Assembly (NCBI RefSeq): GCF_000424625.1
Contig: NZ_AUKG01000001.1
Location: forward strand, 2,232,001 to 2,296,000
Direction: 5' to 3'
Length of the DNA stretch: 64,000 bases
From: Conexibacter woesei Iso977N
GTDB taxonomy: Bacteria > Actinomycetota > Thermoleophilia > Solirubrobacterales > Solirubrobacteraceae
The position numbers and the translations under genes were made by a program. This document shows, piece after piece, positions 1-64,000 of this stretch. Below the pieces are notes generated by a model. The model was given only the letters and a program-made list of their open reading frames with translations, had not been told where the DNA came from and did no database searches. Positions within the stretch are counted from its first letter, which is position 1; each line of letters starts with the position of its first letter.

Positions 1-149
1 TCCAGGAGCTGGCCAGCGGCCAGGGCAGGCCGCAGACATCACCCGGCGAGGACTTCTTCGACACCGGGGTCAAGCTGTACACCAACGATGCGCAGCCCGG
101 CATCCCGTCGACCGACGTGGCCGCCGCCAAGTCGCAGTGCTGGGGCTGA
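1..149 (+). CDS. Sugar ABC transporter substrate-binding protein, C-terminal end (5' truncated by window)
   Basis: Reading in the frame that starts at base 3, about 48 codons run to a TGA at 147-149. The tail contains a DTGVKLYTND stretch and ends in CWG, the usual end of periplasmic-binding-protein-like sugar receptors (Peripla_BP_4, RbsB/FrcB type). It is the first of at least four overlapping genes (receptor, permease, ATPase, kinase), so it should be the extracytoplasmic receptor of that importer. The substrate cannot be read from this tail; fructose, ribose or inositol are family possibilities, and the FrcK-like kinase downstream favours a fructose-type system. Confidence 0.8.
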   Translation, partial: QELASGQGRPQTSPGEDFFDTGVKLYTNDAQPGIPSTDVAAAKSQCWG

Positions 150-1198
150 TGGGCTCCACGACCCTCCCCTCCTCGGTGGAGGGCCAGGCCGGCGAGCAGC
201 AGCTCGCCGGCCTGGCCCGCCGGGAGGGACCGGCTGCGCGCGTGCAGCGGGTGCTGCACGCGCATCCGGCGCTCGGCCCGTTCATGGTGCTGGTCGTCTC
301 GTGCCTCGTGTTCGGACTGCTCAACTCGCGGTTCCTGACCACGACGAACATCTCGCTGATGCTCCAGCAGGTCGCGGTGATCGCGGCGCTCGGCGTGGGG
401 CAGACGCTGATCATCCTGACCGCGGGGATCGACCTCTCGATCGGCTACGCGATGGTGCTGTCCCTGCTCGTGATGGCCAAGGTGTCGTCCGAGCACAACG
501 TGCCCGGGCCGCTCGCGCTGCTGCTCGGGTTCGCGGTCGCGATGGGCACCGGTGCGGTCAACGGCACGCTCATCACGCGCCTGCGCGTCCCGCCGTTCAT
601 CGCGACGCTGGGCATGTTGTTCATCTTCCAGTCGTCGGGCTTGTTGTACGCCAACGGGCAGACGACGCAGGCGGCCGCGATGCCGTCGATCCTCAACTGG
701 ACGGGCCGGCCGGTGTCGATCGGGCCGTTCGACCTCATCAACGGCGTGCTCGTCGTCGCGGTCCTGTACCTGGTCGTCAACTACGTGATGAACCAGACGA
801 CGTGGGGGCGCCACGTCTACGCGGTCGGCGACGACGTCGAGGCCGCGCGGCTGGCGGGCATCCGGACCTCGCGCGTGCTGTTCAGCGTGTACGTGTTCGC
901 GGGGCTGGTCGTCGGCGTCGCGGGCTGGATCTCGATCGGCTACGCGGGCGCGGCCGACCCCAACAACGCGGTCGACGCGAACCTCCAGAGCATCACCGCG
1001 GTGGTGATCGGCGGGACGAGCCTGTTCGGCGGGCGCGGCGGGGTGATCGGGACGCTGTTCGGCGCGTTGATCGTCGTGGCGTTCACGTCCGGGTTGACCC
1101 TGGCCAACGTCAACGACCTCTACCAGCCGATGGCCGAGGGCGTCCTGGTGATCGCCGCGGTGGCGGTCGACCAGTGGATCCGGCGGGTGAAGCCATGA
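149..1198 (+). CDS. Sugar ABC transporter permease (RbsC/FrcC family)
   Basis: A 349-residue polytopic membrane protein of the BPD_transp_2 family, forming the channel of a type-2 sugar importer. About eight to ten hydrophobic segments are visible, with the family motif LTAGIDLSIG after the third and a GGTSLFGGRGG loop near the end. ATG 149 is chosen because it overlaps the receptor stop (TGATG). An in-frame GTG at 137 would add four residues. The gene ends in an ATGA overlap with the ATPase gene, so the three transporter genes should be translationally coupled. Confidence 0.92.
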   Translation: MGSTTLPSSVEGQAGEQQLAGLARREGPAARVQRVLHAHPALGPFMVLVVSCLVFGLLNSRFLTTTNISLMLQQVAVIAALGVGQTLIILTAGIDLSIGYAMVLSLLVMAKVSSEHNVPGPLALLLGFAVAMGTGAVNGTLITRLRVPPFIATLGMLFIFQSSGLLYANGQTTQAAAMPSILNWTGRPVSIGPFDLINGVLVVAVLYLVVNYVMNQTTWGRHVYAVGDDVEAARLAGIRTSRVLFSVYVFAGLVVGVAGWISIGYAGAADPNNAVDANLQSITAVVIGGTSLFGGRGGVIGTLFGALIVVAFTSGLTLANVNDLYQPMAEGVLVIAAVAVDQWIRRVKP

Positions 1199-1980
1199 GC
1201 GCGTCGGCGCCGGGGCACGTGCTCGAGGCACGCGGGCTCGTCAAGACGTTCGGCCACGTGGTCGGCCTGGCCGGTGTGGACCTCGCCCTGGACCGCGGCG
1301 AGGTGCTGGCGGTCATCGGCGACAACGGCGCCGGGAAGTCGACGCTCATCAAATGCCTGACCGGCGCGCTGCAGCCCGACGCCGGGGAGATCCTGCTCGA
1401 CGGCGAGCCGGTGTCGTTCAAGAGCCCGCTCGACAGCCGGCTGGCCGGGATCGAGACTGTCTACCAGACGCTGGCGGTCTCGCCCGCGCTCGACATCGCC
1501 TCCAACATGTACCTGGGGCGTGAGCTGCGGGCGCGCGGGCCGCTCGGCCGCGTGTTCCGGAAGCTCGACACGCGCGGGATGCGCAGGGCGGCGCGCGAGC
1601 AGCTCGACCGGCTCGGCATCACGACGCTCCAGGACATCGGTCAGCGCGTCGAGACGCTGTCCGGTGGACAGCGTCAAGCGGTCGCGGTGGCGCGGGCAGC
1701 GGCGTTCGGGAGCAAGGTCATCGTGTTGGACGAGCCGACCGCGTCGCTCGGCGTGCGCGAGTCCGGCCAGGTGCTGGAGCTCGTGCGACGGCTGCGCGAC
1801 GAGGGCCTGGCCGTCATCCTGATCAGCCACAACATGCCGCACGTGTTCGAGGTCGCCGACCGCATCCAGATCCAGCGCCTCGGGCGCTGCGTGGCCGTCG
1901 TCCGGCCGGACGTCACGACGATGGAGGAAGCCGTGGCGATCATGACCGGCGCCAAGGTCGCGGAGCCCAGCCGTGGGTGA
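1195..1980 (+). CDS. Sugar ABC transporter ATP-binding protein (FrcA-like, single domain)
   Basis: A 261-residue ABC ATPase that energises the adjoining permease. Walker A GDNGAGKS, signature LSGGQRQAVAVA, Walker B VIVLDEPTASLG and the switch histidine in LISHNMPHV are all intact. It has one nucleotide-binding domain, unlike the duplicated RbsA/XylG ATPases, and so resembles the FrcA subgroup. It starts in an ATGA overlap with the permease and overlaps the following kinase by 8 nt. Confidence 0.93.
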   Translation: MSASAPGHVLEARGLVKTFGHVVGLAGVDLALDRGEVLAVIGDNGAGKSTLIKCLTGALQPDAGEILLDGEPVSFKSPLDSRLAGIETVYQTLAVSPALDIASNMYLGRELRARGPLGRVFRKLDTRGMRRAAREQLDRLGITTLQDIGQRVETLSGGQRQAVAVARAAAFGSKVIVLDEPTASLGVRESGQVLELVRRLRDEGLAVILISHNMPHVFEVADRIQIQRLGRCVAVVRPDVTTMEEAVAIMTGAKVAEPSRG

Positions 1981-2644
1981 GGACGCCGTGGTGGGCGACC
2001 TGGCGGAGATCGGGCAGCTCGAGACGCTGGTGGAGCGGGCGCGGGCGCTCGCGCGCCGGCCGGAGCGGGCGCTGCTCGGCGTGACCGGGCCGCCGGGGGT
2101 GGGCAAGACGACGCTGGCGCACACGCTGGTCGCGGCGGTCGGGCCGGCCGCGCGGCTGGTCGGGATGGACGGCTTCCACCTGTCCCAGGCGGTGCTCGCC
2201 GCGCGCGGGATGGCGGAGCGCAAGGGCGCGATCGACACGTTCGACGCGGCCGGCTTCGTCGCGCTGGTGCGGCGGCTGCGTGCGTCCGACGGCGACACCG
2301 TCTACGCCCCCGAGTTCCGTCGCGAGGTCGAAGAGGCGATCGCGGGCGCCGTCCCGATCGAGCCGGAGGTGCGGCTCGTGGTGGTGGAGGGCAACTACCT
2401 GCTGGCCGACGCGGCGCCGTGGGACCAGCTCGCCGGGCTGCTGGACGAGACCTGGTTCGTCGAGCGCGACGAGGCCGCACGGCTGGCCGACCTGGTCCAG
2501 CGGCACGTGCTGTTCGGCAAGAGCGACGCCCAGGCCCAGGCCTGGGCCCACGGCTCGGACCAGCAGAACGCGACGGCGATCGCCGCGACGCGCTGGCGCG
2601 CCGACCTGGTGGCACGGCTCGAAGGCCAGCTGGCGGCGCGCTGA
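1973..2644 (+). CDS. FrcK-like nucleoside/nucleotide kinase family protein
   Basis: A 223-residue P-loop kinase of the uridine kinase/pantothenate kinase-like group. Walker A GPPGVGKTT lies at about residues 43-51, followed by a MDGFHLS segment typical of phosphoribulokinase/uridine kinase-like folds and a VVVEGNYLL strand. Proteins of this kind follow frcBCA genes in sugar-importer operons (FrcK), where a role in sugar phosphorylation is assumed. Here it starts at GTG 1973, inside the end of the ATPase gene. The sugar it acts on is not shown by the sequence. Confidence 0.8.
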   Translation: MGEDAVVGDLAEIGQLETLVERARALARRPERALLGVTGPPGVGKTTLAHTLVAAVGPAARLVGMDGFHLSQAVLAARGMAERKGAIDTFDAAGFVALVRRLRASDGDTVYAPEFRREVEEAIAGAVPIEPEVRLVVVEGNYLLADAAPWDQLAGLLDETWFVERDEAARLADLVQRHVLFGKSDAQAQAWAHGSDQQNATAIAATRWRADLVARLEGQLAAR

Positions 2645-2773
2645 GTCAATCTCCGGGAAATGTGTCGATTGGTGAACGGCCAGAGGTGGTCCGTGGTCCT
2701 GCGTGTTCGCCGTGGCGGCGCGTTGCCTTCCGGGGCGTGAGCGTCTACCTTCTCCCGAGACCCGCTCCCCACC

Positions 2774-5719
2774 GTGTCGACGCCGTCCCGATCCAGCGCT
2801 GCACTCGTCGGCCGCGAGGCCGAGCTGCGTCGCGCGGCCGCGTTGCTGGACGAGGTGCGCGACGGGGCGCTCGCTGCGGTCCACCTGACGGTCGCGGGCG
2901 AGGCGGGGATCGGCAAGAGCGCTTGGCTCGCCGCGGTCGCCGACCGGGCGGAAGGGTTCCGGACGCTGTTGGGTCGCGGTGCGGAGTTCGAGCGCGAGGT
3001 GCCGTTCGCGCTGGCGATCGACGCGCTCGACGACGCGTTCGCAGAGCTGGACGCCGCGGCGCTCGCCGCGCTCGGTTCGACGCGGCTGGAGGAGCTGGGC
3101 GCGGTCTTCCCGTCGCTGGCCGCCCACCGTGGTGTGGGCGGTGCCGCACCGCTGCCCGCTGAGCGCTACCACCTGCACGACGCGGTGCGCGTCGCGCTGG
3201 AGGTGCTCGCCGAGCGCTCGCCGTTGTTGATGATGTTGGACGACGTCCAGTGGGCGGACGCCGCGTCGGTCGAGCTCGTGTCGCACCTCGTGCGCCACCG
3301 GCCCCGCGGGCCGATCGTCCTGGCGCTCGCGTACCGCTCGCGCCAGCTCGCGCCGCGCCTGACACAGGCGCTCGTCGCGGCCGAGCACGACGGCGACGCC
3401 GAGCGGATCGAGCTCGGCCCGCTGACGCTGAGCGAAGCGCGTGACGTCGTCGGCGTCGCCGTGAGCGACGACGGCCTGCGCACGCTCCACCGTGAGAGCG
3501 GCGGCAACCCCATGTACTTGATCGAGCTGGCGCGCCTGCCGGAGGGCGCGGCGTTCGCGACCGACGCCGCGCCGGACGGCGTCGTCGCCGATCTCGATCG
3601 CGAGCAGGTGCCGGTGGGCGTCCGGCGGGCGGTGGCACAGGAGCTCGCCGCGGTCTCGCCGGGGGCGGCGCGGCTGCTGGCGGCGGCCGCGGTCGCCGGC
3701 GATCCGTTCCCGATCGCGCTGGCGGCCGGGATCGCCGAGCTGGAGGGCGCGGAGCTGGCGGCGGCGCTGGACGAACTCGTCGACCTCGCGCTGGTGCGGC
3801 CGGCGGGGGATGCGCGGCGGTTCGCGTTCCGGCATCCGATCATGCGCAGCGCGGTGTACCTGTCGTCGGGCGCCGGCTCGCGGCTCGAGGCCCATGTCCG
3901 CGCCGCGGCGGTGCTGGAGCGCCAGGGCGCGACGGCCGCGCAGCGCGCCCACCACGTCGAGCGCGCCGCCGCCCAAGGCGACGAGGCAGCGATCGACCTG
4001 CTCGCGGAGGCCGCGCTGAGCGTCCTTGCGCGGGCGCCCGCGACGGCGGCGCGGTGGTACGCGTCGGCGCTCGCGCTGCTCGCGCCGACCGCCGGGCCCG
4101 AGCGCCGGCTCGGCCTGCTGGTCCCGCTCGCCGCCGCGCTCGGGGCGACCGGCGCGCTGCGCGAGGCGCGCGTCGCGCTGGCCGAGGCGCGGGCGCTGCT
4201 GCCCGCCGACGAGGTCGTCGTCAAGGCGCGGCTGGCCGGGACGCTCGCGCGGATCGACCACTGGGCCGGCGGCCACGGCGAAGCGCGGCGGCTGCTGGTC
4301 GAGGCGCTCGACGAGCAGGCCGACCCTGCCGCGGCGGCGGCGGTCGAGATCGGGCTGGAACTCGCGCTCGACGACTGGCTCGGCCGTGCGTGGCCGCGGA
4401 TGCTGGAGACGTCGGTCGGCGTGCGCGCGGCGGCCGACCGCGTGGGCGACGACGGGCTCGCGGCCGCGGCGCACAGCCTCGTCGCGCTCGGCGCCTACTA
4501 CGTCGGGGACGTCGCCGCGGCCGACGGCGCGGCGCGGCGCGCGGCCGAGCTGGTCGATCCGCTGGCCGACGGCGAGGTCGCCGCACGGCTGGAGACGCTG
4601 GTCGCCCTCGGCCACACCGAGTTCGGCGTCGAGCGGTTCGACGACGCCGAGCGCCATCTGACGCGCGCGCTGGCGCTGTGCCGCGCGACGGGCCAGACGT
4701 GGTCGTACGTCCCGACGACGTGCATGCTCGCGGTTCCGCTGCTGTGGCGCGGCCGGCTCGACGACGCTGCGCGGTGCGCGCGGGCGGCGATCGACGCGTC
4801 GCGCCTGGAGTACGCGACGCCGCAGGTCTGGGCGCTGAGCGTCGGTGCCTGGGTCGCGACGCTGCAGGGCGACGTGCCCGCGGCGTTGCGCGCGGGGGAA
4901 GAGGCGGTCGAGCTCGCGCTGACCCTCGACGCCGCCACCTACAGCTGGCTGCCCTACGGCGTGCACGCGATGGCGCTCGCGGCGGCGGGGCAGGCGGCGG
5001 AGGCGCGGGACCTGCTGCTGGAACATGCCGGCGGGTCCGCGCTGACGGCGATCGAACCGGCGCTGCATCCGCAATGGTGTGAGTTCCTGAGCGAGGCCGA
5101 GCTGGCGCTGGGCGGCGTCGGCGCGGCCGACGCCTGGGCACGCCGGGCCGCGGCGGCCGCCGGCCCGCTCGGGCTCGCGGGTCGGGACGCCGAGGCGGCG
5201 CGGGCTGCCGCGCGCGTCCATCTTGCGCGTGACGAGGCCGCCTGCGCCGCCGAGCGGGCCGCGGAGGCGGCGGCCGGGTTCGCCGCCGTGGGACGCTCGA
5301 TCGACCGCGCGATCGCCGAGACGCTCGAGGCCGAGGCGCGCAGCCGCCTCGGCGACGAGGCCGGCGCGGTTGCGCTGCTGATGGCGGCGCACGAGCGCTT
5401 CGCTGTGGCCGGCGCGGTTCGCCGGCGCGACGCCGCGGCCGCCGACCTGCGTCGCCGTGGACGCCACACCCGGACCCGCCGCGCCGAGCCGCCGCGCGAC
5501 AGCGACCGCGCCGCGGGCCTCGACCTGCTCACGCCGCGCGAGCGCGAGGTCGTCGCGCTCGTCGCCCGTGGGCTGAAGAACCGCGAGATCGCCGCCGAGC
5601 TCTTCCTCAGCCAGAAGACCGTCGAGCGCCACCTGGCCCGGATCTTCGAGAAGCTCGGCGTCAGCTCCCGCGTCACCCTGACCCGCCTCGCGCTCGAAGA
5701 CCGCCCGCTCGCGGGCTGA
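2774..5719 (+). CDS. LAL-family LuxR transcriptional regulator with AAA ATPase domain
   Basis: A 981-residue regulator. The N-terminus is an AAA_16/NACHT-like ATPase with Walker A GEAGIGKS (residues 42-49) and Walker [13 protein letters not shown] (about 150-161). The middle is Ala-rich helical repeat, probably TPR-like sensor. The last 65 residues are a LuxR helix-turn-helix ([16 protein letters not shown], then [16 protein letters not shown]). Large ATP-binding LuxR proteins of this sort act as signal-integrating activators. GTG 2774 gives the N-terminus just before the LVGRE motif. It is transcribed towards three LysR genes on the other strand and its target is not evident. Confidence 0.92.
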
Positions 5720-5746
5720 CCCCGGCACGGCGGGGGCGGGGCGCCG

Positions 5747-6643
5747 TCAGCCGGTGCCGTCCTGGAGGGCGGCCAGGGCGTCGCGGCGTGTGGCGATGCG
5801 GGTGGCGACGGCGGCCGCAGCGGCGCGGGCCGCGGCGACGGGCGCCGTCGCGCCCGTGCCGGCGGCCCAGAGCAGGAGGATGGGGCGGGCGGGGAGGAGG
5901 TGCCCGATGTCGATCGCGACGACGCCGGGGCGGCAGGCGTCGATCGCCGTTCGGGGCAGGATCGCGGAGCCGACGCCCGCGGCGACCAGCGCCTGCGCGG
6001 TCGCGGCGTCATCGATGCCGAACGCTTGGACCAGCGGCAGCGCGGCGAGGTCCGCGGCCGACAGCGGCGCGGCACGCTCGGCCAGCGGTGACGACGACCC
6101 GACGAGCAGCGCCCAGGGGTCATGGAGCAGCATCGCGACCTCGACGCGCGGATCGTCCGGCGGCTCGCCCGCGTCGGCGAGCGCGTGGAGGTGCCCGGCG
6201 GCGAGCGCGTCGAGCGCCGCGGCGCGGTCGCCGGTGGTGACCGTGACGGCGGGGCGCTCCGGCAGCGTCTCGGCCAGCGCGGCGACGAGGTCGGCGAGCA
6301 GCCGCGCCGGGAGCTCGCGCGTCGCGCCGATGCGGAGGTGATCGGCGCGCGCGCCGGCCAGCGCCGCCAGCTCGCGGCGCGCGGCAGAGACGGTGTCGCC
6401 GATCGCCTGCGCGTGCTCGGCCAGCAGCCGCCCCGCGGAGGTCAACGGCTCGGCGCCGCCGTCACCGTCGCGCGCGAGCAGCCGGTGGCCGGTCGCGTCC
6501 TCGAGCCGCGAGATCCGCGCCTGCACGTCGTGGGCCGACGTGCCCAGCACGAGCGCGGCGGCAGCGATCGTGCCGGCGCGGGCGACCGCGCCCAACGCCG
6601 CCAGCTCCAAGAGCGCGACGCCCGGGTCTTGCCTGCTCGACAT
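5747..6643 (-). CDS. LysR-family transcriptional regulator, divergent HTH
   Basis: A 298-residue LysR-type protein with an N-terminal winged helix (LELAALGAVARAGTIAAAAL) and a C-terminal effector-binding domain. The recognition-helix region reads SAHDVQARISRLEDATG instead of the usual SQSALSxxIxxLE, so its DNA specificity should differ from the two LysR neighbours. ATG 6643 is used; a GTG lies one codon upstream. It is third in a head-to-tail LysR array and converges on the LuxR gene with a 27-bp gap. Confidence 0.85.
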   Translation of the reverse strand: MSSRQDPGVALLELAALGAVARAGTIAAAALVLGTSAHDVQARISRLEDATGHRLLARDGDGGAEPLTSAGRLLAEHAQAIGDTVSAARRELAALAGARADHLRIGATRELPARLLADLVAALAETLPERPAVTVTTGDRAAALDALAAGHLHALADAGEPPDDPRVEVAMLLHDPWALLVGSSSPLAERAAPLSAADLAALPLVQAFGIDDAATAQALVAAGVGSAILPRTAIDACRPGVVAIDIGHLLPARPILLLWAAGTGATAPVAAARAAAAAVATRIATRRDALAALQDGTG

Positions 6644-6703
6644 CACACCGAGAGTCTTGCGGTCGCGGGACCGCGAGGTGATGCGTGTCCGTGCTCAGCC
6701 CGA

Positions 6704-7654
6704 TCAGCGGGCGTGAACGGACGGCTCGTCGCCCGCGGGCGACAGCGTCGCAGCGCTGCGCAGGACGGCCTCGCAGAAGGCGTTGACCACCGCGGGGCGC
6801 TTGCGGCCGGCGTGCCAGTACAGCGCCAGCCGGCGTGACGGCAGCAGGTGGTCGACGGGCAGCGCGACCGTCGCCTGGTCGTCGCTCGCGACCGCCAGCG
6901 CCGGGAGGAGCGCCGCGCCGCAGCCGGCACCGACGAGCGCCTGCACGGTCGCGTTGGCGTCGGCGCGCAGTGCGATCTCCGGCTCGTGGCCGCCCGCGCG
7001 CAGCAGCGCCTCGATGCTGTCCAGCAACGGCCAGCCCTGGATGTGGATCAGCGGCTCCTCGACCAGCTCTGCGCGCGTCGCGGGAGCACCGGCTGCCGCA
7101 CGCGCCGACGACGCCTGCACGAGCAGGATCGTCGGGTCGACGAGGATCTCGACGCTCTCGAACGGGCCATCGGCCAGCGGCAGCTCGGCGAACGCGGCAT
7201 CGAGCTCACCGGCCTCGACCGCGGCGAACGCGTCGCGGTCGCCGCCCGCCTCGGTGACCTCGACCGCGATCTGGGGATGGCTCGCGCGCAGGTCCATCAG
7301 CGTCATCGGGAGCAGCGTCGCCGCCACGCTCTGCAGCACGCCGACGTGCAGCCGCGGCTCGTCACCGGAGGACAGCAGCCGCAGGTCGGCCTGCGCCGCG
7401 TCGAGCTGCGCGAGGATCGTCGCGCCGTGCTCGAGCAGGACCAGGCCCGCCTCGGTCAGCATCACCGGCGGCGTGTGCCCGCGCTCGCGATCGACCAGCC
7501 GCGCGCCGACGAGCCGCTCGAGCTGCGAGATCTGCTGGCTGACCGCCGACTGGACGTACCCCAGCCGGTCCGCCGCACCACGGAACGAGCGCTCCTCATG
7601 GACCGCGCCGAGCGCCGCGAGGTGACGCAACTCAACTCCCAACCAACCGTCCAC
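6704..7654 (-). CDS. LysR-family transcriptional regulator
   Basis: A 316-residue LysR protein with the canonical HTH (FRGAADRLGYVQSAVSQQIS, then LERLVGARLVDR) and a periplasmic-binding-like effector domain. Its first codons overlap the end of the upstream LysR gene by 23 nt, so the two are probably co-transcribed. Its HTH closely resembles that of the upstream protein, suggesting duplication. No divergently transcribed target gene, the usual LysR arrangement, is present. Confidence 0.9.
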   Translation of the reverse strand: MDGWLGVELRHLAALGAVHEERSFRGAADRLGYVQSAVSQQISQLERLVGARLVDRERGHTPPVMLTEAGLVLLEHGATILAQLDAAQADLRLLSSGDEPRLHVGVLQSVAATLLPMTLMDLRASHPQIAVEVTEAGGDRDAFAAVEAGELDAAFAELPLADGPFESVEILVDPTILLVQASSARAAAGAPATRAELVEEPLIHIQGWPLLDSIEALLRAGGHEPEIALRADANATVQALVGAGCGAALLPALAVASDDQATVALPVDHLLPSRRLALYWHAGRKRPAVVNAFCEAVLRSAATLSPAGDEPSVHAR

Positions 7655-8684
7655 GCTGCGAGCCTTCCAAATCGAAGTGGTCTGTACCAGGGGTGTTAAC
7701 CCCCAACGGCCGGGTTGGGCCAGTCAAATGCGCACGAGACTCGCGCAAAAGCTCCGAAAACGTGGTCATGAACGCTGACCGGCGGCGGTCCCGCAACCAG
7801 TACGCGGCGACCGCGCGCGGGGCCACGAAGCCGTCGAGCGGCAGCAGCAGGACGCGCGGGTCGTCGCCGGCCCGCCCGCGCGGCAGGATCGCCGCGCTGC
7901 GCCCCGCGGCCACCCAGGCGAGCAGCAGCGACGCGCCGCCCTGCACCTCGGTCGGCTTCAGCGTGATCCCGTGCGCGCGCAGCTCGCGGCCGATCCGCGC
8001 ATCGTCCGGGTCGGCGGGGTCGAGCGCGACCGGCAGGTGCTCCAGGAGGTCCCCGACCGCGCCGGTCGCCAGCGCGCGCCGCGCGACCGCCCACGTCGCG
8101 GGCACCGCGAGCACGCACGGCTCCGGCGCGACCGCCAGCACCGTGAATCCCCCGGGGTCGTCCGGCGGGTCGCCCACGACGAGGTCCACCGAGCCCGCGC
8201 GAGCGGCGCCCGCCAGCGTCTCCGGCTTCGCGCCGCCCGACAGCGTCACGTCGACCCCCGGATGCGCGCGCAGGAACCCCGGCAGGACCGCGGCCGGGAC
8301 GCTCGTCGCGAGGTGCTCGGCGACCGCGACCCGGAGCCTCCCCGGGCCGGGCGACGTGAGCGCCGCCAGGTCGACCTCCGCCGCGCGGTAGATCGCGAGG
8401 ATGCGGTCGACATGCCGCAGCAGCATCCGGCCCGCGTCGGTCAGCGCGACCGCGCCGCGGCCGCGCCGGCGCTCGACGAGCTCGGCGCCGACGAGCCGCT
8501 CCAGCTGCGCGACGTGCTGGGACAGCGCCGACTGCGAGTAGCCGAGCTTGCGCGACGCGCCGCGGAACGAGCACGCCTCGGCGACGGCGGCCAGCGACGC
8601 CAGGTGCCGGTGCTCGACGCCCGGCCAGGACGGCCCGGCGGTGAGGCCGGGGGCTTCGAGGGGCGGTTCGTGGTGAGGTCCCAT
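7632..8684 (-). CDS. LysR-family transcriptional regulator
   Basis: A 350-residue LysR protein and the first gene of the three-gene array. The HTH reads FRGASRKLGYSQSALSQHVA followed by LERLVGAELVERRRG. It has about 25 residues before the HTH, so an internal start is possible. The effector domain begins near RLRVAVAEHLATS. A purine-rich GAGGGGGT stretch precedes ATG 8684. The 3' end overlaps the next LysR start by 23 nt. Confidence 0.88.
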   Translation of the reverse strand: MGPHHEPPLEAPGLTAGPSWPGVEHRHLASLAAVAEACSFRGASRKLGYSQSALSQHVAQLERLVGAELVERRRGRGAVALTDAGRMLLRHVDRILAIYRAAEVDLAALTSPGPGRLRVAVAEHLATSVPAAVLPGFLRAHPGVDVTLSGGAKPETLAGAARAGSVDLVVGDPPDDPGGFTVLAVAPEPCVLAVPATWAVARRALATGAVGDLLEHLPVALDPADPDDARIGRELRAHGITLKPTEVQGGASLLLAWVAAGRSAAILPRGRAGDDPRVLLLPLDGFVAPRAVAAYWLRDRRRSAFMTTFSELLRESRAHLTGPTRPLGVNTPGTDHFDLEGSQRGRLVGS

Positions 8685-8740
8685 ACCCCCTCTATGGCGT
8701 GGGAGCGAGAACTCGCCCCCCTGACTTCATGACCTTCGGC

Positions 8741-10084
8741 CTATGGGTCGAACTCGCCCGGCACCCGGTTGGGCGTGGACCTCCTCGCCGGGGCGGTCAC
8801 GGCGCTGCTCCCCGAGCTCCTCTGGACCGTCGTCCCAGCGCCCTCGATGCCGAACTCCTGGGCTGCGACCACCGGATCGGCCCTGGGCTTGGCGGACGAC
8901 GTCCTGGCCCTCGCCGTGGACGACCTCTTGGGCTTCGACGCCGAAGGCGCCGACGACCTCGTCGTGGCCGCGGCCGTCCTCGTCACGGGCGTCACCGGCC
9001 GCGCCGCCTGCGTCGCTGCGGGCGGCTTCACCCTGTGCACCGACGCCGCCTTCGGCGGGTGCCTGGCCACTTCGTGCTGATGCGACCTGGGCAGCGGGTG
9101 CGGCAGCCCGTTCAGCGCGCAGTACGCGCCGCCGGACCCGACGGCGACGCACGCGCTCAGCGCCGCGATCACCGAACCCGGCCGCGCGCTCGCGAAGGCC
9201 GTCAGCGGCGAGCCGTCGCCGACCCGCGTCGACAGCATCGCCGCCTGCTCCCTGGCGCCGGACAGCGCCTGCCCGGTCGCGTCGCGCGGGCCGCTGAACA
9301 GCTCGAGGACGTGCGCGAACCGCCCGCGCGCGCCGCCGTCGGCGAAGACCGGGAGCGGCAGGAGCACCGCGACCTTGCCCGTCGCCCGGCGCAGGTCGAG
9401 CGCGAACCGCCGGCACGCCGGGCACGTCGCGAGGTGCTCGCGCGCCTCGCGCGTGCGGTTGGGCCCCGCGATCCCGGCGACGTACGCGCGGATCAGGCTC
9501 AGGCGGCTGTCGCAGAACCGGCCCTCGCGAACCAGCTCGTAGCGCTCGGAGACCAGGGCCATCGCGCGCTCCAGGTCGCGCCGGTATGCGCGCTCGGTCA
9601 GCCCGAGCAGCTCCTGGATCTCGCCCGGCGACCGGTCGAAGAAGAACCGCAGCTTGACGATCGTCTGCTGCCGCGGGCTCAGCTCGCCGACGATCTCGCG
9701 CAGCCGCGCGCCCTCCATCTGCGCGTCGGCGACCTCGTCGGGCGCCTCGCCGGCGGCCTCGAAGTCGTCGCGGTCGCCGAGCGGCTCGTCCTTCGCGCGT
9801 GCCCGCCGGCCCTCGTCCAGCGCCTTGTTGATCGCCGTCTGGGTCAGGTACGCCCGGACCTGCGGCGGCCGCATCGCGGCCACGTCGAGCGATCCGTCGC
9901 GCTCCTTCTCGAGGAGGACCGTCCACGCGTCGTGCAGCAGCGCCTCGCGCTCGTCGGCCGCCAGCCAGCCGCAGCGCCGTGCCAGGACGCCGAGGACGTA
10001 GCCCCGGTGATCTTGGTAGGACGCGGCGGTGCGTCGTGCCTGTCGTTCGACGACGGCGGACTCCAACATCGATGGCGGCATCAT
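8741..10084 (-). CDS. ECF-like sigma factor fused to a zinc-finger and single-pass membrane tail
   Basis: A 447-residue protein. Residues about 25-180 are sigma-70 regions 2 and 4 (region 4 LSPRQQTIVKLRFFFDRSPG). A zf-HC2-like motif follows, REHLATCPACRRF, with His217, Cys221 and Cys224. One hydrophobic segment (about 303-322) precedes a Ser/Thr/Ala/Lys-rich tail likely outside the membrane. This puts sigma factor and ZAS-type anti-sigma elements in one chain. Membrane-linked ECF fusions are known in Actinobacteria, but the group cannot be assigned here. No separate anti-sigma gene adjoins it. Confidence 0.85.
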   Translation of the reverse strand: MMPPSMLESAVVERQARRTAASYQDHRGYVLGVLARRCGWLAADEREALLHDAWTVLLEKERDGSLDVAAMRPPQVRAYLTQTAINKALDEGRRARAKDEPLGDRDDFEAAGEAPDEVADAQMEGARLREIVGELSPRQQTIVKLRFFFDRSPGEIQELLGLTERAYRRDLERAMALVSERYELVREGRFCDSRLSLIRAYVAGIAGPNRTREAREHLATCPACRRFALDLRRATGKVAVLLPLPVFADGGARGRFAHVLELFSGPRDATGQALSGAREQAAMLSTRVGDGSPLTAFASARPGSVIAALSACVAVGSGGAYCALNGLPHPLPRSHQHEVARHPPKAASVHRVKPPAATQAARPVTPVTRTAAATTRSSAPSASKPKRSSTARARTSSAKPRADPVVAAQEFGIEGAGTTVQRSSGSSAVTAPARRSTPNRVPGEFDP

Positions 10085-10131
10085 CCCTGTGGTGAGCGCT
10101 CGGCGCCAATGACGATTTCGCTAGGCGGCCA

Positions 10132-10443
10132 TCAGCGGCGCTGATCGGCGGTGGCCGCCGCCTGCGCCTCGCCGCCCCGGAGGATCACGCCGAGCGCGAC
10201 CGCGTCGGCCTTCGCCAGCGGCACCTCGGTGCCGTCGCGATCGGTCGCCGGGTACGGGCGCAGCTCGGCCTCGAAGCCGTGATCGCGCGCCCAGCGGCGG
10301 ATGTTGTAGCGGAACGTCTCCGTCGAGCTCGAGTAGTCCTCGCCCTTGACGAACTTCCACGCCTGGCCGTCGGCCCAGGCGCTGAAGTCGAACTTGGTGC
10401 GGGACACCCGGTCCGGGAGTCCTTCCTTGAGCAGCTGGGGCAT
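10132..10443 (-). CDS. Small conserved hypothetical protein beside the secretion locus
   Basis: A 103-residue basic/acidic soluble protein beginning MPQLLKEGLPDR with the segments KFDFSAWADGQAWKF and ETFRYNIRRWARDHGF. ATG 10443 is preferred over an upstream start because a CGGAGG ribosome site lies 8 nt before it. I do not recognise a characterised family; short actinobacterial proteins with a similar DxxxWxDGxxW pattern are known only as hypothetical. It is divergent from the secretion-like cluster across 164 bp, so it could be a regulator or accessory of that cluster (inference). Confidence 0.7.
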   Translation of the reverse strand: MPQLLKEGLPDRVSRTKFDFSAWADGQAWKFVKGEDYSSSTETFRYNIRRWARDHGFEAELRPYPATDRDGTEVPLAKADAVALGVILRGGEAQAAATADQRR

Positions 10444-10607
10444 GTGCGCGTCCTCCGGGGGTCGCAGGGATCGGTCGGCGACAGCATGCGACCACCGGCG
10501 CGGGATGCCAATGCCAACCCGCGTGCACTCCGATCGCGAAGCGTCATCGCGGTGGGGGGCGAACTTGTGGGGGCGGGCTGCGCGCCCCGCCCAATGGACA
10601 GACCGAG

Positions 10608-11654
10608 ATGCCACCACGCCTGTTCACCTTCCCAGCGCCCCGGACGCTGCGCGACGCGTTGCGCAGCGTCGCGCGCGCCGCGCGCGACCGCGACCGCGCG
10701 GTCGTCGTCGTCGCCGCTCGGCCGGCGACCGCGATCGCCGCGTTGTCGCGCGTGCCCCGCGGCCGCGTCGCCCACCACCTCGACGTCGCGCGCCCCGAGG
10801 TCGGGCTCGACCCGCTGACGGGTGGGGACGACGCGGCGGCGATCGCACGCCGCGTCGCGGTCGCGCTGGGCGAGGTCGAGGGCGGCGGCGACGCGACCGC
10901 CGAGCGCTGGCTGCGCGACGCGACGCACGCGGTCGTCGTCGCCGGCCGCCGGGGCGCGTTGGGCGGCGAGCGCGCGACGCTGTGGCACGCCTACCGGCTG
11001 CTGATCCCGTCCGAGGCCGCGCTGCGCGACCGCGTCGTCGCGGCGCTGCTCGGCGAGGCGGGCTGCGCCGGGCCCGCGCGCTTCCTCGGCCAGGAGCTGC
11101 CCGCTGCCCTGCGCGACCACCCGACGGTGACGTCCGCGCGCCTCGACGTCCCGCGGACGCTCCTGCTGCGGCTGCTGATCCCGGCGGTCGACCAGACGCT
11201 GCGCCACCCGCGGCCGGTCTCGCTGGACCGCGTCGTGGAGGCGCGCGAGGCGCTCGTCGTCGACGTCGCGCGCGAGGCGGTCGGCCCGGACCGCGCCCGG
11301 GCGATCGCGCGCATGACGATCGACGCGCTCGCCGACGCCGCCTGGCGCTGCATCGGCTGCCCGGCGCTGGCGACCGGCGGCGTCACGCTCGTCGTCGCCG
11401 ACGGGTTGGCGGCCGACGACGCGGTCGCGCCCGCGCTGGCGACCGCCGCGGCCTGCGGCGTCGAGGTTGCCGTCGTGCCCGCGGTGCGGGCCGGGATGCG
11501 CGAGGCGACGGTCGACGAGGCGGTCGTCCGCCACCACGTCGCCGCCCAGCGCGCGCGCGGCGGCGGGCCGGCCGCGCGGCTCCCCGAACCGCTCCCGGAC
11601 GAGCCCGGCAACTCGTGGGGGCGGACCGCGCCGCTCGACCCATGGAGCGAGTAG
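10608..11654 (+). CDS. Coupling-protein-like (VirD4/TraD-related) protein lacking Walker motifs
   Basis: A 348-residue Ala/Arg-rich protein, first gene of the secretion-like cluster. Its order of segments follows type IV coupling ATPases: a vvvv strand, GLDPLTGGDD (where those have GxNPL), AERWLRDATHAVV (FWxxxAxxll), a helical region with REALVVDVAREAVGPDRAR (LxVdLsxgxxG), and TLVVADGLAADD where Walker B plus the DE box would be. No P-loop GxxxxGK[ST] is present and the acidic box is altered. If the relationship is right, this is a catalytically dead homologue. The assignment is by pattern only. Confidence 0.45.
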   Translation: MPPRLFTFPAPRTLRDALRSVARAARDRDRAVVVVAARPATAIAALSRVPRGRVAHHLDVARPEVGLDPLTGGDDAAAIARRVAVALGEVEGGGDATAERWLRDATHAVVVAGRRGALGGERATLWHAYRLLIPSEAALRDRVVAALLGEAGCAGPARFLGQELPAALRDHPTVTSARLDVPRTLLLRLLIPAVDQTLRHPRPVSLDRVVEAREALVVDVAREAVGPDRARAIARMTIDALADAAWRCIGCPALATGGVTLVVADGLAADDAVAPALATAAACGVEVAVVPAVRAGMREATVDEAVVRHHVAAQRARGGGPAARLPEPLPDEPGNSWGRTAPLDPWSE

Positions 11655-11660
11655 ACGACG

Positions 11661-12458
11661 ATGCCCGCACCCTTCCCATCCACCGACGAGCGGCCCACCG
11701 GCAACCTCTTCGAGATCGCCGCCGAGGCCGAGGCGTTCGCGCTCCCGGCCGAGCCGGTCGCCGCGCCGCGGCGTGCGCCGAAGCGGTCGCGCCGGGAGCC
11801 GCGCGTGCGGCGGGAGCGCGAGCCGATCGCGGTGGGCGAGGAGCTGCGGGTCGCGCTCGGCCGGCTGACGGCGTTGGCCGGCGCGCGACCGCGCGGCGGC
11901 GGCCGCGGCGGCGCGAAGCGCTGGCTGCGCGCGGCGTTCGCGGGCCTGGCGCTGGTGGTCGTGCTGTCGGCGGGCGCCGCGCTCTTCGGTCCCGGGCCGG
12001 CGCCGCGTGAGACCGCGTCCCGCGCGCCCGCGCGCCCGCCTGCGCGCGTGGAGACCGCTACGACGACCGCCCAGAACGCCGTTGCGCCGGCCGACGCTGC
12101 CGCGCCGCAGCGCGCCGCCGCTCGGGCGCGCGCCCGCGCCGCCGCGGCCGCGCGGGCCCGCGCTCGCGCCGCGACCCGCCGTCGCGAGCGCGCCGCCGCG
12201 CACCGCCGTGCCGTGGCCGAGCGCCGCCGCGAGCGCGCCGCCGCCCGTCGCCGCCGCGCCGCCGCCGAGCGCCGCCGTGCCGGCGCGCCCCGGACCCAAG
12301 CTCAACCACCCCAACAACAGGAGCCCGCCCCGGCGACGCAGACGCAGACGCCGGCGCCGGCGCCGGCCCAGACGTCGACCCCCAGGACCACCGCGCCCAG
12401 CCACCACAGCGGCAGCAGCTCCGGCGGCAGCGGCGACGAGTTCTCGTTCGAGCAATGA
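11661..12458 (+). CDS. Single-pass membrane protein with long Ala/Arg-rich tail
   Basis: A 265-residue protein with a basic N-terminal cytoplasmic part, one transmembrane helix (AFAGLALVVVLSAGAALFG, about residues 91-109), then about 90 residues composed almost only of Ala and Arg (probably a long charged helix) and a Pro/Gln/Thr/Ser-rich end. I do not recognise a family. It sits 6 nt after the coupling-like gene and just before the pilin-like gene, so an envelope-spanning role in the secretion apparatus is plausible but unproven. Low complexity limits any homology claim. Confidence 0.65.
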   Translation: MPAPFPSTDERPTGNLFEIAAEAEAFALPAEPVAAPRRAPKRSRREPRVRREREPIAVGEELRVALGRLTALAGARPRGGGRGGAKRWLRAAFAGLALVVVLSAGAALFGPGPAPRETASRAPARPPARVETATTTAQNAVAPADAAAPQRAAARARARAAAAARARARAATRRRERAAAHRRAVAERRRERAAARRRRAAAERRRAGAPRTQAQPPQQQEPAPATQTQTPAPAPAQTSTPRTTAPSHHSGSSSGGSGDEFSFEQ

Positions 12459-12505
12459 CCGACACCATCAACAACTCCGTTCAGCACCAACAACAGGAGC
12501 ACACC

Positions 12506-12838
12506 ATGCAGAGCACCATCCGCAAGCACGCGGGCGCCGTCGCCGCCTGGTTGGCGGTCAGCGCGATCGTCCCGCTCGGCTTCTTCCTCGCCGGCGGGGC
12601 GAACATCGTCCGCAACGCCGCAGGCATCGACAAGACGACCGACGGCCTCGGCAAGTTCGTCAACGCGGCCGACGCGCTCGTCGGACCCGCGACGATCGCG
12701 ATGGCGGCGATCGCGCCGCTGGCCTGCGTCGTCGGCGCCGGCGCGCTGATGTTCGGCAACCGCCGGGGGATCACGATCATCGGCGCGGCCCTCGGCACGC
12801 TGATCTTCGTCGCCTCCGTCTCGGGCATCGTGCAGTAG
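12506..12838 (+). CDS. VirB2/TrbC-like pilin candidate
   Basis: A 110-residue hydrophobic protein. A short basic start (MQSTIRKHAG) is followed by three hydrophobic stretches at about 11-29, 55-78 and 86-107; the first may be a signal sequence and the other two match the two-helix hairpin of VirB2/TrbC pilins. ATG 12506 has AGGAG 6 nt upstream. A longer reading from ATG 12455 would overlap the previous stop (ATGA) and add 17 polar residues. Position before VirB6-, VirB3- and VirB4-like genes supports a pilin role. Confidence 0.6.
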   Translation: MQSTIRKHAGAVAAWLAVSAIVPLGFFLAGGANIVRNAAGIDKTTDGLGKFVNAADALVGPATIAMAAIAPLACVVGAGALMFGNRRGITIIGAALGTLIFVASVSGIVQ

Positions 12839-12847
12839 GCGCGACGG

Positions 12848-14704
12848 ATGCCCCGCTTCGTCCAGCGACGGCGACGCAACGCGACGGCGCCACGGTCCCG
12901 GCGGCGCTTCCGCCTCCGGCGGCCGTCGTCGCGCGCGGTGGCGCAGGTGGCGGCCCTCGTGGCCGTCGCCGTGCCGCTGGCGCTCGTGCTGTCCCTCCTG
13001 GCGCCGCAGCCGGCCGAGGCGAGCTGCAGCATGGACTTCAGCTTCTCGATCACCGACTGCGCCAAGGACGCGGCCGGCACGGTGATCTCGAAGACGTTCG
13101 ACATGCTGTTCGGCGGCATCCAGGCGTCGGTGACGCAGGTCGTCCTGACGTACCTGACCGCGATCCCGAGCTTCGCGCACGACGGCAACATCGAGAAGCT
13201 CAGCGACCTCACGACCGCGCTCGCGTTCGGCGCGCTCGGCGCGGTCATGACGATCTCGATCATCCGCTACTGGCTGTCGGGCCTGTCGCTCTCGGGCCAG
13301 GGCGGGGCGGAGGCCGTCGAGGGCTTCACCCGCTCGATCTGGGCGGCGCTGATGATCCTGGCGTGGCCGTGGGTGTTCGACCAGGCGGTCGCGATCTTCA
13401 ACTCGGCGACCGCGGGGATCATGGGCGCGCCCTCGGTCCAGGACGACCTCAAGAACATGTTCCGGGACTTCACGATCTCGACGTTCGTCCCGGGGCCGTC
13501 GATGATCATCAGCCTCATCGCCGAGCTGGCCGGCGTGTTCGCGCTGCTCGGCCTGCTGTGGATGAAGATCTCGCTGACGGCCGGGACCGCGTTCCTGCGC
13601 ATCGCGATGCCGGTGGCGATCGTGCTGTGGCCGATCGACGAGTTCGCGTGGCTGAGCCGGACCGCGGCCAAGGCGATGTTCACGTGCCTGGTCGTGCCGC
13701 TGATCTGGGCGCTGCTGTTCGCGACGTTCGCCGCGCTGGGGATCTCGATGTTCAACGTCCCCACCGACGGCAACGGCTGGCTCGACCAGCTCGTCCGGCC
13801 GCTGGCCGCCGACGCGATCCTGATCTCGGCGATCACGATCCCGAAGAACCTCCTGAAGGCGGCCTACCAGCCGGGCGGCGGGGGCGGGCGCAGCGGGCTC
13901 GGCTCGATCGCGACCTACCTCGCGATGCGCCAGGCCGCGGGGATGTTCAGCAGGGGCGGTGGCGGTTCGACGCCCTCGCCGACCGTCACGGCCGAGGCCC
14001 AGGACCCGCTGAGGGCGACCGCGGAGCGGATCTACCCCAACCGGACCGCGCTGCCGGGCCGGCGCGCGTTGCCCGCGGGCGGCATGCCGGCGATCGGCGG
14101 CCCGGGCGGCGGCCCGTCGCCGGGCGGCGGCGGTGGTGGTGGCGGCGGTGGCCCCCGGCCCGGCGGTCCGGGCACCGGCCCCGGCGGCGGCCGCGGCCGT
14201 GGGCCCGGCGGCGGCACGGGCGGCCCCCACGACGGGCGCCGGCACGGCGGCCCGCGCGGGCGCAACGGCAGCGGCCCGGGCGCGCGCCCCAACCAGCAGC
14301 CCCCGCGCTTCGACCAGGCGCGCGCGTCGCAGTTCCAGCAGCGCATGCAGGCGGTGTCGCCGCAGCAGGGCCCGTCGGTCTCCCAGGTCTCCGATGCGCA
14401 GTCGGCGCTCAGCGACTCCGATCAGTGGCGTCTGTGGAGCAAGGCCGAGACGACCGGCGGGAAGGTCCAGCCGCTGGCCGCCCAGATGATGGCCGAGTAC
14501 GGCCGCGATCAGGCCAGCCAGCGGGCGCTGTACACGATCGGCTCCGCGTCGATCCCGACGCGCAACGCCGGGATGAGCCAACCGACGACCCCGCGGCCGA
14601 GCACGGCCGGCGACGGGGCGAGCGAGCCGATGCGCGCGACGCGCGGCCCGGACGGTGCCTACTCCGTCACCAACATGAACAACAACGGCAAGGCCGGGCG
14701 ATGA
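12848..14704 (+). CDS. VirB6/TrbL-like polytopic membrane protein
   Basis: A 618-residue protein. An Arg-rich N-terminus and signal-like helix ending EAS at about residue 58 are followed by a short Cys-containing segment, then five or more transmembrane segments (ALAFGALGAVMTISIIRYW, AALMILAWPWVFDQAVAIF, LAGVFALLGLLWMKISL and others). Residues about 340-618 are Gly/Pro-rich and low complexity. The layout fits VirB6/TrbL inner-membrane components of type IV secretion systems. The next gene starts in an ATGA overlap. Confidence 0.7.
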   Translation: MPRFVQRRRRNATAPRSRRRFRLRRPSSRAVAQVAALVAVAVPLALVLSLLAPQPAEASCSMDFSFSITDCAKDAAGTVISKTFDMLFGGIQASVTQVVLTYLTAIPSFAHDGNIEKLSDLTTALAFGALGAVMTISIIRYWLSGLSLSGQGGAEAVEGFTRSIWAALMILAWPWVFDQAVAIFNSATAGIMGAPSVQDDLKNMFRDFTISTFVPGPSMIISLIAELAGVFALLGLLWMKISLTAGTAFLRIAMPVAIVLWPIDEFAWLSRTAAKAMFTCLVVPLIWALLFATFAALGISMFNVPTDGNGWLDQLVRPLAADAILISAITIPKNLLKAAYQPGGGGGRSGLGSIATYLAMRQAAGMFSRGGGGSTPSPTVTAEAQDPLRATAERIYPNRTALPGRRALPAGGMPAIGGPGGGPSPGGGGGGGGGGPRPGGPGTGPGGGRGRGPGGGTGGPHDGRRHGGPRGRNGSGPGARPNQQPPRFDQARASQFQQRMQAVSPQQGPSVSQVSDAQSALSDSDQWRLWSKAETTGGKVQPLAAQMMAEYGRDQASQRALYTIGSASIPTRNAGMSQPTTPRPSTAGDGASEPMRATRGPDGAYSVTNMNNNGKAGR

Positions 14705-15087
14705 ACTCCGCCTACAAGCACCTCGACAGCAAGCTCCACATCGGCGACCTCACGATCGGCCAGTGGTGCGGCATCTTCGCGGGCGCGATCACCGCGCTCG
14801 TCTACGGGATGTACCTCAGCCCGTTCGGGCACATGCTGACGCTCGTCAGCGCGATCTACCTCGGCGGCATCCCGATCGCCGCCGTCTTCCTGGCCAGCCT
14901 GTCGGAGTTCGACTTCTGGCTGCTGCTGCGCTCCGCGGCGCGCTGGCGCCGCCGCGACGCCCGCTTCGTGCCCGGCCCCGGTGCCGAGTCCGCGGGCTAC
15001 CGCCTGACCGAGGCTCCGGACGACGCGCGCCGCGCCGAGCGCGACCGCGTCGCCGAGCTGGACCCGACGACCCTCTGGGGGAACTGA
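14701..15087 (+). CDS. VirB3/PrgI-like membrane protein
   Basis: A 128-residue protein with an N-terminal amphipathic start (MNSAYKHLDSKLHIGDLTIG), two transmembrane helices at about 23-40 and 45-68, and a charged C-terminus ending LDPTTLWGN. Small two-helix proteins directly before VirB4 are VirB3 or PrgI family members in type IV secretion loci of monoderm bacteria. The ATGA overlap with the VirB6-like gene and a 2-nt gap to VirB4 indicate one transcript. Confidence 0.7.
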   Translation: MNSAYKHLDSKLHIGDLTIGQWCGIFAGAITALVYGMYLSPFGHMLTLVSAIYLGGIPIAAVFLASLSEFDFWLLLRSAARWRRRDARFVPGPGAESAGYRLTEAPDDARRAERDRVAELDPTTLWGN

Positions 15088-15089
15088 CC

Positions 15090-17771
15090 ATGAAGCTCCG
15101 CTCCGCCGCCGGCGGCGCCCACGCGTCGACCGAGCCCAACCAGGAGGCCGGCGAGCTGCTGGCCATCGAGGCGCTCGACCAGAGCGGCCTCGTCATCACG
15201 CGCGAAGGCGCGCTCGTCCGGATCATCGAGGTCGCGCCGCCGAACCCGTTCGTCCTCTCGCAGGCCGAGCGCCAGGGCGTCGCCGCCGCGTTCTGCCATC
15301 TGGTCGGCCGGCTGCGGCCCGAGCAGTCGGTCCAGTTCTACGTCCAGGCGCGGCCCGTGAACCTCGACGAGATCCTGCTGCGTTCGCGCCGCGAGGTCGA
15401 GGCGTGGGCCGGCCCGGCACCGACGCCGGACGACGCGCTCGACGGCCGCTCGCTCTCGCGCTGGCGGCTGTACGCGGCGATGGAGGAGTCGCTGCGCCTG
15501 CACGCCGACGACCAGGCCGCTGTCCAGATGAGCGCCTACGTGATCGTGCCCTACGTCCCGCGCAACGGGTCGGCGGTCGACGTCCTGCGCCAGCTCAAGC
15601 CTGGTGGGCTGCGCCTGGCGAGCGCGGCGTTGGAGCGCGACCTCAAGGCGCACCGGCGCGCGGTCCGGGAGAGCCTCGCGCACACCGATGCGATCCGCTC
15701 CGAGCTCGACGCGCTCTCGCTTCCCACGCGGTTGCTGAACGGTGAGCAGGTCGCCGCGCTCCTGTGGGCGCGCTTCAACCCGACGCTCGCCGACGGCGGC
15801 CGTCGGCCGCCGGTCATGGACACCGAGATCGTAGGCCAGCTCGACGAGCCGGTCGACGCGCAGGAGGCGCGTGAGGCCGCGACGCGCCTGCGCGACCTGA
15901 TCGCCCGCTCGTCCCTGGACTTCAAGCGCTCCAAGCACTACGCGGAGGTCGACCGCGACATCGAGCAGACGATCTACGCGGCGACGACCGCGGAGTCGAC
16001 CTACGTCGGCGCGCTGATGGGCGCGATGATGACCCGCCAGCCGTTCACGATGAGCGTGCACGTCCACGCGCTCGACCGCCGCGCCGAGCGGCGCAAGCTG
16101 AAGATGGGCTACCGGCGGCTGTTCGCGATCAACCGCGGCGCCGAGGCGCGCGGACGCGTCCCGGACTTCGACCGCTACGCGCAGGAGCACGAGGCCGAGC
16201 GGCTCCTGGGCGAGATGGCCGGCAACGAGATGTCGGGCCTGTACCGCGTCTCGATCTACCAGTCGCTGCGCGCGCGTGGCCCGGAGCCGGACCCGGCGCT
16301 GCTGGCGGAGGCGGTCGACTTCTGCGCCGACCAGCTGCAGACCGCGATCGACTGCCGGGTGCACCGCGGCGAGTTCCAGCAGCAGGAGCTGTGGCAGTCG
16401 ACGCTGCCGCTCGGCCGCGACGTCTGCGCGCACGCGCGCAAGTACGCGATGCGCAACGTCGGCGACCTCGTGCCGCTGGCCGGGACGTCGTGCGGGTCGC
16501 CGACCGGGATCCCGTTCGGGTTCAGCGACCCGGGCCGGACGCTCGAGCTGCTCAACCCCTACGACCGCTGGCACGCCAACCAGACGCTGCTGATCGCCGG
16601 GCGGTCCGGCTCGGGCAAGACGCTGTGCGCGAACGTGGTGGTGTCGCGCTGCCTGGCGCACGGGGCGCGCGCGTTCGTGCTCGACCGCGCGGGCCACTAC
16701 ACGGTGCTGACGAACCTGATCGAGGGCGCGCGGCAGGTCGAGATCGGCGCCGACGACTCGGAGTTCGCGATCAACCCGTGGGACGTCGACGACCCGCGCA
16801 ACGTGCCGCTGGAGAAGATCGCCTTCCTCGTCTCGCTGCATCAGGTGATGATGGGCGAGGAGGGCCTGACGACGCTGGAGCGCTCGCAGCTCGGCGCGGC
16901 GATCCGGTCGGTCTACGCGCGGGCGGCCGCGGAGGACGTCCCGGCGCGCGAGTCGCTGCTGCGCTCGGAGCTGTTCGAGCGCTCGCACGCGGAGCAGAAC
17001 GCCGGCGCGCTCGACCTCGCGGCCGTGCTGCGCAACCTCGCCGAGCGCCTCGGTGAGTTCTGCGACGAAGGCTCCTACGCGTACCTGCTGGATCGCGAGA
17101 CCAGCGTCCCGTCGGACTCGCCGCTGGTCGTCTTCGAGACGCGGCGCTGCCCGGAGGTCGTCCTGAAGCCCGTGATGTTCTCGATCATCGAGTACGTCAC
17201 GCGTGCGATCGAGCGCCACCGCGACGCGTACGCCGAGGACGCCTCGATGGAGGGCGCGCCGCTGTTCACCGGCAAGTCGATCCTGCTGATCGACGAGGGC
17301 TGGGCCCTCGTCGGCAACCCGGAGACCGGGGCCTACGCGAACGACCTCGCGCGCCGCGCGCGGCACCTTGGCCTGTTCCTGATCGTGATGTCGCAGCACC
17401 TCAGCGACTTCGACACCGAGCACGGGATCGCGCTGCTGCGCAACTCGACGATGCAGATGTTCCTGGCCCAGCACCCGGAGGAGATCCCGTTCGTCAAGGA
17501 GGCGCTGCGGCTGTCGGACGAGGAGGCGGCGCTGCTGGGGCGGCTGAAGACCGTCAAGGGCTCGCACTCGCAGATGTTCTGGGTCAACGGGACGCGCGGG
17601 CGCGGGCGGGTCGCGCTGCGGATCGGGCCGACCGAGTACTGGTGCTACACGTCGGACCCGATCCGGGACGCGCCGCTGCGCGACCGGGCCATCGCCGAGC
17701 ACGGCGGCGACGTGTGGGCAGGGCTGGCGGCGCTGGCGCGGGACGGCAGCCCTGAGGGCGGCGTGAGCTGA
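15090..17771 (+). CDS. VirB4/TraC-family type IV secretion ATPase
   Basis: An 893-residue ATPase and the clearest marker of the locus. The N-terminal half (residues 1-450) is the VirB4 membrane/partner-binding part. The C-terminal RecA-like domain has Walker A GRSGSGKT (504-511) and Walker B ILLIDEGW with Asp735 and Glu736, then the SQHLSDFD segment typical of VirB4. The length agrees with VirB4 proteins. It is the only intact secretion ATPase in the cluster, since no VirB11 or functional VirD4 is present. It ends in a TGATG overlap with the transglycosylase gene. Confidence 0.93.
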   Translation: MKLRSAAGGAHASTEPNQEAGELLAIEALDQSGLVITREGALVRIIEVAPPNPFVLSQAERQGVAAAFCHLVGRLRPEQSVQFYVQARPVNLDEILLRSRREVEAWAGPAPTPDDALDGRSLSRWRLYAAMEESLRLHADDQAAVQMSAYVIVPYVPRNGSAVDVLRQLKPGGLRLASAALERDLKAHRRAVRESLAHTDAIRSELDALSLPTRLLNGEQVAALLWARFNPTLADGGRRPPVMDTEIVGQLDEPVDAQEAREAATRLRDLIARSSLDFKRSKHYAEVDRDIEQTIYAATTAESTYVGALMGAMMTRQPFTMSVHVHALDRRAERRKLKMGYRRLFAINRGAEARGRVPDFDRYAQEHEAERLLGEMAGNEMSGLYRVSIYQSLRARGPEPDPALLAEAVDFCADQLQTAIDCRVHRGEFQQQELWQSTLPLGRDVCAHARKYAMRNVGDLVPLAGTSCGSPTGIPFGFSDPGRTLELLNPYDRWHANQTLLIAGRSGSGKTLCANVVVSRCLAHGARAFVLDRAGHYTVLTNLIEGARQVEIGADDSEFAINPWDVDDPRNVPLEKIAFLVSLHQVMMGEEGLTTLERSQLGAAIRSVYARAAAEDVPARESLLRSELFERSHAEQNAGALDLAAVLRNLAERLGEFCDEGSYAYLLDRETSVPSDSPLVVFETRRCPEVVLKPVMFSIIEYVTRAIERHRDAYAEDASMEGAPLFTGKSILLIDEGWALVGNPETGAYANDLARRARHLGLFLIVMSQHLSDFDTEHGIALLRNSTMQMFLAQHPEEIPFVKEALRLSDEEAALLGRLKTVKGSHSQMFWVNGTRGRGRVALRIGPTEYWCYTSDPIRDAPLRDRAIAEHGGDVWAGLAALARDGSPEGGVS

Positions 17772-19105
17772 TGCCGGCGCCGGTCGTGGCAGCGGGCGCC
17801 GCGGCCGCGGGCGGCGGCGGCGCGGGGGCGGGCGCGGGTGCGGCGGGGGCCGCGGGCGCCGGGGCGGGTGCGGGCGCCGGAGCCGGCGCAGGCGCTGGGG
17901 CCGGTGGCGCCGCGGGGTCCGGCGGGGCGCAGGGCGCCGCGAGCGCGCAGCAGGCGGCCGCGGCGTCCAAGTCGGCGGCGGCGGGCAAGTCCGGCGCGCT
18001 GAGGAAGACGCTCAAGGGGATCGACTACGGCTCGCAGGCGTGGGAGAACCGCGACCAGCTCCTGAAGCTGCTGCTCGGCGTCGCGGGCATCCTGATGTTG
18101 ATCATCATGTTGCCGGTCCTGGCGATGACGACGATCGTCACGATGCTCGGCGGCGGGGTCCAGTCGCAGCAGATGCAGCAGACGCAGGTCGGGACCGCGG
18201 GCGGGATCCCGGCCGTCTACGTCCCGATGTACGAGGCCGCGGCGACCAAGTACCAGGTCAATGCCTATGCCTTGGCGGCGTTGCACTCGACCGAGAGCAG
18301 CTACGGCCAGAACCCCGCGGCCTTCACCCCGAACTCGGCGGGCGCGGTCGGGCCGATGCAGTTCCTGCCCGGCACCTGGAGCGGGTACTCCGACGCCTAC
18401 AGGTCGATCGACGGCAGCCGGCCGGGCGACTACCCGCACCAGTGCGAGCCGCACGGCTGCATCAAGGACGACTTCGACGCGATCGCCGCCGCGGCCAGGT
18501 ACCTGCAGCACCTCGGCGCGGGCCCGAACCTGGACGACAAGACGCTCAGGGCGTTCAGCTACTACAAGGGCACGCCGCCCGCGTCGCTGCCTGACGCGCG
18601 TACGGCCTACAACTTGGCGCTCGCGCTGCAGCGGGCCAACCTCGGCGGCCCGGCGATCCCGAGCGGCCCGATCCCGACCCCGGTCGGGCCGCCGTTGACG
18701 CGGGTCGTCGCGCTGGCGAACTGGATCGGCGCGCAGAGGTACCACTACTGCTGGGGCGGCGGCCACACGCAGCCGGCGCGCCCGTCGAACGGGTCCTGGT
18801 GCGTGGACGACGGTGGCAGGCACGTGTCGGGCACGGCCTACCTGGGCCTCGACTGCTCCGGCTCGGTGTCGCTGCTGCTGCAGCACGCCGGCGTCAACGT
18901 CACGACGCGCACGGCCTCGGGCTACGTCGGCTGGGGCCTGGCCGGCAAGGGCCAGCACGTGACGATCTGGGCCAACAGCGCCCACGTGTTCCTGGAGATC
19001 GACGGTCGCTTCTGGGGCACGAGCGACGGCAACTTCGCCGGCGGCGCCGGCTGGGGGCCGCAGACGACCGTCGGCTTCACCCCTCGACACATGCAAGGAC
19101 TGTGA
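17771..19105 (+). CDS. Membrane-anchored lytic transglycosylase with C-terminal NlpC/P60-like domain (VirB1-like)
   Basis: A 444-residue bifunctional wall hydrolase. The first 60 residues are Ala/Gly repeats; a transmembrane helix follows at about 97-125. An SLT domain has catalytic Glu175 in HSTESSYG and the AVGPMQFLPGTW motif. The C-terminal domain has Cys362 in GLDCSGS and His405 in NSAHVF, the expected catalytic pair of NlpC/P60 endopeptidases. Such SLT-NlpC fusions make wall passages for type IV secretion in Gram-positive bacteria. The gene overlaps the VirB4 stop by one base. Confidence 0.88.
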   Translation: MPAPVVAAGAAAAGGGGAGAGAGAAGAAGAGAGAGAGAGAGAGAGGAAGSGGAQGAASAQQAAAASKSAAAGKSGALRKTLKGIDYGSQAWENRDQLLKLLLGVAGILMLIIMLPVLAMTTIVTMLGGGVQSQQMQQTQVGTAGGIPAVYVPMYEAAATKYQVNAYALAALHSTESSYGQNPAAFTPNSAGAVGPMQFLPGTWSGYSDAYRSIDGSRPGDYPHQCEPHGCIKDDFDAIAAAARYLQHLGAGPNLDDKTLRAFSYYKGTPPASLPDARTAYNLALALQRANLGGPAIPSGPIPTPVGPPLTRVVALANWIGAQRYHYCWGGGHTQPARPSNGSWCVDDGGRHVSGTAYLGLDCSGSVSLLLQHAGVNVTTRTASGYVGWGLAGKGQHVTIWANSAHVFLEIDGRFWGTSDGNFAGGAGWGPQTTVGFTPRHMQGL

Positions 19106-19106
19106 C

Positions 19107-19694
19107 ATGCGGAGGTTGTTGTCGTTGATGGTCATCGGGCTCGCCGTGGTCGGCGCGGCAGGCTGCGGGGTCCAGGACCCCTATGAGAACGGGCTGCCCG
19201 CGACGAAGGCGACGACGGCGGCGCCCGCGTCGACCGGCGCGCCCGGGTCGACCGGCGCGCCCGCGTCGTCCGGCGCGCCGGCGTCGACGGCGGTGCGGGC
19301 CGGAGCGGTGGCGCCGACCGCGGGCGGGGCCGGCGGCGGCCGCGACGCCGTGCTGCGGCGGTTCGCGAGCGCGTGGGCGAACTGGAACGGGAGGGACCTC
19401 GCGGCGCAGCGGCAGGTCCTGGCCGGGCTGGCGGCCGAGCCGCTCTCCGGGCAGCTGAAGGAGGACGCGCGGCATGCGGCCCGCGACGCGCTCGAGCGTG
19501 TGACGACCGCCAGCAGCACCGGCAAGATGATGGGGTCGATCCCGCAGCCGGACGGGTCCTTGGTCGTCGTGACCTACGAGACCGCCAAGGCCGAGGGGGC
19601 GACCGGGGGCCAGCCTGCGTACCACGTGTACTTGGTCAGCGGGCACGACACGCCCGCCGGCTGGCGGGTGTCGAAGTGGGAGCCGACGTCGTGA
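19107..19694 (+). CDS. Lipoprotein with a VirB8/TcpC-like C-terminal region
   Basis: A 195-residue protein with a lipobox (VVGAAGC, Cys20), a Ser/Thr/Gly/Ala/Pro linker of tandem repeats (about 39-62), and a folded domain starting FASAWANWNGRDLAAQRQV. The pattern FAxxWxNW...La.La resembles the NTF2-like VirB8/TcpC domain of monoderm conjugation systems, but that is pattern judgement only. It is one base after the transglycosylase stop and overlaps the next gene by GTGA. It is probably exposed on the outer face of the membrane. Confidence 0.65.
   Translation: MRRLLSLMVIGLAVVGAAGCGVQDPYENGLPATKATTAAPASTGAPGSTGAPASSGAPASTAVRAGAVAPTAGGAGGGRDAVLRRFASAWANWNGRDLAAQRQVLAGLAAEPLSGQLKEDARHAARDALERVTTASSTGKMMGSIPQPDGSLVVVTYETAKAEGATGGQPAYHVYLVSGHDTPAGWRVSKWEPTS
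19221..19292 (+). repeat. Four 18-bp tandem repeats in the lipoprotein linker
   Basis: Units begin at 19221, 19239, 19257 and 19275 with consensus GCGCCCGCGTCGACCGGC. The fourth unit is degenerate. They encode the repeating ASTGAP-type linker of the lipoprotein, so copy number changes would alter linker length in frame. Confidence 0.85.
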
Positions 19695-20449
19695 GCGCGC
19701 TCGCCGACGAGCTCGGGCCGGCCGGCTTCGCGCCGGTCGCCAAGGGCGGGCCGCTGGTCGCGGTGTGCGGGCTGTGCGGTGGGGCCGGGGCGAGCACCGT
19801 CGCGTTCCTGCTCGCGGTCGCCTCGGCGCGCGCGGGCGGCGACGCGCCGGTGCTCGCGGTCGACGCCGGATCGGCGACCGGTGGGCTGTCGCTCTGCGCC
19901 GGCGTCGAGTCGCCCCGCTCGCTGGCCGAGACCGCGTGGGCGCTGGAGGAGGGGCGCCTCGACGAGGCGCCGGTCTTCGTCCGGCGCGACGACGCGCTGC
20001 GCCTGATCGCGCCGGGGCCGCGTGCGGCCGCAGTCGACGCCGCGGGCGACGCGTTGGAGCGCATCGTCGAGGACGCCCGCGCGGCCCATGGGCTGACGGT
20101 CGTCGACTGCGGCGTCCTCGCCGAGCCCGCCCAGCGCGTGGCCGCGGCGATGGCGACGCACGTCGTCTGGGTCCTGCCCGCGACGCCCGGCGGCGTGCTG
20201 CGCGCTCGCCACGTGCTGGGCTCCGGCGGTCCGCTGCCGGGCGGCCGGCCCGAGGTCGTCGTCGCCCGCCGCGACGCGACCGCCGAGCGCAAGGCGCAGA
20301 CCCGCGAGCTGACGACGATCGCCGACGAGCGCCGAGCGCCGCTGGTGCTGCTCCCGCACCTGCCGGACCTGGCGACCGGCGACGTCGACGCCGCGCTGGC
20401 CGCCGCCGAGGTCGCCCTCGAGGCCCTCTCCGGAGCGCTGCGGCGATGA
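19691..20449 (+). CDS. ParA/MinD-like protein with altered P-loop (CpaE/TadZ-type)
   Basis: A 252-residue protein with the SIMIBI fold pattern: strand VAVCGLCGGAGASTVAFLLA (residues 24-43), VLAVDAGSATGGLSLC, and TVVDCGVLAEPA. In the deviant Walker A, the signature lysine position holds Cys29 and the P-loop lysine holds Ala34, so ATP hydrolysis should be impaired. This resembles atypical CpaE/TadZ proteins that act as polar or membrane-targeting factors. GTG 19691 overlaps the lipoprotein stop. It may position the secretion machine (inference). Confidence 0.7.
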   Translation: MSALADELGPAGFAPVAKGGPLVAVCGLCGGAGASTVAFLLAVASARAGGDAPVLAVDAGSATGGLSLCAGVESPRSLAETAWALEEGRLDEAPVFVRRDDALRLIAPGPRAAAVDAAGDALERIVEDARAAHGLTVVDCGVLAEPAQRVAAAMATHVVWVLPATPGGVLRARHVLGSGGPLPGGRPEVVVARRDATAERKAQTRELTTIADERRAPLVLLPHLPDLATGDVDAALAAAEVALEALSGALRR

Positions 20450-21096
20450 GCGAGACGATCACCCCCACACCGCCCGCCCACGCCGCCGTCCCGGCGCCGG
20501 CGACCGCGGCCGACGCCGTGTGGGCGGCTGCTGAGGCGGATGCGCCCGTTCCGGCGGCTGGGCCGGCGGACGTGCTTTGCGGCTCGGCGCGCGTCGCGGC
20601 CGGGATGCTGATGGCGTGGGCCGTGATCGCGGTTGTCATAGGCCTTGCCTGCCCCGGCGCCGCGCGTGGCTGGCTCGGCTTCCCGTTCACGGGTGTGCCG
20701 AACCAGCTCGGGCAGGCGTGGTCGATCCTGCTGGCCAACCTCCGCCTCGCGGCGGGGGTCGGTGTGGCGGCGGCGGTGGCGCAGCTGCGCCTCCTCGGCC
20801 GTCCGCGCCGCGCGGTCACCGCCGCGGCGCGCCTCTGCGACACCGGCGTCGCGCTCGCGGTGCTCGCGAACCTGGCGATCGTCGGCGCCGCGACCGGCGC
20901 CTACGGCTTCCGCATGGTCCACGCGATGCTGCCCCACGGCCCGCTCGAGCTGGCCGCCTTCGCGCTGGTCCTCTCCCTCCACCTCCACGCCCGCCGCAGC
21001 CGCCTCGCCGCGCGGACCTGGATCGCCGTCGCGGCGATCACCACGGTCCTGCTGGTGATCGCCGCGCTGCTGGAGACCTACGTCGCGACCGTCTAG
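20446..21096 (+). CDS. Polytopic membrane protein, SpoIIM-like
   Basis: A 216-residue protein with an Ala/Pro-rich N-terminus and about five transmembrane segments (AGMLMAWAVIAVVIGLA, ALAVLANLAIVGAATGAYGF and the last helix near the C-terminus among them). The segment MLPHGPLELAAFALVLSL resembles the HGxxElxA signature of SpoIIM/DUF95 proteins, hence the tentative name. It is the last gene of the secretion-like string, joined by ATGA. The role is unknown. Confidence 0.6.
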   Translation: MSETITPTPPAHAAVPAPATAADAVWAAAEADAPVPAAGPADVLCGSARVAAGMLMAWAVIAVVIGLACPGAARGWLGFPFTGVPNQLGQAWSILLANLRLAAGVGVAAAVAQLRLLGRPRRAVTAAARLCDTGVALAVLANLAIVGAATGAYGFRMVHAMLPHGPLELAAFALVLSLHLHARRSRLAARTWIAVAAITTVLLVIAALLETYVATV

Positions 21097-21105
21097 CGTG
21101 CCGGC

Positions 21106-21123
21106 CTCGGGACGGAGCCCGGG
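21106..21123. terminator. Weak hairpin between convergent genes
   Basis: CCTCGGG-type arm and CCCGGG arm form about six pairs, one of them a wobble, around an ACGGAG loop, in the 27-bp gap between the secretion cluster and a convergent secreted-protein gene. There is no T tract. It could serve both strands. Confidence 0.3.
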
Positions 21124-22788
21124 CTACGACCCGGCGACCCGGATCGTCAGGGCCTTCGAGAACCCCGTCTGGTACGGGTAGCCCGCCTGCGCGTAGGCGC
21201 GGATGCGGAGCCGGTAGCGCTGGACGCCGAGCGTGCGGGTGAAGCGGTAGCGGAACCGGAAGGTGCCGTCGGGCCGGGTCCGGAACGCGTCGGCGAAGCC
21301 CTGCCAGCGGCCGTCGCGGACGGCCTGGAGGTTGAGCGCGACGCCGCGCTGCGGGATGGGCCCGCCGCTGACGCGCCCGTCGATCACCAGCAGCTGCCCG
21401 TTGCGCAGCGTCCGGCGCTGCGGCCTGGCGACGATCCGGGGCTGCACGCGGAGCTTCGCGGTCCCGACGACCGCCCCGCCGGCGACGCGGGCGATGGCGA
21501 TCACCGACCGCGACGCGCCGGTCGGGAGGTTCGCGCTGAACGTGCCGTTGGCCGCGGTCGTCACCTTCGTGATCGGCGTGTACGGCCCGCTCGTGCCTGC
21601 ATCCTGCGACGCGATGCACACCGACGCGCCCGGCACCTGGTTGCCGTTCGCGTCACGCAGCGTTCCGCCGATCATCGCCTTGCGGCCGTAAGCCATGGTG
21701 AGCGTGGGTTGGCCCTTGGGGTGCGCCTTGCTGCTCGTCGGCGTGGGCACGATCACCGAACGGATCGACCCGCCGTCCGCGGCCAGCGGTGTCGGGACGC
21801 ACGACATGTCCGGAGGCGTGTTGTAGGTCTTGATCGTGACCGGGCCCCAGAAGGTCTGGTTGCCGGCGGCGTCGCGGACGAAGACCCGCAGCCTGTGTGG
21901 GCCGTCGGCGATCCTGCTGGTGTCGTAGGTCAGCGTGCCGCCGGCGGTCAGCGGGCACGGCACCGGCTTGGTGTACGGGACCGCGCACGAGTGCGAGCTG
22001 TCCCCGAACGTCCCGCTGGCGACGACGTTGCCGTCGATCTCGACGCCCACCAGCGCGACCCCGCCGCCCCTGTCGGCGACCTGGAACGACACCTGCTGGG
22101 GCCCGGTCAGCGTGTTGGTCGTGGACAGCAGCGGGCCGCTCGGCGTGGACTGGAACGTGGGGTTGCTCCCGTCCCACAGCGTGATGTCGGCCCGGTAGAG
22201 GTTGACGCTGATCGCCGGGGTCGCCGCCGGGCAGTCGGGTTCGTCGGCCGTGGAATAGCCGCAGGAGACGTACAGGCCGACGGCGTCGATCGGCGTCGCG
22301 GGCCTGCCCACGAAGAGATTGGACGACGACAGCGGGGAGCTCGTCGTGCCCAGCCCCCTGCAGGAGTCGCCGCGGCATCCGGGACCGACGCGGTTCTCGA
22401 CCTCGTTGGCGAGCTCCACGACGCTGAAGAAGTAGTGCGATCCGGCGCCGACCGTGACGCTGCGCCAGAGCGAGTAGGTGGTGATGAACGTGTCGGCCGG
22501 GGCATAGAACCGGGCGGTCATCGAGTCGACCTTGGGGTGGACGACCCCGGGGGCCATCAGCAAGTTGTAGGCCCCGACCGGGCAGGTGCTCGCGGCGTGG
22601 TCGATCGAAGAGGCCCAGGCGTCGACCGTGAAGTTGACGCCGGCACTGCCGCCCGAAGGGGTCCTGCACTGCGACACCACGTAGGTGCCGTCGGCATGTG
22701 CCGGGGTGGGCCCCGCGAGGACGATCACCGCGACGAGCGCTAGGACGAACCGGACAGGCCAGGTGGGGAGAGCGCTGGAGAGAGGCAC
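21124..22788 (-). CDS. Secreted multidomain protein with Ig-like modules
   Basis: About 554 residues from GTG 22788, chosen because it directly precedes a good signal peptide (helix FVLALVAVIVLAG, cleavage near AHA/D). ATG 22860 would add 24 non-signal residues. The first half has many Cys and aromatic residues and no recognised family. An Ig-like segment contains DGPHRLRVFVRDAAGNQTFW. The last about 170 residues are carboxypeptidase-regulatory/Big-like modules ending in a YRFTRTLGVQRYRLRIRAYA repeat unit shared with the divergent neighbour. It is probably a surface or exported protein of unknown function. Confidence 0.75.
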   Translation of the reverse strand: MPLSSALPTWPVRFVLALVAVIVLAGPTPAHADGTYVVSQCRTPSGGSAGVNFTVDAWASSIDHAASTCPVGAYNLLMAPGVVHPKVDSMTARFYAPADTFITTYSLWRSVTVGAGSHYFFSVVELANEVENRVGPGCRGDSCRGLGTTSSPLSSSNLFVGRPATPIDAVGLYVSCGYSTADEPDCPAATPAISVNLYRADITLWDGSNPTFQSTPSGPLLSTTNTLTGPQQVSFQVADRGGGVALVGVEIDGNVVASGTFGDSSHSCAVPYTKPVPCPLTAGGTLTYDTSRIADGPHRLRVFVRDAAGNQTFWGPVTIKTYNTPPDMSCVPTPLAADGGSIRSVIVPTPTSSKAHPKGQPTLTMAYGRKAMIGGTLRDANGNQVPGASVCIASQDAGTSGPYTPITKVTTAANGTFSANLPTGASRSVIAIARVAGGAVVGTAKLRVQPRIVARPQRRTLRNGQLLVIDGRVSGGPIPQRGVALNLQAVRDGRWQGFADAFRTRPDGTFRFRYRFTRTLGVQRYRLRIRAYAQAGYPYQTGFSKALTIRVAGS

Positions 22789-22936
22789 GGGGCCGAGTCT
22801 GGCACGCAAGTACTGAGCTTCCCACGCGGGAAAGTGATCGGTGTGCGCACTGCCCGGCATCAGGGCGGCTGCGAGGGTTCACCGTTTGCGATCAGGCTCG
22901 CCACGAATCGGCTTTTCCCAAGGCTGCTCACCGATC

Positions 22937-22942
22937 TACCAT
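22937..22942 (+). promoter_or_regulatory. Possible -10 element (TACCAT) for a leaderless mRNA
   Basis: TACCAT fits the actinobacterial TANNNT pattern and ends 7 nt before ATG 22950, the spacing expected when transcription starts at the start codon. No ribosome-binding site precedes this ATG. The -35 region (around 22913-22919) is poor, so the call is weak. Confidence 0.35.
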
Positions 22943-22949
22943 CGCCGTC

Positions 22950-24233
22950 ATGGTGGGGATGGCATCACGGATGACGAGGTGGACGGGTGCGGTGCCCGCG
23001 ATCGCGGCGCTGGCCCTGGCCGCGGCCGTCGCGCTGGCGGCGGCGCCGAGCGCACACGCCACCGACAGCTGGCCGTGCGGATCCCAGACGACCAAGCCGT
23101 GGTCGACGCAGCCGGTGCAGCTCTGCCCGCTGACGCCCGCGGGCGCGCTCGCGCCCAACGGCTGGGTCCCCGTGTACACCAACCCGGTCGCGGTGCCCGA
23201 CGACCAGCAGCCGCCCGCGCCGGCCGGCTGGCTGCACAGCACCGACGGCGAGTACTTCGTCTGCGACCGCTACGTCGCCGATGCCGACTACAACCACCCG
23301 ACGCAGACCTGGCACCACCACTGGTGGGCCTACACCTTGGCCGACTCGCCCGCGGTCTGGGGCTGGGTGAACGAGACCTACTTCAAGGGCGGCAACGACG
23401 ACGAGGCCGACGCCGGCCTGCGCCGCTGCCCGTCTGCGACGGGCGCGCCCGCGCCGACCGCCGCCGCGCCGCAGCCGCCGGTCGTGACCGCGCCGTCCAC
23501 GAGCCCCACGTCGGCGACGCCGCCCGCGAGCGTCGCGGCGCCGACGACCGACCCGGTGTTGCCGTCGCCGACCGCGCCGAGCGTCAACCCGACCGGCTGC
23601 GAGCCGCTCCCGGCGTCGGCGTCGGTCGTCCTGCACGCCAACGTCGGCAAGGCACGGCGGACCCGGATCGTCGACGCCGGCGACCGGATCGCGGTCAGGG
23701 GCACGCTGATCGGCGCCGACGGCGCGCCGCTGGCCAACGCCGACCTCTGCGTGGCGTCGCGCCCGGACCTGCCGGACGGCTCGACGCGGGTCGTCGGCCC
23801 CACCCACACCAACGCGCAGGGGCAGTTCACCTACATCCTGGCGCCGTCGACCTCTCAGCAGGTCTCCGTGGTCCATCGCGACGGCGACACCGCAGCCAGC
23901 GACACCGTCAACCTCCAAGTCCGGATCCCGATGAGGATCCATCCGTCACGACGGCTTCTGCACAACGGCGACGTGCTGACGCTGCGCGGCCTGCTGGACC
24001 GGATCGCGCACCCGGGCGGGATCGTCGTGGTCTTCGAGGCGCGGCGTGGGACGCACTGGCAGACGTTCGGCTCGGCGACCACGCGCGCGGACGGCACCTA
24101 CACGTTGAAGTACCGCTTCACCGCGACGATCGGCGTGCAGCGCTACCGGCTCCGCGCCCGCATCCCGGTGCAGGCGGGGTTCCCCTTCGCGTCGTCGCAC
24201 TCGCACGCGGTGACCGTGGGCGTGCGCGGCTGA
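22950..24233 (+). CDS. Secreted protein with C-terminal Ig-like module
   Basis: A 427-residue protein. ATG 22950 (or 22959) gives a signal peptide with helix AIAALALAAAVALAAAPSA cut near AHA/TD. The mature N-terminus (about 35-155) is rich in Trp, Tyr and Cys and contains WHHHWWAYTLADSPAVWGW, suggesting a small folded extracellular domain. A Pro/Thr/Ala linker follows, then a carboxypeptidase-regulatory-like domain and a module ending LGVQRYRLR-type, here IGVQRYRLRARIPVQAGFPF. That last part is homologous to the divergent neighbour's C-terminus. Function unknown; surface attachment is plausible. Confidence 0.75.
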   Translation: MVGMASRMTRWTGAVPAIAALALAAAVALAAAPSAHATDSWPCGSQTTKPWSTQPVQLCPLTPAGALAPNGWVPVYTNPVAVPDDQQPPAPAGWLHSTDGEYFVCDRYVADADYNHPTQTWHHHWWAYTLADSPAVWGWVNETYFKGGNDDEADAGLRRCPSATGAPAPTAAAPQPPVVTAPSTSPTSATPPASVAAPTTDPVLPSPTAPSVNPTGCEPLPASASVVLHANVGKARRTRIVDAGDRIAVRGTLIGADGAPLANADLCVASRPDLPDGSTRVVGPTHTNAQGQFTYILAPSTSQQVSVVHRDGDTAASDTVNLQVRIPMRIHPSRRLLHNGDVLTLRGLLDRIAHPGGIVVVFEARRGTHWQTFGSATTRADGTYTLKYRFTATIGVQRYRLRARIPVQAGFPFASSHSHAVTVGVRG

Positions 24234-24287
24234 CCGGATCGTGCGCGGATCGCGGGCATCGGCTGATGGCTCCGCGCCGTTCGCGCG

Positions 24288-25301
24288 CTACACCGCGAGC
24301 GTGCGCGGGAGCCCGAAGTGGGGGAAGACGCTGTTGTCGGCGAACCAGGTGATCGCGCTGATGTCGCCGCCGGCGAGCGTGAGCACGAGCAGGCCGCCGG
24401 GGCGGGCGATGGTCGTGTGGGGGCAGGGCAGGTAGCAGCCGAAGGCCGGCTGGCCGTTGGCGCGGGTCGGGACCAGCCGCCAGGGACTGCCGCGACGCGC
24501 CTCGCGGTCGTGGAGGAAGCGCCCGATCGCGGCGCCGCCCTGGTACTCGTAGGGCTGGGGCGGCATCCGCAGCCACGCGTCGTCGGTCAGCAGCCTCACG
24601 ACGGTCTCGACGTCGCCGGCCTCGACGGCCTCGGCGAAGCGCCCGACGATCGCGCGCTCGGCGCGTGAGCCGGGCAGCGGCGCGCGCTCGCGGCCGGCGG
24701 CGGTGGGCAGGCGGCTGTCGACGGTCGCGCGGGCGCGCCGCAGCAGGCTGTGGACCGCGGTCTCGGTCGTGTCGAGCATCGCGGCGACCTCGGCGGCCTG
24801 GAAGCCGAGCACGTCGCGCAGGACCAGGACGGCCCGCTGCTGGGGCGGGAGGCGCTGCAGGCCGGTCACGAACGCGAGCGAGATCGCCTCCTTGACCTCG
24901 TAGCGCGCGTCGGGCCCGGGCGCGGCGTCCGGCAGCCCTTCGAGCAGGACGTCGGGGTAGGGCTCCAGCCAGACCGGGTCGGCGCGGCGGCTGGGCTCGG
25001 GCAGCTCGGTCATCGCGTCGAGGCGCCTCGGCCGCCGGGCGCTGGCGCGCAGCGCGTCGACGCTGCGGTTGGTCGCGATCCTGTACAGCCAGGTGCGGAT
25101 CGACGCGCGCTGGTCGAACTGCTCGAGCCCGCGCCACGCCGCGAGCATCGTCTCCTGGACGAGGTCCTCGGCGTCCTGCGTCGAGCCGACGATCCGGTAG
25201 CAGTGAAGTTGTAGCTCATGCCGGTAGGGGTCCGTCAGCGCGCGGAAGGCGTCATCGTCGCCGGCCCGAGCGAGCGTCAGCGCGCGGTCGTTGGTGGCCA
25301 T
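24288..25301 (-). CDS. RNA polymerase ECF sigma factor with SnoaL-like C-terminal domain (SigG/TIGR02960 type)
   Basis: About 337 residues. Sigma region 2 contains STQDAEDLVQETMLAAWRGL; region 4 contains LPPQQRAVLVLRDVLGFQAA. A C-terminal NTF2/SnoaL_2 domain (from about residue 215) has the typical FAEAVEAGDVETVVRLLTDD start. In this class the C-terminal domain controls sigma activity in place of an anti-sigma protein. ATG 25301 is used; a GTG one codon upstream is possible. It is divergent from a DHA2 efflux gene with a 71-bp gap, so it may control that operon (inference). Confidence 0.9.
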   Translation of the reverse strand: MATNDRALTLARAGDDDAFRALTDPYRHELQLHCYRIVGSTQDAEDLVQETMLAAWRGLEQFDQRASIRTWLYRIATNRSVDALRASARRPRRLDAMTELPEPSRRADPVWLEPYPDVLLEGLPDAAPGPDARYEVKEAISLAFVTGLQRLPPQQRAVLVLRDVLGFQAAEVAAMLDTTETAVHSLLRRARATVDSRLPTAAGRERAPLPGSRAERAIVGRFAEAVEAGDVETVVRLLTDDAWLRMPPQPYEYQGGAAIGRFLHDREARRGSPWRLVPTRANGQPAFGCYLPCPHTTIARPGGLLVLTLAGGDISAITWFADNSVFPHFGLPRTLAV

Positions 25302-25372
25302 CACGAGTACCGACGCCGCCGGCGCCCGGAATTGGGCGGCGACTTCGCGGCCCGGCCGTCGCCTGTACCGAC

Positions 25373-26785
25373 ATGAGCACGAACCAGCGATGGGTGTTGG
25401 GGCTGACGGCGGCGGCGTCGCTGCTGGTGGTGCTCGACGCGCTGGTCGTCTCGACGGCGCTGAGCACGATCCGCCTCGACCTTCACGCGTCGGCCGCCGA
25501 GCTGGAGTGGACGGTCAACGCGTACGCGCTCAGCTTCGCCGTCCTGCTGATGACGGCCGCTGTCCTGGGCGATCGCCTCGGGCGCCGGCGGATCCTCACG
25601 ACCGGCATCGGCGTGTTCGCCGCGGCCTCGGCCGGCTGCGCGCTGGCGCCGGGCATCGGGTGGCTGATCGCCTTCCGCGCCCTGCAGGGCGCGGGGGCGG
25701 CGCTGGTGATGCCGGTCGCCCTGGCGCTGCTCGGCGCGACGTTCTCCGCCGAGCTGCGGCCGCGCGCGCTGGGCGTGTTCGGCGCGGTGTCGGGCCTGTC
25801 GGTCCCGCTCGGCCCGCTGCTCGGCGGGGCGGTCGTCGAGGGGATCTCGTGGCCGTGGATCTTCTGGCTCAACCTCCCGGCGGGGCTGGTGCTGGCCGTC
25901 CTCGTGCGCCTGCGGATCGAGGAGAGCCACGGGCCCCGCGGCGCGATCGATCTGCCCGGGCTGGCGCTCGTGACCGGCGCCGCGCTCGGGATCGTGTGGG
26001 GCCTGGTCCGCGGCAACGCCGCCGGCTGGGGCAGCCCCGAGGTGCTCGCCGCCCTGATCGCCGGCGCGCTGCTGACCGGCGGCTTCGTCGTGCGCGAGCG
26101 GGTCGCCGCCGCGCCGATGCTGCCGCTGCGGCTGTTCGCGTCGCGGCGGTTCTCGGCCGGCAACGGCGCGGCGTTCTTCCACTGGGGCTCGACGTTCGGC
26201 GCCGTGTTCTTCATGTCGCAGTTCCTCCAGACCGGCCTCGGGAACGGGCCGCTCGGCGCCGGGCTGCGGCTGATGCCGTGGGGCGCGACGACCATCATCG
26301 TCCCCCAGGTGGTCGGCCGTCTGATCGGCCGGCTCGGGGAGCAGCGCTTCGTGGTCGGCGGGATGGCCCTGCACGCCGCGGCGATGGTGTGGATCGCCGT
26401 GATCGCCGCGCCGGACGTGGCCTACGCGCGGCTCGTCGTCCCGCTCGTGCTGTCCGGCGCCGGGGTCGCGATGTCGCTGCCGGCGACCCAGAGCGCGGTG
26501 CTCGGCGCGGTCGAGCCGGCCGACATCGGCCGGGCGTCGGGCACGTTCTCGACGCTGCGCCAGCTCGGCGGCGCGTTCGGCGTGGCCGTGCTCGTCGCGG
26601 TCTTCGGCCGCGCCGGCGGCTACGGCTCGCCGCAGGCGTTCACCGACGGGTTCGTGGCGGCGATCGCCGCCTGCGCGGGGCTCGCGGTGGCCGCGGCGCT
26701 CGCGGGCGCGGCGCTGCCCGGCCGGCGAACGGAAACCACTTCACAGACTGAACAAGACCATCCAACACTAGGAGAGGCAACATGA
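25373..26785 (+). CDS. DHA2-family MFS drug transporter (14 TMS, EmrB/QacA type)
   Basis: A 470-residue proton-coupled efflux pump with about 14 transmembrane segments. Motif A appears as GDRLGRRRIL, motif D-like ALVVSTALSTI lies in helix 1, and the motif C-like GPLLGG in helix 5. The C-terminus is short and hydrophilic and overlaps the SDR start by ATGA, so the two genes are coupled. Substrates of such pumps are organic cations, antibiotics or metabolites; none can be named here. Confidence 0.9.
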   Translation: MSTNQRWVLGLTAAASLLVVLDALVVSTALSTIRLDLHASAAELEWTVNAYALSFAVLLMTAAVLGDRLGRRRILTTGIGVFAAASAGCALAPGIGWLIAFRALQGAGAALVMPVALALLGATFSAELRPRALGVFGAVSGLSVPLGPLLGGAVVEGISWPWIFWLNLPAGLVLAVLVRLRIEESHGPRGAIDLPGLALVTGAALGIVWGLVRGNAAGWGSPEVLAALIAGALLTGGFVVRERVAAAPMLPLRLFASRRFSAGNGAAFFHWGSTFGAVFFMSQFLQTGLGNGPLGAGLRLMPWGATTIIVPQVVGRLIGRLGEQRFVVGGMALHAAAMVWIAVIAAPDVAYARLVVPLVLSGAGVAMSLPATQSAVLGAVEPADIGRASGTFSTLRQLGGAFGVAVLVAVFGRAGGYGSPQAFTDGFVAAIAACAGLAVAAALAGAALPGRRTETTSQTEQDHPTLGEAT

Positions 26786-27516
26786 ACATCGCAGACCGAG
26801 CCGTCCTCGTCACCGGCGCCAACCGCGGGATCGGTGAGGCGCTCGTCGAAGAGGCGCTGAGCCGGGGCGCGCGGCAGGTCTACGCGTGCGCGCGCGGGCC
26901 GCTGGCCCATCCGGACGAGCGCGTCACGCCGCTGCTGCTGGACATCACCGACGCCGCGCAGATCGCCGCCGCGGCCGCGCGGGTCGAGGCGCTCGACATC
27001 CTCATCAACAACGCCGGCGTGGCGCTCTACGACGACCTCGGCGATCGTGCGATCCTCGAGCAGCACCTCGCGACCAACCTATTCGGGCCCTACGACATGG
27101 TCCAGGCGTTCCTCCCGGCGCTGCGGCGGTCGCGGGGCGCGATCGTCAACGTCGTGTCGGTGGCGGCGCTCGCCGCCCTGCCGGTCATCCCGTCCTACTC
27201 GGTGTCCAAGGCCGCGGCGTTCTCGCTGTCGCAGTCGCTGCGCGCGCTGCTGGCCGCGGAGGACATCGACGTGCACGCGGTCCTGTCGGGCCCGGTCGAC
27301 ACCGACATGACGCGCGGGCTGGAGATCCCGAAGGCCTCGCGCGGGAACGTCGCCTACGCGATCCTCGACGGGGTCGAGGCGGGCGAGGAGGAGATCTTCC
27401 CGGACCCGATGACCGAGCCGCTGGCCGACGGCTGGCGCAGCGGGGCGGTCAAGGCGATGGAGCGCCAGAACGCGACGTTCGTGCAGGCCGCGGCGGCTCC
27501 GCCGTCGCTCGCCTAG
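26782..27516 (+). CDS. SDR-family NAD(P)-dependent oxidoreductase
   Basis: A 244-residue classical short-chain dehydrogenase. TGANRGIG (10-17) binds the cofactor, NNAG is at 76-79, and the catalytic pair is Tyr139 and Lys143 in YSVSK. A strong AGGAG lies 8 nt before ATG 26782. The C-terminus carries an SDR-specific tail (EAGEEEIFPDPM) seen in SDRs paired with efflux pumps. The substrate is unknown; coupling with an MFS pump suggests modification of a small toxic compound. Confidence 0.9.
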   Translation: MNIADRAVLVTGANRGIGEALVEEALSRGARQVYACARGPLAHPDERVTPLLLDITDAAQIAAAAARVEALDILINNAGVALYDDLGDRAILEQHLATNLFGPYDMVQAFLPALRRSRGAIVNVVSVAALAALPVIPSYSVSKAAAFSLSQSLRALLAAEDIDVHAVLSGPVDTDMTRGLEIPKASRGNVAYAILDGVEAGEEEIFPDPMTEPLADGWRSGAVKAMERQNATFVQAAAAPPSLA

Positions 27517-27526
27517 CCTTCGGACC

Positions 27527-28264
27527 GTGCCTCTGACGTCCGCCTCGCTGCGCGCCCATGCGGCGGTGCCGATGATGAACCCGATGGGCGAGGCGGACGT
27601 CGACCGGGCGATCGCCGCGCTGGCGCTCGCGCCCGGCGCGCGGGTGGTCGAGACGGGGTGCGGAGCGGGCGAGGTCCTGCTCCGCGTCCTGGAGGCCCAT
27701 CCGGGCGCGACCGGCCTCGGCGTGGATCCCGACGCGGACGCGCTGGATCGGATGCGGGTCGCCGCGGCGCGGCGGGTGCCGGGCCGTGAGCCGGAGGTCG
27801 TGCAGGCGGCCGCGGACGCGGCCGGGCTGGAGGCGGGCGGCTTCGACCTGGTGGTCAACGTCGCGGCCTCCCACGCGCACGGCGGCTTCCCGGACGCGCT
27901 GGCCGAGCTGGCGGCGCTGGCGCGGCCGGACGGCGGCGTGGTCCTGCTCGGCGAGGCGTACTGGACGCGCGCGCCGTCGCCGGAGTTCTTGGAGGCCTTG
28001 GGCGGCGCGACGGCCGACGAGCTGCCGCTGGGCCTCGACGCGCTCCAGGACGCCGCGCGCGCCGCGGGGCTGGAAGCGCTGGCCGTGGCGGCGTGCACGG
28101 AGGCCGACTTCGCGGCCTACGAGGAGGGGCTGGCGGCCGAGGCCGAGCGCTACGACGACGCCGAGGCGGTCGCCTACGCCGGGCGCATCCGCGAGCGCCG
28201 CGCGCTGCCCGGCGGCGCCTCGACGCTCGGGTTCGCGCTGCTCACGCTGCGCCGCGGTCCCTGA
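27527..28264 (+). CDS. SAM-dependent methyltransferase
   Basis: A 245-residue class I methyltransferase. Motif I is VVETGCGAGEVLLRVL, followed by GLGVDPDADAL (acidic ribose-binding Asp) and a FDLVVNVAASHAHGG motif IV region. GTG 27527 is 10 nt after the SDR stop; an internal ATG near 27573 is possible. A hairpin terminator follows, so the MFS-SDR-methyltransferase set is probably one transcript. The acceptor is unknown. Confidence 0.82.
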   Translation: MPLTSASLRAHAAVPMMNPMGEADVDRAIAALALAPGARVVETGCGAGEVLLRVLEAHPGATGLGVDPDADALDRMRVAAARRVPGREPEVVQAAADAAGLEAGGFDLVVNVAASHAHGGFPDALAELAALARPDGGVVLLGEAYWTRAPSPEFLEALGGATADELPLGLDALQDAARAAGLEALAVAACTEADFAAYEEGLAAEAERYDDAEAVAYAGRIRERRALPGGASTLGFALLTLRRGP

Positions 28265-28269
28265 CGCCG

Positions 28270-28297
28270 CCGGCGACCGGAAGTCGCCGGTCAATTT
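28270..28297 (+). terminator. Hairpin terminator after the methyltransferase gene
   Basis: CCGGCGAC (28270-28277) pairs perfectly with GTCGCCGG (28283-28290) across a 5-nt loop, followed by TCAATTT. The 8-bp stem ends the first DHA2 transcript ahead of the second DHA2 gene. Confidence 0.65.
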
Positions 28298-28324
28298 CGC
28301 GCGGGCGCGGCGCCTGTAGGAGTG

Positions 28325-29725
28325 ATGCCCTCGCGAACCGCAGCGCCACCGGCCCGTGCCACCCCGACGTCGACGGTCGTCATAGCGTCGATCGGCGTCC
28401 TGATGACCGCGCTCGACACGCTCGTCGTGACGACGTCGCTCTCCGTGCTGCGCGTCAGCCTGCACGCGAGCCTGGCCAGCCTCGAGTGGACGGTCAACGC
28501 CTACAACCTGGCGTTCGCCTGCCTCCTGCTCACCGGCGCCGCGCTCGGCGACCGCTTCGGGCGGCGGCGCATGTTCACGATCGGCGTCGGCGTGTTCACG
28601 GCCGCCTCGGCGTTGTCGGCGCTGTCGCCCAACGTCGAGACGCTGATCGCCGCGCGGGCGCTCCAGGGCGCGGGGGCGGCGATCGTCATGCCGCTCACGC
28701 TGACGCTGATCACGACGGCGGTGCCGGCGGAGAGGCGCGGCGCGGCGATCGGCCTGTGGGGCGGGATCCAGGGGCTCGCGGTCGCGGCCGGGCCGGTCGT
28801 CGGCGGCGCGATCGCCGGTGGGATCAGCTGGCACTGGATCTTCTGGCTCAACGTGCCGATCGGCCTCGCGCTGATGCCGCTCGCCGCGCGGGGCCTGGAC
28901 GAGAGCTTCGGCCCGCGGCCGCGGCTGGACCTCGTCGGGCTCGCGCTCGCCGCGCTCGCCGCGTTCGGGATCACCTGGGCGCTCGTCCGCGCCGACGCGG
29001 CCGGGTGGGGGAGCGCGGAGGTCCTCGGCTCGCTGATCGCCGGCGCGGCCCTCGCCGGGCTCTTCGTGGAGTGGGAGCGGCGCTCGCCGTCGCCGATGCT
29101 CCCGCTCGAGCTCTTCGCCGACCGCACGTTCGCCAGCGCCAACGCGGTCAGCTTCTTCATGTACGCGGCGCTGTTCGGCGCGCTGTTCCTGATGGCCCAG
29201 TTCTTCCAGGTCGCCCTCGGCCACTCGCCGCTGCACGCGGGGCTCGCGCTGCTGCCGTGGACCGGCGCGCCGATGATCGTCGCGCCGGTCGCGGGCGCGC
29301 TGTCGGAGCGCTACGGCAACCGGCCGTTCATGGCCGGCGGGCTGGCGCTGCAGACGATCGGCCTCGTCTGGATCGCGCTGATCGCCAAGCCGGGCATGGG
29401 CTACGCCGAGATCGGCTGCTCGCTGCTGGTCGCGGGCATCGGGATCTCGCTGTGCTTCCCGACGGTCGCCAGCGCCGTGATGGCCGCGGTGCCGCTCGAG
29501 GAGGCGGGCATCGCCTCGGGGACCAACAGCATGCTGCGCGAGCTCGGCGGCGTGCTCGGCGTCGCGGTCCTCGCGTCGGTGTTCGCGCGGCCCGGCGTCT
29601 ACGGCTCGCCGCGCGTGTTCATCGACGGCTTCACCCACGCGCTGTGGGCCGGCGTCGGGCTCTCCGCGCTCGGCTTCGCCGCCGCGCTGCTCGTCCCCGG
29701 CCGCACGGTCACGAACGTCGACTAG
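28325..29725 (+). CDS. DHA2-family MFS drug transporter, paralogue
   Basis: A 466-residue, 14-helix efflux protein closely matching the gene at 25373: both share LEWTVNAYxL, ALQGAGAAxVMP and the IFWLNxPxGL segment. Motif A is GDRFGRRRMF. ATG 28325 has GTAGGAG directly upstream; GTG 28322 is an alternative. It starts 28 nt after a terminator-like hairpin, so it probably has its own promoter. Duplication with the first pump is the simplest explanation. Confidence 0.9.
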   Translation: MPSRTAAPPARATPTSTVVIASIGVLMTALDTLVVTTSLSVLRVSLHASLASLEWTVNAYNLAFACLLLTGAALGDRFGRRRMFTIGVGVFTAASALSALSPNVETLIAARALQGAGAAIVMPLTLTLITTAVPAERRGAAIGLWGGIQGLAVAAGPVVGGAIAGGISWHWIFWLNVPIGLALMPLAARGLDESFGPRPRLDLVGLALAALAAFGITWALVRADAAGWGSAEVLGSLIAGAALAGLFVEWERRSPSPMLPLELFADRTFASANAVSFFMYAALFGALFLMAQFFQVALGHSPLHAGLALLPWTGAPMIVAPVAGALSERYGNRPFMAGGLALQTIGLVWIALIAKPGMGYAEIGCSLLVAGIGISLCFPTVASAVMAAVPLEEAGIASGTNSMLRELGGVLGVAVLASVFARPGVYGSPRVFIDGFTHALWAGVGLSALGFAAALLVPGRTVTNVD

Positions 29726-29741
29726 ATCGAGGAAGAGAACG

Positions 29742-29816
29742 ATGAACGATCACCACCGACCCGCGATCGCCACGGCGGCCGACTGGCACCATCGCTCAGA
29801 AAGACACAGCGTCTGA
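29742..29816 (+). CDS. Possible 24-residue ORF, maybe the start of a truncated gene
   Basis: ATG 29742 lies 5 nt after GAGGAAGAG, a good ribosome site, and 16 nt after the pump stop codon. The ORF encodes MNDHHRPAIATAADWHHRSE and four more residues, then stops. Its strong translation signal but tiny size, next to two gene remnants, suggests the 5' end of a deleted gene rather than a real peptide. Confidence 0.3.
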   Translation: MNDHHRPAIATAADWHHRSERHSV

Positions 29817-29926
29817 CGAACGTTGATGATCTGCCGTGGATCCGCGCGATCCGCATCCGCGTGGCCGTCGACGACCCCACAGGCTGCGCGGGCAGCGGGT
29901 GACCTCGGTCAGCGGCCCTTTCACCC
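29817..29926. other. Non-coding gap in the remnant region
   Basis: No gene is supported. A short plus-strand frame reading DLPWIRAIRIRVAVDD ends at a TGA near 29900 and may be another remnant, but I cannot assign it. Confidence 0.4.
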
Positions 29927-30345
29927 TCAACATCCTGTTGTGACATCACCGTTGTTCACCATGAACTCGCCGGCGTAGCGGCGCATCAGCGCGGCGGGGT
30001 CGGCTGCGACGAAGCTGATCGCCAGCTCCTGCACGCCCGCCTCCTCGTAGCGCGCCAGGCGCTCGCGGATCGTGTCCGGGGTCCCGATCAGGCCGTAGTC
30101 GCGCACGTCGCCGGGGAAGAGCGCGTCGGCGCCGGCGGGCACCGTGGCCCGGGCCTCCTCGTCGGAGTCGGCGACGGCGCACAGCGACACCGAGGTGCGC
30201 TGGATCTCGTCGTAGTCGCGCCCGGCCGCGGCGCAGTGCTCGCGCAGGATCGCGTACTTGCGCTCCAGCCCCTCCGGGCTCTCGATGATGTTGCACAGGT
30301 CGCCGTAGTGCGCAACGAGCCTGAGCGTCACCCTCTCCCCGGCGC
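29927..30345 (-). pseudogene. 3' remnant of an LLM-class F420-dependent oxidoreductase
   Basis: About 139 codons match the C-terminal half of luciferase-like F420 oxidoreductases: GERVTLRLVAHYGDLCNI, then an ILREHCAAAGRDYDEI segment and the terminal GTPDTIRERLARYEEAG helix. Full-length members have about 300 residues, so the N-terminal half with the cofactor site is gone. The match stops at about 30338-30345, where a different remnant starts on the other strand. GTG 30331 could start a fragment, but a functional enzyme is unlikely. Confidence 0.75.
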
Positions 30346-30445
30346 CCGGGACGCCTACGGCCGCGCGATCGCGCTGTCCGGCAACGCCGCCGCGCGCGAC
30401 GAGCTGCGCCGGCGGCTCGTCGCGCTGTCGGGTTCCGGCGCCTAG
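30338..30445 (+). pseudogene. 3' remnant of an ECF42-type sigma factor (DUF6596 C-terminus)
   Basis: Only the last 35 or so codons remain, reading ARDAYGRAIALSGNAAARDE and on to TAG 30443. The AY.RA.aL..N.AeR..L.rRL pattern is the last TPR-like helix pair of ECF sigma factors with a DUF6596 tail. Everything upstream is replaced by the LLM remnant on the opposite strand. Its stop shares the CTAG palindrome with the stop of the convergent aldolase gene. Confidence 0.6.
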
Positions 30446-31344
30446 CTGCGGGCGTCGCGGAAGACGTCCACGAAGCGCAGGTAGTTGGTGGCGATCTGCT
30501 CGGCTGCGGCGTCGCGGTCGAGGGTCGACGCGAGGTGGGCGCGGACCGCGTCGCGCCAGATCGAGCGGCCGATCGCGAAGCCGGCGAAGCCGTCGGTGGC
30601 CGCCGCCGTGCGCAGCCAGTGGTCGACGCGGTCGTCCGGGGCTCCGGCGCCGAGGATCGTGCAGCGCACGTGCTCGCGGCCGGCGCCGGAACGGGCCTGC
30701 GTGGCGGCCTGCGCCGCGTCGGCGGGGTCGTCGAGGCCCTCGAGCTTCCAGATGTCGGGCTCGACGCCGGCGTCCTGCAGCGCGGCGATCGCGCGGACGA
30801 TCAGCGCCGGGCGCAGCTCGCGCACGAACCGCTCGCGGTCGCCGTCGACGGCCGCCAGCTGCGCCGCGGTCGGATCGACGATCAGCTCGAACAGGAACCG
30901 CCGGCCGGTCTCCTGCAACCACCCTGACAACTCGGCCAGGCGTGCTGCCTGCTCCGCGTTGCCGTCGCGGTCGCCGTCGGCGTTGTAGCGGACGAGCACC
31001 TTCGCGTAGTCGGGCTCGAACGCCGCGACGTGCGCGCGCCAGTCCGCGCCGTAGGCGAACGCGAACAGCTCGCGGTCGGGCATCTCGACCGGCATCACGA
31101 GCACGACCCCGTCGGCCCTGGCGTCGCGCGCGACGTCCGCGCCGTAGAGCTCGTCGACGAGGATGCCCGCCGTGCCGGCCGGGAGCGCGCGCCGCTGCGC
31201 CGCGCGCCGCACGCCGTCGTAGATCACCGACTTGGCGAGGACCATCTGCGTCTCCTGCTCCGGCGTCGGCTCGCCGGTGGTGTCGAAGATGGTGCGGGCG
31301 AAGACGCCGCGGTGGTCGAAGGCCAGGAGGAACATCGCCGTCAC
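30442..31344 (-). CDS. IolJ-like 2-deoxy-5-keto-gluconate-6-phosphate aldolase (DUF2090 family)
   Basis: A 300-residue TIM-barrel protein matching the DUF2090 aldolase that in many bacteria is fused behind IolC. Visible segments are LLAFDHRGVF at the start, GILVDELYG, LVMPVEMPDRE, FLFELIVDPT, and the C-terminal GFAIGRSIW phosphate-binding loop. It should split 5-dehydro-2-deoxygluconate 6-phosphate into dihydroxyacetone phosphate and malonate semialdehyde. GTG 31344 overlaps the iolA stop; it is last in the inositol operon. Here kinase and aldolase are separate genes. Confidence 0.85.
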   Translation of the reverse strand: MTAMFLLAFDHRGVFARTIFDTTGEPTPEQETQMVLAKSVIYDGVRRAAQRRALPAGTAGILVDELYGADVARDARADGVVLVMPVEMPDRELFAFAYGADWRAHVAAFEPDYAKVLVRYNADGDRDGNAEQAARLAELSGWLQETGRRFLFELIVDPTAAQLAAVDGDRERFVRELRPALIVRAIAALQDAGVEPDIWKLEGLDDPADAAQAATQARSGAGREHVRCTILGAGAPDDRVDHWLRTAAATDGFAGFAIGRSIWRDAVRAHLASTLDRDAAAEQIATNYLRFVDVFRDARS

Positions 31345-32831
31345 CGCTCCACGAAGTACGCGCCGGAGCCCTGACCGTCGGAGAACCAGCGACTGGTCAC
31401 GGTCTTCTTGCGGGTGAAGAACTCCACGGCGTCCGGCCCGTGGGCGTGGAGGTCGCCGAGGAACGAGTCCTTCCAGCCGCTGAACGGGAAGAACGCGACG
31501 GGCGCCGCGACGCCGATGTTGACGCCGACCATCCCGGCCTCGACGTCATGGCGGTAGCGCCGCACGGCCGCGCCCGACTCCGTGAAGATCGACGTGCCGT
31601 TACCGAACCGCGAGCCGTTGACGATCGCGATCGCCTCGTTCAGCGACGCGGCGCGCACCACCGTCAGGACGGGGCCGAAGACCTCCTCCCGGGCGATCGC
31701 CATCTCCGGCGTGACGCCGTCGAGGATCGTGGGGCCGACGAACGCGCCGGCCTCGTCCACGCCCTCGACCGCGCGGCCGTCGACGACGACCGACGCACCC
31801 GCGTCGACCGCCGCGTCGATCCACCCGCGGATGCGGTCGCGGGCCGCGCACGAGATCACGGGGCCGACGTCGGTCGTCGCCTGCGCGCCGTCGCCGACGC
31901 TCAGCGCGCGCGTCGCCTCGGTCAGCGGGCCCATCAGCGCCTCGTGCGCGTCGCCGACGGTCACGACGACCGAGCCCGCCATGCAGCGCTGGCCCGCGGC
32001 GCCGAACGCGCTGCCGATCAGCCCCGCGACGGTCTTGCCGATCACCGCGTCGGGCATGACCACCATGTGGTTCTTGGCCCCACCGAGCGCCTGCACGCGC
32101 TTGCCGGCCCTCGCCGCGCCCTCGTAGACGAGCTTGGCCACCGGCGCCGAGCCGACGAACGAGACCGCGTCGATGCCGGGGTGCTCGAGGATGCCCTCGA
32201 CGACCTCGCGCCCGCCGTTGACCAGGTTGACGACGCCGGGCGGCAGATCGAGCGCGTCGAGCACCTCGAACGCGATCTGCTGGGTCATCGGCACCTGCTC
32301 GCTCGGCTTCAAGATGAAGGTGTTGCCGCAGGCGATCGCGAACGGCAGGAACCAGAACGGCACCATCGCCGGGAAGTTGAACGGCGCGATCGCCGCGCAG
32401 ACGCCGACCGGCTGGCGGATCGTCTCGGCATCGATCCCGCGCGAGACGTCCTCGAGGATCCGGCCCTGCATCGTCGTCGGGATCGCGGTCGCCGCCTCGA
32501 CCATCTCGATCGCGCGAGCGACCTCGGCACGCGCGTCGCCGATCGTCTTGCCCATCTCGGCCGTGACGCTCTGGGCCATGTCCTCGGCGCGGGCGAGCAG
32601 GCCCTCGCGCAGCGCGAACAGCCGCCGCGCGCGCTCGATGACGTTGACGTCGCGCCACGCGGGCAGCGCCGCGCGGGCGGCGGCGACCGCGGCGTCGAGG
32701 TCGGCACGGCCGCTGAGCGGCACCCGCGCGAGCGTGGTCCCGGTCGCGGGGGCGACGACGTCGAGCACGCCCGCGGCGTCGGTGGCGGGCGCCCAGGCGC
32801 CGCCGATGTAGTTGTTCAGCAAGTCGGTCAT
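31341..32831 (-). CDS. iolA: Methylmalonate-semialdehyde dehydrogenase (CoA-acylating)
   Basis: A 496-residue aldehyde dehydrogenase. IGGAW near the N-terminus, PFNFPAMVPFWFLPFAIACG, the FVGSAPVAK cofactor segment, and catalytic Cys283 in AAGQRCMAGS are characteristic of MMSDH/IolA. It oxidises malonate semialdehyde from inositol breakdown to acetyl-CoA with loss of CO2. ATG 32831 overlaps the iolB stop (ATGA). Confidence 0.93.
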   Translation of the reverse strand: MTDLLNNYIGGAWAPATDAAGVLDVVAPATGTTLARVPLSGRADLDAAVAAARAALPAWRDVNVIERARRLFALREGLLARAEDMAQSVTAEMGKTIGDARAEVARAIEMVEAATAIPTTMQGRILEDVSRGIDAETIRQPVGVCAAIAPFNFPAMVPFWFLPFAIACGNTFILKPSEQVPMTQQIAFEVLDALDLPPGVVNLVNGGREVVEGILEHPGIDAVSFVGSAPVAKLVYEGAARAGKRVQALGGAKNHMVVMPDAVIGKTVAGLIGSAFGAAGQRCMAGSVVVTVGDAHEALMGPLTEATRALSVGDGAQATTDVGPVISCAARDRIRGWIDAAVDAGASVVVDGRAVEGVDEAGAFVGPTILDGVTPEMAIAREEVFGPVLTVVRAASLNEAIAIVNGSRFGNGTSIFTESGAAVRRYRHDVEAGMVGVNIGVAAPVAFFPFSGWKDSFLGDLHAHGPDAVEFFTRKKTVTSRWFSDGQGSGAYFVER

Positions 32832-33658
32832 AGGGAGAAGGGGAGGAGGGAAGGGTCGAGGGTCGCGCCGTCGGCACGCGTCCAGGCCAGCGCCGGGTCG
32901 TCCACGAACGCCCACTCGCGGCTCGGGCCGGCCATGGCGTTGAGGTAGTAGACGGCGACGCCGGGCGGTGCGGCGACCGCGTGGTAGCCGCGCGGGACGA
33001 GCACGACGTCGCGGTCGTGCACGGCCACGGTCTCGTCGAGCGAGCGGTCGTCGGTGTAGACGCGCTGGATGCCGAAGCCGGAGGCGGGGGCGACGCGGTG
33101 GTAGTACGTCTCCTCCAGGTAGGACTCGGCGGGCAGCGCGTCGCGGTCGTGCTTGTGCGGCGGGTAGCTGGACCAGTGCCCGGACGGCGTGATCACCTCG
33201 GTGACCAGCAGCCGCTCGGCCGCCGCGTTGTTCATCATGATGTTGCCGACGACCCGCTCGTGGGTGTCGTAGCCGCGCCGGACGACCTCGGTGTCGGCCG
33301 CGCGCAGCGGTCGCGCCGCGGTGCCGCGCTCGGCGGGCGCGGTGCAGATGCCGACCTCGGCGCCATCGCGGGCGCCCTCGACGACGTAGGTCGTCGACGG
33401 CGGCAGGTAGGCCGCCTCGGGCGGGCCCGAGAACGGGTCGGGCCGGCCGCCGAGGTCGCGCCACTCGCCGTGCTCGCTGCGCACGTGGATCGTGCCGCAG
33501 ACGACGACGACGCAGGCCTCGCGGTCGCCGGTCGCGCGCTCGATGGTGGCGCCGGGCGCCAGGCGCACGGCCTCGAAGCCGACGTAGGTCCAGCCGGCGG
33601 ACTCCGGGGTGACGACGATCGAGCCGTCGTCGGCGGGACGTTGCAGGATGGTGCTCAT
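32828..33658 (-). CDS. iolB: 5-deoxy-glucuronate isomerase
   Basis: A 276-residue double-cupin enzyme converting 5-deoxyglucuronate to 5-dehydro-2-deoxygluconate. The diagnostic PSGHWSSYPPHKHD segment provides metal ligands, with a following EETYYHRV and VPRGYHAV. The size is typical of IolB. ATG 33658 overlaps the iolD stop by ATGA. Confidence 0.94.
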   Translation of the reverse strand: MSTILQRPADDGSIVVTPESAGWTYVGFEAVRLAPGATIERATGDREACVVVVCGTIHVRSEHGEWRDLGGRPDPFSGPPEAAYLPPSTTYVVEGARDGAEVGICTAPAERGTAARPLRAADTEVVRRGYDTHERVVGNIMMNNAAAERLLVTEVITPSGHWSSYPPHKHDRDALPAESYLEETYYHRVAPASGFGIQRVYTDDRSLDETVAVHDRDVVLVPRGYHAVAAPPGVAVYYLNAMAGPSREWAFVDDPALAWTRADGATLDPSLLPFSL

Positions 33659-35586
33659 GCGGGACGGAGGTACGCGCGCTGCCGCTCGCGCTCGCGCTCG
33701 TAGCGCGCGCGGGCGGCGACGACCTCCGGGCGATCCGAGACGGCGGCGACCGGGACGTCCCACCAGCTCTCGTAGCCGCCGACGGTGTGGAAGCGGTCGA
33801 CCTCGACGTGGATCGCGACCGGGCCGTCGGCGCCGCGCGCGGCGGCCAGCGCGGCGCGCAGCTCGCCGAGCGAGCCGGCGCGCGTGACCGGCACGCCGAG
33901 GCTCGCGACGTTGGCGGCGAGGTCGACGGGCAGCGCGGGCGCGGGGGCGGCCAGCGCGTCGCCGGCCGCGTCGTCGAGGACGGGCGCGGTCGCGTCGCCG
34001 CCCTCGGGCACGCGGTGGTGGGTGCCGAACCCGGCGCCGCCGACCGACCGCGACAGCGCGCCGATCGAGGCGTAGCCGTGGTTCTGGATCAGCACGACGA
34101 CGATCCGCGCGCGCAGCGCGACGGCGGTCGCCAGCTCGCCGGGCGACATCAGGTAGCTGCCGTCGCCGACCAAGGCGTACACCTCGCGCTCGGGCGCGGC
34201 GAGCTTGACGCCGATCGCGCCCGGCAGCTCGTAGCCCATGCACGAGTACCCGTACTCGACGTGGTAGCCCTTGCCCGCCGGATCGCGCGCGACCCACAGC
34301 TTGTGGAGGTCGCCGGGCAGCGAGCCCGCCGCCTGGACGACGACGCCGGTCGCGCCCGCCGCGTCGTTGACGGCGCCGATGACCGCGGCCTGCGTCAGCG
34401 GCGCGTCCGGCCCGTCACCGACGCCCACGACGCGCGCGACCTCCTGGCCCCACGCGGCCCGCTCGGCCTCGGCGCGGGCGGTCCACTCCGGGTCGGCGGT
34501 GTGCGCGCCGAGCGCGGCGGCCAGCGCCTCCAGCGTGACGCGCGCGTCGCCGACCAGCTGCAACCCCGAGTGCTTGGCGGCGTCGAACGCGCAGACGTTG
34601 ACGTTGACGAAGCGCACGCCCGCGTCCTGGAACGCGGTCTTCGAGGCGGTGGTGAAGTCGCTCCAGCGCGTGCCGATCCCGATCACCAGGTCGGCCTCGC
34701 GCGCCAGCCGGTTGGCCGCGGCGGTGCCGGTGGCACCGATCGCCCCAAGGGCACCAACATGGTCGCTCGGCAGCGCGCCGCGGCCCGCGTGCGTCTCGCC
34801 GACGGGGATCCCGGTCGCCGTCACCAGCGCGCGCAGCGCCTCGCACGCGCGCGAGTAGATGACGCCGCCGCCCGCGACGATCAGCGGGCGCCGCGCCCCG
34901 GCGATCAGCTGCACCGCGCGCGCCAGCCCCTCGGGCGCCGGCGGCTGGCGCTGGACCAGCCACGTGCGCGGCTCCAGGAACGCGGCGTCGACCTCGACGA
35001 CCTCGGCCTGGACGTCCTGCGGCAGCGCCAGCGTCACCGCGCCGGTCTGCGCCGGATCGGTCAGGACGCGCATCGCCTCCAGCGCCGCCGGGACGATCTG
35101 CTCGGGCCGGGCGATCCGGTCGAAGTAGCGCGAGACCGGGCGCAGCGCGTCGTTGACCGACGCGGTCCCGTCGTGCTCGGCCTCCAGCCCCTGCAGGACC
35201 GGGTGCGGCGCGCGCGTGGCGAACGTGTCGCCGGGGAGCAGCAGCAGCGGCAGCCGGTTGATCGTCGCCAGCGCGGCGCCGGTCACGAGGTTCGTCGCGC
35301 CCGGGCCGACCGACGTCGTCACCGCGTAGGCGCCGAGGCGGTCGCGCTGGCGGGCGTAGCCGCAGGCGATGTGCGCCAGCGCCTGCTCGTTGCGACCCGG
35401 GATGTAGGGGAAGTCGTGGCGCGACGCGTACAGCGCCTCGCCCAGCCCGGCGACGTTGCCGTGGCCGAAGATGCCGAGGCAGCCCGCGAAGAACGGCGTC
35501 CGGACACCGTCGCGCTCGACGTGCTGGACGGCGAGGAACCGCACGAGCGCCTGTGCGACGGTCAGCCGCGCGCGATCGCCGCTCAC
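33655..35586 (-). CDS. iolD: 3D-(3,5/4)-trihydroxycyclohexane-1,2-dione acylhydrolase
   Basis: A 643-residue ThDP-dependent enzyme that opens the inositol-derived ring. The N-terminal ThDP domain has GCLGIFGHGNVAGLGEAL and the family's YIPGRNEQALAHIA with its glutamate. The C-terminal ThDP-binding motif is GDGSYLMSPGEL ... QNHGY. GTG 35586 is chosen because it overlaps the iolC stop (GTGA) and is followed at once by conserved sequence. Confidence 0.94.
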   Translation of the reverse strand: MSGDRARLTVAQALVRFLAVQHVERDGVRTPFFAGCLGIFGHGNVAGLGEALYASRHDFPYIPGRNEQALAHIACGYARQRDRLGAYAVTTSVGPGATNLVTGAALATINRLPLLLLPGDTFATRAPHPVLQGLEAEHDGTASVNDALRPVSRYFDRIARPEQIVPAALEAMRVLTDPAQTGAVTLALPQDVQAEVVEVDAAFLEPRTWLVQRQPPAPEGLARAVQLIAGARRPLIVAGGGVIYSRACEALRALVTATGIPVGETHAGRGALPSDHVGALGAIGATGTAAANRLAREADLVIGIGTRWSDFTTASKTAFQDAGVRFVNVNVCAFDAAKHSGLQLVGDARVTLEALAAALGAHTADPEWTARAEAERAAWGQEVARVVGVGDGPDAPLTQAAVIGAVNDAAGATGVVVQAAGSLPGDLHKLWVARDPAGKGYHVEYGYSCMGYELPGAIGVKLAAPEREVYALVGDGSYLMSPGELATAVALRARIVVVLIQNHGYASIGALSRSVGGAGFGTHHRVPEGGDATAPVLDDAAGDALAAPAPALPVDLAANVASLGVPVTRAGSLGELRAALAAARGADGPVAIHVEVDRFHTVGGYESWWDVPVAAVSDRPEVVAARARYERERERQRAYLRPA

Positions 35587-36530
35587 GCCGCCACCGCCGC
35601 GTCGCCGAGGTCGGCGAGGGTCGGCATCGCGTCGGCGCAGGCCAGGCGGCCGGCGACGAACGAGCCCGCGGCGTTGGCCAGCGCCACGCAGCGCTCCGGC
35701 GGCCAGCCCGCGAGCAGGCCGTGGCAGAGCGCGCCGCCGAACGCGTCGCCCGCGCCGAGGCCGTTGACGACCTGCACCGGCACCGGTGGGATGTCCCAGC
35801 GGCCGTCGCGCGTGGCGACCAGCACGCCGGCCGGGCCGCGCTTGACGACCGCGATCCGCACGCCGAGGCCGAGCAGCGCGTCGGCGGCGGCTTCGGGGTC
35901 GGAGGTGCCGACGGCGACCTCGACCTCCTCGCGATTGCCGACGGCGACCGAGGCGTAGGACAACGCCGCGCGCGCCTGCTCGCCCGCCTCGCGCGGGTCG
36001 GACCAGAACATCGGCCGGTGGTCGAGGTCGTGGACGATCAACGCGTCCGGGTCGGCCGCGCGGCGCGCGCGCAGCGCGGCCAGCGTCGCAGCACGCGACG
36101 GCTCGGCCGACAGGCCGGTCCCGGTCGTCCAGAGGATCCGCGCGCCGCGGATCGCGTCCAGCGGCAGCTCGCCCTCGTCCAGCTGGAGGTCCGGCGCGCT
36201 CGGCTCGCGGTAGAAGAGCAGCGGGAAGTGATCGGGCGGGCGGATCTCGCAGAAGGCGAGCGGCGTGCGCAGCGCCGGGTCGGTCCCGACGAAGCGCGCG
36301 TCGACGCCGAAGCCCTCCAGCGCGCGGCGGGCGTAGCGGCCGAACGCGTCGTCGCCGACCTTGGTGAGGACCGCAGAGCGGTTGCCGAGCCGCGCCGCGG
36401 CGACCGCGACGTTGGTGGGCGAGCCGCCGAGCGACTTGGCGAACGACGTGACGTCCTCGAGGCCGACGCCGGACTGCTGCGGGTAGAGGTCGACGCCGAT
36501 CCGGCCCATCGTGAGCAGGTCGAGCGTCAC
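35583..36530 (-). CDS. iolC: 5-dehydro-2-deoxygluconokinase (PfkB family)
   Basis: A 315-residue ribokinase-family sugar kinase. It begins LDLLTMGRIGVDLYPQQSG, characteristic of IolC, has the GGSPTNVAVAAARLG sugar-binding motif, and ends with the NGLGAGDAFGGA anion-hole/catalytic Asp motif. GTG 36530 overlaps the iolG stop. It lacks the C-terminal DUF2090 extension found in longer IolC proteins, which is encoded separately at the end of the operon. Confidence 0.93.
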   Translation of the reverse strand: MTLDLLTMGRIGVDLYPQQSGVGLEDVTSFAKSLGGSPTNVAVAAARLGNRSAVLTKVGDDAFGRYARRALEGFGVDARFVGTDPALRTPLAFCEIRPPDHFPLLFYREPSAPDLQLDEGELPLDAIRGARILWTTGTGLSAEPSRAATLAALRARRAADPDALIVHDLDHRPMFWSDPREAGEQARAALSYASVAVGNREEVEVAVGTSDPEAAADALLGLGVRIAVVKRGPAGVLVATRDGRWDIPPVPVQVVNGLGAGDAFGGALCHGLLAGWPPERCVALANAAGSFVAGRLACADAMPTLADLGDAAVAA

Positions 36531-37561
36531 CGGGCGACGACCTCGGCCTCGATCTCGGCGATCTCGACGCGCCGGCCCTCGACCCGCGAGCGCTGCGCAG
36601 CCATGCCGATGACGAGCGGCGCCCGGGCGTCGGCCAGGCCCGGCGAGCCGGGCGCGCCGGCACGGCAGGCGGCGACGAACGCCTCCCACTGCGCGACGTA
36701 GGCCGGCACGTAGCGGTCGAGGAAGAAGAACGGCAGCGGCGCCGTCGCGGTCCCGGCGGCCGAGCGCGTCAGCGCGGTGTGGGCGTGCGGGTTCTCCGAC
36801 GCCGCCATCCCGTGCTCGCCGTGGACCTCGACGCGCTGGTCGTAGCCGTAGGGCGCCTGGCGGCTGTTGTCGATCGCGGTCAGGCAGCCGTCGGCGTGCT
36901 CGAGCGTGACGATCGCGGTGTCGACGTCGCCGGCCTGCGCGAAGTCCGGCCGGATCCGCAGCGCGCCGTGCGCACTGACCGCCACGACCTCGCTGCCGGT
37001 CACGAACCGGGCCATGTCGAAGTCGTGGATCGTCATGTCCAGGAAGATCCCGCCGGACGTGCGCACGTAGTCCAGCGGCGGCGGTTCGGGGTCGCGGCTG
37101 GTGATCCGCACGAGGTGCGGCGCGCCGACCGCGCCGTCGACCACGGCCGCGCGGACCGCGGCGTGGGACGGGTCGAAGCGGCGGTTGAAGCCGATCTGGA
37201 ACGTCAGCGAGGCGGTGGCGACCGCGTCGAGCGCCGCGTCGACCGCGGCGAGGTCCAGCGACACGGGCTTCTCGCAGAAGATCGCCTTGCCCGCGGCGGC
37301 CGCGGCGAGGATCAGCTCGACGTGGGTGTCGGTGCTCGTGCAGATCGCGACCGCGTCGACGTCGTCGCGCCCGATCAACGCGTCGGCCGACGCGGTGGCC
37401 GGGACGCCGAGGTCGGCGGCGACCGCCGCGGCCGCCGGCGCGTGGGCGTCGGTCACCGCGGTCACGCGCGCGCCCGCGACGCGCCGGTGCAGCAGCTCGG
37501 CGTGCAGGCGGCCGATCCGGCCGGTGCCGATGACGCCGACGCGCAGCTCGCCGCCGCTCAT
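36527..37561 (-). CDS. iolG: Inositol 2-dehydrogenase (Gfo/Idh/MocA family)
   Basis: A 344-residue NAD(P)-dependent dehydrogenase. The N-terminal Rossmann motif is GVIGTGRIGRLHAE, the family EKP motif appears in FCEKPVSLD, and DMTIHDFDMARFV gives the catalytic Asp/His region typical of inositol dehydrogenases. It oxidises myo-inositol to 2-keto-inositol (scyllo-inosose). ATGA overlap with iolE. Confidence 0.9.
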   Translation of the reverse strand: MSGGELRVGVIGTGRIGRLHAELLHRRVAGARVTAVTDAHAPAAAAVAADLGVPATASADALIGRDDVDAVAICTSTDTHVELILAAAAAGKAIFCEKPVSLDLAAVDAALDAVATASLTFQIGFNRRFDPSHAAVRAAVVDGAVGAPHLVRITSRDPEPPPLDYVRTSGGIFLDMTIHDFDMARFVTGSEVVAVSAHGALRIRPDFAQAGDVDTAIVTLEHADGCLTAIDNSRQAPYGYDQRVEVHGEHGMAASENPHAHTALTRSAAGTATAPLPFFFLDRYVPAYVAQWEAFVAACRAGAPGSPGLADARAPLVIGMAAQRSRVEGRRVEIAEIEAEVVAR

Positions 37562-38451
37562 CGTGCGCCCACCGGCAGCGACGCCAGGAAGTCCAGGCTC
37601 CGCTGCGCGTCGCGCACCGGGCCCTCGCCCGGAGCGGGGACGGCGCCGGTGATCGCGCAGTCCTGCTCGAGGACGAGCCAGCCGTCGTAGCCGCGCGCGT
37701 CGAGCGCGGCGACCAGCTCGGCGATCCGCGCGTCGCCGCTGCCCAGCGGCCGGAACAGCCCGGCCTGGACGGCGGCCATCAGCGTCAGCTCGCCGGCGTT
37801 GAGACGGTCGGCGACCGCGAGGTCGACGTCCTTGAGGTGGACGTGCGCGACCCGCTCGCCCCAGGTGTCGATGAAGTCGATCGGGTCATAGCCGCCGAGC
37901 GCGAGGTGGCCGGGGTCCAGGCACCAGGCGACCGCGCTCAGCTCCGCGAGGCGGTCGACGTCGGCGCGGCGCTCGATCAGCGTGCCCTGGTGCGGGTGCA
38001 CGACGGTCGTCAGCCCGAGCGCCGCGGTGGTGTCGGCGACGGCGTCGACGCCGGCGGCGAGCGCCGCCCAGCCCGCGTCGTCCAGCGGCTCGGGGGCCGA
38101 CCACGCGGCGTCCTGGACGATCGCCAGCACGAACACGGAGGCGCCGGCGTCGGCCATCGCCGACGCGACCCGCTGCGCCTGCTCCAGCGCCGCGGCATGG
38201 TGCTCACGGTCGTGGAGGACGAGCGGCACGAAGCCGCCGAGCAGCCGCAGGCCGTGGCGCTGCGTCGCGGCGCGGATCTCCGCGGCGTCGAGCGGCAGCC
38301 AGTCGTCGACGGGGCCGAGCTCGGTGGCGGTCAGCCCGAGGCCCGCCATCTCGCCGAACACACGGTCCGGCGGGAGCATCGCGCCCCATCCGGGGACCTC
38401 GCAGACCCCCCACGTGATGGGCGCCCCGGCAAGCTGGCGATCGGTCGACAT
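37558..38451 (-). CDS. iolE: myo-inosose-2 dehydratase
   Basis: A 297-residue AP-endonuclease-2-like TIM-barrel protein beginning APITWGVCEVPGWG, the usual IolE start, with metal-site segments VVHPHQGTLIE, CLDPGHLALGG and HVHLKD. It dehydrates 2-keto-myo-inositol. It is the first gene of a seven-gene operon. No ribosome site precedes ATG 38451, and a predicted -10 ends 8 nt upstream, which suggests leaderless translation. Confidence 0.92.
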   Translation of the reverse strand: MSTDRQLAGAPITWGVCEVPGWGAMLPPDRVFGEMAGLGLTATELGPVDDWLPLDAAEIRAATQRHGLRLLGGFVPLVLHDREHHAAALEQAQRVASAMADAGASVFVLAIVQDAAWSAPEPLDDAGWAALAAGVDAVADTTAALGLTTVVHPHQGTLIERRADVDRLAELSAVAWCLDPGHLALGGYDPIDFIDTWGERVAHVHLKDVDLAVADRLNAGELTLMAAVQAGLFRPLGSGDARIAELVAALDARGYDGWLVLEQDCAITGAVPAPGEGPVRDAQRSLDFLASLPVGAR

Positions 38452-38459
38452 GGCTCGGC

Positions 38460-38488
38460 AACCTAACCACGCTTCGATCAGGCGTCAA
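38460..38488 (-). promoter_or_regulatory. Predicted iol operon promoter (leaderless)
   Basis: On the minus strand, TTGACG (38488-38483) is followed after 17 nt by TAGGTT (38465-38460), a good -35/-10 pair of the TTGACN/TANNNT type. The start point expected about 7 nt on coincides with the iolE ATG at 38451. Confidence 0.6.
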
Positions 38489-38490
38489 CA

Positions 38491-38514
38491 AATTCGCACA
38501 AATTCATGTTCGAA
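38491..38514. promoter_or_regulatory. Candidate DeoR-family operator in the iol/deoR intergenic region
   Basis: AATTCG at 38491, AATTCA at 38501 and ATGTTCGAA at 38506-38514 recur at about 10-bp steps, one helical turn. ATGTTCGA resembles the half-site of E. coli GlpR, a DeoR-family protein. The block covers the predicted deoR core promoter and lies just upstream of the iol -35. Related GTTCGA repeats occur at 47023-47050. Confidence 0.5.
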
Positions 38515-38522
38515 TCTGTAAT
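38493..38522 (+). promoter_or_regulatory. Possible promoter of the deoR-GH4-ABC operon
   Basis: TTCGCA (38493-38498) and TGTAAT (38517-38522) are separated by 18 nt and precede GTG 38577 by 54 nt. The match is modest; the overlap with the GTTCGA-type sites would allow repression. Confidence 0.4.
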
Positions 38523-38576
38523 GTGCCGCGCCGTGAGCCGGATCGGCAGCCACAGAAGCGAACAAGGAGACGTCAC

Positions 38577-39338
38577 GTGGGCGAACGCGTGATGGTCCCC
38601 GCACAGCGTCGCCAGCGCATCCTGCAGGCCGTTCGCGCCGGCACGGCGCACGTCTCCGACCTCGCCCGCGTGTTCGAGGTGAGCGAGATGACCGTCCGCC
38701 GCGACCTCCACGCGCTCGAGCGCGACGGCAAGCTCGAGCGGGTCCACGGCGGCGCCGTCGGCTCGGTCCCCGAGCGCCCGTTCGGCGAGATCGCGCTGGA
38801 GGGCCAGGAGCTCAAGCAGGGCATCGGCCGCGCCGCGGCCGCGCTCGTGCAGGACGGCCAGACCGTCATGCTCGACATCGGCACCACCACCTTGGAGGTC
38901 GCGCGCCACCTGCGCGGCCGCCGCGTCACGCTCATCACCACCAACTTGGCCGCGCTCGACGAGCTCCGCGACGACGAGCACGTCGAGATCGTCCTGCCCG
39001 GCGGCCTCGTGCGGCGCAACTACCGCTCGACCGTCGGCGTGCTCGCCGAGGAGGCGCTGCGCCAGCTCAACGCCGACGTCGCCTTCCTGGGGACCAGCGC
39101 GGTCGACCAGGACCTCTCGGTCTGGGACACCACGATGATCGAGGTGCCGGTCAAGCGCGCGATCATCCGCGCGGCCAGCCGCGTCGTCCTGGTCGCGGAC
39201 TCCGAGAAGTTCGCGATGAGCGGGGTCGTGCGCATCTGCGGTCCGGAGGACCTGGACCACATCGTCAGCGACGCGGGCCTCCCGGCAGGCGACCGCGCAG
39301 CCATCGAAGACGCCGGGATCGAGGTAACCATCGCATGA
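38577..39338 (+). CDS. DeoR/GlpR-family transcriptional regulator (1)
   Basis: A 253-residue repressor. The N-terminal DeoR HTH contains VSEMTVRRDLHALERDGKLE; the C-terminal DeoRC sugar-phosphate sensor has DIGTTTLEVARHL, LPGGLVRRNYRS and FLGTSAVD. GTG 38577 has AAGGAG 7 nt upstream. It heads an eight-gene operon by ATGA overlap with a GH4 gene and is divergent from the iol operon, so it may control both. It is closely similar to the DeoR protein at 51011, with identical recognition-helix residues. Confidence 0.92.
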   Translation: MGERVMVPAQRRQRILQAVRAGTAHVSDLARVFEVSEMTVRRDLHALERDGKLERVHGGAVGSVPERPFGEIALEGQELKQGIGRAAAALVQDGQTVMLDIGTTTLEVARHLRGRRVTLITTNLAALDELRDDEHVEIVLPGGLVRRNYRSTVGVLAEEALRQLNADVAFLGTSAVDQDLSVWDTTMIEVPVKRAIIRAASRVVLVADSEKFAMSGVVRICGPEDLDHIVSDAGLPAGDRAAIEDAGIEVTIA

Positions 39339-40678
39339 AGCTCACGATCGTCGGCGGCGGCGGGTTCCGCGTGCCCCTGGTCTACACCGCGCTGATGGAC
39401 ATGCGCGACCGGCTGGGCATCGAGGAGGTCGTGCTCCACGACATCGAGCAGCACCGCATCGACCGCATCGCGCCGGTCCTGTCCGGGCTGGCGATCGAGC
39501 GCGGCGTCCGGCTGCCGTTCCGCGGGACGACCGACCTGGTCGACGCGGTCCAGGGCGCGTCGTTCGTGCTCTGCGCGATCCGCGTCGGCCAGCTCGAGGG
39601 CCGCGTCGTCGACGAGAGCGTCCCGCTCGGCCACGGCGTGCTCGGGCAGGAGACGACGGGGCCCGGCGGCCTCTGCTTCGCGCTGCGGACGATCCCGGTG
39701 ATGATGGAGCTCGCCGAGACGATGGCCAAGCACGCGCCCGACGCGTGGCTGATCAACTTCACCAACCCGGCCGGGATGGTCACCGAGGCCGTCCAGCGCG
39801 TGCTCGGCGACCGCGCGATCGGCATCTGCGACTCGCCGGCCGGCCTGATGCGCCGCGTCGCCCGCGCGCTGGGCCGCGAGTCCGACCAGCTCTGGTTCGA
39901 CTACTTCGGCCTCAACCACCTCGGCTGGCTGAAGGGCGTGCGCGACGGCGACCACCAGCTGCTGCCCGGCCTGCTGGAGCAGGACGACAAGCTCGCCACG
40001 TTCGAGGAGGGCCGCCTGTTCGGCGGCGAGTGGCTGCGCTCGCTCGACATGATCCCGAACGAGTACCTGTACTACTTCTACTACGCGGCCGACACGGTCA
40101 ACGCGATCCGCCAGAGCCCGGAGTCGCGCGGCGCGTTCCTGCTGCGCCAGCAGAGCGCGTTCTACGCCGAGGGCGAGCAGCCGCCGGAGACGGCGCTGCA
40201 GAGCTGGCGCGGCACGCGCCACGACCGCGAGCGCAGCTACATGGCCGAGGCGCGCTCGGCCGCCGGCGACGGCCACGAGCACGAGATCGACGAGAACGGC
40301 GGCTACGAGGGCGAGGCGATGGCCGTCCTGGAGGCGATCGCCAACAACACCCGCGCGGTGCTGGTGCTCAACACCGCCAACCGCTCGGCGCTGCCGTTCC
40401 TGGACGACCGGGCGGTCGTCGAGGTGCCGTGCATCGTCGGGCGCTCGGGCCCGGTCCCGGTCGCGATCGGCGAGGTCCCCACGCACGCCCGCGCGCTGGT
40501 GGAGACGATGAAGGACGTCGAGCGCACGACGATCGACGCCGCGCTCTCCGGCTCGCGCCGCGAGGCGGTCAAGGCGCTCGCGCTGCACCCGCTCGTCCCG
40601 TCGGTGGCCACCGCGCGCCAGATCTTCGACGAGTACTGCGAGCGCCTGCCCGGCCTGGCGGAGGCGTTCGCCAAGTGA
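39335..40678 (+). CDS. Family 4 glycoside hydrolase (NAD+ and Mn2+ dependent)
   Basis: A 447-residue GH4 enzyme. It starts KLTIVGGGGFRVP (NAD site) and has NFTNPAG (141-147), the metal-ligand Cys165 in GICDSP, and His195 in FGLNHLGW. GH4 enzymes cleave alpha- or beta-glycosides, often phosphorylated, by an oxidation-elimination route in the cytosol. The second half is unusually acidic around GHEHEIDENGGYEGEA. The link with a kinase, importer and NagB-II-like protein points to an amino-sugar glycoside. Substrate and anomer are not determined by sequence. Confidence 0.9.
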   Translation: MKLTIVGGGGFRVPLVYTALMDMRDRLGIEEVVLHDIEQHRIDRIAPVLSGLAIERGVRLPFRGTTDLVDAVQGASFVLCAIRVGQLEGRVVDESVPLGHGVLGQETTGPGGLCFALRTIPVMMELAETMAKHAPDAWLINFTNPAGMVTEAVQRVLGDRAIGICDSPAGLMRRVARALGRESDQLWFDYFGLNHLGWLKGVRDGDHQLLPGLLEQDDKLATFEEGRLFGGEWLRSLDMIPNEYLYYFYYAADTVNAIRQSPESRGAFLLRQQSAFYAEGEQPPETALQSWRGTRHDRERSYMAEARSAAGDGHEHEIDENGGYEGEAMAVLEAIANNTRAVLVLNTANRSALPFLDDRAVVEVPCIVGRSGPVPVAIGEVPTHARALVETMKDVERTTIDAALSGSRREAVKALALHPLVPSVATARQIFDEYCERLPGLAEAFAK

Positions 40679-41571
40679 CCGTGGACCTCGTCTGCGCCGA
40701 CCCGGCGTTCCTCGACCTCACGTTCGTGGGGCTCGAGGCGCTGCCCGGACCGGGGGAGGAGCGCCACGCCGACGACCTGCTGCGCTCGCCCGGCGGCGCG
40801 GCGACGGTCGCGATCGGCGCGGCGCGCCTCGGCCTGACCGTGGCGTTGGCCTCGCCGCTGGGCGCCGACGCCGAGGGCGAGCTCGTCCGCGCCGCGCTCG
40901 CGGCCGAGGGCGTGCGGCTGCCGCCGCGCACGGTCGCGCGCACGCCGGTGACGGTCGTGCTGCCCCACCGCGGCGAGCGCGCGATGGCGACCTTCGATCC
41001 CGACGAGCAGGCGACGCTCGCCGACGTCGCGGGCTTCGCCCCGCGCGCGGTGCTGACGTCGCTGACGCGCCTGGACGCCGTCCCGGACGACACCATGTTG
41101 TACGTCACGGCCGGTGACGCCGAGGCGCGCGCGCTGGCCGGCGCGCCGCTGCCGGCGCGCGCGGCGACCGCACGGGCGCTGCTGGTCAACGCGCGCGAGG
41201 CGCGGCTGCTGACCGGCGAGCAAGATGTAGAACATGCCGCGCGACGGCTCGCGGAACGGGTCCCGCGGGTCGTGGTCACGCTCGGCGCCGACGGCGCGCT
41301 GACGGCCGCCGGCGACGAGGTCGCCGCGGTCGCGGGCGTGGCGGTCGGCGCGGCGGTCGACACGACGGGGGCCGGCGACCTGTTCGCCGCCGCCTTCATC
41401 TGGAGCGACCTGACCGGCGCCACGCCGGAGGACTGCCTGCGCTGGGCCTGCCTGGCCGCGGCGCTGTCGGTGCGCGTCCCCACCGCGGTGGCGGGCGCGC
41501 AGAGCATCGAGCAGCTCGCAGCGGCGGGCAGCGAACGCGGGCTGGCCGTCCCCGGCCGGACCGCTCCCTGA
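40675..41571 (+). CDS. PfkB-family carbohydrate kinase
   Basis: A 298-residue ribokinase-like kinase with the GGAATVAIGAARLG motif near residue 39 and the catalytic DTTGAGDLFAAAF motif near 224. GTG 40675 overlaps the GH4 stop. In this operon it is best placed to phosphorylate the sugar released or imported, giving a substrate for the SIS protein; glucosamine is the leading candidate (inference). Confidence 0.88.
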   Translation: MTVDLVCADPAFLDLTFVGLEALPGPGEERHADDLLRSPGGAATVAIGAARLGLTVALASPLGADAEGELVRAALAAEGVRLPPRTVARTPVTVVLPHRGERAMATFDPDEQATLADVAGFAPRAVLTSLTRLDAVPDDTMLYVTAGDAEARALAGAPLPARAATARALLVNAREARLLTGEQDVEHAARRLAERVPRVVVTLGADGALTAAGDEVAAVAGVAVGAAVDTTGAGDLFAAAFIWSDLTGATPEDCLRWACLAAALSVRVPTAVAGAQSIEQLAAAGSERGLAVPGRTAP

Positions 41572-41593
41572 ACACACGGAGGAGGAGTTGTTG

Positions 41594-42937
41594 ATGCGCA
41601 TGAGGGTGATGGGGTCCCTGGCCGTCGTGGCGGCCACGGCGCTGGCGGCGGGCTGCGGCACGCCGGGCGGGTCCAGCGACGACGCGGCGAGGACGACGAC
41701 CACCGCGTCGGCCAAGCCGGACATCGCGAAGGCCGGCGACGTCACGCTGACCGTCTGGGACCAGGAGGTCCGCGGCGGCCAGGCGGCGCAGATCAAGAAG
41801 CTCAACCAGCAGTTCATGGCCAAGTACCCCAACGTCAAGATCAGGCGCGTGGCGAAGTCGTTCGACGACCTCAACACGACGCTGAAGCTGGCGGTCTCCG
41901 GCCCCAAGGCGCCGGACGTCGTCGAGGCCAACCAGGGCCTGGGCGTCATGGGCCAGCTCGTCAAGGGCCACCTGCTGCGCCCGGTCGACGACTACGCCAA
42001 GATCTACAACTGGGCCGACCGCTACCCGAGCCTGCTGCTCGACCTCAACAAGTTCGAGCCGACCGGCACGACGTTCGGCACCGGCCAGCTCTACGGCCTC
42101 TCGCAGATGGGCGAGATCGTGGGCGTCTTCTACAACAAGAAGAAGGTCACCGAGGTCCCCAAGACGCTGGCGGACTTCGAGGCGCAGCTGGACAAGGCCA
42201 AGGCCGCGGGCGACACGCCGATCCAGTTCGGCAACCTCGACAAGTGGCCCGGCATCCACGAGTACGAGACCGTGCTCGGCCAGACCGCGCCCAAGGACGC
42301 CGTGCGCAACTTCGTCTTCCAGAAGGACGGCGCGTCGTTCGACACCCCCGAGTTCCAGGCCGCGGCGGGCAAGCTGCAGGACTGGGTCAAGAAGGGGTAC
42401 TTCACGAAGGACTTCAACGGCACGGGCTATGACCCGGCGTGGCAGCGCTTCGCCAAGGGCAAGGGCACGTTCCTGATCGCCGGCACCTGGCTGGTCGCCG
42501 ACCTCGCCGACCAGATGGGCGACGACGTCGGGTTCTTCACGATGCCGGGCACCCAGGCAGGGGACCCGGTCGCGCTCGGCGGCGAGTCGCTGCCGTTCAC
42601 GATCACGTCGAAGTCCAAGCACCCCGACGTGGCCGCGGCCTACATCGACTTCCTGACCGACCAGAACGCGGCCAACATCCTCACGGAGACGAAGAACTTG
42701 GCGGCCATGAAGTACGACACGCCCGCCCCCGAGGGCGCGCTGACCCAGGACGTCGCCACCGCCTGGAAGGCGCTCGGCAGCGCCGACGGCCTGATCCCCT
42801 ACGCCGACTACACGACGCCGACGTTCGGCGACGACCTCGGCGGCGCGATCCAGAACATGCTCGCGCTGAAGGACTCGCCGACGGCGTTCACGGCGGACGT
42901 CCAGAAGAAGGTCGACGCCTCCAAGAGCGGCAACTAG
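41594..42937 (+). CDS. Sugar ABC transporter substrate-binding lipoprotein (SBP_bac_1, CUT1 type)
   Basis: A 447-residue receptor with lipobox TALAAGC (Cys21). The mature protein has LTVWDQEVRGGQAAQIKKLN and GVFYNKKKV typical of CUT1 oligosaccharide receptors. ATG 41594 has GGAGGAG 6 nt upstream. It is followed 4 nt later by the first permease. CUT1 systems import oligosaccharides and glycosides, consistent with a cytosolic GH4 enzyme in the same operon. Confidence 0.92.
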   Translation: MRMRVMGSLAVVAATALAAGCGTPGGSSDDAARTTTTASAKPDIAKAGDVTLTVWDQEVRGGQAAQIKKLNQQFMAKYPNVKIRRVAKSFDDLNTTLKLAVSGPKAPDVVEANQGLGVMGQLVKGHLLRPVDDYAKIYNWADRYPSLLLDLNKFEPTGTTFGTGQLYGLSQMGEIVGVFYNKKKVTEVPKTLADFEAQLDKAKAAGDTPIQFGNLDKWPGIHEYETVLGQTAPKDAVRNFVFQKDGASFDTPEFQAAAGKLQDWVKKGYFTKDFNGTGYDPAWQRFAKGKGTFLIAGTWLVADLADQMGDDVGFFTMPGTQAGDPVALGGESLPFTITSKSKHPDVAAAYIDFLTDQNAANILTETKNLAAMKYDTPAPEGALTQDVATAWKALGSADGLIPYADYTTPTFGDDLGGAIQNMLALKDSPTAFTADVQKKVDASKSGN

Positions 42938-42941
42938 GTCC

Positions 42942-43880
42942 GTGGCGACCCGTCCCGCCATCGCCGAGGAGGTCCCCGTCGCGCCCGCGCGCGGCGGGGA
43001 CCGCCCGCCGGGCGAGCCCCGGCGGATCGGCTACGTCTACCTGATCCCGGCGCTGCTGATCTTCGGGGCGTTCACGCTCGCGCCGCTGATGCATGCGATC
43101 TGGCTGTCGCTGTTCCAGTGGGACGGCGTGACCGCGGGCAAGTGGGTCGGGCTGAGCAACTACTCGGACGTCTTCTCCGACCCCGTCCAGCGCAAGGCGT
43201 TCGGCCACGCGCTGATCCTGATCGTCTTCTACGCCCTGCTGCCGACCGCGATCGGCCTGCTGCTGGCGGGCGCCGTCGCGCGCACGCAGGTGCGCGGCTT
43301 CACGTTCTTCCGCGTCGTGCTGTTCCTGCCCCAGGTCGTGGCGCTGGTCGTCGTGGCCGTGATGTGGCGGATGATCTACGACCCCAACAACGGGCCGATC
43401 AACGAGACGCTGCGCCACCTCGGGCTCGGCGGCCTGGCCAAGTCGTGGCTGGGCGACTTCGGCGTCGCGCTGCCGGCCGTCGGCCTGATCGGGACGTGGG
43501 TCATGTACGGGTTGTGCATGGTGTTGCTCACGGCCGGGGTCCAGAAGATCCCCAAGTCGCTCTACGACGCCGCGCGCGTCGACGGCGCCGGGCCGGTCCG
43601 CGAGTTCGTCGCGGTGACGCTGCCCGCGCTGCGCGGCGAGATCGCGGTGGCGCTGACGCTGTGCACGATCCAGGCGCTGCGCAACTTCGACATCATCTAC
43701 AACACGACCAAGGGCGGCCCGGGCGACGCGACGTCGGTGCCCGCCTACCAGGTCTACCGCCGCGCGTTCGAGACCGGTCAGGTCGGCTCCGCGGCGGCGA
43801 TGGGCCTGACGCTCGCGGTCGTGATCTTCCTGCTGTCGACCGCGATCAACCAGATCGCCGAACGGGGGGCCAAGGGATGA
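42942..43880 (+). CDS. Sugar ABC transporter permease 1 (MalF/UgpA-like)
   Basis: A 312-residue permease with six transmembrane helices, starting near YVYLIPALLIFGAFTLAPL. The EAA loop that contacts the ATPase reads SLYDAARVDGAGPVREFVAV. GTG start 4 nt after the receptor stop. It forms a pair with the next permease through an ATGA overlap. Confidence 0.93.
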   Translation: MATRPAIAEEVPVAPARGGDRPPGEPRRIGYVYLIPALLIFGAFTLAPLMHAIWLSLFQWDGVTAGKWVGLSNYSDVFSDPVQRKAFGHALILIVFYALLPTAIGLLLAGAVARTQVRGFTFFRVVLFLPQVVALVVVAVMWRMIYDPNNGPINETLRHLGLGGLAKSWLGDFGVALPAVGLIGTWVMYGLCMVLLTAGVQKIPKSLYDAARVDGAGPVREFVAVTLPALRGEIAVALTLCTIQALRNFDIIYNTTKGGPGDATSVPAYQVYRRAFETGQVGSAAAMGLTLAVVIFLLSTAINQIAERGAKG

Positions 43881-44695
43881 CCAGCCGCCGCGAGCAGTCG
43901 CTGACCTACACCTTGCTCGGCGTGTTCTCGCTGATCGCGCTACTGCCGATCGTCGGGATCGTGCTGACCGCGCTGCAGCAGAAGGGCGGCGGCGCGTCGT
44001 TCGGCTCGTTCGACGGGCTGCACTTCGACAACTTCAAGCGCGCCTGGCAGGACGGCAACTTCGGGACCTACCTGAAGTCCTCGGTGATCGTCGCGGTCGC
44101 CGTCGTCGGGCTGTCGACGATCGTCTCGATCCTGGCCGGCTACGCGTTCGGCCTGATGCGGTTCCGCTTCGCCCAGCCGCTGTTCTACCTGTTCCTGCTC
44201 GGCCTGATGGTGCCGATGGAGGCGATGATCGTCCCGCTGTACTACGACCTGCGCGACCTCCAGCTGACCGACACCTACTGGGCGCTGATCCTCCCGCAGG
44301 CCGGGACGTCGATCGCCTTCGGGACCTTCTGGATGCGCGCCTTCTTCCGCTCGGTGCCGCAGTCGCTGGTCGAGGCGGCGCGGATCGACGGCGCGTCGAG
44401 CTGGTTCACGCTCTGGCGCGTCCTGCTCCCGCTCGCGCGGCCCGCGGTCCTGACGATGGTCGTGCTGCTGTTCATGTGGACCTGGAACGAGTTCCTGCTG
44501 GCGCTCGTCATGGTGACCGACGAGAACCTGCGCACCGCGCCGCTGGGTCTCAGCTTCTTCATCGGCCGCAACCAGGCCGACCTCACGCTGCTGGCGGCGG
44601 GCGCCGTGATCGTCGCCCTGCCGGTGGTCGTGTTGTACGTGTTCCTCCAGCGCCATTTCATCCGGGGCATGGTCTCGGGTGCCGTGAAGGGGTAG
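43877..44695 (+). CDS. Sugar ABC transporter permease 2 (MalG/UgpE-like)
   Basis: A 272-residue permease with six helices and the EAA loop SLVEAARIDGASSWFTLWRV. The C-terminus FLQRHFIRGMVSGAVKG is the usual MalG-type end that inserts into the ATPase dimer. It overlaps permease 1 and lies 3 nt before the ATPase gene. Confidence 0.93.
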   Translation: MTSRREQSLTYTLLGVFSLIALLPIVGIVLTALQQKGGGASFGSFDGLHFDNFKRAWQDGNFGTYLKSSVIVAVAVVGLSTIVSILAGYAFGLMRFRFAQPLFYLFLLGLMVPMEAMIVPLYYDLRDLQLTDTYWALILPQAGTSIAFGTFWMRAFFRSVPQSLVEAARIDGASSWFTLWRVLLPLARPAVLTMVVLLFMWTWNEFLLALVMVTDENLRTAPLGLSFFIGRNQADLTLLAAGAVIVALPVVVLYVFLQRHFIRGMVSGAVKG

Positions 44696-44698
44696 TCG

Positions 44699-45799
44699 AT
44701 GGGTGCAGTTCGCTTCAGCCAGGTGCGCAAGTCCTATGCCGGCCACGAGGTCGTCCACGGGCTCGACCTGGAGATCGCCGACGGCGAGTTCATGGTGTTG
44801 GTCGGGCCCTCGGGCTCCGGCAAGACGACCGCGCTGCGGATGCTCGCGGGCCTGGAGTCGATCACCGCCGGCGAGATCCGGATCGGCGACCGCGTGGTCA
44901 ACGCGATCGCCCCGCGCGAGCGCGACATCGCGATGGTCTTCCAGGACTACGCGCTGTACCCGCAGATGACGGTCTTCGACAACCTCGCCTTCGGGCTGCG
45001 GCGCCGCAGGACGCCCAAGGAGGAGATCGAGCGCCGGGTCCGCTCCGCCGCCGCGTCGCTGGACCTCGAGCCCTACCTGGAGCGCAAGCCCGGGCAGCTG
45101 TCCGGCGGCCAGGCCCAGCGCGTCGCGCTCGGCCGCGCGCTGGTCCGCGACCCGCAGGTCTTCCTGATGGACGAGCCGCTGTCGAACCTCGACGCCAAGC
45201 TGCGCACGCAGACGCGCGGGGAGATCAAGCGCCTGCAGCAGGACGTCCGCACGACCACGGTCTACGTCACCCACGACCAGGTCGAGGCGATGACGATGGG
45301 CGACCGGATCGCGGTGATGAACGACGGCGTCCTGGAGCAGGTCGGCACGCCCGAGGAGCTCTACGAGCGCCCGGCCAACGTGTTCGTCGGCGGCTTCATC
45401 GGCTCGCCCGCGATGAGCTTCCTGACGATGGCGGCCGAGCCGGCGGGCGCCGGCGCGACGCGGCTGCGCTGCGACGGGGTGGACCTCGTGGTGCCGGGCG
45501 TCGAGGGGCTGCCCGGCGAGGTCGTCGTCGGCGTGCGCCCCGAGTGCGCGCGCCCCTGGGACCCGGAGCATCCGGCGCTGCTCGGGCCGATCGCCGGCGA
45601 GGTCGCCTACGTCGAGGCGCTGGGCCGCGAGACGTTCGTCGGCGTCGACGTCGGCGGCGACCGCGTCGTCGTCCAGCACGAGGGCCGCGCGTCGCTGCTG
45701 CCCGGCGACCGCGTCGAGTTCGGCGTCCAGCCCGCCGCGCTGCGCTTCTTCGACGTGGCCGACGGCCGCGCGCTGCACGCCGCGCGGGTCGCGGCGTGA
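44699..45799 (+). CDS. Sugar ABC transporter ATP-binding protein (MsmK/UgpC/MalK-like)
   Basis: A 366-residue ATPase with Walker A GPSGSGKTT, signature LSGGQAQRVALGRAL, Walker B VFLMDEPLSNLDAKLR and a C-terminal TOBE/OB regulatory domain (VGVRPECARPW). In many Actinobacteria one MsiK ATPase serves several CUT1 importers; here the operon has its own. It overlaps the SIS gene by GTGA. Confidence 0.93.
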   Translation: MGAVRFSQVRKSYAGHEVVHGLDLEIADGEFMVLVGPSGSGKTTALRMLAGLESITAGEIRIGDRVVNAIAPRERDIAMVFQDYALYPQMTVFDNLAFGLRRRRTPKEEIERRVRSAAASLDLEPYLERKPGQLSGGQAQRVALGRALVRDPQVFLMDEPLSNLDAKLRTQTRGEIKRLQQDVRTTTVYVTHDQVEAMTMGDRIAVMNDGVLEQVGTPEELYERPANVFVGGFIGSPAMSFLTMAAEPAGAGATRLRCDGVDLVVPGVEGLPGEVVVGVRPECARPWDPEHPALLGPIAGEVAYVEALGRETFVGVDVGGDRVVVQHEGRASLLPGDRVEFGVQPAALRFFDVADGRALHAARVAA

Positions 45800-46851
45800 G
45801 CGCCGCGGCCGCCGTCCTGCGCGAGGAGATCGGCGGCCAGCCGGCCGTCTGGCGCGCTCTGGTGGCGCGCGGCGCGCAGGTCGCGGAGGTCGCGGCCGCG
45901 CTGGACGCGCTGGATCCGCCACTGGTCAGGATCGCGGCGCACGGAACCTCCGACCACGCCGGGATCTACGCGACCTACCTGCTGCGCGCGCTGCGCGGGT
46001 GGACGGTCGTGCGCGACTCGATGTCGATGCCGTTGTACTACGGGTCGCCCGCCGCACGGCCCGGCGAGCTGGCGGTCGGCATCTCCCAGTCGGGCGAGAC
46101 GCCCGACGTCGTGGCCTGGCTGGAGCGCGCCGGCCGCGAGGGCGCGACGACGCTGGCGATCACCAACGGCGAGGGCTCGTCGCTGGCGCGGATCGCCGAC
46201 CACGTGCTGGCGATCGGCGCGGGCGCCGAGCGCTCGATCGCGGCGACCAAGACCTACACCGGCACGCTCGCGGCGATCGCGCTGCTCGCCGGGCAGCTCG
46301 CGGGCCGCGGGCCCCAGCTGGCCGACGCGCTCGTCGCGACCGCCGACGCCGCCGACGCGCTGCTGGACGGGCTCGACGCGGCCGTCGCGCCGGTCGCCGC
46401 GGCGCTCGCGCGGATCGACCGCATGTACTTGGTCGCCCGCGGGATCGAGCTGGCGACGGCCAACGAGGTCGCGCTCAAGCTGACCGAGGTCTGCTACCTC
46501 GGCGCCAAGGCGATGTCGGCGACCGCGATGGCCCACGGGCCGGTCGCCGCGCTCGACGCCGACGTGCCGCTGTGGGCGATCGCCGCGCCGGACGCGACGC
46601 TGCCCGCGGTCGCCGAGGCGGTGCGCCGGGCCCGCGCGGCGGGCGCGCCGGTGATCGCCTCGGGCCCCGCCGCCGCGGCGCTGGACGGCGCGGCGTTCGC
46701 GCTCCCCGTGCCGGTGGTGCCCGCCGAGCCGCTGCTGTCGCCGCTGCTCTCGGTCCTGCCGGGCCAGGCGTTCGCCTGGGCGCTGGCAGGCGCCAAGGGG
46801 ATCGACGCCGGCGCGCCGCGCCACCTGCGCAAGGTCACCTCCGCAGCTTGA
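45796..46851 (+). CDS. SIS-domain sugar isomerase/deaminase (NagB-II / GlmS-C type)
   Basis: A 351-residue protein with two SIS domains. Visible motifs are AHGTSDHAG, GISQSGETPD, AATKTYTGTLAAIALLA, VARGIELATANEVALKLTE and the C-terminal DAGAPRHLRKVTSAA, the pattern of GlmS isomerase domains and NagB-II glucosamine-6-phosphate deaminases. No glutaminase domain is present, so synthesis by GlmS is excluded and deamination/isomerisation is likely. Its product would be fructose 6-phosphate if the substrate is glucosamine 6-phosphate (inference). Last gene of the operon, followed by a hairpin. Confidence 0.85.
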   Translation: MSAAAAVLREEIGGQPAVWRALVARGAQVAEVAAALDALDPPLVRIAAHGTSDHAGIYATYLLRALRGWTVVRDSMSMPLYYGSPAARPGELAVGISQSGETPDVVAWLERAGREGATTLAITNGEGSSLARIADHVLAIGAGAERSIAATKTYTGTLAAIALLAGQLAGRGPQLADALVATADAADALLDGLDAAVAPVAAALARIDRMYLVARGIELATANEVALKLTEVCYLGAKAMSATAMAHGPVAALDADVPLWAIAAPDATLPAVAEAVRRARAAGAPVIASGPAAAALDGAAFALPVPVVPAEPLLSPLLSVLPGQAFAWALAGAKGIDAGAPRHLRKVTSAA

Positions 46852-46854
46852 TCG

Positions 46855-46880
46855 CGCCGCCTTCCGGCGGCGTTCTGTTC
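46855..46880 (+). terminator. Hairpin terminator after the SIS gene
   Basis: CGCCGCC (46855-46861) pairs with GGCGGCG (46866-46872) around a TTCC loop, then TTCTGTTC follows. It begins 4 nt past the SIS stop codon and separates the importer operon from the PIG-L gene. Confidence 0.7.
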
Positions 46881-46977
46881 GGAGTTGTGCGGAAGCCGAA
46901 GGGTCTTCCGGGATCGCTGCCTGCTCGGCAAAGGCCTTCAAACATAACGGATACGTAGGAAAATTCCGCTCTTTCGG

Positions 46978-47006
46978 TTGACATGGATGTCACAGCGAAC
47001 TAGCTT
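46978..47006 (+). promoter_or_regulatory. Predicted promoter of the PIG-L gene
   Basis: TTGACA (46978-46983, a perfect consensus -35), 17-nt spacer, TAGCTT (47001-47006, TANNNT). Start of transcription is expected near 47013, about 70 nt before GTG 47083. Confidence 0.7.
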
Positions 47007-47022
47007 CCTCGCGCGTCTTGTT

Positions 47023-47050
47023 GTTCGAACTCGTTCGAAAATGTGTTCGA
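47023..47050 (+). promoter_or_regulatory. Three GTTCGA direct repeats, candidate DeoR operator
   Basis: GTTCGA occurs at 47023, 47033 and 47045. The first two are in palindromic context (GTTCGAAC, GTTCGAAA) and the last is ATGTGTTCGA. Spacing of 10 and 12 bp puts them on nearly one face of the helix, just downstream of the predicted start point, where a bound repressor would block elongation. The same half-site is found at 38508 beside the first deoR gene. Confidence 0.6.
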
Positions 47051-47082
47051 GTGGTGGGAACTTGTCCAACGGAGGGAGTGGC

Positions 47083-50000
47083 GTGCAGCGCTATTTCGTG
47101 GGTCTGGTCGCGATGGTCGCGATCATGCTGGGGGCGGTGGGGACGGCGAGCGCCGCTCCCGCTTCGACGTACACGGCATCCAAGGCCGTGAAGATCAACG
47201 TCATGGGTGAGTGGGCTCACCCCGACGACGACACGAGCATCATCGGGCCGTGCGGCGTGTGGCATGCGCGCTACGGCGTCAAGTGCGGGATCATCATGGT
47301 CACCCGCGGTGAGGGCGGCGGCAACGGCGCCGGCACCGAGATCGGACCCGACCTGGGGCTGCGGCGCGAGAACGAGGACCGCGTCGCCCACTACCGGTCG
47401 GGCACCGTCGACATCTTCAACCTCGACCGCGTCGACTTCTTCTACAACTTGTCGGCGCCGCTGACGCAGCTGTTCTGGAACGAGAACGAGACGCTGCGCC
47501 GCATCACGCGCATCATCCGGATGACGCAGCCCGACATCTACATCGGGTTCAACCCGACGATCCAGGGCGCGGGCCACGGCAACCACCAGCAGGCCGGGCG
47601 CTTCATCTGGGAGGGCATCAAGGCCGCGGCCGACCCGAACATGTTCCCCGAGCAGCTCACGGGCCCCAACGCCCTGAGCACCTGGCAGGTCAAGAAGGCC
47701 TTCTCGGGCGGCTCGACCACCGGCACCGGCGGCAACGTCAACGCCGCGAGCTGCACCACGGGCTTCGTCCCGGCCGCGACGAACGTCGACACGGTCGCGG
47801 GCGTCTGGACCGGCTACGACTCGCCCTACAAGTGGGCCGCGGGCAACGTCCAGGGCAAGCCGGCCGGCTCGGCCAAGACCTGGGCACAGGTCGCCGCCGA
47901 GAACCAGAGGGCCTACCCGACGCAGAGCCGCACGCAGACGCAGACGGCGGCCGACCCCGGCTGCTCGCGCTTCGGCCAGACCTACGCGCGCGTCCCGTTC
48001 CAGCCGAACACCACGACGCCGGGCGGCAGCACCGCCAACACGGCGGCGGGCAGGGACGACGCGATCCTCTACGGCGCGGCCGTGCAGGATCCGGGCGGGT
48101 TCCCGCTCGGGACGCAGGAGTACCTGACGTTCTCGAAGTTCTACAACGTGCCGGGCCAGCCGTTCACGGCGACCCTGCACCTCAGGTCCGGCGGCGCGAC
48201 GATCGCGGCGCAGACGGGCGGCGTCGCGCTGACGGTGCCCGCGGGCTGGACCGTCGACGGGCCCAAGAACCTGCCCGCGACGACGTCGGGCACCGAGACG
48301 ACGGTGGACTTCACGGTCACGCCGCCGGCCTCGGTCGCGACGCTGGACGGCAACTACAAGATCGCGGCGCAGGTCAGCTCCGGCTCCGCGACCGGCTACA
48401 CCGACAACGCGGTCCGCGTCGTCTCCCCGGTCGAGGGCCGCATGCAGCGCTGGGGCACCTGGGCCGAGTACGACAACTGGGTCGACAACACCGCGCCCGA
48501 CGCGCGCCGTCTCGGCCGCTCGCAGGCCCTGCAGTCGATCGGGCTGGGGGAGACCAAGGCGATCACGGTGCGCGTGCACAACTGGTCGACGACCGTGCAG
48601 AGCGGTGACGTCTCGCTGACGGCGCCGTCCGGCTACTCGGTCACGCCGGCGACGCGCTCCTACAGCGCGCTGGCGGCGGGCCAGGAGACCACGGTCAGCT
48701 TCGACGTGACGAGCACCGCCTCGTCGCTGCCGGCCAACCAGGTCTCGACGTTCACCATCAACACGACCCACGACCAGCCGTCGACCGACACGTCGACGGA
48801 GTCGATGACGATGGCCGTCGTCCCGACGACGACGATCCCGAAGGCCACCGGGGCACCGGCGGTCGACGCGGTCGAGGGCGGCGACTACACCGGTCCCACG
48901 CTCGACCTCGGCCGGGTCTGGGAAGGTGCGGCCTGCGCGCCGGACGGCACGGACTGCGGCACCGGCAGCTACGCCAAGGTCACGCACACCGACGACGACC
49001 TGTACTTCTTCGTGCATGTCGTCGACGAGTTCCAGAGCTACGCGGCCACGCCGAAGGAGTGCGTCGCGCACTGGCTCGCGGACTCGGTCGAGCTGCTGGT
49101 CGACCCGCGCGGCAACGCCAACGTCAACGGCCGCGAGACGGCCAACACCTTCAAGTTGGGGGTGTTCCCGTTCACCAACGACCCGACCGGGTCCAACGGC
49201 AACGGCGTCAACGGCCCGTGCTGGTCGCGTGACGCCGACAACCACCAGGGCTACTCGACCGGGCCGCTGGCGTCCACGGTCAACCAGGGCCCGAACGCCC
49301 CGGGCGTGCAGGTCGCGTCCTCGGCGACGTGGGTCGGGTCCAACTCGACCGCCGTCGACCACTCCTACACGGGTGGCGCCTACAACCTGGAGGTGAAGAT
49401 CCCGATCGCCGACCTCCCGGCCGCGATCGACCCGGACAACTTCACCTTCAACATCACGCCCTACGACAACGACAACAACGCGGCCGTGGCCGGCGGCGAC
49501 CTGCGTCACATCGACGTCGGTCAGAGCCGGCTCGCCTGGTCGAGCATCGGCGGCGTGCAGGCTGCGCCGTACCGCTGGGGCCGGGCCAGGGTCCTGAACT
49601 ACACGCCGCCGGCGGGCCAGCCGACGACGGCGCCGGACCCGATCGTCTCCAGCTCCAACCTGGACGGCACGAAGTCGCCGCAGACGATCTGGCAGTCGGC
49701 CCGCAACGGCGTGCCGATCGCCGGCCGGACGCCCGCTCCGGCAAGCAACCGGTTGACGATCGACAACGTCAGGCTGGCCGGCGACGGCGCGGACCTGGAC
49801 ATCACGTCGACCGGCACCGGTACCGCGCGCGTGTACCTGTGGTCGGGGCTGACCGGTGCGATCCCGGTGTTCACCAGCAGCTGCGCGGCGCCGACGGCGT
49901 CGAGCACGATGGAGGAGCTCATCAGCTACGGCCTCGACGCGTGCAGCGCCACCGACGGTGGCTACCCCGCGTGGGGCAGCGACCAGAGCGGGCGCGTGAT

Positions 50001-50871
50001 CGCGTCGCAGGCGGTCTCGGTGACCGCCGGCACGCAGCACGTCCACGTCGCGCTCGACGCGGCCGGGCGGGCGAAGCTCGCCAAGGACGGCGCGGCGCTG
50101 GTCTCGTACCTGACGCCCGACGATGAGGTCCAGGCGTTCGACCTGCCGCTGGCCCAGGCCAGGCTGACGGTCGGCATCGGCGACGTCGGCGACGCCGACG
50201 AGCCGAGCCAGGTCGAGCTGCGGGCGCGGCTGACCGGCACCGATCCCTTCCCGGGCGCGGTGACCGGCACGGTCCAGTTCAAGGTCGACGGCCAGGACGT
50301 GGGTGCGCCGGTCAAGGTCGACGCGCAGGGCCGTGCGTCGCTGGCGACCGATGCGGTCACCGAGGCCAAGGGCCACGCGGTCACCGCCGTCTACAGCGGC
50401 GACGGCGACTACGCGACCCGGACGGCGACCTACACGGCGCCGGTCGACGCCGGCCCGGCGGGTCCCGCCGGTCCGGAGGGTCCGGCCGGCCCCGCGGGGC
50501 CGCAGGGCTCCACCGGTCCGGCCGGCCCGATCGGGCCCGTCGGTCCCGTGGGCCCGAAGGGCGCCAAGGGCGACAAGGGGTCGAAGGTGCTCATCACCGT
50601 CAGCTGCTCGGCGAGCGGCAGGACGGCCAAGTGCACCGTCAAGGAGGTCGGCGCGACGGCCAGGAGCAGCAAGGTCCGCGCGTCGGTGCGCCTCCAGTAC
50701 GCCAAGTCGACCGTGACGCGCACGGGGCGCGGCACGGTCAAGGTGTCGCTGAGGACGAAGCAGCGGATGGGCAGGACCCAGAAGCTCGTCGTCCGCGTCA
50801 CCAAGGACGGCAGGACGGTCAGCGCGACCGTCACGGCGGGCAAGCGCGCGCCCACCGTCTCGATCGGCTAG
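47083..50871 (+). CDS. Secreted PIG-L family deacetylase with NEW3-like, CBM9-like and collagen-like regions
   Basis: A 1262-residue exported protein. GTG 47083 has GGAGGGAG upstream and starts a signal peptide (cleavage near SAA/PAS). The PIG-L catalytic domain (about 36-330) has WAHPDDD (44-50) and GHGNHQ near 165-170, the zinc-binding Asp/His set. A NEW3-like beta domain, a CBM9-like domain near 590-840 (GRVWEGAA ... [12 protein letters not shown]), further beta modules including a Big_3-type Ig, 15 Gly-X-Y triplets and a basic C-terminal domain follow. PIG-L enzymes remove acetyl from N-acetylglucosamine-type sugars, MshB being one example. No sortase motif is seen. Confidence 0.88.
50452..50586 (+). 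repeat. Collagen-like Gly-X-Y repeat, 15 triplets
   Basis: Forty-five codons encode uninterrupted Gly-X-Y, mostly GPA/GPV early and [12 protein letters not shown] at the end. The Pro-rich then charged composition fits a short triple-helix stalk that would trimerise the deacetylase. Confidence 0.9.
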
Positions 50872-50878
50872 CCGGTCT

Positions 50879-50908
50879 CGGGAGGGGCGTCTCCTCACGC
50901 CCCTCCCG
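50879..50908 (+). terminator. Strong hairpin after the PIG-L gene
   Basis: GGGAGGGGCGT (50880-50890) pairs perfectly with ACGCCCCTCCC (50897-50907) around CTCCTC; a further C-G pair closes the stem at 50879/50908. It begins 8 nt past the stop codon. No T tract follows. Confidence 0.75.
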
Positions 50909-50931
50909 GCCGCGTCGATCGGATCGGAATC

Positions 50932-50960
50932 GCGGGCCCGGCGAAGGTCGCCGGGCCCGC
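50932..50960 (+). terminator. Second strong hairpin before the deoR gene
   Basis: GCGGGCCCGGCGA (50932-50944) pairs without mismatch with TCGCCGGGCCCGC (50948-50960) around a 3-nt loop. With the previous hairpin it makes a double stem-loop between the PIG-L gene and deoR 2. Confidence 0.65.
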
Positions 50961-51010
50961 CGCTCCGTCTGCTAGAAGTCACGCTGAATGATCGAAGCTG
51001 CTCGCCGCCT

Positions 51011-51787
51011 GTGACCTCTGCGCCCGGGACCCGTCACACCATTCCGGCCCAGCGCCGTCAGGAGATCCTCCGGGCGATCCGCGGCGGCGCCACGCACGTC
51101 TCCCAGCTCGCGCAGAGCTTCGGCGTGTCGGAGATGACCGTGCGGCGCGACCTCGACGAGCTCGCCCGCGACGGCCACATCGAGCGCGTGCGCGGCGGTG
51201 CCGTCACCGTCAGCGCCGAGCCGCCGTTCGGCCAGACGCTGATCGAGCGCTACGACGAGAAGAACGCCATCGGCGCCGCGGCCGCCGCGCTGGTCGAGGA
51301 CGGCCAGACCGTCATGATCGACATCGGCACCACGACGCTGCAGGCGGCACGCCACCTGCACGGGCGCACGCTCACGGTCGTCACCTCGAGCCTCGCGGTC
51401 TACGAGGAGCTCATGCCCTACGAGACGATCGAGCTGATCCTGCCCGGCGGGACCGTGCGCCGCAACTACCAGTCGCTGGTCGGCATCCTCGCCGAGGGCG
51501 CGCTGCGCCAGCTCAAGGCCGACGTCCTGTTCCTCGGGACCAGCGCCATCGACGCCCGCTTCGATGTCTGGGACTCGACCATGGTCGAGGTGCCGATCAA
51601 GCGCGCGATGATCGAGGCGGCCGCCGAGGTCGTCCTGCTCGCGGACTCGGCGAAGTTCTCGATGGCCGGCCTGGTCCGCGTCTGCGAGGCGAGCGCGATC
51701 CAGCGCCTCGTCACCGACACGCCGCCGCCCGCCGCGGCCGCCGCGGCGGCCGAGCGGGCCGGCGTAACGATCACGATCGCGGCTTGA
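51011..51787 (+). CDS. DeoR/GlpR-family transcriptional regulator (2)
   Basis: A 258-residue DeoR protein. HTH VSEMTVRRDLDELARDGHIE matches the regulator at 38577 through the recognition helix; the sensor domain has DIGTTTLQAARHL, LPGGTVRRNYQS and FLGTSAID. GTG 51011 follows the double hairpin by 50 nt. Its 3' end overlaps the convergent dehydrogenase gene by 17 nt. It probably controls the PIG-L gene, the importer operon or both (inference). Confidence 0.92.
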   Translation: MTSAPGTRHTIPAQRRQEILRAIRGGATHVSQLAQSFGVSEMTVRRDLDELARDGHIERVRGGAVTVSAEPPFGQTLIERYDEKNAIGAAAAALVEDGQTVMIDIGTTTLQAARHLHGRTLTVVTSSLAVYEELMPYETIELILPGGTVRRNYQSLVGILAEGALRQLKADVLFLGTSAIDARFDVWDSTMVEVPIKRAMIEAAAEVVLLADSAKFSMAGLVRVCEASAIQRLVTDTPPPAAAAAAAERAGVTITIAA

Positions 51788-52916
51788 GGAGGACCTTCGT
51801 CCAGCCGTCGTCCCGGCAGTCGAAGTGGTGGTAGGCGTCCGGCGCCGCGTCGAGGCCGAGGCGGTGCGAGACGATGAACGACGGCTCCGCCCGGCCCGCG
51901 TGGATGAGGTTGCGCAGGTGGCGGTTGTAGCGCTTGACCGGGCACTGGCCGGTGCCCATCCTCTGGCCCTTGAACCACATCATCCCGAAGTCGAAGACGA
52001 GCCTGCCGTCCTGCTCGAGCTCGTCCGGGCCGCCCGGGTCCTCGGGGACGTAGACGCCGACGACGCCGATCCCACCGGTGAACCGCACCGACTGAACGAG
52101 CTTGTTGAGCGTGTCGTTGGGGTGCTCGTCACCCTGCGGGTCATGCGCCTGGTAGCCCACGCACTCGCAGCCGCGGTGCGCGCCGAGGCCGTTGGTCTCC
52201 TCGAGCACACGGTCGACGGGCGACTCCCTGGAGTCGTCGATCGCGACCGCGCCGATCGACTCGGCCAGCCGCAGCCGGTCGGGGTGCCGGTCGACGACCA
52301 TCACCTTGCAGGCGCCCTTGATCGTCGCCGAGTAGGCGGCCATCAGCCCGACCGGGCCGCCGCCGTAGACGACGATCGTCTCGCCGGGCTGCAGGCCGGA
52401 CATCTCGGTGGCGTGCCAGCCGGTGGGGAAGATGTCGGCGACCATGACGTAGTCGTCCTGCTTGTCCTCGGCGTCCTCCGGCAGGCGCAGCGCGTTGAAG
52501 TCGGCCCACGGCACGCGCAGCAGCTCGGCCTGGCCGCCCTGCCACGGGCCCATGTCGGCGAACCCGTAGGCGGCGCCGGCCATGTTCTCCCCGGGCTGGG
52601 CGGTGAGGCAGTAGTTCGTCAGGCCGCGGTTGCAGTTCGCGCAGAACCCGCACGCCACGTTGAACGGCAGGCAGACCCAGTCGCCGACCTGCAGCCGCTG
52701 GACGCCCCTGCCGACCTCGACGACCTGGCCGAGGTTCTCGTGGCCGAAGACCCGGCCCTGCTCGAAGTCGGTGCGGCCCTCGTACATGTGCAGGTCCGAC
52801 CCGCAGATGTTCGTGGTGGTGATCTGGACCAGCGCGTCGGTCGGCTGCTCGATCTGCGGGTCGTCGACCTGCTTGACCGCCACCTCGCGCGGACCGTCGT
52901 AGACGACGGCCATCAT
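51771..52916 (-). CDS. Zinc-dependent alcohol dehydrogenase, glutathione-independent formaldehyde dehydrogenase-like
   Basis: A 381-residue medium-chain dehydrogenase. Catalytic zinc ligands appear in NICGSDLHMYEGR and GHENLGQV; the structural-zinc cysteines are in ACGFCANCNRGLTNYC; the cofactor motif is VVYGGGPVGLMAA. AGAAYGFADMGPWQGGQAE is characteristic of the PFDH-like subgroup. ATG 52916 or 52913 could start it. A 19-codon ORF overlaps its start. It is convergent with deoR 2, and a functional link with sugar use is not evident. Confidence 0.88.
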   Translation of the reverse strand: MMAVVYDGPREVAVKQVDDPQIEQPTDALVQITTTNICGSDLHMYEGRTDFEQGRVFGHENLGQVVEVGRGVQRLQVGDWVCLPFNVACGFCANCNRGLTNYCLTAQPGENMAGAAYGFADMGPWQGGQAELLRVPWADFNALRLPEDAEDKQDDYVMVADIFPTGWHATEMSGLQPGETIVVYGGGPVGLMAAYSATIKGACKVMVVDRHPDRLRLAESIGAVAIDDSRESPVDRVLEETNGLGAHRGCECVGYQAHDPQGDEHPNDTLNKLVQSVRFTGGIGVVGVYVPEDPGGPDELEQDGRLVFDFGMMWFKGQRMGTGQCPVKRYNRHLRNLIHAGRAEPSFIVSHRLGLDAAPDAYHHFDCRDDGWTKVLLKPRS

Positions 52917-52972
52917 GACGCCACCGCCCCGGCGGTGCGGTTGGCGCGCCCCTCTGCGAGCTCACCGGCCAT
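52913..52972 (-). CDS. Possible 19-residue leader ORF coupled to the dehydrogenase
   Basis: ATG 52972 has GGGAG about 7 nt upstream and opens a frame reading MAGELAEGRANRTAGAVAS. Its TGA overlaps the dehydrogenase ATG. The coupling geometry is good, and no separate ribosome site for the dehydrogenase is visible, so it may serve as a translation-initiation leader. Chance occurrence cannot be excluded. Confidence 0.35.
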   Translation of the reverse strand: MAGELAEGRANRTAGAVAS

Positions 52973-53161
52973 GTCCTGCTCCCTTCGTCGTCGGACTGCG
53001 ACCCGGACGCGGGCCACAGCGGTCTGATTCAGCCTTAGGCCGGAAGCCGCCGTTGTCATCGGGGACGGCGCGATCGTGTCGTGCGCCGTACGTCCCACCG
53101 CCGGGCGGCGCCTGCGCGGGTAGGACCCGACCATGTCGCTCGCGACCCGCTCCAGGGCGTG

Positions 53162-54244
53162 ATGAGCCGCGGCATCGTGATCGGGGTGGTCACGTCGCCG
53201 GACGACCGCGGCCACGCCGAGAAGCTCGCCGAGGACCTTCCGCAGGCGCTGAGCGAGCACGTCGACCGGGCGACGGACTGGCGCGTGGAGGTGTGCGAGG
53301 CCGTGCCGGCGGACGCCTCGGCGCGACCGTCGGAGCTCACGGACGCGGTGCGGCGCCGCATGCTCGACCGCGGCTGGCAGCTGGGCATCGGGCTGACGGC
53401 GCTGCCGCTGCGCGCCGGTCGCCGGCCCGTCGCGACGACGGCGAGCGCGACGCATGGCGTCGGCCTCATCAGCATTCCCGCTCTCGGACCGGTCGGGGTC
53501 GAGAAGCGGTTGCTCGACGTGGCCGTGGAGCTCGTGGGCGGGCTGCTCGGCGAGGGCCGGGCCGAGGGTCCCGACGACGCCCGCGACGAGCGACTCAGCG
53601 CGCGCAGCGCCGAGCTGGCCGCGGAGCTCCCCGGCGAGCGGGGCGCGCGGCACGGCTCGCTGCGCTTCACCCAGCTCGCGGTGAGCAACAACCTGCGCCT
53701 GCTCGCCGGCATGATCCGCGCCAACCGCCCCGCCCGGGTGATGGGCCGCCTGTCGCGGTCGGCGACCGCGGCCCTGGGCACCGGCGCCTACGCGCTGAGC
53801 TCGGCGGGCATCTGGTCGATCGCGCACGCGAGCACGTGGCCGCGGCTGATCGCCGTCGGCGCGCTGGCGATGCTCATGATCCTGGCGTCGCTCGTCGCAG
53901 CACACGACCTCTGGGAGCGCACCGCCAACGAGGCGGCGCGCGAGCGCGTCGTGCTGTTCAACGTCGTCACGATCACGACGCTGGCGATCGGCATCGCGGC
54001 GCTGTTCCTCGCCCTGGTCCTCATCCTGGCGCTCGCGGCCGTGGTCACGATCCCGCCCGCCGCGTTCCGCGAGCAGGTCTCGGCGTCACCGAACGTCGGC
54101 GAGTACGCGCGGCTGGCGTGGTTCGCGGCGTCGGTGGCGACGGTGGGCGGCGCGCTGGGATCGCTCGTCGAGAGCGATCGCGCGGTGCGCGAGGCGGCGT
54201 ACCGGCCCCGCGGTGGGGGCCAGGAGGCCTCAGCCGGCGACTGA
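53162..54244 (+). CDS. Conserved hypothetical membrane protein
   Basis: A 360-residue protein. Residues 1-175 are soluble (MSRGIVIGVVTSPDD, DRGWQLGIGLTALPLRAGRRP, ATHGVGLISIPALG); four or more hydrophobic segments follow, including LIAVGALAMLMILASLVAAHD and TTLAIGIAALFLALVLILAL. Actinobacteria encode similar proteins of unknown function. ATG 53162 is preferred to an upstream in-frame ATG at 53081, whose extension is Arg-rich and unconserved in character. It converges with the EAL gene. Confidence 0.75.
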   Translation: MSRGIVIGVVTSPDDRGHAEKLAEDLPQALSEHVDRATDWRVEVCEAVPADASARPSELTDAVRRRMLDRGWQLGIGLTALPLRAGRRPVATTASATHGVGLISIPALGPVGVEKRLLDVAVELVGGLLGEGRAEGPDDARDERLSARSAELAAELPGERGARHGSLRFTQLAVSNNLRLLAGMIRANRPARVMGRLSRSATAALGTGAYALSSAGIWSIAHASTWPRLIAVGALAMLMILASLVAAHDLWERTANEAARERVVLFNVVTITTLAIGIAALFLALVLILALAAVVTIPPAAFREQVSASPNVGEYARLAWFAASVATVGGALGSLVESDRAVREAAYRPRGGGQEASAGD

Positions 54245-54264
54245 GCCCGTGCCCGCGGTCGCCT

Positions 54265-56484
54265 TCAGGTGCGGCCGAGCACGTCCGCCACCGGCGCCGG
54301 CCGGGCGATCGCGAAGCCCTGGGCGCAGTCGACGCCGAGCTCGCGGAGCAGGTCCATGGTCGCGTCGTCCTCGACGCCCTCGGCGACCGTCCGCTGGCCG
54401 AAGCCGCGGGCGAGCGAGACCACCGCGCGCACGACCTCCTGGCTGGCGGCGCTCTCGGTGAGGTCGCGGACGAACTCGATGTCGATCTTGAGGTCGTCGA
54501 TCGGCAGCCGCTTGAGGTAGGTGAAGCCGCCGTAGCCGGTCCCGAAGTCGTCGAGCGCCACGCGGCAGCCGAGCTCGCGCAGGCGGGTGATGAACCACTC
54601 GGCCGCGGCGGCGTCCTGGATGATCGCGGTCTCGGTGATCTCGAAGGCCAGCAGCTGCGGATCGGCGCCGGTGCGGCGCAGCTCGGCGCCGATGGCGCCC
54701 AGCAGGTCGGGGTTGCCCAGCGACTGCGCCGAGAGGTTCACCTCCACCGGATGGCCGCACGCGGCGTAGCCGATCCCCTGCGTGACGACCCATTGATCGA
54801 TGTCGCCGATCAGACCGAAACGCTCCGCGGTCGGGAGGAACCGCCCGGGCGCGACCAGCGTCCCGTCCTCGTCGCGCAGCCGGATCAGCAGCTCGTGCTG
54901 GACCGTCGCGCCGGTCGCGAGGTCGACGATCGGCTGGGCGTGCAGCTCGAAGCGGTCCTCGGCGAGCGCGGCGCGGAGGCGCCCGATCCAGGAGATCCGC
55001 TCGAGCTGGCGCTCCAGCTCGCGCTCGCGCTCCTTGCGCTCGGTGATGTCCTTGAAGACGACGACGGTGCCCCGGACGCCGGCCGCCGTCTCGAACGGCG
55101 CCGCGCTCACCTCGACGGCGAGCTCGGTGTCATCGCGCCGGACGAAGACGTCCTCATGGCTGCGGACCGCGGCGCCGTCCGGTCCCGGCCCGCCCGTGAT
55201 GCGGTCCATCAGCTCGCCCTCCAGCTCGAACGAGCGCCAGCCCAGCAGCTCCTCGCCCGCGCGGTTGAGGTACATCAGGCGGCCGTCGACGTCGAGCGTG
55301 TAGAGGCCCTCGCCCATGCTGTCGGTGATCGCGCGCTGGTAGTCGGAGGCGGCGCGCAGGCGGCGCTCGGTCTCGATCTGGGCCGACACGTCGACGCAGA
55401 CGCCGACGATGCCGGCGGGCGCGCCGTCGCGGTCGACGAACAGGGCGGCGCGGACGTAGCCGGGGAACGTCGTGCCGTCGCGGCGGGAGACCTCCAGCTC
55501 GCCCTCCCACTGCCGGGCGTCGCGGATCTCGTCCAGGACGTCGGCCATCGTGCCGAGCCGGCCGGCCACCGTGGTCAGCTCGGTCACCGGGCGGCCGATG
55601 GCCTCGGCGGGCCTCCAGCCCAGCGCGTGCTGGGCGCCGCGGTTCCAGTGCGTGATGACCCCGGCGAGGTCGGTCGCGACGACCGTGACGTCGACCGCGT
55701 CGAGCAGGTGCGCCTGCAGGTGGATCTCGGCCTCGGCGCGGCAGCGCTCGGTGACGTCCTGCATCGTGTCGCGGACGCCGTAGCGCTCGCCGTCCTCGTC
55801 GCCGAGCGGCTCGATCCGCATCTCGGCCACGCGCAGCTCGTCGCCGCGGCGGTAGTGGTGCAGCAGCTCGCGGGGCTCGCCGTCGGCGCGCGTCGCGTTG
55901 GCGACCTCGATCAGGCGTGAGCCGTCGGGGTCGGCCAGCCGCGCCCGCGCCTCGACGATGGCCTGAGGATCCTGATGGGGTGGAAGGCCCAGGAGGCGGA
56001 ACAGCTCCTCCGACCACCGTGCTTCGCCGGTCCGGTAGTCGACCTCGAAGCTGCCGATGTCGGCCATCCGCTGCGCCTGGCGCAGCCGGCCCTCGGCGGC
56101 GCGCAGGCGCTCGCGCTCGCGGTGCTCGTCGGTCGTGTCGCGCAGGACGCTGGCGAAGCCCGCGACGCCGTCGCCGTCGGCGGCCAGCGCCGAGGACGCG
56201 ACGCTGACCGGGAAGCGCCGGCCGTCGCGGCGTTGGAACGTCAGCTCCCAGCGCGCCGAGCGCTCGGCCATCGACGCGGCGAACCTGCCGGCGATCGCGT
56301 CGATCTGGTCCTCGGGCCACCACGGGTAGGGCGGCTCCAGGCCCAGGACCTCGTCGCGCGAGTAGCCCATCATGGTGCACAACGCGTCGTTGACCTCGAC
56401 GATCCGGCCGCAGGCGTCGGCCAGCAGGAGCCCGTCGGGCAGCGCCCGCATCAGCGCGTTGGCGTGCGTCATCACGCGCAGCAT
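54265..56484 (-). CDS. PAS-PAS-PAS-PAS-EAL protein, predicted c-di-GMP phosphodiesterase
   Basis: A 739-residue signalling protein. Four PAS/PAC units occupy about residues 5-490, then an EAL domain without a GGDEF. Catalytic positions look preserved: HELLIRL (EAL Glu), VNLSAQSL (Asn), FEITETA (Glu), DDFGTGYGG (Asp-Asp) and VAEGVED (Glu). It should hydrolyse c-di-GMP under PAS control; no transmembrane segment is seen, so it is cytosolic. The next gene upstream on the same strand is a PAS-GAF-LuxR regulator. Confidence 0.92.
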   Translation of the reverse strand: MLRVMTHANALMRALPDGLLLADACGRIVEVNDALCTMMGYSRDEVLGLEPPYPWWPEDQIDAIAGRFAASMAERSARWELTFQRRDGRRFPVSVASSALAADGDGVAGFASVLRDTTDEHRERERLRAAEGRLRQAQRMADIGSFEVDYRTGEARWSEELFRLLGLPPHQDPQAIVEARARLADPDGSRLIEVANATRADGEPRELLHHYRRGDELRVAEMRIEPLGDEDGERYGVRDTMQDVTERCRAEAEIHLQAHLLDAVDVTVVATDLAGVITHWNRGAQHALGWRPAEAIGRPVTELTTVAGRLGTMADVLDEIRDARQWEGELEVSRRDGTTFPGYVRAALFVDRDGAPAGIVGVCVDVSAQIETERRLRAASDYQRAITDSMGEGLYTLDVDGRLMYLNRAGEELLGWRSFELEGELMDRITGGPGPDGAAVRSHEDVFVRRDDTELAVEVSAAPFETAAGVRGTVVVFKDITERKERERELERQLERISWIGRLRAALAEDRFELHAQPIVDLATGATVQHELLIRLRDEDGTLVAPGRFLPTAERFGLIGDIDQWVVTQGIGYAACGHPVEVNLSAQSLGNPDLLGAIGAELRRTGADPQLLAFEITETAIIQDAAAAEWFITRLRELGCRVALDDFGTGYGGFTYLKRLPIDDLKIDIEFVRDLTESAASQEVVRAVVSLARGFGQRTVAEGVEDDATMDLLRELGVDCAQGFAIARPAPVADVLGRT

Positions 56485-56532
56485 CGGCGCCGCCGGGGGC
56501 GAAGCACCATCGGGCGATCGGCGGATCCTGCG

Positions 56533-57687
56533 TCAGTCGATCAGGCCCGCACGCAGCGCGTAGCCGACGGCTCCTGCGCGGTCACCGACCCCGAGCTTCT
56601 CGTAGATGTGCTCGAAGTGCGTCTTGATGGTGGACAGGCTGACGACCAGCTGCCGGGCGATCTCCGGCCCGGAGCGGCCGTCGGCGGCGAGCCGCAGCAC
56701 CTCGAGCTCGCGGGGTGAGAGCGTGCGATCGGTGAGCTGTGCTCGGCGGCGGGCCAGGAACGCGCCGACGTCGCGGCCGATCGCGCCGAACGTGCGCTCC
56801 AGGCTCGGGGTCCCGGCCCGGCGGTCGCCGCTGTAGAAGGTCAGCACGGCCAGCGGCCCGTCGTCGGTCAGCGCGGGGACGGCGACGCCCGAGGTCAGCC
56901 CGAGCTCGCGCGCGGCGTGGGGGCGGCCGAAGCTGGGGTCGGCCGCCATGTCGGCGACGACGACCGGGCGGCCGTGGGCCCACGCGCGGCCGGGCGCGCC
57001 CTCGCCGGGCGCGAACGTCATCGCCCGGGTGGCGAGCTCGAACGGGGTCGGGTCGGCGCTGCTCGCCGCGGCCGGCGAGGTCCAGAACGCGCGGCAGACC
57101 AGGTGCCCGCGGTCGCCGTCCCAGGTCCAGAGCGCGCCGTGGCGGTAGTCGAGCGCGTCGCCGAGGCGGGTGAGCAGGCCCATCACGCCGTCGTCGAAGG
57201 TGTCCCAGTCGCGCAGCGCGACCGAGACCGCGTAGTGGGCCTTGAGCTCGCGCTCGGTCAGGCGCTGCTCGGTGACGTCCTGCGCGGCGCCGATCCAGCG
57301 CGCCGGCCGGCCCGCGCGATCGCGCTCGATGCGGCCGATCGCGCGCAGCTCGCGGACCACGCCGTCGGGGCGCACGACGCGGTAGTCGATCTCGATGCCC
57401 TCCGGCGGGACGCTGTCGGGGCGGGCCACGACGGACTCCAGCAGCGCCGCCACGTAGCCGCGGTCGGCCTCGGGGACCGCGCCGAGCAGCAGCTCGGGGC
57501 CGGCCGGGATCGACTGCGGCTCGAGGCCCTGGATCCGGTACAGCTCGTCCGACCACGTCGCCTCGCCCGTGGTCAGGTCCCAGGACCAGCCGCCGATCGA
57601 GGCGAGGTGCTCGACGTCGGCCAGCAGCCTCTCCATGACCGAGCGATCCGGCGCGGCCTGCGCCCGTTCGAGGTCCGATCGCGACAT
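56533..57687 (-). CDS. PAS-GAF-LuxR transcriptional regulator
   Basis: A 384-residue regulator. PAS_3-type domain (ASIGGWSWDLTTGEATWSDE, about 30-145), GAF domain (about 155-315), and a C-terminal LuxR HTH (LSPRELEVLRLAADGRSG, then STIKTHFEHIYEKLGV). No receiver or kinase domain is present, so it probably senses a ligand directly. ATG 57687 is used; a GTG two codons upstream is possible. It has the same orientation as the EAL gene with a 48-bp gap and may share a signal. Confidence 0.9.
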   Translation of the reverse strand: MSRSDLERAQAAPDRSVMERLLADVEHLASIGGWSWDLTTGEATWSDELYRIQGLEPQSIPAGPELLLGAVPEADRGYVAALLESVVARPDSVPPEGIEIDYRVVRPDGVVRELRAIGRIERDRAGRPARWIGAAQDVTEQRLTERELKAHYAVSVALRDWDTFDDGVMGLLTRLGDALDYRHGALWTWDGDRGHLVCRAFWTSPAAASSADPTPFELATRAMTFAPGEGAPGRAWAHGRPVVVADMAADPSFGRPHAARELGLTSGVAVPALTDDGPLAVLTFYSGDRRAGTPSLERTFGAIGRDVGAFLARRRAQLTDRTLSPRELEVLRLAADGRSGPEIARQLVVSLSTIKTHFEHIYEKLGVGDRAGAVGYALRAGLID

Positions 57688-57718
57688 GCGCACGGGACGC
57701 TACCGGTCATCGAGCCGC

Positions 57719-58188
57719 TCACGACGCCCGCACGGCCGAGACGTCGATCAGGACCCTGACCTCCTCGCCGACCAGCACGCCGCCCTTGGCCAGTGGCTGC
57801 TGCCAGGTCAGCCCGAAGTCCTTGCGGTCGACCGTCCCGCGCACGCGGATGCCGACCCGCTCGGCGCCCCACGGATCCTCGCCGGCGCCCTCCACGGTCG
57901 CGTCCATCGTCACCGCCCGGCGTCGAAGAAGTCCGGGCTCTTGAGGTGCTCGTCGCGGTCCGGGCTGCCGGTGTCGATGCTCGCGACCCTGGCCGTCCCG
58001 CGCACATGCGAGTTCGCGGGGTCGTCCTCGGCCGCCTCCAGCGTCCCGTCGAACTCGCGGAACTGCCCGCGGACCGTCGAGATCATCATGTGCTTGACCT
58101 CGAAGGCGACGCTGGAGTGCGCGGGGTCGACGGTCCACGTCCCCGCGGGCACGCGGACCATCCCCTGCTCGGTCATCAGCTGGGTCAT
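57719..58188 (-). pseudogene. YceI-family protein with internal deletion and frameshift
   Basis: From ATG 58188, 92 codons match the YceI N-terminal half (TVDPAHSSVAFEVKHMMIST, then LKSPDFFDAG) and stop at 57910. The YceI C-terminal part continues in another frame (GAGEDPWGAERVG, RKDFGLTWQQPLAKGGVLVG) to a stop at 57719. The middle strands that follow DFFD in YceI proteins, roughly 30 residues including the usual GDLTI-type segment, are missing, so the join near 57905-57920 is both a deletion and a frame change. A functional lipocalin-like barrel is unlikely. Confidence 0.75.
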
Positions 58189-58266
58189 GCGAGTGAACCT
58201 CCGTCGTCGTGCTTGGGGTGCATCGCTGGTGGTAGGCCGCCGCGGGCGCGCCGGAAGGGCGCGCGC

Positions 58267-59192
58267 TCACGACGCGGACGGCGACCGGGCGGCCAGCGGG
58301 GAGATCGCGTCGAGCACCTCGCTCGCGAGCTCCGGCCCGTCGGCGGACCGCGCGGGCGTGGCGCCGATCCGGACGACGACCTCGTCGCCGTCGAGCTCCT
58401 CGAGCGTCACGTTCGGCGGACCGCGCAGCGGCGTCCGCAGCGCCTGCTCGAGGCGCTGCTGGACCTCGACGGGCGTCGCGCTCGGCTGCAGCCGAGCCCG
58501 CACGTCCAGGCCCGTGGGCTCGCGCAGCGGCGCCACCGCGACGCTCAGCACGACCGAGTTGGGGATCATGATCGCGTCGGCGCCCTGTGTGAGGATGGTG
58601 TACAACAACCCGAACGAGCCGACGACGCCCTCGACGGATCCCGCCAGGCCGCCGCCCTGCATCCGGACGCGGTCGCCGACCTGGAACGGCCGCGCGCTCA
58701 CGAGCATCGTGCCGGCGATCAGGTTGCCGAGCGTCTGCTGCGCGGCGAGGCCGAGGATCACGGCGGTGAAGGCGCCCGAGAGCGCGATCGTCTGCGGGTC
58801 CAGCCGCGCGACGCGCAGCGCGAGGATCACCGCGGCGACCATCGTGGCCAGGCGGATCACGAAGCCGGCGGTCCCCGCCGTCGCCGGCTCCAGGCGGCGG
58901 AAGAGGGCCGGCCCGAGCGAGCGGCCGACGTCGCGGGCCACCTGCCAGCCGAGCGCCACGAGGGCGACGGCGGTGATCACGCGCACGACGGTGTCCCACT
59001 GGCGGCCGAACAGCTCGATCCGGTAGTGGTAGACGAGCAGCACCCCGGCCACGGCCGGGGCCAGGACGAGCAGCTGGATCCGCGCGCGCTTGACCGCCCT
59101 GCGGCTCAGCTGGCGGGCGATCCCCGCCTCCAGGCGCGAGGGGGCGCGCGCGTCGCGCCGCCGCCGCCGTGGTGTCCGGTCGGCGGGAGCGC

Positions 59193-59196
<4 letters not shown>
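58267..59196 (-). CDS. Mechanosensitive ion channel (MscS family)
   Basis: A 309-residue channel. After a basic N-terminus there are about four hydrophobic segments; the pore-lining helix reads [20 protein letters not shown] and is followed by the MscS beta domain [12 protein letters not shown] ... [11 protein letters not shown] 59196 overlaps the clpB stop by GTGA, making it the last gene of the chaperone operon, an unusual partner. Confidence 0.9.
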
Positions 59197-61865
<2,669 letters not shown>

Positions 61866-61869
61866 CAGG

Positions 61870-62154
61870 TCACCTCGGACGGGAGCGGTTCAGTTGCGCT
61901 TGGAGGTCGTCGATGCGCGCCAGCAGCTCGCAGACCAGCACGGCGGCGGAGTAGTCGAGGCCGAGGTCGCGGCGCAGGCGCGCCGCCTGAGCCAGCAGCG
62001 CCGGCGCGGCGGGGGAGTAGGTGGGGCGGACGAGCCCGAGGCCGACGAGCCGGCGCACGACGTCGGGGTGCAGGCCGGACTCGCGCGCGAGCCGCTCGAT
62101 CGCGGGCTCCCGCGCGACGGCCACGGCGCGGACCTCGAGGACGGTCGTGGTCAT
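61870..62154 (-). CDS. CbpM/MerR-like small HTH protein in the hspR position
   Basis: A 94-residue protein with a MerR-like helix pattern ([20 protein letters not shown], then LGLVRP) and a C-terminal helix [19 protein letters not shown]. That is the layout of CbpM modulators of CbpA-type DnaJ. In many Actinobacteria the gene after dnaJ is hspR, a longer MerR repressor. This one lacks the second half of the MerR winged helix, so a DnaJ-binding role is at least as likely as repression. ATGA overlap with dnaJ. Confidence 0.75.
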
Positions 62155-63101
62155 GCTGCCGCGCTCCGCGGGTCGAACCGCTCCGACGCCTCGGCGAGCT
62201 GCTGGTAGGCCCGCTTCTCGTCGCGCCTGAGCCTCCTCTGGACGACGATCTTGACGATCGCGTACAGGTCGCCCCGCTCACCGCCCGGGCCGGGCATGCC
62301 CTGGCCGGCAAGCCGCAGGCGGCGCCCGCTGGACGAGCCGCCCGGGACCTTGACCGTCGCGTCGCCGTCGAGCGTCGGCACCGGGACCCTGGCGCCGAGC
62401 GCCGCTTCCCACGGCGCGACCGGCAGGTCGACCTCGAGGTCGCGGCCGTCGACCCGGAAGCGCGGGTGCGGGCGCAGGCGCACGCGCAGGAAGAGGTCGC
62501 CGCTGGGCCCGCCGCCGACGCCCGGCGCACCCTCGCCCGCGAGCCGGATGCGCTGGCCGTCGCGCACGCCGGGCGGGATCGTGACCTCGTAGTCGCGGCC
62601 GTCGTCGAGCGTGAAGCGGCGCCTGCCGCCGCGCGCGGCCTCCTCCAGCGTCAGCTCGATCGTGGCCTCGTGGTCGCCGCCGCGCAGCGCGAACCCGTCG
62701 CCGCCGCTTCCGGGTCGCTGCCGGCGGCGGCCGCCGCGGGAGGTGGCACGGCCGCCGCCGAACAGGCTCTCGAAGAAGTCGCTGAAGTCGGCGTCGCCGC
62801 CGGTCCCGAAGTCGAAGCGGACGTCGCCACCGTCGCGGCCCCGGAACCCGTCGGTGCCGCTGACGTCCTGGCCCGCGCGCCAGTCGCGCCCGAGCCGGTC
62901 GTACTGGGCGCGCTTCTCGGGATCGCGCAGGACCTCGTAGGCCTCGGAGATCTCGCTGAAGCGCGCCGACGCGTCCTGGTCCTTGCTGACGTCGGGATGG
63001 TTCTCGCGCGCGAGGCGGCGGTAGGCGCTGCGGATCTCGTCGGCGCTCGCCCCGCGCGGCACGCCGAGCACCTCGTAGTAGTCGCGGTAGCCGACGGCCA
63101 T
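62151..63101 (-). CDS. dnaJ: DnaJ-family co-chaperone (CbpA-like, no zinc finger)
   Basis: A 316-residue J protein. J domain (5-70) with HPD in ENHPDVSKD; Gly/Phe-rich linker (FGTGGDADFSDFFESLFGGG); then two C-terminal substrate-binding domains (IPPGVRDGQRIRLAGEG). The four CxxCxGxG motifs of classical DnaJ are absent, so it is CbpA type. ATG 63101 is used; GTG 63104 overlaps the grpE stop and is also possible. Confidence 0.93.
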   Translation of the reverse strand: MAVGYRDYYEVLGVPRGASADEIRSAYRRLARENHPDVSKDQDASARFSEISEAYEVLRDPEKRAQYDRLGRDWRAGQDVSGTDGFRGRDGGDVRFDFGTGGDADFSDFFESLFGGGRATSRGGRRRQRPGSGGDGFALRGGDHEATIELTLEEAARGGRRRFTLDDGRDYEVTIPPGVRDGQRIRLAGEGAPGVGGGPSGDLFLRVRLRPHPRFRVDGRDLEVDLPVAPWEAALGARVPVPTLDGDATVKVPGGSSSGRRLRLAGQGMPGPGGERGDLYAIVKIVVQRRLRRDEKRAYQQLAEASERFDPRSAAA

Positions 63102-63583
63102 CACGCGGCGCCGTCGTCGCGCGGTCGCTGCGCCACCGCCACGAGCGCGGGGCGCAGCACGCGGCCGCCGCGTACGTAGCCGGGCCGGACCACCTCGACG
63201 ATCGTGCCGTCGGGCCGGTCGGTCGCGGCCCGGACGTCCACGGCCTCGTGGCGCTCGGGGTCGAACGCCTCGCCCGCCGCGCCGGCCCGCTCGACGCCCT
63301 GGCGCGCGAGCGTGGCCGCGATCTGGTCGGCCACCGCGCGCAGCCCGTCGCCGACCGCGCCCTCGCCGTCGATCGCCAGGGCGCGATCGACGCTGTCGGC
63401 GACCTCCAGCCAGTCGCCGATCAGCGCGTCGGTGCGCTCGGCGACCAGCCGGTCGACGTCCCTGGCGGTGCGCTTGCGGTAGTTGTCCAGGTCGGCTCGC
63501 GCGCGCCTGAACCGGTCGTCCAGGCGCGCGACCTCGGCCTCGAGCTCGGCGGTCTCGGGCGGGTGCTCCTGCTGCTCACTCAC
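63101..63583 (-). CDS. grpE: Nucleotide exchange factor GrpE
   Basis: A 160-residue protein with the GrpE coiled-coil start (LEAEVARLDDRFRRARADLD, NYRKRT) and C-terminal GxxxxFDPxxHEAV, seen as GEAFDPERHEAVDV, then VVRPGYVRGGRVLRPALV. GTG 63583 has GGAG 7 nt upstream and overlaps the dnaK end; ATG 63598 would add five residues. It releases ADP from DnaK. Confidence 0.95.
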   Translation of the reverse strand: MSEQQEHPPETAELEAEVARLDDRFRRARADLDNYRKRTARDVDRLVAERTDALIGDWLEVADSVDRALAIDGEGAVGDGLRAVADQIAATLARQGVERAGAAGEAFDPERHEAVDVRAATDRPDGTIVEVVRPGYVRGGRVLRPALVAVAQRPRDDGAA

Positions 63584-64000
63584 GGGTGAACTCCGCATCG
63601 ACGACCTCGTCGTCGTCGGTCGCGCCCGCTCCGCCGTCGCCGTTGCCGTTGCCGCCTCCGTCCGGGCCGCCGGCCGCCGATGGCTGCTGCGCGGACGCCG
63701 GCAGCGCGTGGACGAGCTGCTCGAGGTCGGCGATCAGCGGCCGCACGCGATCCAGCCCGGCCTGCTCGGAGATCGCCTGGCGCGCGTCGGCGACGAGCTG
63801 GTCGGCCCGCGCCTTCTCGTTGACGGGCAGGCTGTCTCCGAGGTCGGCGGCGAGCTGCTCGACGCGATAGGCGAGCGAGTCGAGCTCGTTGCGCGCGTCG
63901 ATCTCCTCGCGGCGGCGGCGGTCCTCCTGGGCGTGTTGCTGAGCTTCGCTGACCATGCGCTCGACGTCGGACGGGTCGAGGTTCGCGCTCTCGGAGATCG
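63576..64000 (-). CDS. dnaK: Chaperone DnaK (Hsp70), C-terminal end (5' part outside window)
   Basis: About 141 codons of the C-terminus, with SESANLDPSDVERMVSEAQQ and the helical lid (ARNELDSLAYRVEQL), then a Gly/Asn-rich linker and the acidic end DDDEVVDAEFTRE. This is the lid subdomain and tail of Hsp70. It leads the operon, so the heat-shock promoter lies beyond the window. Confidence 0.95.
   Translation of the reverse strand, partial: ISESANLDPSDVERMVSEAQQHAQEDRRRREEIDARNELDSLAYRVEQLAADLGDSLPVNEKARADQLVADARQAISEQAGLDRVRPLIADLEQLVHALPASAQQPSAAGGPDGGGNGNGDGGAGATDDDEVVDAEFTRE

What the first reader, a model, noticed from the sequence alone, without database searches (positions are those of the whole stretch)
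30442..51787. Linked inositol and amino-sugar catabolic loci: candidate pathway for an inositol-amino-sugar glycoside
An iol operon is divergent from a deoR-GH4-PfkB-CUT1 importer-SIS operon. This is followed by a secreted PIG-L deacetylase and a second near-identical DeoR regulator. PIG-L enzymes include MshB, which deacetylates GlcNAc-inositol. The SIS protein looks like NagB-II, and GH4 includes alpha-glycosidases. An ordered route can be proposed: deacetylate outside the cell, import, split by GH4, send the glucosamine part through kinase and NagB-II, and send the inositol part through the iol operon. I know of no described pathway with this gene set, but each single assignment has alternatives (chitosan-type oligosaccharides, free inositol).
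Basis: inference. Interest (0 to 1): 0.85.

Follow-up and report, generated by a model that had tools for sequence, protein, structure and literature searches.

The report
Actinobacterial glucosamine–inositol glycoside breakdown locus
A soil actinobacterium carries linked genes that look like a pathway for eating a molecule made of an amino sugar joined to inositol, and the same gene partnership recurs in different arrangements in distant actinobacteria, so the link is unlikely to be accidental, although the exact food molecule is not yet known.

Summary
The genes are as described, except that the two DeoR regulators are 59.5% identical, not near-identical. The proposed inositol–amino-sugar link holds up well. 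In 201 sampled genomes of the order, all 13 with this GH4 have iolD (14 of 188 without it do); this type of secreted PIG-L is in 11 of those 13 and in 0 of the 188. In four Actinomadura genomes (GH4 48–50% identical) iolG-E-C-B-D lie beside the same DeoR–GH4–PfkB–importer–PIG-L set, in another order. A third arrangement pairs GH4–PfkB with iolD and a peptide-type transporter. TTCGAA is the most enriched hexamer before deoR and PIG-L in Conexibacter relatives. The known chitosan operon (csn) does not fit: other regulator, other kinase, and a CNVA GH4 motif against CDSP here, which resembles phospho-alpha-glucosidases (CDMP). Best reading: uptake and cleavage of an alpha-linked (N-acyl)glucosaminyl-inositol, such as mycothiol pieces or GPI/GIPC head groups. 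No substrate or activity is proven; I found no describing paper in my searches. Alpha-mannosidase genes beside some relatives may point to mannosylated cores.

The parts
30442..31344 (-). 5-keto-2-deoxy-phosphogluconate aldolase-like (matches aldolase half of myo_kin_aldol)
   Evidence: NF047869 60.9 bits over profile 361-561, far below its cut-off of 600
31341..32831 (-). iolA/MMSDH, CoA-acylating (methyl)malonate-semialdehyde dehydrogenase
   Evidence: TIGR01722 561 bits, cut-off 448.5
32828..33658 (-). iolB, 5-deoxy-glucuronate isomerase
   Evidence: TIGR04378 315.8 bits, cut-off 205
33655..35586 (-). iolD, trihydroxycyclohexane-1,2-dione hydrolase
   Evidence: TIGR04377 824.7 bits, cut-off 715
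35583..36530 (-). iolC, 5-dehydro-2-deoxygluconokinase
   Evidence: TIGR04382 377.9 bits, cut-off 300
36527..37561 (-). iolG, inositol 2-dehydrogenase
   Evidence: TIGR04380 409.8 bits, cut-off 355
37558..38451 (-). iolE, inosose dehydratase-like
   Evidence: TIGR04379 152.2 bits, below cut-off 290; position in the operon
38509..38514 (.). TTCGAA motif in the divergent iolE/deoR1 intergenic region
38577..39338 (+). deoR1, DeoR-family sugar regulator (GTG start with AAGGAG before it, by eye)
   Evidence: PF00455/PF08220; DeoR next to GH4 in 45 of 91 loci
39335..40678 (+). GH4 glycosidase, motif C165-D-S-P (phospho-alpha-glucosidase type)
   Evidence: PF02056/PF11975; motif invariant in 12 of 12 aligned; PDB comparison
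40675..41571 (+). PfkB-family sugar or glycoside kinase
   Evidence: PF00294 115.6 bits; PDB relatives include PfkB acarbose kinases
41588..42937 (+). CUT1 solute-binding lipoprotein; best, though weak, NCBIfam match is the GlcNAc/chitobiose binder NgcE
   Evidence: PF01547; TIGR03851 65.4 of 399.65 bits; lipobox-like LAAGC (by eye)
42942..43880 (+). CUT1 permease 1
   Evidence: UgpA/MalF-like
43877..44695 (+). CUT1 permease 2
   Evidence: GlcU/UgpE/MalG-like
44699..45799 (+). ABC ATPase, UgpC type
   Evidence: NF008653 447.8 bits, cut-off 432
45796..46851 (+). SIS-domain amino-sugar-phosphate deaminase/isomerase, related to NagB-II and GlmS
   Evidence: PF01380; GlmS-type NF001484 191.3 of 381 and NF046059 157.6 of 430 bits; PDB 7kqa, 3fj1, 8eol
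47023..47039 (+). GTTCGAActcGTTCGAA, direct repeat before PIG-L; only perfect copy in the held genome
47083..50871 (+). secreted PIG-L (LmbE-type) N-deacetylase/amidase with NEW3, CBM9-like and collagen-like parts (GTG start after GGAGGG, by eye)
   Evidence: PF02585 53.6 bits, cut-off 28.2; HPDD and HGNH kept in 30 of 30; fold like MshB and chitobiose deacetylase, Z 18.6 each
51011..51787 (+). deoR2, second DeoR regulator, 59.5% identical to deoR1

Best explanation
A catabolic pathway for an alpha-linked N-acyl-glucosaminyl-inositol (hexosamine-inositol conjugate). Proposed steps, all inferred: (1) the secreted PIG-L enzyme removes the N-acyl group outside the cell; (2) the CUT1 lipoprotein and ABC importer bring in the GlcN-inositol glycoside; (3) PfkB kinase phosphorylates the amino sugar at C6; (4) the GH4 enzyme, an NAD/Mn-type 6-phospho-alpha-glycosidase, splits it into GlcN-6-P and inositol; (5) the SIS enzyme deaminates GlcN-6-P to fructose-6-P; (6) inositol goes through IolG-E-D-B-C, the aldolase and IolA. 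DeoR regulators acting at TTCGAA-type sites control the set. Shown by sequence: gene families, adjacency, co-occurrence and the motif. Not shown: substrate, enzyme activities, regulation. Candidate natural substrates: mycothiol or GlcNAc-inositol from actinobacteria, and GPI or GIPC (inositol sphingolipid) head groups of fungi and plants (structures recalled).
For: (a) Phyletic link: 13 of 13 GH4-bearing genomes of the order sample have iolD, against 14 of 188 without GH4 (Fisher 2e-13); at genus level the 4 GH4 genera all lie among the 12 iolD genera of 51 (p 0.002). This PIG-L: 11 of 13 against 0 of 188. (b) Recurrent adjacency in different arrangements: of 91 GH4 loci, 13 of the 28 with PIG-L nearby have iol genes within 12.5 kb, against 3 of 63 without. 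In four Actinomadura, iolG-E-C-B-D follow PIG-L. G144 and G173 pair GH4-PfkB with iolD and a peptide-type transporter. (c) Of 45 named GH4-clade genomes that I picked, 41 have iolD: 18 of 18 with PIG-L near GH4, 23 of 27 without. (d) TTCGAA ranks first for enrichment before deoR/PIG-L: 14 of 24 regions against 3 of 134; 174 of the 2080 hexamers were frequent enough to test. (e) GH4 motif CDSP is invariant in 12 of 12; phospho-alpha-glucosidases 1u8x and 6dux have CDMP, phospho-beta enzymes 1s6y and 5c3m have CNVP. (f) In the PIG-L profile search, MshB, the GlcNAc-inositol deacetylase, is the best match of known function (E 3e-7, against 3e-5 to 8e-4 for chitobiose deacetylases); LnmX, of unassigned function, scores higher still. 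(g) No transporter gene lies in the window's iol operon, as expected if inositol is released inside the cell.
Against: No substrate or activity is known. By overall score the top PDB relatives of the GH4 are phospho-beta enzymes (227.9 and 226.5 bits) just ahead of the phospho-alpha 1u8x (219.3), and 6wbt, named a cellulase, also reads CDMP; the alpha claim rests on the motif. The PIG-L evidence does not single out MshB: the window sequence alone hits LnmX and, at E 0.51, a chitobiose deacetylase but not MshB; NCBIfam puts BshB1 above MshB, both far below cut-off; Foldseek ranks BshB, LnmX and chitobiose deacetylases above MshB; VIA-align ties MshB and chitobiose deacetylase. In 15 of 28 PIG-L loci no iol gene is near; seven of the 13 GH4 genomes of the order have iolD away from GH4 (six g15 genomes and G113). 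SIS is near GH4 in only 6 of 91 loci. Some relatives link this GH4 to alpha-mannosidases, which fits mannosylated GlcN-inositol but also plain mannosides. In mature GPI the glucosamine is already free (recalled), so a deacetylase is not needed there. TTCGAA is absent from 36 DeoR-side regions outside the Conexibacter family, and is not found at the iolE promoters of G113 and G182. iol is common in Actinobacteria (48% of species; PMC9430895, passages), so co-occurrence partly reflects large catabolic genomes; in the phylum sample the weaker GH4s have iolD in only 4 of 14.
Confidence: 0.58

Rival explanations
1. A mannosyl-inositol pathway: the GH4 is a phospho-alpha-mannosidase acting on mannosylated inositols (PIM, lipomannan or fungal MIPC), and PIG-L and SIS serve a side chain.
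For: GH38 alpha-mannosidase follows GH4 in L042, L043, L076 and L101, and GH76 sits inside the operon in three Actinomadura. A C. acnes locus groups GH4, GH38, GH125 and GH20 without a beta-mannosidase candidate (PMC6160142, passages). GH4 motif is alpha-type.
Against: PIG-L is near GH4 in 28 of 91 loci, the two mannosidase queries (GH38, GH76) matched 7 (GH92 and GH125 were not sought). The window cluster has an amino-sugar-phosphate type SIS gene and no mannosidase.
Confidence: 0.14
2. Breakdown of alpha-linked galactosamine polymers (fungal galactosaminogalactan, bacterial Pel) with an AgaS-like SIS enzyme; iol is a neighbour of convenience.
For: DeoR is near AgaR (170.9 of 260 bits); the GH4 motif is alpha-type; PIG-L enzymes deacetylate amino sugars; PIG-L has CBM9-like and NEW3 parts, which suits a polymer.
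Against: iol linkage recurs in several lineages. No tagatose-bisphosphate aldolase or second PfkB is in the cluster. The genome has a separate GH4 (CHSV)-PfkB-PfkB-DeoR locus facing an importer with SIS, better suited to galactosides.
Confidence: 0.1
3. A chitosan or chitin oligosaccharide (csn-like) operon beside an unrelated iol operon.
For: csnREFGHK also joins CUT1, GH4 and a kinase (PMC6097792, PMC5635096, passages); SBP's best weak match is NgcE; chitobiose deacetylases share the PIG-L fold; the GH4's top PDB scores are phospho-beta enzymes.
Against: A csn-type cluster in Streptomyces G223, recognised by its gene order, has a ROK regulator, a BadF-type kinase and a GH4 with CNVA; the same genome also has the window's GH4 family with CDSP. 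Chitosan is beta-linked.
Confidence: 0.08
4. Two independent operons, free inositol and an unrelated glycoside, sharing a neighbourhood without a common substrate.
For: In the six g15 genomes iol is not near GH4; iol is widespread (PMC9430895, passages).
Against: 13 of 13 co-occurrence against 14 of 188, and repeated adjacency in different gene orders.
Confidence: 0.1

Closest known systems
csnREFGHK chitosan-oligosaccharide operon of Streptomyces
   Same: CUT1 importer, GH4 and a kinase in one regulated cluster.
   Different: ROK not DeoR; BadF-type not PfkB kinase; GH4 motif CNVA not CDSP; no PIG-L, SIS or iol seen in the one example read, L160.
Mycothiol enzymes MshB/Mca (LmbE superfamily)
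   Same: PIG-L fold and metal site; act on GlcNAc-Ins or AcCys-GlcN-Ins.
   Different: Here secreted, multidomain and in a catabolic cluster; far below the MshB/Mca cut-offs; no MshC above cut-off in this genome.
Canonical myo-inositol iol operon
   Same: IolG-E-D-B-C plus aldolase-like gene and IolA.
   Different: Sits beside a glycoside-uptake operon and has no transporter gene within the operon.
aga/nag amino-sugar operons (recalled)
   Same: DeoR regulator, SIS or NagB-type deaminase.
   Different: No PTS, no NagA and no tagatose-phosphate branch seen in the cluster; GH4 and secreted PIG-L instead.
C. acnes 'N-glycan processing locus 2' (GH4-GH38-GH125-GH20; PMC6160142, passages)
   Same: GH4 of unknown activity beside sugar-importer genes and alpha-mannosidases.
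   Different: Its legend names a ROK kinase, and no iol, PIG-L or SIS in the passages seen.

Membership tests
csn chitosan-oligosaccharide operon | ROK-family repressor | tested here: not met
   Window regulator is DeoR; csn-type reference L160 has ROK
csn chitosan-oligosaccharide operon | CsnK kinase (BadF/BadG type in L160) | tested here: not met
   Window kinase is PfkB; L160 kinase is PF01869
csn chitosan-oligosaccharide operon | GH4 of the CNV type | tested here: not met
   CDSP in window, CNVA in L160
csn chitosan-oligosaccharide operon | CUT1 importer | tested here: met
   SBP and two permeases
Glycoside hydrolase family 4 | GH4 N- and C-terminal domains | tested here: met
   PF02056 161 bits, PF11975 159.9 bits
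GH4 phospho-alpha-glycosidase subgroup | C-D-x-P motif | tested here: met
   CDSP in 12 of 12 against CDMP in 1u8x/6dux and CNVP in 1s6y/5c3m; of the 80 named loci at least 60 read CD[STA]P, 17 CDSA or CDAH, 3 not read; that this Asp marks alpha enzymes is recalled
GH4 phospho-alpha-glycosidase subgroup | needs a 6-phosphorylated substrate | not testable with these tools
   no assay; nearest PDB relatives are 6-phospho-glycosidases, beta ones first
PIG-L/LmbE superfamily | PIG-L domain with HXDD + H metal ligands | tested here: met
   PF02585 53.6 bits; 30 of 30 keep HPDD and HGNH; ligand rule from PMC4101496, passages
MshB equivalog (TIGR03445) | score above 224.35 bits | tested here: not met
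   22.2 bits
NagB-II (NF046059) | score above 430 bits | tested here: not met
   157.6 bits
Inositol catabolic (iol) operon | IolB, C, D, E, G | tested here: met
   B, C, D, G above equivalog cut-offs; E only at 152.2 of 290 bits

The most novel reading that the evidence does not exclude
Actinobacteria share an undescribed pathway that harvests the GlcN-alpha-inositol core common to mycothiol, GPI anchors and inositol-sphingolipid (GIPC) head groups, using a secreted PIG-L amidase, a disaccharide kinase, a new GH4 specificity (6-phospho-alpha-glucosaminyl-inositol hydrolase) and iol; some lineages add alpha-mannosidases for mannosylated cores.
Probability: 0.45. Interest if true: 0.8.

Novelty: new variant of a known kind. 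Interest (0 to 1): 0.7.

Why it matters
Glucosaminyl-inositol is the shared core of mycothiol, GPI anchors and many plant and fungal inositol sphingolipids (recalled), yet I found no paper describing how bacteria eat it (searches; open-access library only, listings seen). A conserved gene set would give its breakdown route in soil, a new GH4 specificity, a function for secreted PIG-L proteins, and a genomic marker for the trait in Actinobacteria.

Tried and rejected
Chitosan (csn) reading: judged unlikely from regulator, kinase and GH4 motif. Galactinol or other alpha-galactoside reading: the window GH4 lacks the CHSV motif, which the genome's second GH4 has, and a MelA-type reading gives no role to PIG-L or SIS; NCBIfam's best name (PRK15076 alpha-galactosidase) scores 187.8 of 486.

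Self-made mycothiol as the food: no MshC above cut-off in this genome (282.4 of 485.1 bits, probably CysS), so mycothiol would have to come from other organisms.

Streptomyces as a co-occurrence test: useless, since 148 of 150 have the GH4 and 146 of 150 have iolD. For the same reason the 12 of 12 with iolD among strong GH4s (440 bits or more) in the phylum sample counts as two genera. At genus level in that sample 6 of 14 GH4 genera have iolD against 36 of 236 overall (p 0.01).

Wider operator: TTCGAA is not used outside the Conexibacter family (0 of 36). A genome scan with the doubled motif, two mismatches allowed, gave one perfect site, before PIG-L. The one-mismatch site 24 kb before the window lies just after a MarR-like gene (by eye), with nothing relevant seen. 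The two-mismatch sites were not examined.

PIG-L structure (pLDDT 70.5) confirmed the LmbE fold but could not choose between MshB and diacetylchitobiose deacetylase. The GH4 model (pLDDT 70.1) was not used further. No structural test of the 6-phosphate site was possible. Paper searches for the GH4 motif classes gave listings without a usable source.

Rows dropped: L041 (same genome as G042) and G179 (locus like G119) from the 91-locus count; G179 from the hexamer test; 7 of 86 GH4 rows (L041, G179 and those under 400 aa) from the tree.


Full report
What is there. The window holds an iol operon on the minus strand (30442-38451: aldolase-like gene, iolA, iolB, iolD, iolC, iolG, iolE) divergent from deoR1-GH4-PfkB-SBP-permease-permease-ATPase-SIS (38577-46851), followed by a secreted multidomain PIG-L protein (47083-50871) and deoR2 (51011-51787). 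IolD, B, C and G pass NCBIfam equivalog cut-offs and IolA its subfamily cut-off; IolE (152.2 of 290) and the aldolase (60.9 of 600) do not. No transporter gene lies within the iol operon.

Related loci in the same order. A search of 201 sampled genomes with the GH4 protein gave 13 with E below 1e-60. I fetched about 39 kb around the 12 other than the window and mapped the window proteins. Ten of 12 have PIG-L within 12 kb. G182 resembles the window. G113 keeps only iolE and iolG nearby; its iolD is elsewhere. Six genomes of genus g15 have PIG-L divergent from deoR-GH4, with no SIS or iol match in the fetched stretch. G144 and G173 have GH4-PfkB with iolD, IolE-like and IolG/levoglucosan-dehydrogenase-like genes, an aldehyde dehydrogenase and an HpaI-type aldolase, and instead of CUT1 a peptide-type ABC transporter (SBP_bac_5, OppC_N and oligo_HPY domains in G173; G144 by clustering). 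SIS is present in the G173 locus.

Phyletic test. In the same sample iolD (TIGR04377) is in 27 of 201: in all 13 with GH4 and in 14 of 188 without (Fisher 2e-13; at genus level the 4 GH4 genera lie among the 12 iolD genera of 51, p 0.002). The PIG-L catalytic domain at E below 1e-30 is in 11 genomes, all among those 13, and in 0 of the 188 others; G144 and G173 lack it. These genomes are related, so the first p-value overstates independence; the genus-level figure is the cautious one.

Other lineages. With the 12 relatives and the window, less two duplicates, 91 loci were counted: DeoR next to GH4 in 45, a CUT1 SBP of this kind in 44, PIG-L in 28, SIS in 6, iol genes within 12.5 kb in 16; 13 of those 16 are among the 28 PIG-L loci. 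Some loci are cut by contig ends, so these are lower bounds. In four Actinomadura (harenae, oligospora, roseirufa, barringtoniae) I extended the stretch and found iolG-E-C-B-D after PIG-L, with a GntR-type gene between in the loci read. In A. chibensis and A. syzygii an iolG lies by PIG-L, and the separate iol set found has iolE-C-B-D without an iolG match. The Actinomadura and Conexibacter gene orders differ and the GH4s are 48-50% identical, so this is not one preserved block. Among 31 labelled rows of the GH4 tree (16 with iol near, 15 with PIG-L only; 48 unlabelled rows not counted) the label needs at least four changes. Of 45 named genomes that I chose from the 79 other loci, 41 have iolD: 18 of 18 with PIG-L near GH4, 23 of 27 without (one of the 18 is a partial match below cut-off). 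The published frequency in Actinobacteria is 48% of species (PMC9430895, passages); in my phylum sample iolD is in 59 of 396. Against the claim: weaker GH4s in that sample have iolD in only 4 of 14, and Streptomyces is uninformative because both genes are nearly universal there.

Regulation. In the Conexibacter-family set, TTCGAA ranks first for enrichment in promoters of deoR and PIG-L (14 of 24 regions against 3 of 134 others, p 3e-11; 174 of 2080 hexamers occurred in at least 5 target regions and were tested). In the window it lies between iolE and deoR1 (38509-38514) and twice before PIG-L (47024-47029, 47034-47039). The doubled form GTTCGAAnnnGTTCGAA is perfect once in the held genome, before PIG-L. 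It is absent before deoR2 and from the iolE promoters of G113 and G182, and from 36 DeoR-side regions outside this family. So joint control of GH4 operon and PIG-L is likely; control of iol by the same protein is only suggested, in the window.

Linkage chemistry. All 12 aligned GH4s read C-D-S-P; of the 80 named loci at least 60 read CD[STA]P, 17 read CDSA or CDAH and 3 were not read. In the PDB the aligned phospho-alpha-glucosidases 1u8x and 6dux read CDMP, the phospho-beta-glucosidases 1s6y and 5c3m CNVP; 6wbt (named a cellulase) also reads CDMP. By overall score the phospho-beta enzymes are slightly ahead, so the alpha prediction rests on the motif; that this Asp marks alpha enzymes is recalled. 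The csn-type cluster in Streptomyces G223 (L160: ROK, SBP, permeases, GH4, BadF kinase) has CNVA, while the same genome's DeoR-GH4-GH38 locus (L163) has CDSP. The csn description is from PMC6097792 and PMC5635096 (passages). Thus the window operon does not look like csn, and an alpha link is predicted, as in GlcN-alpha-inositol.

PIG-L. All 30 PIG-L proteins of the set (two of them the duplicates named above) keep HPDD and HGNH, matching the LmbE ligand rule (PMC4101496, passages). By profile the best PDB match of known function is MshB (E 3e-7), ahead of chitobiose deacetylases, though LnmX, of unassigned function, is higher. Other comparisons do not favour MshB: the single sequence misses it, Foldseek ranks it below BshB, LnmX and chitobiose deacetylases, VIA-align ties it with the latter at Z 18.6, and it is not an MshB equivalog. 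The genome has no MshC above cut-off, so mycothiol would be foraged.

Which conjugate? GH38 follows GH4 in four loci and a secreted-looking GH76 sits in the operon of three Actinomadura. A C. acnes locus pairs GH4 with GH38, GH125 and GH20 but has no beta-mannosidase candidate (PMC6160142, passages). Mannosylated GlcN-inositol (GPI or fungal GIPC cores; structures recalled) would explain these; mycothiol would explain PIG-L amidase activity and the L-cysteine desulfhydrase Cds1-like gene beside GH4 in G144. I do not choose between them.

Verdict. I found no description of such a pathway, in an open-access library that lacks most subscription papers.

Noticed in passing
L162 (own genome, contig C4 320000-338000): A second GH4 locus: SIS, SBP, two permeases and an ATPase facing GH4 (CHSV motif)-PfkB-PfkB-DeoR; looks like a separate galactoside or galactosamine pathway (DeoR, SBP and transporter genes by eye).
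   Followed up: partly
L037 (G144) and L039/L040 (G173): An iolD locus with no iolB or iolC match nearby but with aldehyde dehydrogenase and HpaI-type aldolase genes (and a 2-hydroxyacid-dehydrogenase-like gene in G144), possibly a different lower route for inositol.
   Followed up: partly
L037:2545-3648 (G144): A Cds1-like L-cysteine desulfhydrase (598.5 bits, cut-off 600) lies next to GH4-PfkB, of interest if mycothiol is the substrate.
   Followed up: no
window 29927-30441: Only the later part of a luciferase-like monooxygenase (PF00296 profile 171-241 of 314) is readable here, right after the iol aldolase-like gene; possibly a gene remnant.
   Followed up: partly
L043, L163 (Streptomyces): DeoR-GH4-GH38 locus; in L043 also GH29 fucosidase and GH2 genes nearby. 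A GH4 of this family is in 148 of 150 sampled genomes of the genus.
   Followed up: partly
L184 and L183 (Actinomadura chibensis, A. syzygii): The separate iol set has iolE-C-B-D but no iolG match, while an iolG lies beside PIG-L in L062 and L073.
   Followed up: partly
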